The position numbers and the translations under genes were made by a program. Source: Saccoglossus kowalevskii (lineage: Eukaryota > Hemichordata > Enteropneusta > Harrimaniidae). From it: a stretch of 23,705 nucleotides of DNA. The notes beneath the pieces are model-generated. The model did not search any database. It was not told the DNA's origin and worked only from the letters and a program-made list of their open reading frames with translations. The stretch lies in the NCBI RefSeq assembly GCF_000003605.2, contig NW_003141311.1, positions 443,795 to 467,499 of the forward strand, written 5' to 3'. This document shows positions 1 through 23,705 of this stretch, piece by piece (the stretch's first letter is position 1; every line of letters begins with the position of its first letter).

Positions 1-570
1 GGGCAGGACAGTGTCACCAAGTTGCATTGATGTTGTCATGGCGACCATGTCATGGAATCCCCGGCACAGACCTGTGCATTTCCCCTAACTCAGATGCTAC
101 AGGGCGACGCCCTCAGTGGTGGAGTCCATATGCAGTCATGACAACGCATGCAAAGTATTAAGACTATTGGCTGAACAATTAACACTATCGATGAGACTGA
201 GTGTTCTAGTGTAATAAGATAGAAAAGGACCGGGGCAATACCGTAACGATTGTAGTTCCAATAAATTCCCATAATACTACTGGTGTCTTTGTGACTGAAT
301 ACTGCGTAAGTCGAGTGATCCTAGCGTACTACCCCCCCCCCCCCTCTGCCTTGCGAGTTATCCATTCCCCAATACAACCACTTTCCGTACATTCAACCTG
401 ACGAGCTATCCACCTATCACAACCTTGGTAGACGATACCCGCATTTGTTCACAATAATCAGTTGACGAAGACATAGTATTGGAATCTCTTCATCGGCGCG
501 TGTCGCCTCTTATTTCAATAAATAATTCTTTCGTCAATTATTATTGTTCTATGATATATCCACCTGAACT
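1..570. other. Non-genic start of window
   Basis: I see no supportable exon here. The only reading frame of note is a short antisense one with no family features. A run of 13 C residues lies at 332-344. The stretch may be the inner flank of the retroelement relic that follows, but I cannot show this. Confidence 0.5.
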
Positions 571-610
571 TGAAATTAATTAAAATCAGGCTTTTCTGCC
601 TCATATCTTA

Positions 611-1051
611 ATGTTCTTCCTGAATTTGACTCCAATGGTACAATTTCTACTAGACTGTGTGACGACAAAAGATGACTTCGATTTTACCATCATCACTTGT
701 CCTAATCTTTTGAGTAATATCTCTTTCCTGCTTCATGTGGTGTATACATTTCCAAGTTTGTCCGATATGCTAGAGCATGCAATGGATACGTCATAGAATC
801 CTGTTTTCCGAGCGCCTAAGTCAAGCTTTTTCTTAAGAGAACGTCTTATGTCAACCTCCAAACGTTTCTATGGCAGATACCATGAACTGGTTGGAAAACA
901 GACAAATCACCTGATGATTCCAATCATGTTAACATCATTTGTCCTACATGAATTCAGATTGATGGCTGGTGCTACTGGTAGGGCAGGAAATACTCTTTTG
1001 CAAACATTTATATCACTTTTTGGTCTTGACTATGCAACTTTAATTAATTGA
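611..1051 (+). pseudogene. Decayed C-terminal fragment of a retroelement reverse-transcriptase-type protein
   Basis: One reading frame runs through this stretch and is broken by a single in-frame TAG at 794-796. Its translation keeps, in order, features I recognise from the C-terminal end of reverse-transcriptase polyproteins in aquatic animal genomes: a KDDFDF block at about 668-685, an SNI block about 12 residues later, a degenerate VVYTFPSL stretch where the family usually has a YGVYISQL-like block, and an FYGRYHELVGK block at about 866-900. Spacing between blocks is close to what I expect. The catalytic part of the enzyme is not visible upstream, so this is a truncated dead copy. Family assignment is from memory of motifs, not a search. 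The last ~50 residues after the FYGRYHELV block match nothing I know and may be readthrough into the element's 3' region. Confidence 0.6.
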
Positions 1052-2008
1052 TGAGTCGGTCAGTGCTTCTTTTTCCAATAATCGTTAGACTTGTTGCGAT
1101 CACTAGTTATCTGCCTTTGACTCATAATTGTTTAGACTCGTATTTAGCTGTGAGCGAATTGATAATTGATGCTTATAAATACATTCGACGCATCAAAATA
1201 GACTAAGACTTTACTGTTACAGAATTTGCGCAATTCTTCATTCTTCCTATCAGTATTGACAAAACTTAGTGTAATTATCGGAATCACAGTTAATCAGATG
1301 CACACTGTGAAGTTATAGATTGTTTAGACGTAATGCGATAAGTTAGAGACGAAATAAAGATTTCATATTCCCAGCCAGAACACTAAGCCTCTATGAGTGT
1401 TAGTAAAATCATTATGTTTCACATCCCCGGAATAAATCAAATGAACATATACTTAATAGGTTATCTTAAAGCCTTATTGTATTGATTGTTACATATTGAA
1501 ATATACAAATTTGCAATAAAAACTGTTTCATGCAAACAACCGTAATGTAATAGGATTTTGGATTGTTAAATGTAAATGGTTATGAAATTGAAAACTAATG
1601 AAAGGGCTAAACTGAAATTTCGAAAGAAACAGCACTCTGAAAACTGGAGAAATTGTATATATAGAGTTCAATTAAAAATATGGATAGCGTCATCAACGAT
1701 GTAGTGTAAACTTGTTGTTACAAATTTCATCCCTCCATGTCTAAAAAATTAGTTTACACATTTTTATAAGAATTACACTCGTAATGATTTCACAGGAATT
1801 AAAATGATATACACCAGTAATCTGAGAGGTCGATAAGGTTTTGCGAAAATTAAAGTGACCCGTCAATTTTTATGTAGTTGTTTTACAGAGAGTCAGTAGG
1901 TAGCCTGAAACGAGGATTATTGGTATGTTAAAATTGGACCCACCAGTGACGTAACGGCAACCCATTGTTATTTTTTTACTAAACGATTGTCTAACTCGAT
2001 GCGCACGC
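1052..2008. other. AT-rich stretch without a recognised gene
   Basis: No exon with plausible splice sites or family motifs was found. By position relative to block B, the missing first exon of unit A would be expected around or just after the end of this stretch, but no copy of the two-helix exon can be recognised here. Confidence 0.4.
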
Positions 2009-2160
2009 GTGACTGATTTCAAATGGCATATGAAGATCACTTTAAATTTGATTCGAGTTTTTAACATGTATTCAAACTTATCATGCAATGCGTGTTTTTG
2101 TTGCAGCTCTGTTATTATCTATCATTGTTGTTGCGACACGTCTGTGCATTGTTGTCTATT
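2009..2160 (+). pseudogene. Possible relic of exon 1 of unit A (very weak)
   Basis: Two short patches echo exon 1 of gene B. A TGATTTCA followed by ATGGCAT near 2016-2033 is split by an insert in B. A hydrophobic reading starting at about 2088 (VAALLLSIIVVAT..) resembles the second membrane helix in B. The order and approximate offset (about 4.7 kb) fit the duplication that links A to B. No start codon in frame and no matching splice donor are present. This may be chance in AT-rich DNA. Confidence 0.15.
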
Positions 2161-2549
2161 TTTTGGAGTGTATTTATATATCAAATATAAACTTGGCTGT
2201 TATTCGATATCTAGCTAACTCGAGGTTTACATTTCTTCTTATTGTTGGCATACTTTTTCAGAGAACCTAAGCATAAAATCTGCACGCCACGTTAAATCAT
2301 TAAACGTATGTAGAATCTTGGAATAGGCATATTCGGCATTGCAAGAGTCCCTGGGATGCATAATTTATATATAGTTTTGACAATAAGAATTCCATGGATA
2401 CATACAAATAGAAAAAGGAAAGTCGACTAGATCACTGAGTTCGTGACTCGATTCGCTGCATCACTAAGTGATATCGAACCATATTCTCCATAATACATCT
2501 TCTAAGGAGGGCATTGTAAAGGGGGGCTGGAGGCGGAATCAATTTTAGC

Positions 2550-3700
2550 TCGTGTTTGAATAATATCATTTATTCGTGCAATGTATATGTAATATGTTTT
2601 CCGAATTCGATTCACTGCCTCCGCACACAATTGAGAATGCACAAAATAAAATGAATCCATGTACGCAAATGTGTAGTGTGGAAAGAACAATTTATAATTC
2701 TACCACTGTGCATAGTTACCATACTGTCTGCAACTGTCTAGTTGTGTTGAACAGTCTTGAACTCAAAATTAACAAGGTTTTTCTGAATCATTACATGTTT
2801 ATTGTTTCATTGTTACTTTCAGAAGTGTAGAGCCTACTATTGATCTTCCCCAGACATACGAAGAGTGTGTTGTAAACAAGCGCAAATACGAACACGTTAG
2901 GAATATCGTCTATAAGCTACCGTGTTGAAATGAAAGCCAGAGGGCGTGATACAGTAGCAATTGATATCGATATCCAAGGTCTACATAGTGACAACAGGTA
3001 ATATATATAAGCAGTTATTATAGTGTGTTACATGTAAACTTAACTCCCATCCCAACCTCTGAATAAAAAAACACGGGAATCCAACTTCAATCCATTGCCA
3101 ATATAATAAATAATAACTGTGTTTCCAAGACAATATCTTATCAAGACCTTATCACTTCATTCTAACAGTTATAAAAACAATGACGGATTCGAATATGACG
3201 AACCACCACGGCCATTGTATCAAGAGGCCCTTATACTCAAAGAACGCGCACAATTTGTCTTGAGTTCTACATCAGCGTGACGACTCTCGCTCACATCATG
3301 ATTTCTACGCTTACGTTGACCACGTATCGACATTTTTATTACCAAGCCTTCCTCGTCGAAAGTTATGGCAACACTTTCGAATCTCCATGACAACACTGTT
3401 CATACTAACATCATACCACAAAGATTTTTTCATCAATGTATTTTTTATTACTTTTATATTTTTTGTTACCATATTTGGGATTATGTATTTTTTTATCCTT
3501 CGGGACGTAATTGGTTAACATTAATCACAAAGACAAGACAATATTTGTTGAATGTTTTTATAAAAAAAATCAAGATGGCTTTCCTGACTTGAGCTTGCAA
3601 AACTCTCGTGACTTGAGATTAAATCACATCATTATTGGAGAATGTAACAAAGGAAGACGTCATTTTGAACAACTTTTGGGTTAATTTTGACAATACACTT
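2550..3700 (+). repeat. Segmental duplication, copy A (partner 7730-8910)
   Basis: This block aligns collinearly with 7730-8910. Matches include a shared CGTGTTTGAATAATAT at 2551-2567 and about 7733, both exons, the intron between them, and 3' flank landmarks such as AAAGTTATGGCAA, GACGTAATTGGTT and GACGTCATT.TGAACAAC. A weaker match about 130 bp further upstream (ACTAGATC..GATTCG at about 2424 and about 7309) suggests the original duplication was longer. Copy A is the decayed partner. Confidence 0.85.
2823..3280 (+). pseudogene. Unit A: broken paralogue of gene B (exons 2 and 3)
   Basis: Exon 2 (2823-2997, after a TTTCAG acceptor and before AG|GTAATA) and exon 3 (3169-3280, after TCTAACAG) match exons 2 and 3 of gene B base for base over long runs. 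Compared with B, exon 2 has one extra codon near its start and a one-base insertion near 2871-2876. The insertion shifts the frame and leads to a TGA at 2926-2928. Exon 3 is still open to its TGA at 3278-3280. Both WW-binding motifs are gone: the first PPSY reads PQTY and the second reads RPLY. In the shared 32 codons at the end of exon 3, five differences are silent and five change the residue, as expected once selection is relaxed. No convincing exon 1 exists upstream. Because exon 2 is flanked by phase-2 introns, a transcript skipping it would keep frame, so residual expression is not excluded, but no start exon is seen. Confidence 0.8.
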
Positions 3701-4247
3701 TCCTGAGTCCCTTTTCATGAAATATTTAGATATCTAACTCGGCAATTTCGTTGTTGATAACTTCGTTCCAGTGTTTTACCAGCATTTCGACATTTTTAGA
3801 TATTTTTATATGAACAAATCCATTCATGGTGGCGCTATAACATTATACTGCCAGAATTTTATTTAACATTTATTTAAGATATTTATAAAATAAAAAATAA
3901 ATAATACAAATGAATGTTTTGTCAGTGTTCAGCAAAAAGCTATAGAACACATATTTTACATATAATGCATAAAGAATACTATAAACGCATGTGTTTTATT
4001 CACAACACTTGTGTTCTGATGTGAACCTCGCCTCGGGTAATGACTGGTAATTACATGTGAAAACGCTGCAAGAAAGCTCAAAGGGTGAACATCAATTCTA
4101 TCTTCCTAAGAGTTAACAGCTTGTCCTGCCATGAATTTGCGTAAACGTTATCTCAACAAACTATGCAATAACCTGAGGTTGAACTGGCGAATAGTCGCTG
4201 AGTTTTTTTTTTCCATACGCACAGCAATTCAGTAAAATTATTATTAA

Positions 4248-4274
4248 AATAATAATAATAATAATAATAATAAT
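4248..4274. repeat. (AAT)9 microsatellite
   Basis: Nine uninterrupted AAT units, preceded by a partly degenerate ATT/AAT tract. Confidence 0.95.
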
Positions 4275-6002
4275 CACAAATTAGGTCACTGCGTTAGATT
4301 TTAAAATGGATAAACATGAAATCAAATTCGTGACTCATAATATTATATGTATTAAACCCCGAAATGAAAATTACTACACTCGTCATATATGTATCACTGC
4401 ATTTATTGAAAATAATGTAAATATCTGTGTATGGCGCCCTCTATGTGTTGTCAGCGTCTATATACTGAATACTTTTGTTTTCGCCCTGTAAATCACGCTA
4501 ACAATTTCTTGGACATGCTTGGGTCGTAGACCTCAAAAATAAGTTCCGGTATTCAAGTAGTTCCCCTCATATGAGCTACAAGTGTAGCAGAAGACACTGG
4601 TGTGCTGTATAATGAGTTGTCTGACTGCATTGAATCATTAAGAGCTGGTTGTTTTTGTCATTGTTTCCTTTAGCATGTGTTTCTGGCGGATCGGTAGATT
4701 TGTCAGATAACTGAGTATTTAGTAAAATATAGCGACCTCCTCTTCAGAGGTTATTTTGTTACTACGTGTCACCTAGCTGTAAACTAGGTCAAAAGATCAA
4801 AGAGCATAATGACACTGTATAACCTTAGATCTAGTGAACGAGTGTTTTTTCAACACACCTTGAGAATCCGAATCCTAGAGCACACCCATCCTATTATGTT
4901 TTATGGTGGTTTATCGGGAAACGTGTTGGCCAAGACTTGTTTAATGTTAATAGGCCACCGCGTTTAACTGTTTTCAAAAGATACGTACTTTCTCGCCAGA
5001 TATACTTTTACGAATCTATTAACGGAGACTTGGTATCAATTTTACTTGAACTTCTCGTCTGATCTATATGAAATAGGAGGAGATAAGATGTGTTGGGGAT
5101 TTCCACTTACATTTAACACTACAATAAAGACTTTCCGTTTTTGACATTGTGAAATGCTGTCGCTTTTATGCAGAATATACTGTTATTTGTTATTTGTGTG
5201 TGTACGTTGTCATGACTCGTGTTTTGTCAGGCCAGCAAAAATGACTACGGTAAACATGTTCAACTCGAGCTGAGTTCGACTCTAATAACCCCTCGGTGTT
5301 GAACTGCAATAATACTGAGCCCCTATAGTCAAAGCCGTTGTTCCCACCTCGACTCTAAATTAGAAGGTCCGAATATCTTACTTCTACGTTCAAACACAAC
5401 AGTATGAAATCACAAGAGATAATCTCCCGGTGATTGGTAGGAGGGGCTATATTTTGGCACTGATAAAATGCTATCGTGTAAATCTATCAATAAACATCTT
5501 GATAAACTTTTAAGAGAAACACGTACACTAAACGGCTGAACACCAACGAAACTACCATAATGACAGGCCCAACAGACATGGATTCTGTCTTTAACTAATA
5601 TGTATTTTTCCTGATCATTCGCCTTATTCGAGAATAACAGAAGGTTCTAAAATCGTTGTGAGCTAATAATACTAAATATCTAGTATGCGTGGTCTTCTTA
5701 TTCACAAATGTCAGTTTTGTTTACTTGTACACGTATATGAAATATTGGGCAAATATACTTAGTCGCCAGTAGGTGAGCAAATAGTATATCAACAAACAAA
5801 CATGTATAAACAAACTATAAACAGCGATAAATGTAAGGACAAAATAATTTTTCATAACTTAGTGGCAAAACATGTGTATGCTGGAGACGTCCCCCGTCCC
5901 CTGCGGTTATGTGACTGATTGTTCGTTTGTCTTTTACGTTAATGTTTGTCGTAAGATACATCTGTCATATCTTTTAATAATTAAACCACTTTTTGCGGGC
6001 GC

Positions 6003-6020
6003 GGCACAACATGTTGTGCC
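6003..6020. promoter_or_regulatory. Perfect 18-bp palindrome upstream of gene B
   Basis: GGCACAAC followed by ATGTTGTGCC reads the same on both strands over 18 bases, about 680 bp before the start codon of gene B. It could be a dimeric transcription factor site, but no factor can be named from this alone. Confidence 0.3.
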
Positions 6021-6702
6021 ATAGTTCATAGGATGTGCCGTGACGTAGAACAATGGACCGTAATATTTACGGGATATTCGTCAGACCAAACAGACCTTTG
6101 ACAGTGATTGCCGTTTAATACACATCGACTTTTGTAAAACAATAGAACCACCCCTAATAGAAGAGGATTTGCAGTGAAGCAATTTTGTGTTACTGTGCAG
6201 TTTAGACTTTGTGAATCTGGAACGAGGAGCGTACTATGTATCATCAATACCATCGGTCTATATTTACAACCTTATTTTTTATTATTGACACGCGATTTGG
6301 CGATTGCCCGGAGCATTACTCACATTGATGCAGTGCAAGGAACTACAACAGCGTGTGACCCCAAGGCATTAAAAAGACGACGCATTCGTGCATGAATAAG
6401 TGCAGTACAGGGACCTAACATTTAAGCATATATATCGAACCAGGATAGCGAGTGAACATTGACCATATTAGGGTTCTACTAGTATATTACTCGTGTAGAG
6501 ATTGGTATCAGTTTTTATCAATGTCGTCAGATCAGTTTAATTACAAAAAGTTGTTTATTCATGACCCCAATGCTATAATTATCATGTAACAGTACGTATG
6601 AATCAGATATAAGATTAACCAGTCCGGCGTGATCAACTGTAAAACGGTCTTTAACTAAGACACTATTTACCACTCGTACCGTACGCGATTCTTTAGCACA
6701 AC

Positions 6703-8406
6703 ATGGGCAACCGCAAACAGAGTATACTTGACACCGTGATTTCAGTCGTCGCCTTAATGGCATGTATATTTATGCTGGCCATCGCGATACGTTCCAATGA
6801 TGCAGTCACGATGGTTGTGTTGCTATCGATAGGACTAGTGATAGGAACGGCATCGGTAGCAACAGTCGTGAATATGGTTAAGCGGTGCATAGAGCACGAT
6901 GATGACGAGGAGGAGGAGGAAACAGTGAACACAGTCATTGAGAGGTAAGGCTTGTTTGTTATACGGCAAGTATAGGTTCGTGATACCGTCTGTCTATATA
7001 GCGTTTATACCCGGTGGTCGGAATTTTAAGTGTATTCCAAACAATATAATATTTCCAATGCATTAACTGCCTCTGTTATTCAGTTAATGCTGAATCCTTA
7101 CAGTGTACTTTAATAGTCTTCAATTCTATCTAGCAAGATGCACCGGCGTCGATATTAAACCAATCTATTATCTTGAAATTGAATATTATAATTATAATTC
7201 AAAAAGTGGGGTTCTAACTCAAGTTATTGTAATTTTGAACTATATTTTTGTTTTTTGCAACTATGCCAACAACAATTACACGGCTAAGTACGAATACAAC
7301 AGAAAGTGAACTAGATCCCGGATTTCGTGGTGATTCGATTCACCAAATCAATATAAAAAAATTAATATTTTCTGCTTCCTTATAATACATTACTTATAAA
7401 CGGAAGTCGTAAGGATTAGCTCATATTACCGAGAAGTGCGGTTTTGGCAAAGTGAAGTGTCACATGGATTATAGTTTAGTATCGATAAACTGCTAAAATC
7501 CAATTTGACGTTCAGACGAAACACTTTTTAACACGTTTAGGTTTTGAAAAGCAGGAATATCGTACCTACTTGTCGATTACATATGTTCTTTAAATATATA
7601 CATGTCCAGGCAAAATGAATTGACTGAGTTTGGACAAAACCTCAAACATCAAGGTTATTTAGATCATATGTGAGAAAGAATCTATAAATGCCAATTCATG
7701 GAAAAAAAATCACGATTCAGTTTAGCTATGGACGTGTTTGAATAATATAATTCTAGTTTCCAATGTACATTTATCCTATTTTTTTGTCCGGTTTCAAATA
7801 AACACTACCAGAATCAACGAACCATTTTTGTATTTTATTGTCGAAATAATGATCTGTGTTTCGACAGGGTACTCTTTGATATCGTACAAGTATATCAACA
7901 AGTATCATAAACATGTTTATTTCAAATATGTCATTGTTGTTCACAGACATTCGGACCCTACTGATCTTCCCCCGTCATACGAAGAGTGTGTTGCAACAAG
8001 CGCAAATACGAACACGATAGGGATAACCTCTATTAGCCATCGCGTTGACATGGAAGCAAGAGGGCGTGGTACAGTAGCAATTGATATCGATATTCAAGAT
8101 CTACATAGTGACAACAGGTAATAATACATTATAAACAGTTATTGTAGTGTGTTAAACCAAAGACTCTATAGTCTTTGGTTAAACTTATACCGAAACAACA
8201 GGAAGCCACAATTGAATATTTATTAAAAAACAAATGTGTGTACAATTTAATAACATTATTAATTTTTATGCACAATTTCCAGGATTCACAACGGTTGCCA
8301 AGACAATGAAGGATTTGAATATGACGAACCACCACCGCCATCGTATCAAGAGGCCCTAGCACTCAAAGAACGCGCACAATCCGTCTTGAGCTCCACGTCA
8401 GTGTGA
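6703..8406 (+). CDS. Gene B: two-helix membrane protein with two PPxY motifs (178 aa, 3 exons)
   Basis: Exons are 6703-6944, 7947-8117 and 8283-8406. Splice sites are AG|GTAAGG, TTCACAG|A, AG|GTAATA and TTCCAG|G, and both introns are phase 2. The ATG at 6703 has a good context (A at -3, G at +4). Residues 8-29 and 35-59 are hydrophobic helices separated by a short RSND turn, so both ends probably face the cytoplasm. A basic KRC stop-transfer end is followed by an acidic run (residues 64-73). The first PPSY is at residues 89-92 in exon 2 and the second, in a PPPPSYQEAL context, at 156-159 in exon 3. PPxY motifs bind WW domains, so an adaptor role for NEDD4-type ubiquitin ligases is likely but inferred. 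I do not recognise a named orthologue; the layout is like vertebrate TMEM51-type proteins. Unit A is its decayed duplicate. A weak AATAAA follows at 8989-8994. Confidence 0.85.
7060..7090. repeat. Inverted repeat in intron 1 of gene B
   Basis: GCATTAACTG (7060-7069) and its exact complement CAGTTAATGC (7081-7090) flank an 11-nt spacer. It is a small perfect hairpin with no clear function. Confidence 0.6.
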
Positions 8407-8910
8407 CGACTTATACATTAATACGTCGAGCACGTGTATTCATATTTATTACAAAGCCATCTTGGTACAAAGTTATGGCAAAACTTTCAAGTCTCCGCAG
8501 TGGAACTGGTCTTACTTTAAGTTACCTCATCGTGAAGTTGTTTTGTGTGTGTTTTGTTTTTATTATAAATAATGAATTATTTATTTTTATATTTTCGTAA
8601 CTCACTAACCCTTGCAGTGCGTGTCTGTTTTCTGTGGACGTAATTGGTTCACGCTAGTCACGTGGACAGGATAATATTTGTTGATAAAATAACAGACTAT
8701 TCAAGGTGGCACCTTTATGTGGTATGACCGTGAACAGCGACAGATTCCAGTTAAATGAATCTTACAAACAAATCGAAGAAATATCATGTTTCTCTGATCT
8801 GACGGTGACCGAAACGAGTCGCGCTACTTGAGACCAAAGCACATCGTTATTGTGCGACGTAATAACAGATAATGACGTCATTCTGAACAACTCCCTGGGT
8901 AACTGTTACA
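7730..8910 (+). repeat. Segmental duplication, copy B (partner 2550-3700)
   Basis: Collinear partner of the block around unit A. It holds exons 2 and 3 of gene B, their intron and about 500 bp of 3' flank. The 3' flank contains a perfect TGACGTCA (8873-8880), where copy A reads AGACGTCA. Confidence 0.85.
8152..8183. repeat. Palindromic insertion in intron 2 of gene B
   Basis: Arms AACCAAAGACT (8155-8165) and AGTCTTTGGTT (8170-8180) are exact complements around a 4-nt loop. At the same place in copy A the sequence runs from GTGTGTTA through CATG to TAAACTTA, so B carries about 25-30 extra bases consisting of this palindrome, or A lost them. Confidence 0.6.
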
Positions 8911-8988
8911 CAAGGATATGGTGCTATAACTGTTACATAGATATGGTTCTTAGAACAAATATATGATATTTGTTTTAATATTTCAATT

Positions 8989-8994
8989 AATAAA
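8989..8994 (+). other. Candidate polyadenylation signal of gene B
   Basis: AATAAA about 585 nt past the stop codon of gene B. AATAAA is common in AT-rich DNA, so this is only a candidate. Confidence 0.25.
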
Positions 8995-9478
8995 AATCAA
9001 TTTCTGAACTATGTGTGAATTTAACAAAATTATATTTTACTGTTGTATGTGAATGGATTTAAAAAATGGCGAATATACTTTATAATAATATGTTTTTAAA
9101 GGTGATTTCACATGTTCAAGGATGTTACAACACATATTTGATTTCTTATGAGAGAACATTAGAATACTAAAAGTCAACACAAAGGGAAATCGGTGAGTTC
9201 ATCGTTCCCGGCCTCGCAACACTTTCTGTTTACATGGTGGTACTTAATTATTTATACACTGGCTGTTTCAAATTAATTCAAACTCTAGTAGTCTAGACAG
9301 GGACAACATAATTGTTCCCACCAACAAACAATCTTCTTATTCCCACTGTCTGTTGACACTGACCAGAACCACACTTTGTTTAAGACTTCCTGGCATCAAA
9401 ATAATCTGATCAATAACATCAAGTAAAATTTTCGGTAGCTTGCATCAACTATTACTGCAAAAATGCTGTCGCGCTATC

Positions 9479-9508
9479 GCTGATTGGCTACTCGCCCTGC
9501 CAATCAGC
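9479..9508. repeat. 10-bp inverted repeat with opposed CCAAT motifs
   Basis: GCTGATTGGC (9479-9488) and GCCAATCAGC (9499-9508) are exact complements around a 10-nt spacer. Each arm contains a CCAAT-type core. No promoter context was found next to it. Confidence 0.45.
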
Positions 9509-10382
9509 TGGACGGTGTCAAAAGACCTTCAAAACAGATCCAAAACATGTTTTCTATCCCAATTGAAAATGCATTGATAATTTGTAACTCCAAACTTTAT
9601 GAAGCCGATTTTTCAAATGAAACATCAAGGTCCCATAACTCAGTTTAGTGGTCTTATTATTAACACACTTATACACAGTACACTTTGGTGAGTGGCGCAA
9701 AATTCGTATGCATAGGAACCTGAGTGATTGTCAAGTAGATGAGAAAATCATGTTTTTCAATATAATGGACGTCTTTACGGAAAATAGAGATTAAAATGGT
9801 TTGTGGACCTAGATTTTCCCACTTTACGTACTAAGTATACTATTCACCTTAGCATTTGTGTAGTAGTGAATTGATCGACCCCCATCAGCTTTTTGTGCGA
9901 TTTGCCATGTATGGTAACATATTTAAAATGTAATATTATAATAATAACAATAAATGTGATTGTTTTGGTGAACCAAACATTATATAATTATAGATGCAGT
10001 TTCGTTGGCACTCGCAGCCCTAAGATATGTTTTTACATTTTTATATGTTGACAGACTTCATACAAAATTTCAAAGCCCTGTCATACGTTAAACATACTAA
10101 AAAAGCGTTGAAATAACCATTATTATAATTATACATCTGTCACCGTAACCCACAAGTTACAGAGTGCCGTAATTTTGCGGTATTGCCGGTAATTTCATCC
10201 TACCATATTAGGAAACGCAAATTCATATGGATATATTACGCGCATAATCGTCCTCTAATAATAAAAACATACATGGCTGCCCCAGTTTATGACCGGACCC
10301 CACACAAAGAAATTCGCTTAATCTGTTCTAAACGTTTTGGATTTCGGCATTCCCATGATGTATTCCTGGAAGGAAAAGATTA

Positions 10383-10464
10383 AGGTTATTACGAGAATAC
10401 TGCAAAGTATGCACTCCCGTTGTACTGTCTTCGTGCATACTTTGCAGTATCCTCGTAATAACCT
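10383..10464. repeat. Long hairpin: 32-bp arms, 18-nt loop
   Basis: The arm 10383-10414 is the complement of 10433-10464 with one mismatch (A opposite C), with an 18-nt loop between. Total length is about 82 nt. The size would fit a microRNA-type precursor or a short foldback transposable element. It sits alone in the B-C interval and no second copy was seen in this window. Confidence 0.7.
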
Positions 10465-10700
10465 CATATTATTGTTTTTTCCGAATGCATTCCATAATTT
10501 GCAAAGCTGTACATAAATAATGAAAGTATGATTTGGAAATTAATACTGATGCCAGAATCTCCGCATAATTAGTTATTAATAACATATTACAAATAAGTAA
10601 TCTCTCAGTCTATGTGGAAGTAATAACAGATTCATCATAAGTGTCTGCACTGGGTGAATGATTATGCACACTGGCCAATATCATAGTATGCCTATATATT

Positions 10701-10749
10701 CAGATAGTCTGATTTGCTACAAACGTGTCATTATATTTTGGATGACATA
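10701..10749. repeat. Dispersed repeat, copy 1
   Basis: About 50 bp shared with 13670-13721 at roughly 85 percent by eye. Shared blocks include ATAGTCTGATTTGC, a CATTAT block and TTGGATGACATA. It may be part of a larger degraded element whose edges I cannot define. Confidence 0.5.
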
Positions 10750-12103
10750 AGATGTAAATGTTCTCAACCTTTTCAACTGAATACCTAAGACGCAGATATA
10801 CTCATTCTTAAACCTCAACTGTATACTAGTATTATATCGTTTATATATTTTTTATGTCTTAGGTGTTTTGATATTTTTAAATGGCTTTTTTTATTAAAGT
10901 TCTACTCGTGGTAGAGCTTCAAAATATTAACCATAGTTTAGTCAATATTGTCCACATATAAACAAAACCGGTTTTTGCTCCAACTTTTCCTATTCCCCGT
11001 TGTCATTCAATAAAAATATGTTATATTTCAACTCAGACAAGGTTTGAAGTTTCAAGTGTGCCTGGAGGCGAGGTCGGCCGATGTAGACATTTCAACAACG
11101 TAACACCATGGTACCAGGGCACCAACGTTGCCAAGGTCGGGCGTGCTTTTGACCATGACATAAATACTGTACAATAACTTGACTGCCGACAGCAGCATAC
11201 TATGGTCACGGTGGCTCTGTTTTTTTCAATGTTATCTGGCAAATACATTTTGAGTTTTATACAGTCGATGAATATTTCAACATCTTTTTCATCAATCAAT
11301 TGTAATAATAAAATATACTTTTTTCACAAATTATGAATATATAGATAGATATATTCATATCAGCGAAAACAAACAAAGGTCAATTGGCGAATCTGACAAT
11401 AATTAATCTCTCAGACTGCGCATGTGACGTGCCATGTATATTAATAACTAATGGCTGATCGACATCGTCTATCTCTGACCTGTTTATCGAAGCACTTAAT
11501 GATGATAGTTACTGTACAGTAGATATAGCCGTGTATGGTTAACACGATGCACCAGTCGTGAACAATTCCGTTTGATTTACAGTGCAGCATCGACGTACAA
11601 CTGATCACAATGTACTGGCTCACCTCCGAGTAATATTCGCCAAGTTTTTTTGGGGGGGATTCACAGTAATTTCAATCGCTCTACAGGTACGTTGTACATT
11701 TCATCACGGTCTTCCTGTGACCTATCATTTATGTACTGTTGGTGTGATGACCTTATCTCACAGTATCAATGTATCGGTGGTTTTGGGTCAGTGATACGCT
11801 AAATTCAAGCAAAAATTACTTAAAAATGAGTGTATATTAAGCAGTATAAATCAATAGTCATTTGTCTTAATTATAATCCAGATGGGTAACATTTTATAAT
11901 TAAATAATTTTTGTATGTGTGTACACATGACAGCGCACTTTATTGCTTACATCGGCTTAATGTTTAGTTATACTGGCGATATTTGCAAAGTATTAATAAG
12001 TAGTGAGGAATACGGAAGTTTATTATCGACTAGCACAGGATTTTTCAGACAGTGTTTGGTAAATGATTTTACGCTTTGCGTCACTGGTTCCAAAATAGCC
12101 AAG

Positions 12104-12111
12104 TCACGTGA
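12104..12111. promoter_or_regulatory. TCACGTGA E-box (within GTCACGTGAC)
   Basis: The ten-base palindrome GTCACGTGAC at 12103-12112 is the consensus form of the CLEAR element bound by TFEB/MITF-type factors in vertebrates; other bHLH factors also bind CACGTG. It lies about 1.06 kb upstream of the gene C start codon. Confidence 0.3.
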
Positions 12112-12738
12112 CACACCTGCCTACTCAGTACATGATGGTGCCACATCTTCATATCTTACGCGAGTCAGGGTGCGTATCGTTAAGCTGACATGCCTGCGCT
12201 AATTAACCGCTGTCACTCCGGATGTCCTTCTATGATCGCAAATTGTGGACTCCATATGATTACAATACTATATAGTCGGTAATATCTTACGTATGGGGCA
12301 AAAACAGGAAGAGTTGGTTGTTTCCACCAAAAAAATGGGCAGAGGTGTGTACTGCCATCGAAACGGAAACCCATGCCCTTTGTTTGGATTTGGATTTCAA
12401 ATAAGGATATGGTTTATTTAGGAAACTGTTTCTCTTTTCGAAGTTCTGCGCATGAGAATGACGTGCAATGTCTTTGTTGCGTGGACGCATTTGGCTTGGA
12501 CCACGATCCACGAAAATTTTGCGTATAGAACATTAAAAAAACAACTATCAAACCGTGGATCATTAAACGAATTGTCTTTGACAGTGTAAATTAAGTTGTA
12601 TCTACTAGGTACAATATTCAAAAGACTGCTCCTTTTAAATAAAGAGTTAATTTTATCAATTGTATACCTTTGTATTAAAAAAAAGACTAAGGGCGACACG
12701 AGAGAATTCAAGAGAATTCATATGCCATAAATTCCTTG

Positions 12739-12756
12739 TATATATATATATATATA
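12739..12756. repeat. (TA)9 run
   Basis: Eighteen bases of pure TA alternation. Confidence 0.9.
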
Positions 12757-12904
12757 CTTCTATTTAATATAAATATTCTATTTCTATATATTTGGGAACA
12801 ATACGTTATCTTATCACTATTAACTCAAAACCTACGTAAGCTATGAAAAGTTCTATTGTCACTATGTTGGCATATACAATATCCTCATAGTGACGATTGT
12901 CTCA

Positions 12905-12976
12905 TTAATCACCCCTCCCACATTTATCCTGATTACATCTCCCACAGTTACGCTGATCAACCCTCCAACACACCCC
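12905..12976 (+). repeat. 24-bp minisatellite, three units
   Basis: Three consecutive diverged 24-nt units at 12905-12928, 12929-12952 and 12953-12976. Each carries a CTGAT(T/C)-like start and a CCTCC or TCTCC core. In one frame they would read as three copies of an L-I-T/N-x-P-T-like octapeptide. The frame has no start or splice context that I trust, so I treat it as non-coding. Confidence 0.5.
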
Positions 12977-13174
12977 CAATTACTCTCTTACAGGGTATTT
13001 AATATTTCGCTGTATTGTTTCACACAGGTACACTTTGATGATCAAAAGGATGAAGACGATTTCAGTTTTCTGACATCCAACGAAATATAATCACATATAT
13101 TCAGCATCTTCGCACGCCTAGTGTATCATTGGCGGTTAACTTGAACTACATAGACTGAAACAAAACTAACCAAC

Positions 13175-15092
13175 ATGTCTAAAGCAAGAGATATAGCCAA
13201 CTTCACCGTCGCCTTTGTGTTGATGCTAGGCGGCATAATCCTCGTGTTTGTCATGGGAATTACAAACGATAGTTCATCAACGCTCGTGGTGCTGGCTCTT
13301 GCTGCCGTTCTGATTGCCTTTTTTGTTTATTCTGTTTATAAAATGTTAAAATGGACGGACTGTTTCAATAAATATTGCCTGGGTCGTCCAGTGACGAATG
13401 CCGGGACGGCGTCTTCATTAAATACGGCAATTGGGACCCCCAATGAGACACATGTGAATAATATGGAAATGCAGCCATACACACATGATACGAGGTAAGC
13501 CATTGGCTAGCAGTGAATGAAACTCACCGCATCTTTATAATCGTTAGTAATGCGCAAGACATATTTTTCAGAATCATTCAAAATCCGACAAATACCTCCA
13601 GTGTATAACTTTGAGCATTGTTTTAGCATGTCTAAATATTTTATTTGACATCAAATCTTGATAAATATGCAGTATAGTCTGATTTGCAACAAATATGTGG
13701 CATTATTTGTTGGATGACATAATTGAACACGACAGTGCTCCGTTGTGCGCCGAATTTACCTGTGCGTACAGAAAGGGCTGGCGCGCTTGCATTTTGACTA
13801 TTCGTCGAACGGATACTATACTGCTTATTGTGATACCAAAACAGCTCTTTTTAATTTTAATTTAATTTTCTGCCGTTTTTTTAAAGATGTAAACTAATTA
13901 TTTAAAAATGATTAAAAGTAATTCACATCGCCCCTCATTTTATATTTAATGAAATCACATTACATTTATTGTATGATATGTACATACTACGTTTACTTCA
14001 TTATTTTTGTAATTCCCCGTTTCCTTTCTGTATATATCGTTCTTTCATAGTGGCATGTACATGTACGGCGATTACCCCTTGGAGGAGCCGCCTCCTTACT
14101 CAGAGCTGGACCCCAACGTATTTGTGGTGCCTTTACCTTCCGAGGAACAGGGAGAATTTTCTCCCAACGCGCCACAAAATTCGAATTCGCGTAGTCCGTC
14201 CGAGGGGAGCATTACGAACACTCCATCGCATCAGCCGGATATACCCAATGTTGTTATTACCAGGGACGAGGAGAACGGTGAAGTTAAGGAAGACGACGTA
14301 ACGCCGCCGGCTGAGAATGGTGACACCAATGATGATGGTGGTGGTGGTGGTGACAGAATCGTGACCGTTAGTGATAAGTAAGTAATACTAAAATCAAAAA
14401 GTTGGTTTAGAGTAAAAAACAATTCTAATTGAAGTAATTGATGCTACTTGCACTAAACTGTGGTCAGCAAACTTATATTTAAAGTTAGTTCCATTTAAAT
14501 CCAAACGAGTCAATCAGATTGACTCGGTCGGTATCATCTCCACTTTGCGCATAGACTATGACAAATGCCGGTGTGTTTGTGTCTATAAATTTTTAGATTT
14601 ATGAATAACTTATATACGTACATGACTACAGTGTATTTCTGCTGTGGCAGCAATAAACATATGTTCAACTTAAAATATTCCTACCCATGCTGAGTAATCT
14701 AGCAGAAATAATCTCCATGCGCAATAATAAGATGCCATATTTTATTTCCTTGAATTACTAAACATTAATCCCGTAAAGTCAAATGTTAGGATACTAATTC
14801 TATGCAAATGCATACAACAATTAAGCAACTAAAAACAATTTTTTAATTGAGCACAAACTCGTTTTCCATGCATTTGCACGTTATTTTAACAATGAATACA
14901 TAACACAGTATGTTTTAATTTGCTACCAAAAAAGTAATCGTGGCCCAGTGTTACGTAAATAAAAAAAGGATGACATGTTGAAAAACGCACGTAATGCGCT
15001 TTATTTATCAATGTTATTGTTGTTGTTTTTTCCCCTGTAGTGTTGGTTACGACAACGACGCCTATCAAGACGAAGAAGACATTGAAAAATAA
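13175..15092 (+). CDS. Gene C: two-helix membrane protein with PPPY motif (232 aa, 3 exons)
   Basis: Exons are 13175-13494, 14051-14377 and 15041-15092. Splice sites are AG|GTAAGC, TTTCATAG|T, AA|GTAAGT and CCCCTGTAG|T, all phase 2. The ATG has A at -3. Helices lie at about residues 8-29 and 36-57 with an ITNDSSS turn; the ND in the turn and the following (T)LVVL/MVVL are shared with gene B. Exon 2 opens with a Tyr-rich stretch and an EEPPPYSEL motif (PPPY at 120-123). It then runs into a long Ser/Asn/Pro/acidic disordered tail ending in five glycines coded by a GGT repeat. The last exon is a short YDNDAYQDEEDIEK tail whose Y219-D-N221 fits the YxN pattern bound by GRB2-type SH2 domains when phosphorylated. 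A WW/SH2 adaptor role is inferred. No named orthologue recognised. Confidence 0.85.
13670..13721. repeat. Dispersed repeat, copy 2 (intron 1 of gene C)
   Basis: Partner of 10701-10749 in the same orientation, with small indels. It lies inside the first intron of gene C. Confidence 0.5.
14506..14526. repeat. 9-bp inverted repeat in intron 2 of gene C
   Basis: CGAGTCAAT (14506-14514) and ATTGACTCG (14518-14526) are exact complements around a 3-nt centre. TGACTC resembles half of an AP-1 type site; no functional claim beyond that. Confidence 0.45.
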
Positions 15093-16288
15093 CAATAAGT
15101 CAGAATTGGATTTTAAAATGGGTCAATATTGATTCAGGGCAATACCGTACCAGTGCACCCATTGAACATGCATACATATATAACGGAGATGTTTGTGACA
15201 ACGATCCACAGGGCGTTTTTTTTTATACAGCACACTGGTAATGATTGACTATGTCTGGTGTGCGTACTGATTATTGGATGACCTCGAGAGATGATTCATG
15301 CGAACCGGCGACTTGTGGCCACAGATAACCCTTGGGAGCAATCTTCTCGTCACAGGGTAGCGATCGGTGCCAAAATGAAGAACATAAATAAGATTTTTGG
15401 CTACTTTTCTGGATCAACTTAACTTAAAGAGTGTCATCAATACAAGGCGTGGGATTGACAACAGAGTTATTTATTTTACAGTTGATCATCGGATTTGAAC
15501 TGGAATTTATTTTACCGCAGGATGAACTATAGACTGTGTTTGACATGTTTAATTTGACGCATGTGATAATTTCAATGACGTCACATCGATACGAGACTCG
15601 TAGTCAGTCGATTACTGGATACCTTGCATAGGACCATTTTTTTTTGCAGGATTACAAATTTAAGAATTTCGAAGATTATACATTTGTACAGCGTAAAATA
15701 ATACGTATTTATTATTGTTCATAATTACTAAAAAGTGAAATAAATTTTAAAAAGAATTTTCGTATGATATTGTATTACCATTTAAGACGTTGTATATATA
15801 TATAAGTGACACAGTTTTTCTGATTTCTATCTAACCAGTGTAAAATAATGACAGCCATTTTAAAATCACATCCATCATACCAAGCTTGAAATATTTGAAT
15901 TGCTCAGTGTCATACATTCGAAGCTTTCATCCCCCCCCCCAAAAAATATTTTGATATGCAAGATAGGCCTTGGTCTTTATAATCACCGATTTAACGGATC
16001 ACCACGAACAACAATTTATTATTATTTATCGTGATGACCTTAGGGTTAATTTTCAACTTATGGAATGAACGGGGCGATGGAGAAGAGTACGGGTCGAATT
16101 CCGTCGAGTCACCACTTATTCTCGGCGCAAATATCGTTGTTATAAAACAGCAAGTTAATTATCATAATCCGCCTAATAATATAGTGGAATTTGAAGATGT
16201 TGGATGAGCGCTAACATGAATAATAACAGACGTGTCTTTGAATGACTTCGAACACAGGTCGTGTATTGTTTTGTTATTTGAAACCAAG
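15093..16288. other. Interval between genes C and D
   Basis: About 1.2 kb holding the 3' flank of C and the presumptive promoter of D. An AATAAA within GAAATAAATTT near 15738 could end the C transcript. A perfect TGACGTCA (CRE-type palindrome) lies at 15576-15583, about 700 bp before the D start codon. A C-run sits near 15932-15940. No exon was supported. Confidence 0.45.
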
Positions 16289-17415
16289 ATGGCGGGATTC
16301 ATCATGCCATCGACACACAAGACTCGTACGGGCCTACTAATAATTGGCGCCATCGTTATACCCATAATGATCGTACTGTTAGTTATCACTGCTATCGCTG
16401 GAATACCGGCACTATTGATTGTAATGCTCATTATAACTGTGCTGGTAGTAGGATCCATTTTTTACACCGGCTACGTCTGGTTCAAACCGGTCTTCCAGGA
16501 GCCCGACCCAGATCAACTTCGAGTATCTGAGGTGACGTACAGCCAGGCGAGAGAGGGTGCTTCTCCGAAAGTGATACACTGTACTGTTGTATTTCCTGAA
16601 AGCCGGCGAGATGAAGTACGGACGATGCAATTAGAGCGTACATTGGCCGCCAACTCACACTCACACAGTCGACACCATCATCGAACGGCGTCAGATTCAA
16701 CGTCGCCCATCGTTGAAGCGAACCCAAATTCGGATACTCTGACTAGACAGGAAAGGTATATACTTCACATTCACATAGTTTTGAGATAGTTTTCACGGCG
16801 ATGTTGCTGCTATTTTTCTTTTTCTACAAGTGTCAAATTTGTGTGTACTTTTTATGAATATAGTATTTGTTGTTGTTCCGTTCTATTGGTACGACTTGTT
16901 ACCCCTCCCAGAATTTCTCGTTGTCAACTTATTTCTTTTTTTTAATAAAATCATTTTGATTTCCTCAAACAATTGGAAAGGTATTTTACTAACAAGGCGA
17001 TACAAATACATCGCACTCCGTTCTAGTAACATCACTTTCCCCGAAGAACCGAAACGGAAATAAGATTCCCACCACAGACAATTATAAATTGTATCAAGGC
17101 GCGGTCTTTAAGATATTAGCAGGCATCCCGGAAAAAAATCCTTGGATCGATTTGTAAAATTGCATTTCAAGTGTTGCATTGTAGCCTACTGCTAGTCTAA
17201 TTGTGACGTAAGGCCTATAATGCCGATTTTAAAACACAATCAATTTCAACAGCTTGAAACCAATACATATTCTTTGTCGCTTCAAGGGAACACATCATGA
17301 CATGATCATGATAAATCAATATTGATGTAACGCTTCTCATTTCAGCGTTGGTGATGGAACTATTTACGAAAACAAGGCGTATAACAGTGAAAATGGAGAA
17401 GAGTACGAAGCTTAG
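16289..17415 (+). CDS. Gene D: two-helix membrane protein without PPxY (178 aa, 2 exons)
   Basis: Exons are 16289-16755 and 17346-17415, joined by AG|GTATAT and TTTCAG|C in phase 2. I chose the ATG at 16289 because ACCAAGATGGCG is a strong initiation context; a 19-residue upstream extension in the same frame starts at 16232 in a weak context. Helices are residues 15-36 and 41-63, very rich in Ile/Val, with a short AIAGIPA turn. The exon 1 tail (64-155) includes a VTYSQAR tyrosine site at Y84, a basic/acidic stretch at 105-117 and a His-rich run at 124-131. No PPxY occurs in either exon or in the intron. The last exon is clearly the counterpart of the gene C last exon (SVGDGTIYENKAY against NVGYDNDAY) and ends in acidic EEYEA. 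Y163-E-N165 is a YxN site. An unseen third exon or alternative ends cannot be excluded. Confidence 0.75.
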
Positions 17416-17650
17416 AGTACATAATTGCCAAATAATAGGACATACATGAATCGCGTTTGCGACATTTCTGTGATCCATCAGAACCCTATGATATAATCCG
17501 CGATCGATGCTTCAGTTCAACCTATACAGCGCCCTCATTGTTCACTTAAAACTCAAATGTACACTCAAATGTACATGTATATAAATATGTGTGTACGTTT
17601 CCACTGCGGGTTACGGTACTGACCCATTTTAAAATATGCTTATTACAGAC

Positions 17651-17656
17651 AATAAA
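17651..17656 (+). other. Candidate polyadenylation signal of gene D
   Basis: AATAAA about 236 nt after the gene D stop codon, followed by a T-rich stretch. Placement is reasonable for a 3' end. Confidence 0.35.
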
Positions 17657-17897
17657 AATACGCTTTATAATAATTTTGTATCATACTTATAATGATGCAT
17701 TATGAAATAGAAACATATACCATATATAGAAAGAACTGGCCTATGGGAGAACATGGCCAATATTAGATGGTATACGATAGCGGAGTGTAATTAACTATTT
17801 GTTGTGAACATTAACCAGGGCCTTCATTTTCCCAGTTATGTCTGCAGTGTGCCACACATGATTGTGTGGACCCTTTGTGTTCCACGAGTTCCATATA

Positions 17898-17905
17898 TCA
17901 CGTGA
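17898..17905. promoter_or_regulatory. TCACGTGA E-box
   Basis: An eight-base palindrome, in an ATCACGTGAT context, between genes D and E. Confidence 0.25.
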
Positions 17906-18011
17906 TTTTAAACTCAGGACGTTAATCATTTTATTAATAAAAATGTGCCCAATAACAATATCCATATATAAATACCAACAAATCTATTATAGTATATGTA
18001 ACGAGTATGAG

Positions 18012-18019
18012 TCACGTGA
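18012..18019. promoter_or_regulatory. TCACGTGA E-box (within GTCACGTGAC)
   Basis: Second exact GTCACGTGAC ten-mer in the window (18011-18020), 113 bp from the preceding box and followed by CCAAT. It overlaps a possible alternative exon, so its nature is uncertain. Confidence 0.25.
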
Positions 18020-20004
18020 CCAATATAGGTGGGGACACTACGAAGACAAAACTAGTTGACAGAGCATTGATAAGTTTTTAACATATTGTATCACGTTTCT
18101 CACAATTTCTTTCAACAATTTCTTTTTTAGGAAAGATTCTGATCAAGTTTTGTAGCCAAGGGAATTATGTTCATTTTGTTTAAAATTAACGAACGAATTC
18201 TATGAAAATATATAAAATATTTCAAAATATTGCATCAAAATCTTGGCCTTTCAAATAATCTAATGAAGAACTATCGATGCCGGTGAGTTTCTGGTTTAGA
18301 ATCGCTGAGGGCCACATTTGATTTCAAAGCCAGAAACTTCGAGGGCGTGGTTCTCTATCTCAACACGATATTACTTGAATTATTCCCGCAATTTTCTATA
18401 ATATGATACAGCACAGAGCACTGTGCATGAATCCTGTTTTAATATATTATGATTTATTCCTGCTTATTAATTTTCCTTTTAAAATTCGTACCCGTTTCAA
18501 AAAATGTAAGATGCTACGATAAGGAAGTATTCCTGAAAAATCCCTGACCTATTTCAATACCGTCTGTTTAGTTTTACATCTTGTCCCTATATGGATATCC
18601 TACATGTGTGTCCCAATTCCGGAGTTAGCCTTAGGTTGTCGGCGGTTATTCCCCCAGACAATTACCAAACAATACAACAACACAACGTCAAAATCGTGGT
18701 AATACACAGGTTTACCCCAAACCCCGAAATTTCAATTTCAGGTGGCATTGTAGCCTTCGGGAAGAATACAGCATCACAACTCGGTTTGTTTCTCACCTTC
18801 AAGACCTATCACCAACAATATAAACGCGTTGTACTTTAAATAATTGATAGCTTTCCAGAAAAGTGTATTCTTTATCGACTTTATCAAATATGGGAGCGAA
18901 TCAGTTGAAATGATGCCAAGGTTAAACTGTCAAATTATGATAGATGCGAATCTACTATTTGCATTGGTTATTCAATCAGGTTATACGAGTAGGTACTAAT
19001 ATAATGTTACTCGGATGAATGTAATTTGGCTGACATGTCTCTAGTGCTATCATGATGTAAATACATGATAGTTCATAATGTATTTGTTGTCGCATGGTGA
19101 TTATGTGGTCTTTATACACATTTATGGCCTACACATTGGAAATTAAATAGTCATAAACAACCCGTGTTCTATTTGATCATGTCCAATCTGCATAAAACCA
19201 TAAAAGTTAAAAACACCTAACAAATTGAGACTGGCGAGTTTTGGCGCGTGGAGCACCGACCCCGGTACAAAAAGGGAACACGTATGTATATGTGGGACTG
19301 TTTTTCATTTGACTTAGCAATAAACCGAATATTTATTATTCATTTCGTACAACATGTTGCCATGGATACCAGATGTACGTGTTTACCTGCGTAGTCTCTG
19401 TGTGACACGTCTCCGGAGTCGAAATTTAGCAATAACCATAAATAAAGTGACCTTTAAATACCACCCACGATCCAACAGATTATTACTTGATTTGACGATG
19501 AACTGAAATTTACAACCGAGGATCACGACCTTGTTGGTAAGTGAGAAATGTACACTAAAAGAGAGAACAAAGCAGAGCATATAATAAACTCTATTTCAAA
19601 AAAAAATGTATCCACGTACTAGAGACGTGTATATTGTTGAGCACAAACACCTATAATAATCTCCCGTTTACAAAGAAGCCATTCGGCAGTGACGTTCTAT
19701 GTACGTGTAAATTACGACATAAAATCATAGTTGTTGAAAGAGAAAAGAAAATTAATATTTGACACGATTTTTTATTGAGATATCTCCCCAAGGGACATGC
19801 ATGAATGGAGGTACCTTGATTATGTTTGGTTATTTTTAGGAATTTTTTTTCACATGTATTGCGCGGTTTGTATAACACATGGGCCAAACAGTGCATGTTA
19901 AACGTCTTCTTTTTTCTCTGAACCTGTCTTTTGAAAACAGCGTATTCACCATAAACGCTCGTCACTCTGTCAGTTATTTATCACCACAGGATTGGCGTCG
20001 ACTG

Positions 20005-20012
20005 TCACGTGA
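20005..20012. promoter_or_regulatory. TCACGTGA E-box upstream of the gene E leader exon
   Basis: GTCACGTGAT lies about 180 bp before the strong splice donor of the proposed leader exon, so it is placed where a proximal promoter element of gene E would be. Confidence 0.35.
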
Positions 20013-20099
20013 TCGCAATAATCAATACACCAAGTTAAATATTATCTAAGAGATATCATACGCTTAGGGTTGAAAAACACAAACAACAAACTAGTGCTG

Positions 20100-20187
20100 A
20101 TACAGAACTACCGATATACAGCAAATTTATAGTTTGCCGAGGAAGACTATTATAGTTGTGTTGCATACAATATATCCGGTGAAGCAG
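20100..20187 (+). other. Proposed untranslated leader exon of gene E (5' end not defined)
   Basis: CAG|GTGAGT at 20185-20193 is a near-perfect splice donor. A good acceptor, TTCTCTTTCAG at 21308-21318, lies 111 nt before the gene E start codon. Together they suggest a leader exon ending at 20187 joined to an exon running 21319-21926. The transcription start is unknown; the left boundary given is a placeholder. Confidence 0.35.
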
Positions 20188-21318
20188 GTGAGTACCAACG
20201 GCTTTGTGAAACCAGAACAGTTGTTCTGTATTGGTTTTTAATTATCTTGTCTGGTACCGGGAACTGGTGTCTCCGATATGATATAGCAGTAATTTCCACT
20301 GCGCGTGTACGCCAGCACCCATGTTGGATTTATTGTGATGTTCACACGAATTGACAACAGGAATTTTAGTAAATTGTCAGTCTTTCAGAATAATTATCGC
20401 CGTCAGCAAAAATCATATTATTTTAAACAACCGCATAGCATCGCAACGGTCGAATAAATATGATAAGTTGTTCTAACGTACATAATATATAAAAACCTTG
20501 AATACGTGTTTATTTATATATTTTGTTATTAGTTTCTCTGATGACAAAACCTGCATTGGGAATTGTTTTGTCTGGCACACAGTTCTGTAACCTTTTATAA
20601 GATTACAATATATTGAACTTTGGTCTATTTAGCCAATCACCGACTCGCGTTTGTATCTTGGCTGCACTTCCGCTTGCACAGAAATCTCCGTGTGATTCAT
20701 TTTGATATAATGCGGTAGGTTTATTTTGTATGTTTTATTTTTACTCTGGAATGTGTTACAAAAAACTACTTCCTCTACATTTCAGTTCATGTCAAAAGAA
20801 TTGAATAATTATGTTATGATAAAAAATATCACAAACATCTTAAACCAATGGCATTATTATACACATTCCTTTGAAAGATACATAATTTGAAAAAACACAA
20901 TCTGAAAAAAATGTGATTTATTGCCATATTAACGATCTGTCACTATAAAGTACGATAAATAAAGCATAGTACATCCGGGTATTTAAGATGGCGTATCACT
21001 GCACGTGACATGTTTGTCCGAGTACGTCACTAAATATAGTCCTCGGTCGATTAGTGAAACAAGGAAAATTCATTCATCATTTATAAGAAGTGTATTTTTA
21101 CTTATTAATAATGTACGTACTATATGTTTCTTAAAATAGAGAGACGTGACATAGAGACGTGCATTGTACGCAATCGCACCACACGTGTATTTCAAAAGTG
21201 AGGTTTCCTGATTTGCAAACAAGTATTACATAACCGCTGTTTCGAACAGAGTTGTACAGAAAAGTATTTGTTGCACGTCACATGTCAATTCAAATCATAA
21301 CCCTAGTTTCTCTTTCAG
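20188..21318 (+). other. Proposed leader intron of gene E
   Basis: About 1.1 kb AT-rich stretch between the strong donor at 20188 and the acceptor at 21318. It contains a CCAAT motif near 20633 and GCACGTGAC near 21002, so it could instead hold a second promoter. No coding exon seen. Confidence 0.3.
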
Positions 21319-21429
21319 ATTGTAGTGCAGAAGCATTGGCATGAGTGTTCCCACGTGACAAATAATCAAAAAACCCAAACGAAGATTTTTTGAATTATAT
21401 TAAATAATATTAAAAGTAGCGCTATAGAC

Positions 21430-23097
21430 ATGAATTCATGTGACAGCGATACACGAAGACTGAACCAAGTGCAGCGAGACGAAATGTTGCGAATGGAATC
21501 CCTTAGGCGACCTCTCAATTTACAACAGGGGAAACGTGGTAACCTCGTCATCTGTGCTACGTGTTTTTTAATGGTACTAGTCTTCGCAATATTTGCCGTA
21601 CTAACAGTCTCCTTTCCGATCATCGGGTGGATGTTGGCGTTTCCTCTCATCTTCGTCTTTCTCGTAATTGTGCGACATATATCCGGCTGTATAGTAGGGA
21701 GAAGGTTCGATCGATTGGAGGCTGATGCCAGGGCTAGCAGGGAAGCTAGAAATAGCTCAGTGAACAGAGAGACAAATGACGACGGTAGTTTGCCCGCAGT
21801 TCCTGATATGCCACCCTCTTACGATGTGGCGTGCCCAGACTCGAGTCAAATGGGCAACGTATCGTCTCCAGTTTACGCCATCAGCGGCGGTAGCATATCT
21901 GACTCAGGAAATCATGACCAAGACTTGTAAGTAATGTTATTTTACTAGTAGTATACTTAAAGCGCGGTGGTCGTCGCGCAGCGCACCGCGCTTTAGCAAA
22001 TCATGGAAAATGTACATCATTACAACGTTCATATATATACAAAATATAACAATATTTACATTACGAAATTGTGTTAGTATATGTTTTCAGAGTGACGGTG
22101 GCCAGAGGGCATTATCGAGGCGGTCGTCACCAGATTGAACGGTTTCCAACTGGTTACTGACACATAGTAGCTTAAAGGGAGGCAGTCGTTGTGCCGCGTT
22201 CTGTTCGATATGGGACTCATAGCGACGTATACAACGCGTGTAAAATACATTGTTTATTTACATGAAATTCGAACACGCGCTGCGAGACGACCATCGCGCT
22301 TTAAGCTTATTCCAACTGACCACTGAATCTCGGATATTCTACTTCACTAACTTGTGGAATATTTGAATTGGTTGCCGACTACCTGGATATTCAAATTGGC
22401 CACCGGCACTTAGGTATTACAAATCGTCACCGAAATATATAAAATATATTCTACTATAAATGCCACCAATATTGAAGCTCTGTCCCGATAAATATTTAAC
22501 AAAATCCACAATAAAGAAATGATCTAAATTTGCTAACATAACATTTCCCCCCAAAATATGCACCATCACAGGGACAATTCTAAAAAAAAAGCATCACACA
22601 TTATGACTACTCAGTATACTAATACAATAGAAATGTCTACGCGAAGCCTCGATATTGTATATTTCGACGAGTATCGCGTTATACTGGCAATTGAATCACG
22701 GCCAGGCATGCGCAGAGCACTCCATTCTGAGAAGAACCATGACCGAGCCACATATTTGATTTGAAATGAAATGTAGTATCCAGCATAAAATGTGTTGATC
22801 ATCAACACTTATGTCTAATTTTCGCGTGCAACTCGCGTTTTAATTGCTTGGAAACATACGCGCGTAGTATACGTCACGGTCGCACAAGACACCGAACACG
22901 ACGCATTTTGTCCAAGTTCACCGTGACGTACTATGTATGTATGCGTAACTAATGAATTATTGTCTCATTTTCAAACCTGTAGGATGTACTACGTGAATGA
23001 ATCTTACGAACAGGACGGAGACGAACCTCCACCGCCCTCTTACGAGGAAGCGTTGAGACTGAAAGAACTAGAGGAAAGTAACAACACGCCGACATAA
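21430..23097 (+). CDS. Gene E: two-helix membrane protein with two PPxY motifs (203 aa, 2 coding exons)
   Basis: Coding exons are 21430-21926 and 22983-23097, joined by TT|GTAAGT and CCTGTAG|G in phase 2. The N-terminus (1-37) is long, charged and polar; helices are about residues 38-60 and 64-83 with an SFPIIG turn. A basic GRRFDRLEADARASREAR segment follows the second helix. The first PPSY is at 128-131 in exon 1. The last exon gives MYYVNESYEQDGDEPPPPSY and EEAL (PPSY at 183-186), directly comparable to gene B exon 3, and also carries Y169-V-N171, a YxN site. WW-domain binding is well established for PPxY; an adaptor role for NEDD4-type ligases is inferred. A competing last exon at 22091-22160 would replace the second PPxY end. 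No named orthologue recognised. No canonical AATAAA was seen close after the stop. Confidence 0.83.
21956..22305. mobile_element. Nested inverted-repeat element in the gene E intron
   Basis: CTTAAAGCGCG starts at 21956, and its inverted counterpart ends in CGCGCTTTAAG at 22305. The outer arms match over about 28 bp with two mismatches. The left part alone folds into a perfect 11-bp hairpin (21959-21969 with 21984-21994). A third related end starts at 22171 (CTTAAAGGGAGG) and pairs with the 22305 end at about 70 percent, defining an inner unit of 135 bp. This is typical of MITE-like, non-coding DNA transposons, some internally deleted. No clear target-site duplication could be assigned. Confidence 0.55.
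22091..22160 (+). other. Possible alternative last exon of gene E
   Basis: A TGTTTTCAG acceptor ends at 22090. Joined to the gene E donor at 21926 in phase 2, it reads LVTVARGHYRGGRH.. and ends at TGA 22158-22160. The product would keep both helices and the first PPSY but lose the second PPxY and the YxN site. The tail is basic, unlike the acidic tails of the family, and the exon sits inside repeat-derived DNA. It may equally be chance. Confidence 0.25.
22306..22440. repeat. Degenerate tandem-like repeats in the gene E intron
   Basis: Related short strings recur: TTCCAACTG.. at 22144 and 22310, GGATATTC at 22333 and 22386, and (A)ATTGG..GCC at about 22367 and 22395. This suggests an eroded minisatellite or the flank of the neighbouring inverted-repeat element. 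Unit borders are unclear. Confidence 0.3.
22792..22808. repeat. 17-bp palindrome in the gene E intron
   Basis: GTGTTGAT and ATCAACAC are exact complements around a single central C. Confidence 0.5.
22855..22943. repeat. Foldback structure just upstream of the gene E last exon
   Basis: Arms 22855-22880 and 22920-22943 pair as CATAC, five unmatched bases, TAGTA, a 2-nt bulge and a perfect CGTCACGGT, around a 39-nt loop. It ends 40 bases before the last exon begins. Confidence 0.5.
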
Positions 23098-23558
23098 CAA
23101 TCACCTGTCAAATGAGAACGAACTACGTGTTTCTTTGTACTGATTTGTTTTGCTACGATTGAGCGAGTGTGATAAATACTAGGACATGATGTTGGTGACG
23201 ATTAACAAACAGGGATAAATAATTTAAAATTAGTTCATGATTGAATTCGGATTTTCGGAATTGGATGCGAAAGCTAAGATTATGTATTCTATGCAGTCAT
23301 ATGCATATCATTCTGGGACGCTGAATGTACATAGACTGTTTTGCATCTACCGTCTTGAAGTGCCCGTAGCTTTTAATTTTTGCCTTTTTTAATTTATGCT
23401 ACGACTTTTAATATTCACTTACTGTATTTTGGTTTTGATACCTGCTTTTAGTGATTATTGCCTGAACAACATTTGTATGTCAATATTCGGAGAGGCTATG
23501 AATTGAATACATACAATATGTTAAATTACTTAAAATATTACACTTCTGGTTTATGATT
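23098..23558. other. 3' flank of gene E
   Basis: About 460 bp of AT-rich sequence with no further exon or canonical AATAAA signal. It presumably holds the untranslated 3' end of gene E. Confidence 0.4.
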
Positions 23559-23705
23559 CAGGGGCGGATCGAGGATTCTGGAATGGGGGGGGGCGATAAG
23601 TTGGCCAAAGGCCAAGTTCGCGAGCGCCGATGGCGTGAAGCCCTGTTGGTTGTTAAAAATAGCTTAGCTATTACAGTAGTTCAGTTTACCCTGAAGTTAT
23701 TAAAA
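23559..23705. mobile_element. Probable hAT-type DNA transposon terminus, continuing past the window
   Basis: CAGGGGCGGATCGAGGATTC at 23559 closely resembles terminal inverted repeats I associate with hAT-like elements (CAGGGGCGGATCCAGG type), followed by a G-run and a GCGAGCGCC / GGCGTGAAGCC stretch often seen just inside such ends. Assignment is from motif memory. The other end and any transposase lie outside the window. Confidence 0.45.

Follow-up and report, generated by a model that had tools for sequence, protein, structure and literature searches.

Comm, Ndfip, barttin and Sna3 are precedents for membrane proteins that work through, or are regulated through, PY motifs, as far as the available parts of the sources cited here describe them. 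Comm and Ndfip1/2, membrane adaptors with PY motifs, recruit Nedd4 to a receptor, which then goes to late endosomes, and the available text states that comm has no homologs outside insects (PMC12101832). Barttin is presented in the accessible part of its source as having two transmembrane segments and a PY motif on which Nedd4-2 acts (PMC7314819). Yeast Sna3p, from a small family found in plants and fungi, has two transmembrane domains and a carboxyl-terminal PPAY that binds the WW domains of Rsp5p and directs sorting, according to the available part of PMC2171029. Neither protein is described in these parts as belonging to a tandem cluster or as having phase-2 tail exons (PMC7314819, PMC2171029). 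The vertebrate protein TMEM139 is reported to bind kAE1 and is listed, in the text available, among the proteins supporting kAE1 stability and trafficking (PMC12959882).

The whole stretch of Saccoglossus kowalevskii DNA analysed here (23,705 nucleotides; the window) carries four neighbouring gene models, B to E, all on the plus strand, in which an exon 1 coding two hydrophobic helices is followed by tail exons (Table 1). As far as gene models and motifs go, there is good support for a local cluster of proteins that combine two helices with PPxY/Tyr tails. B to E are most likely tandem paralogs, and most likely make up a lineage-specific tandem family of putative NEDD4-type PY adaptors or partner subunits. 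B, C and E, with two predicted helices and strict PPxY, appear to resemble barttin and Sna3, which are described as having two transmembrane segments and a PY motif, carboxyl-terminal in Sna3. The initial annotation, which knew of no described family with this exact organisation, went too far, since barttin and Sna3 are two-helix proteins with PY tails. In its build the cluster seems to follow known membrane adaptors of ubiquitin ligases; it has the look of a little-known family of local extent and not of a new kind of system.

Gene models, introns and a decayed copy

Table 1. Exons of the predicted genes B to E and remnants of unit A
Feature	Positions	Strand	Remarks
Unit A, exon 2 remnant	2823..2997	+	86.5% nt-identical copy of B exon 2; 1-nt insertion and early stop
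Unit A, exon 3 remnant	3169..3280	+	84.7% nt-identical copy of B exon 3; PPxY not kept
B exon 1	6703..6944	+	N terminus and two helices; donor phase 2
B exon 2	7947..8117	+	symmetric 2-2 exon; PPxY (PPSY) at 7969-7980
B exon 3	8283..8406	+	NEGF 8305-8316, PPSY 8335-8346, stop (TGA)
C exon 1	13175..13494	+	two helices; donor phase 2
C exon 2	14051..14377	+	symmetric 2-2 exon; PPPY at 14088-14099
C exon 3	15041..15092	+	YDNDAY (N at 15054), acidic end, stop
D exon 1	16289..16755	+	two helices, long tail without PPxY; donor phase 2
D exon 2	17346..17415	+	YENKAY (N at 17371), acidic end, stop
E exon 1	21430..21926	+	two helices, PPSY at 21811-21822; donor phase 2
E exon 2	22983..23097	+	YVNESY (N at 22996), PPSY at 23032-23043, stop

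All six introns placed on B to E are predicted to be phase 2, in agreement with the initial annotation. Their donors (B1, B2, C1, C2, D1 and E1) rank 3, 23, 4, 25, 58 and 28 among the 1447 GT sites of the plus strand, and the six acceptors all fall within the best 8% of AG sites, on splice-site scores that are crude and a provisional donor matrix. The frame-keeping splices appear to have fair to good sites, and these exon joins are probably the ones spliced in life. A different last exon for E, at 22091-22160, is in frame and was rejected: its acceptor is weak (top 26% of AG sites) and it is unlike the other four last exons, with 584 to 1995 of 2000 shuffles as good. The right end of the window is the end of the contig, and the 50 kb upstream consist of N throughout (sequence withheld or a gap in the assembly), so that the number of units given here is that of the window. 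Neither a tRNA nor an Rfam family at gathering threshold was found at the locus.

Tail modules had been suggested to be skippable in frame. This holds for exon 2 of B and exon 2 of C, which are symmetric and internal, while terminal exons carry the stop and skipping them loses it.

The five units first counted reduce to the four gene models plus unit A, a decayed copy of B exons 2 and 3 in which the insertion leads to the early stop and neither of the two PPxY of B is retained. Identity between A and B is 85-87% in the exons and 74-77% in the intron and flanks; the exon parts were therefore apparently under constraint. Changes at codon positions 3, 1 and 2 number 18, 10 and 12 of 94, which is a slight third-position excess. 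No trace of an exon 1 of unit A was detected on the plus strand of window positions 1-2822 by protein comparison (63, 167 and 137 of 200 shuffles as good in the three frames) or by DNA comparison (score equalled by 86 of 100 shuffles).

Predicted helical hairpins and motif tails

Among ORFs of 60 or more amino acids in the six frames of the window, two strong helices occur in the exons 1 of B to E and nowhere else, and all four lie on the plus strand, which bears out the two-helix layout of exon 1 proposed for each gene. A strong helix was defined as a 19-residue window above 2.2 on the Kyte-Doolittle scale, two such windows being required per ORF; the limit was chosen when the lowest of the eight hydropathy peaks was already known to be 2.39. 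With this definition there are four two-helix ORFs in the real sequence versus none in 60 dinucleotide shuffles.

Likeness among the exons 1 depends on the kind of shuffle used. With plain shuffles, alignments as good were obtained in 2 of 2000 for B-C, 36 of 2000 for B-D and 40 of 2000 for C-D, and in 438 to 1881 of 2000 for the pairs with E. When helices and loops were shuffled apart the B-C value was 58/2000 and the five other pairs gave 515 to 1999 of 2000. Beyond hydrophobicity, likeness of exon 1 thus seems present in B-C only, weakly. Exon 1 of D and that of E are presumably homologous to the others.

Ahead of helix 1, all four proteins have more basic than acidic residues; the same holds behind helix 2 for C, D and E, and the loops between helices have a net charge of 0 or -1. 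By the positive-inside rule the tails would lie in the cytosol. In B the 15 residues after helix 2 include seven acidic and two basic ones, and therefore the rule is weaker for this protein. The structure model of B exon 1 is a hairpin with helices 3-31 and 34-78 and pLDDT block means of 78-84 over residues 11-60, in a prediction based on four sequences with mean pLDDT 71.6 and pTM 0.39.

All four proteins have two N-terminal helices and three of them carry strict PPxY motifs, the counts being two in B, one in C, none in D and two in E. The motif is not limited to the tail exons, as the first PPxY of E sits in exon 1. Two or more PPxY were found in 0 of 20000 shuffles of B and the corresponding shuffle value for E is 0.00015, while the single PPxY of C taken alone is near chance (P 0.056). 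Over all six frames PPxY occurs seven times; 60 shuffles gave 2.4 on average, and the best one came up to the observed number.

Likeness of last exons is clear between B and E (0/2000 shuffles as good) and weak between C and D (45/2000), the pairs named by the initial annotation. The two classes nevertheless look like a single one, going by N-x-[AGS]-[YF], which is present in the last exon of B, C, D and E, each time followed by acidic residues. Within these proteins the motif is confined to the last exon, save one of the two copies of C, which spans an exon junction. Its joint shuffle value is about 5e-6 for a motif defined post hoc, after inspection. Together with the acidic residues it resembles a PTB or endocytic tyrosine motif.

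Relation to described proteins

Each of the four proteins matches only the cluster in the 572 Mb genome of the organism, where no close relatives were found elsewhere. The mitochondrial genetic code and an inverted COX1 indicate that this genome is that of a Saccoglossus-like hemichordate. No Pfam family was above cut-off for any of them. The search of viral contigs, made with E, gave no relative, and PHROGs yielded three weak matches (E-values 0.0077, 0.013 and 0.089) spread over two of the four proteins. B and E, the two proteins compared to solved structures, had no convincing match (best E-values 0.86 and 1.4). No such hemichordate family appeared among the literature matches listed, in a search that covers subscription papers poorly.

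The Barttin profile (PF15462) matched none of B, C, D and E at E-values up to 10, while a partial barttin sequence used as control was recognised at 1.9e-92. The same profile gave no match in the genome, in a search without positive control, its sole named control genome being archaeal. This part of barttin lacks strict PPxY, LPxY, VPxY and N-x-[AGS]-[YF], so its PY motif is unlike the PPxY form of the cluster. Pfam reported neither Ndfip nor Sna3 families for the four proteins at E-values up to 10 (without positive control), and no Commissureless family. The comm genes are clustered as well. Commissureless and Ndfip1/2 have a membrane topology that differs from the predicted hairpin of B to E.

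TMEM139 has two N-terminal helices and a tail with DNEAFE, comparable to DNEGFE of B, PPPY and PPAY. The C tail scores 71 against the TMEM139 tail, with 0 of 1000 shuffles as good and 0 to 2 of 2000 in four kinds of shuffle; with PPPY masked the likeness falls to 27/2000. The pair is one of twelve tail pairs compared and the TMEM139 sequence, for which no Pfam family was recognised, is provisional. The helix regions of B, C and D are unlike those of this TMEM139 sequence (equalled by 62 to 140 of 300 plain shuffles), and the value for E is 2/300. A relation of TMEM139 to the cluster is a weak lead.

TMEM51 combines two helices, an acidic stretch and a tail with VPSY/LPSY/PPQY; by eye, the sequence used here seems to have a much longer loop between the helices than B to E. 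The TMEM51 profile (PF15345), which recognised this sequence at 5.1e-99 as control, matched none of the four proteins. In the genome nothing exceeded the cut-off, and two matches below it lie outside the cluster (best E-value 0.05). Both were discarded: one is a single helix in an ORF of 83 amino acids and the other adjoins a simple repeat.

Proposed role and alternative readings

About even odds (roughly 0.5) are given to the reading of B to E as tandem genes, with one decayed copy, for small two-pass membrane proteins that are putative trafficking adaptors of NEDD4-type ligases. The helical hairpin, both of whose ends are probably cytosolic, would anchor a tail that carries short linear motifs and is probably loose. 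Through the PPxY of their tails, B, C and E are expected to bind NEDD4-family ubiquitin ligases at the WW domains. The four proteins would probably ride with a partner membrane protein (a channel, transporter or receptor) that would be selected by the diverged helices, and recruitment of the ligase would probably control trafficking and turnover of this partner. B, C and E are candidate ubiquitin-ligase adaptors, a role that the initial annotation likewise gave as an inference; in D the part that binds the ligase would have been lost or would never have existed. Against this explanation stand the lack of PPxY in D, the PPxY of C near chance and the helices of D and E, which are not measurably related to each other or to those of B and C once helix composition is preserved.

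It is rather doubtful that B to E serve an ion channel or transporter as accessory (beta) subunits in which the hairpin does the work and the PY/Tyr motifs govern only their own internalisation. Barttin, the two-transmembrane ClC-K subunit whose PY motif is a target of Nedd4-2, offers a model in the available part of its source (PMC7314819), as TMEM139 may do through its reported binding to kAE1 and support of kAE1 stability and trafficking, again going by the text available (PMC12959882). The Barttin profile has however no match in the four proteins or the genome, and the resemblance of the C tail to the provisional TMEM139 tail (score 71), which would also favour such subunits, weakens to 27/2000 after PPPY masking and concerns one of the twelve pairs compared.

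The closest exon 1 to that of B is found in C but its closest last exon in E. This discordance would be expected if terminal modules were exchanged among paralogs by exon shuffling or gene conversion, aided by phase 2, as an evolving cassette system. The pattern is equally explained if C and D lost the half of the last exon that carries PPxY, the symmetric internal exons number only two, and a common phase is expected from duplication alone, so that exchange appears very unlikely. Duplication of one ancestral exon-intron layout accounts more simply for the shared phase 2 than cassette exchange, and no swap is shown. We attach just as little probability to B to E being adjacent two-pass membrane genes of separate origin whose short motifs converged. 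Apart from hydrophobicity, exon 1 of E shows no likeness to the other three (equalled by 1851 to 1999 of 2000 segment shuffles) and the proteins have no common Pfam family above cut-off, but the four genes agree in strand, layout and phase (6/6 introns), B and E have clearly related last exons and no close relatives were found elsewhere in the genome.

The adaptor reading can be carried further, at a probability that we consider low, to tandem hairpin adaptors specific to hemichordates in which the Tyr/acidic last exon was kept while helices diverged and PPxY modules were gained or lost. Each paralog would tie its own partner to the same ubiquitin ligase or, for D, shield it, as an independent counterpart of insect comm.

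If the adaptor reading is right, membrane adaptors with PY motifs gain an uncharacterised local family, probably hemichordate, which shows how such proteins can diversify when the helices diverge and the motif tail is kept. The cluster may also offer a clue to where orphan proteins of vertebrates, TMEM139 among them, came from.

Gene models of the cluster

The layout put forward in the initial annotation, an exon 1 coding for two helices followed by tail exons, is largely borne out by four plus-strand gene models, B, C, D and E, in which the ATG-bearing exon encodes two hydrophobic helices and is followed by one or two tail exons. All six introns of the predicted models are in phase 2, as had been claimed for every placed intron. 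Splice sites were scored crudely; donors rank 3 (B1), 23 (B2), 4 (C1), 25 (C2), 58 (D1) and 28 (E1) among 1447 plus-strand GT sites, and the six acceptors lie within the best 8% of AG sites (the last acceptor of C in the best 0.2%). In six frames, no ORF of 60 aa or longer other than exons 1 of B-E has two windows above 2.2, a limit chosen post hoc once the lowest helix peak was known to be 2.39, and two-helix ORFs under the same limits are absent from 60 dinucleotide shuffles of the window.

Predicted exons and hydrophobic segments of the four units
Unit	Exons	Strand	Hydrophobic segments (residues)	Remark
B	6703-6944, 7947-8117, 8283-8406	+	11-29/38-56	predicted gene model, TGA-terminated exon 3
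C	13175-13494, 14051-14377, 15041-15092	+	11-29/36-54	predicted gene model
D	16289-16755, 17346-17415	+	15-33/36-54	predicted gene model
E	21430-21926, 22983-23097	+	39-57/63-81	predicted gene model

The inter-helix loops are short, with a net charge of 0 or -1, and basic residues precede helix 1. Given exon 1 of B and an alignment made up of the other three, AlphaFold2 yields a hairpin (helices 3-31 and 34-78) of modest confidence (mean pLDDT 71.6, pTM 0.39). In plain shuffles of exon 1, B, C and D appear related (as good in 2/2000 for B-C, 36/2000 for B-D and 40/2000 for C-D), while pairs with E do not (438 to 1881 of 2000). When helices and loops are preserved, B-C alone remains, weakly (58/2000; other five pairs 515 to 1999).

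Unit A, counted earlier as a fifth member, is on its sequence a partial pseudogene of B and no fifth gene. It is identical to B at 148/171 nt of exon 2, 112/152 of intron 2, 94/111 of exon 3 and 150/196 and 178/239 of the flanks; one extra base shifts its frame, both PPxY motifs are altered, and no exon 1 was found on the plus strand of 1-2822.

Several other elements were seen. For E, an alternative last exon could be placed in frame at 22091-22160; its acceptor is weak and it lacks N-x-x-[YF]. A 60-80 base element at 5105-5193 has at least 50 other genome matches (79-94% identity; 40 of 263 candidates scored), and on several contigs forms inverted pairs ~265-435 bases apart, like ends of short inverted-repeat (MITE-like) transposons. 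A near-perfect inverted repeat at 10383-10464 (32-base arms 97% complementary, 18-base centre) is possibly a small mobile element or hairpin. A ~50-base direct repeat (10704-10750 and 13674-13722; families D5, D10) is 88% alike, with one copy inside C intron 1.

Tail exons and their motifs

Seven PPxY motifs occur in the six frames of the window, all on the plus strand, five in gene exons and two intronic; the count alone is not decisive, since shuffled windows reach 7 at most (mean 2.4). Of the tails described as bearing PPxY and/or Tyr/acidic motifs, that of D has no PPxY, and the first PPxY of E sits in exon 1.

The likeness noted between the last exons of B and E stands (0/2000 shuffles match the real score); that of C and D is weak (45/2000), and the other pairs give 55/2000 (C-E), 105/2000 (B-C), 165/2000 (D-E) and 1056/2000 (B-D). 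All four share N-x-[AGS]-[YF] with acidic residues downstream: NEGF (B), NDAY (C), NKAY (D) and NESY (E). A second copy in C, NVGY, spans the last junction, which splits the codon for its N; the B-E proteins contain none elsewhere. The joint shuffle value of 5e-6 is too favourable, because the motif was defined post hoc, once the aligned sequences had been inspected. The motif and acidic residues common to all four suggest one ancestral last exon, with the PPxY half either dropped by C and D or acquired by B and E.

Relatives and known proteins

Each protein was searched genome-wide at E <=10, with only the best first-pass candidates scored, so that distant paralogs were possibly missed. C and D each match only themselves; E recovers itself and the third exon of B (E 0.38), and B matches itself, A and the last exon of E (E 0.17). 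No Pfam family passes the cut-off for any of the four (best E 0.013). TMEM51 and barttin profiles are present in the library and B-E do not fit them, as the positive controls match their own families (TMEM51 5.1e-99, partial barttin 1.9e-92). Against the genome the barttin profile gives no match and the TMEM51 profile two, both sub-threshold. An ORF at another locus of the genome (bases 1402-1653 of that locus) has one strong helix weakly matching TMEM51 helix 2 (E 0.05, below cut-off).

The assembly has 572 Mb in 4830 contigs; the window covers bases 443795-467499 of contig C3222, and its right end is the end of that contig. COX1 has a single match, on the mitochondrial contig (C4830:13523-14863 and flanks), on the strand opposite ND1 and COX2. 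Judged at conserved positions, ATA apparently stands at isoleucine sites, AAA is lysine and TGA Trp; AGA is rare (2 in ND1, 0 in COX1 and COX2) and AGG absent from all three. A table in PMC3121625 gives for Saccoglossus kowalevskii AUA=Ile, AAA=Lys, AGA=Ser and AGG without assignment, and the paper names a COX1 inversion in that species. Code and gene orientation thus make a Saccoglossus-like acorn worm the most likely source.

The C tail resembles human TMEM139 (score 71; 0/1000 shuffles as good; 0 to 2/2000 under four shuffle kinds, 27/2000 once PPPY is masked). This likeness is a lead only, because twelve tail pairs were tried, TMEM139 was chosen after the motifs were known and the sequence used for it is provisional. 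With shuffles that ignore helix composition, helix regions give 2/300 for E with TMEM139, and for C 5/300 with TMEM51 and 21/300 with barttin.

Proposed role and origin

That no described family has this organisation was too strong a claim. Comm and Ndfip differ from the two-helix B-E in membrane topology, and the part of barttin compared lacks a strict PPxY. Published accounts describe Sna3p as a PY-motif membrane protein working with Rsp5p (PMC2171029), Comm and Ndfip in PY-motif ligase recruitment for Robo1 (PMC12101832), and a PY motif of barttin with Nedd4-2 (PMC7314819). The combination of membrane helices with a PY motif and a cytosolic tail is known to serve NEDD4-family ligase recruitment or control by the ligase.

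Of the tail modules that the initial annotation regarded as open to swapping, gain or skipping, two alone could be skipped in frame, namely exon 2 of B and exon 2 of C; swapping of cassettes between units is possible, and the common phase 2 is put down to duplication.

B, C and E would recruit NEDD4-family ligases for membrane partners, or fall under their control, while D would act without a ligase or be regulated solely via its tyrosine motif. B-E form a real, tidy gene cluster, probably lineage-specific and of a known kind.
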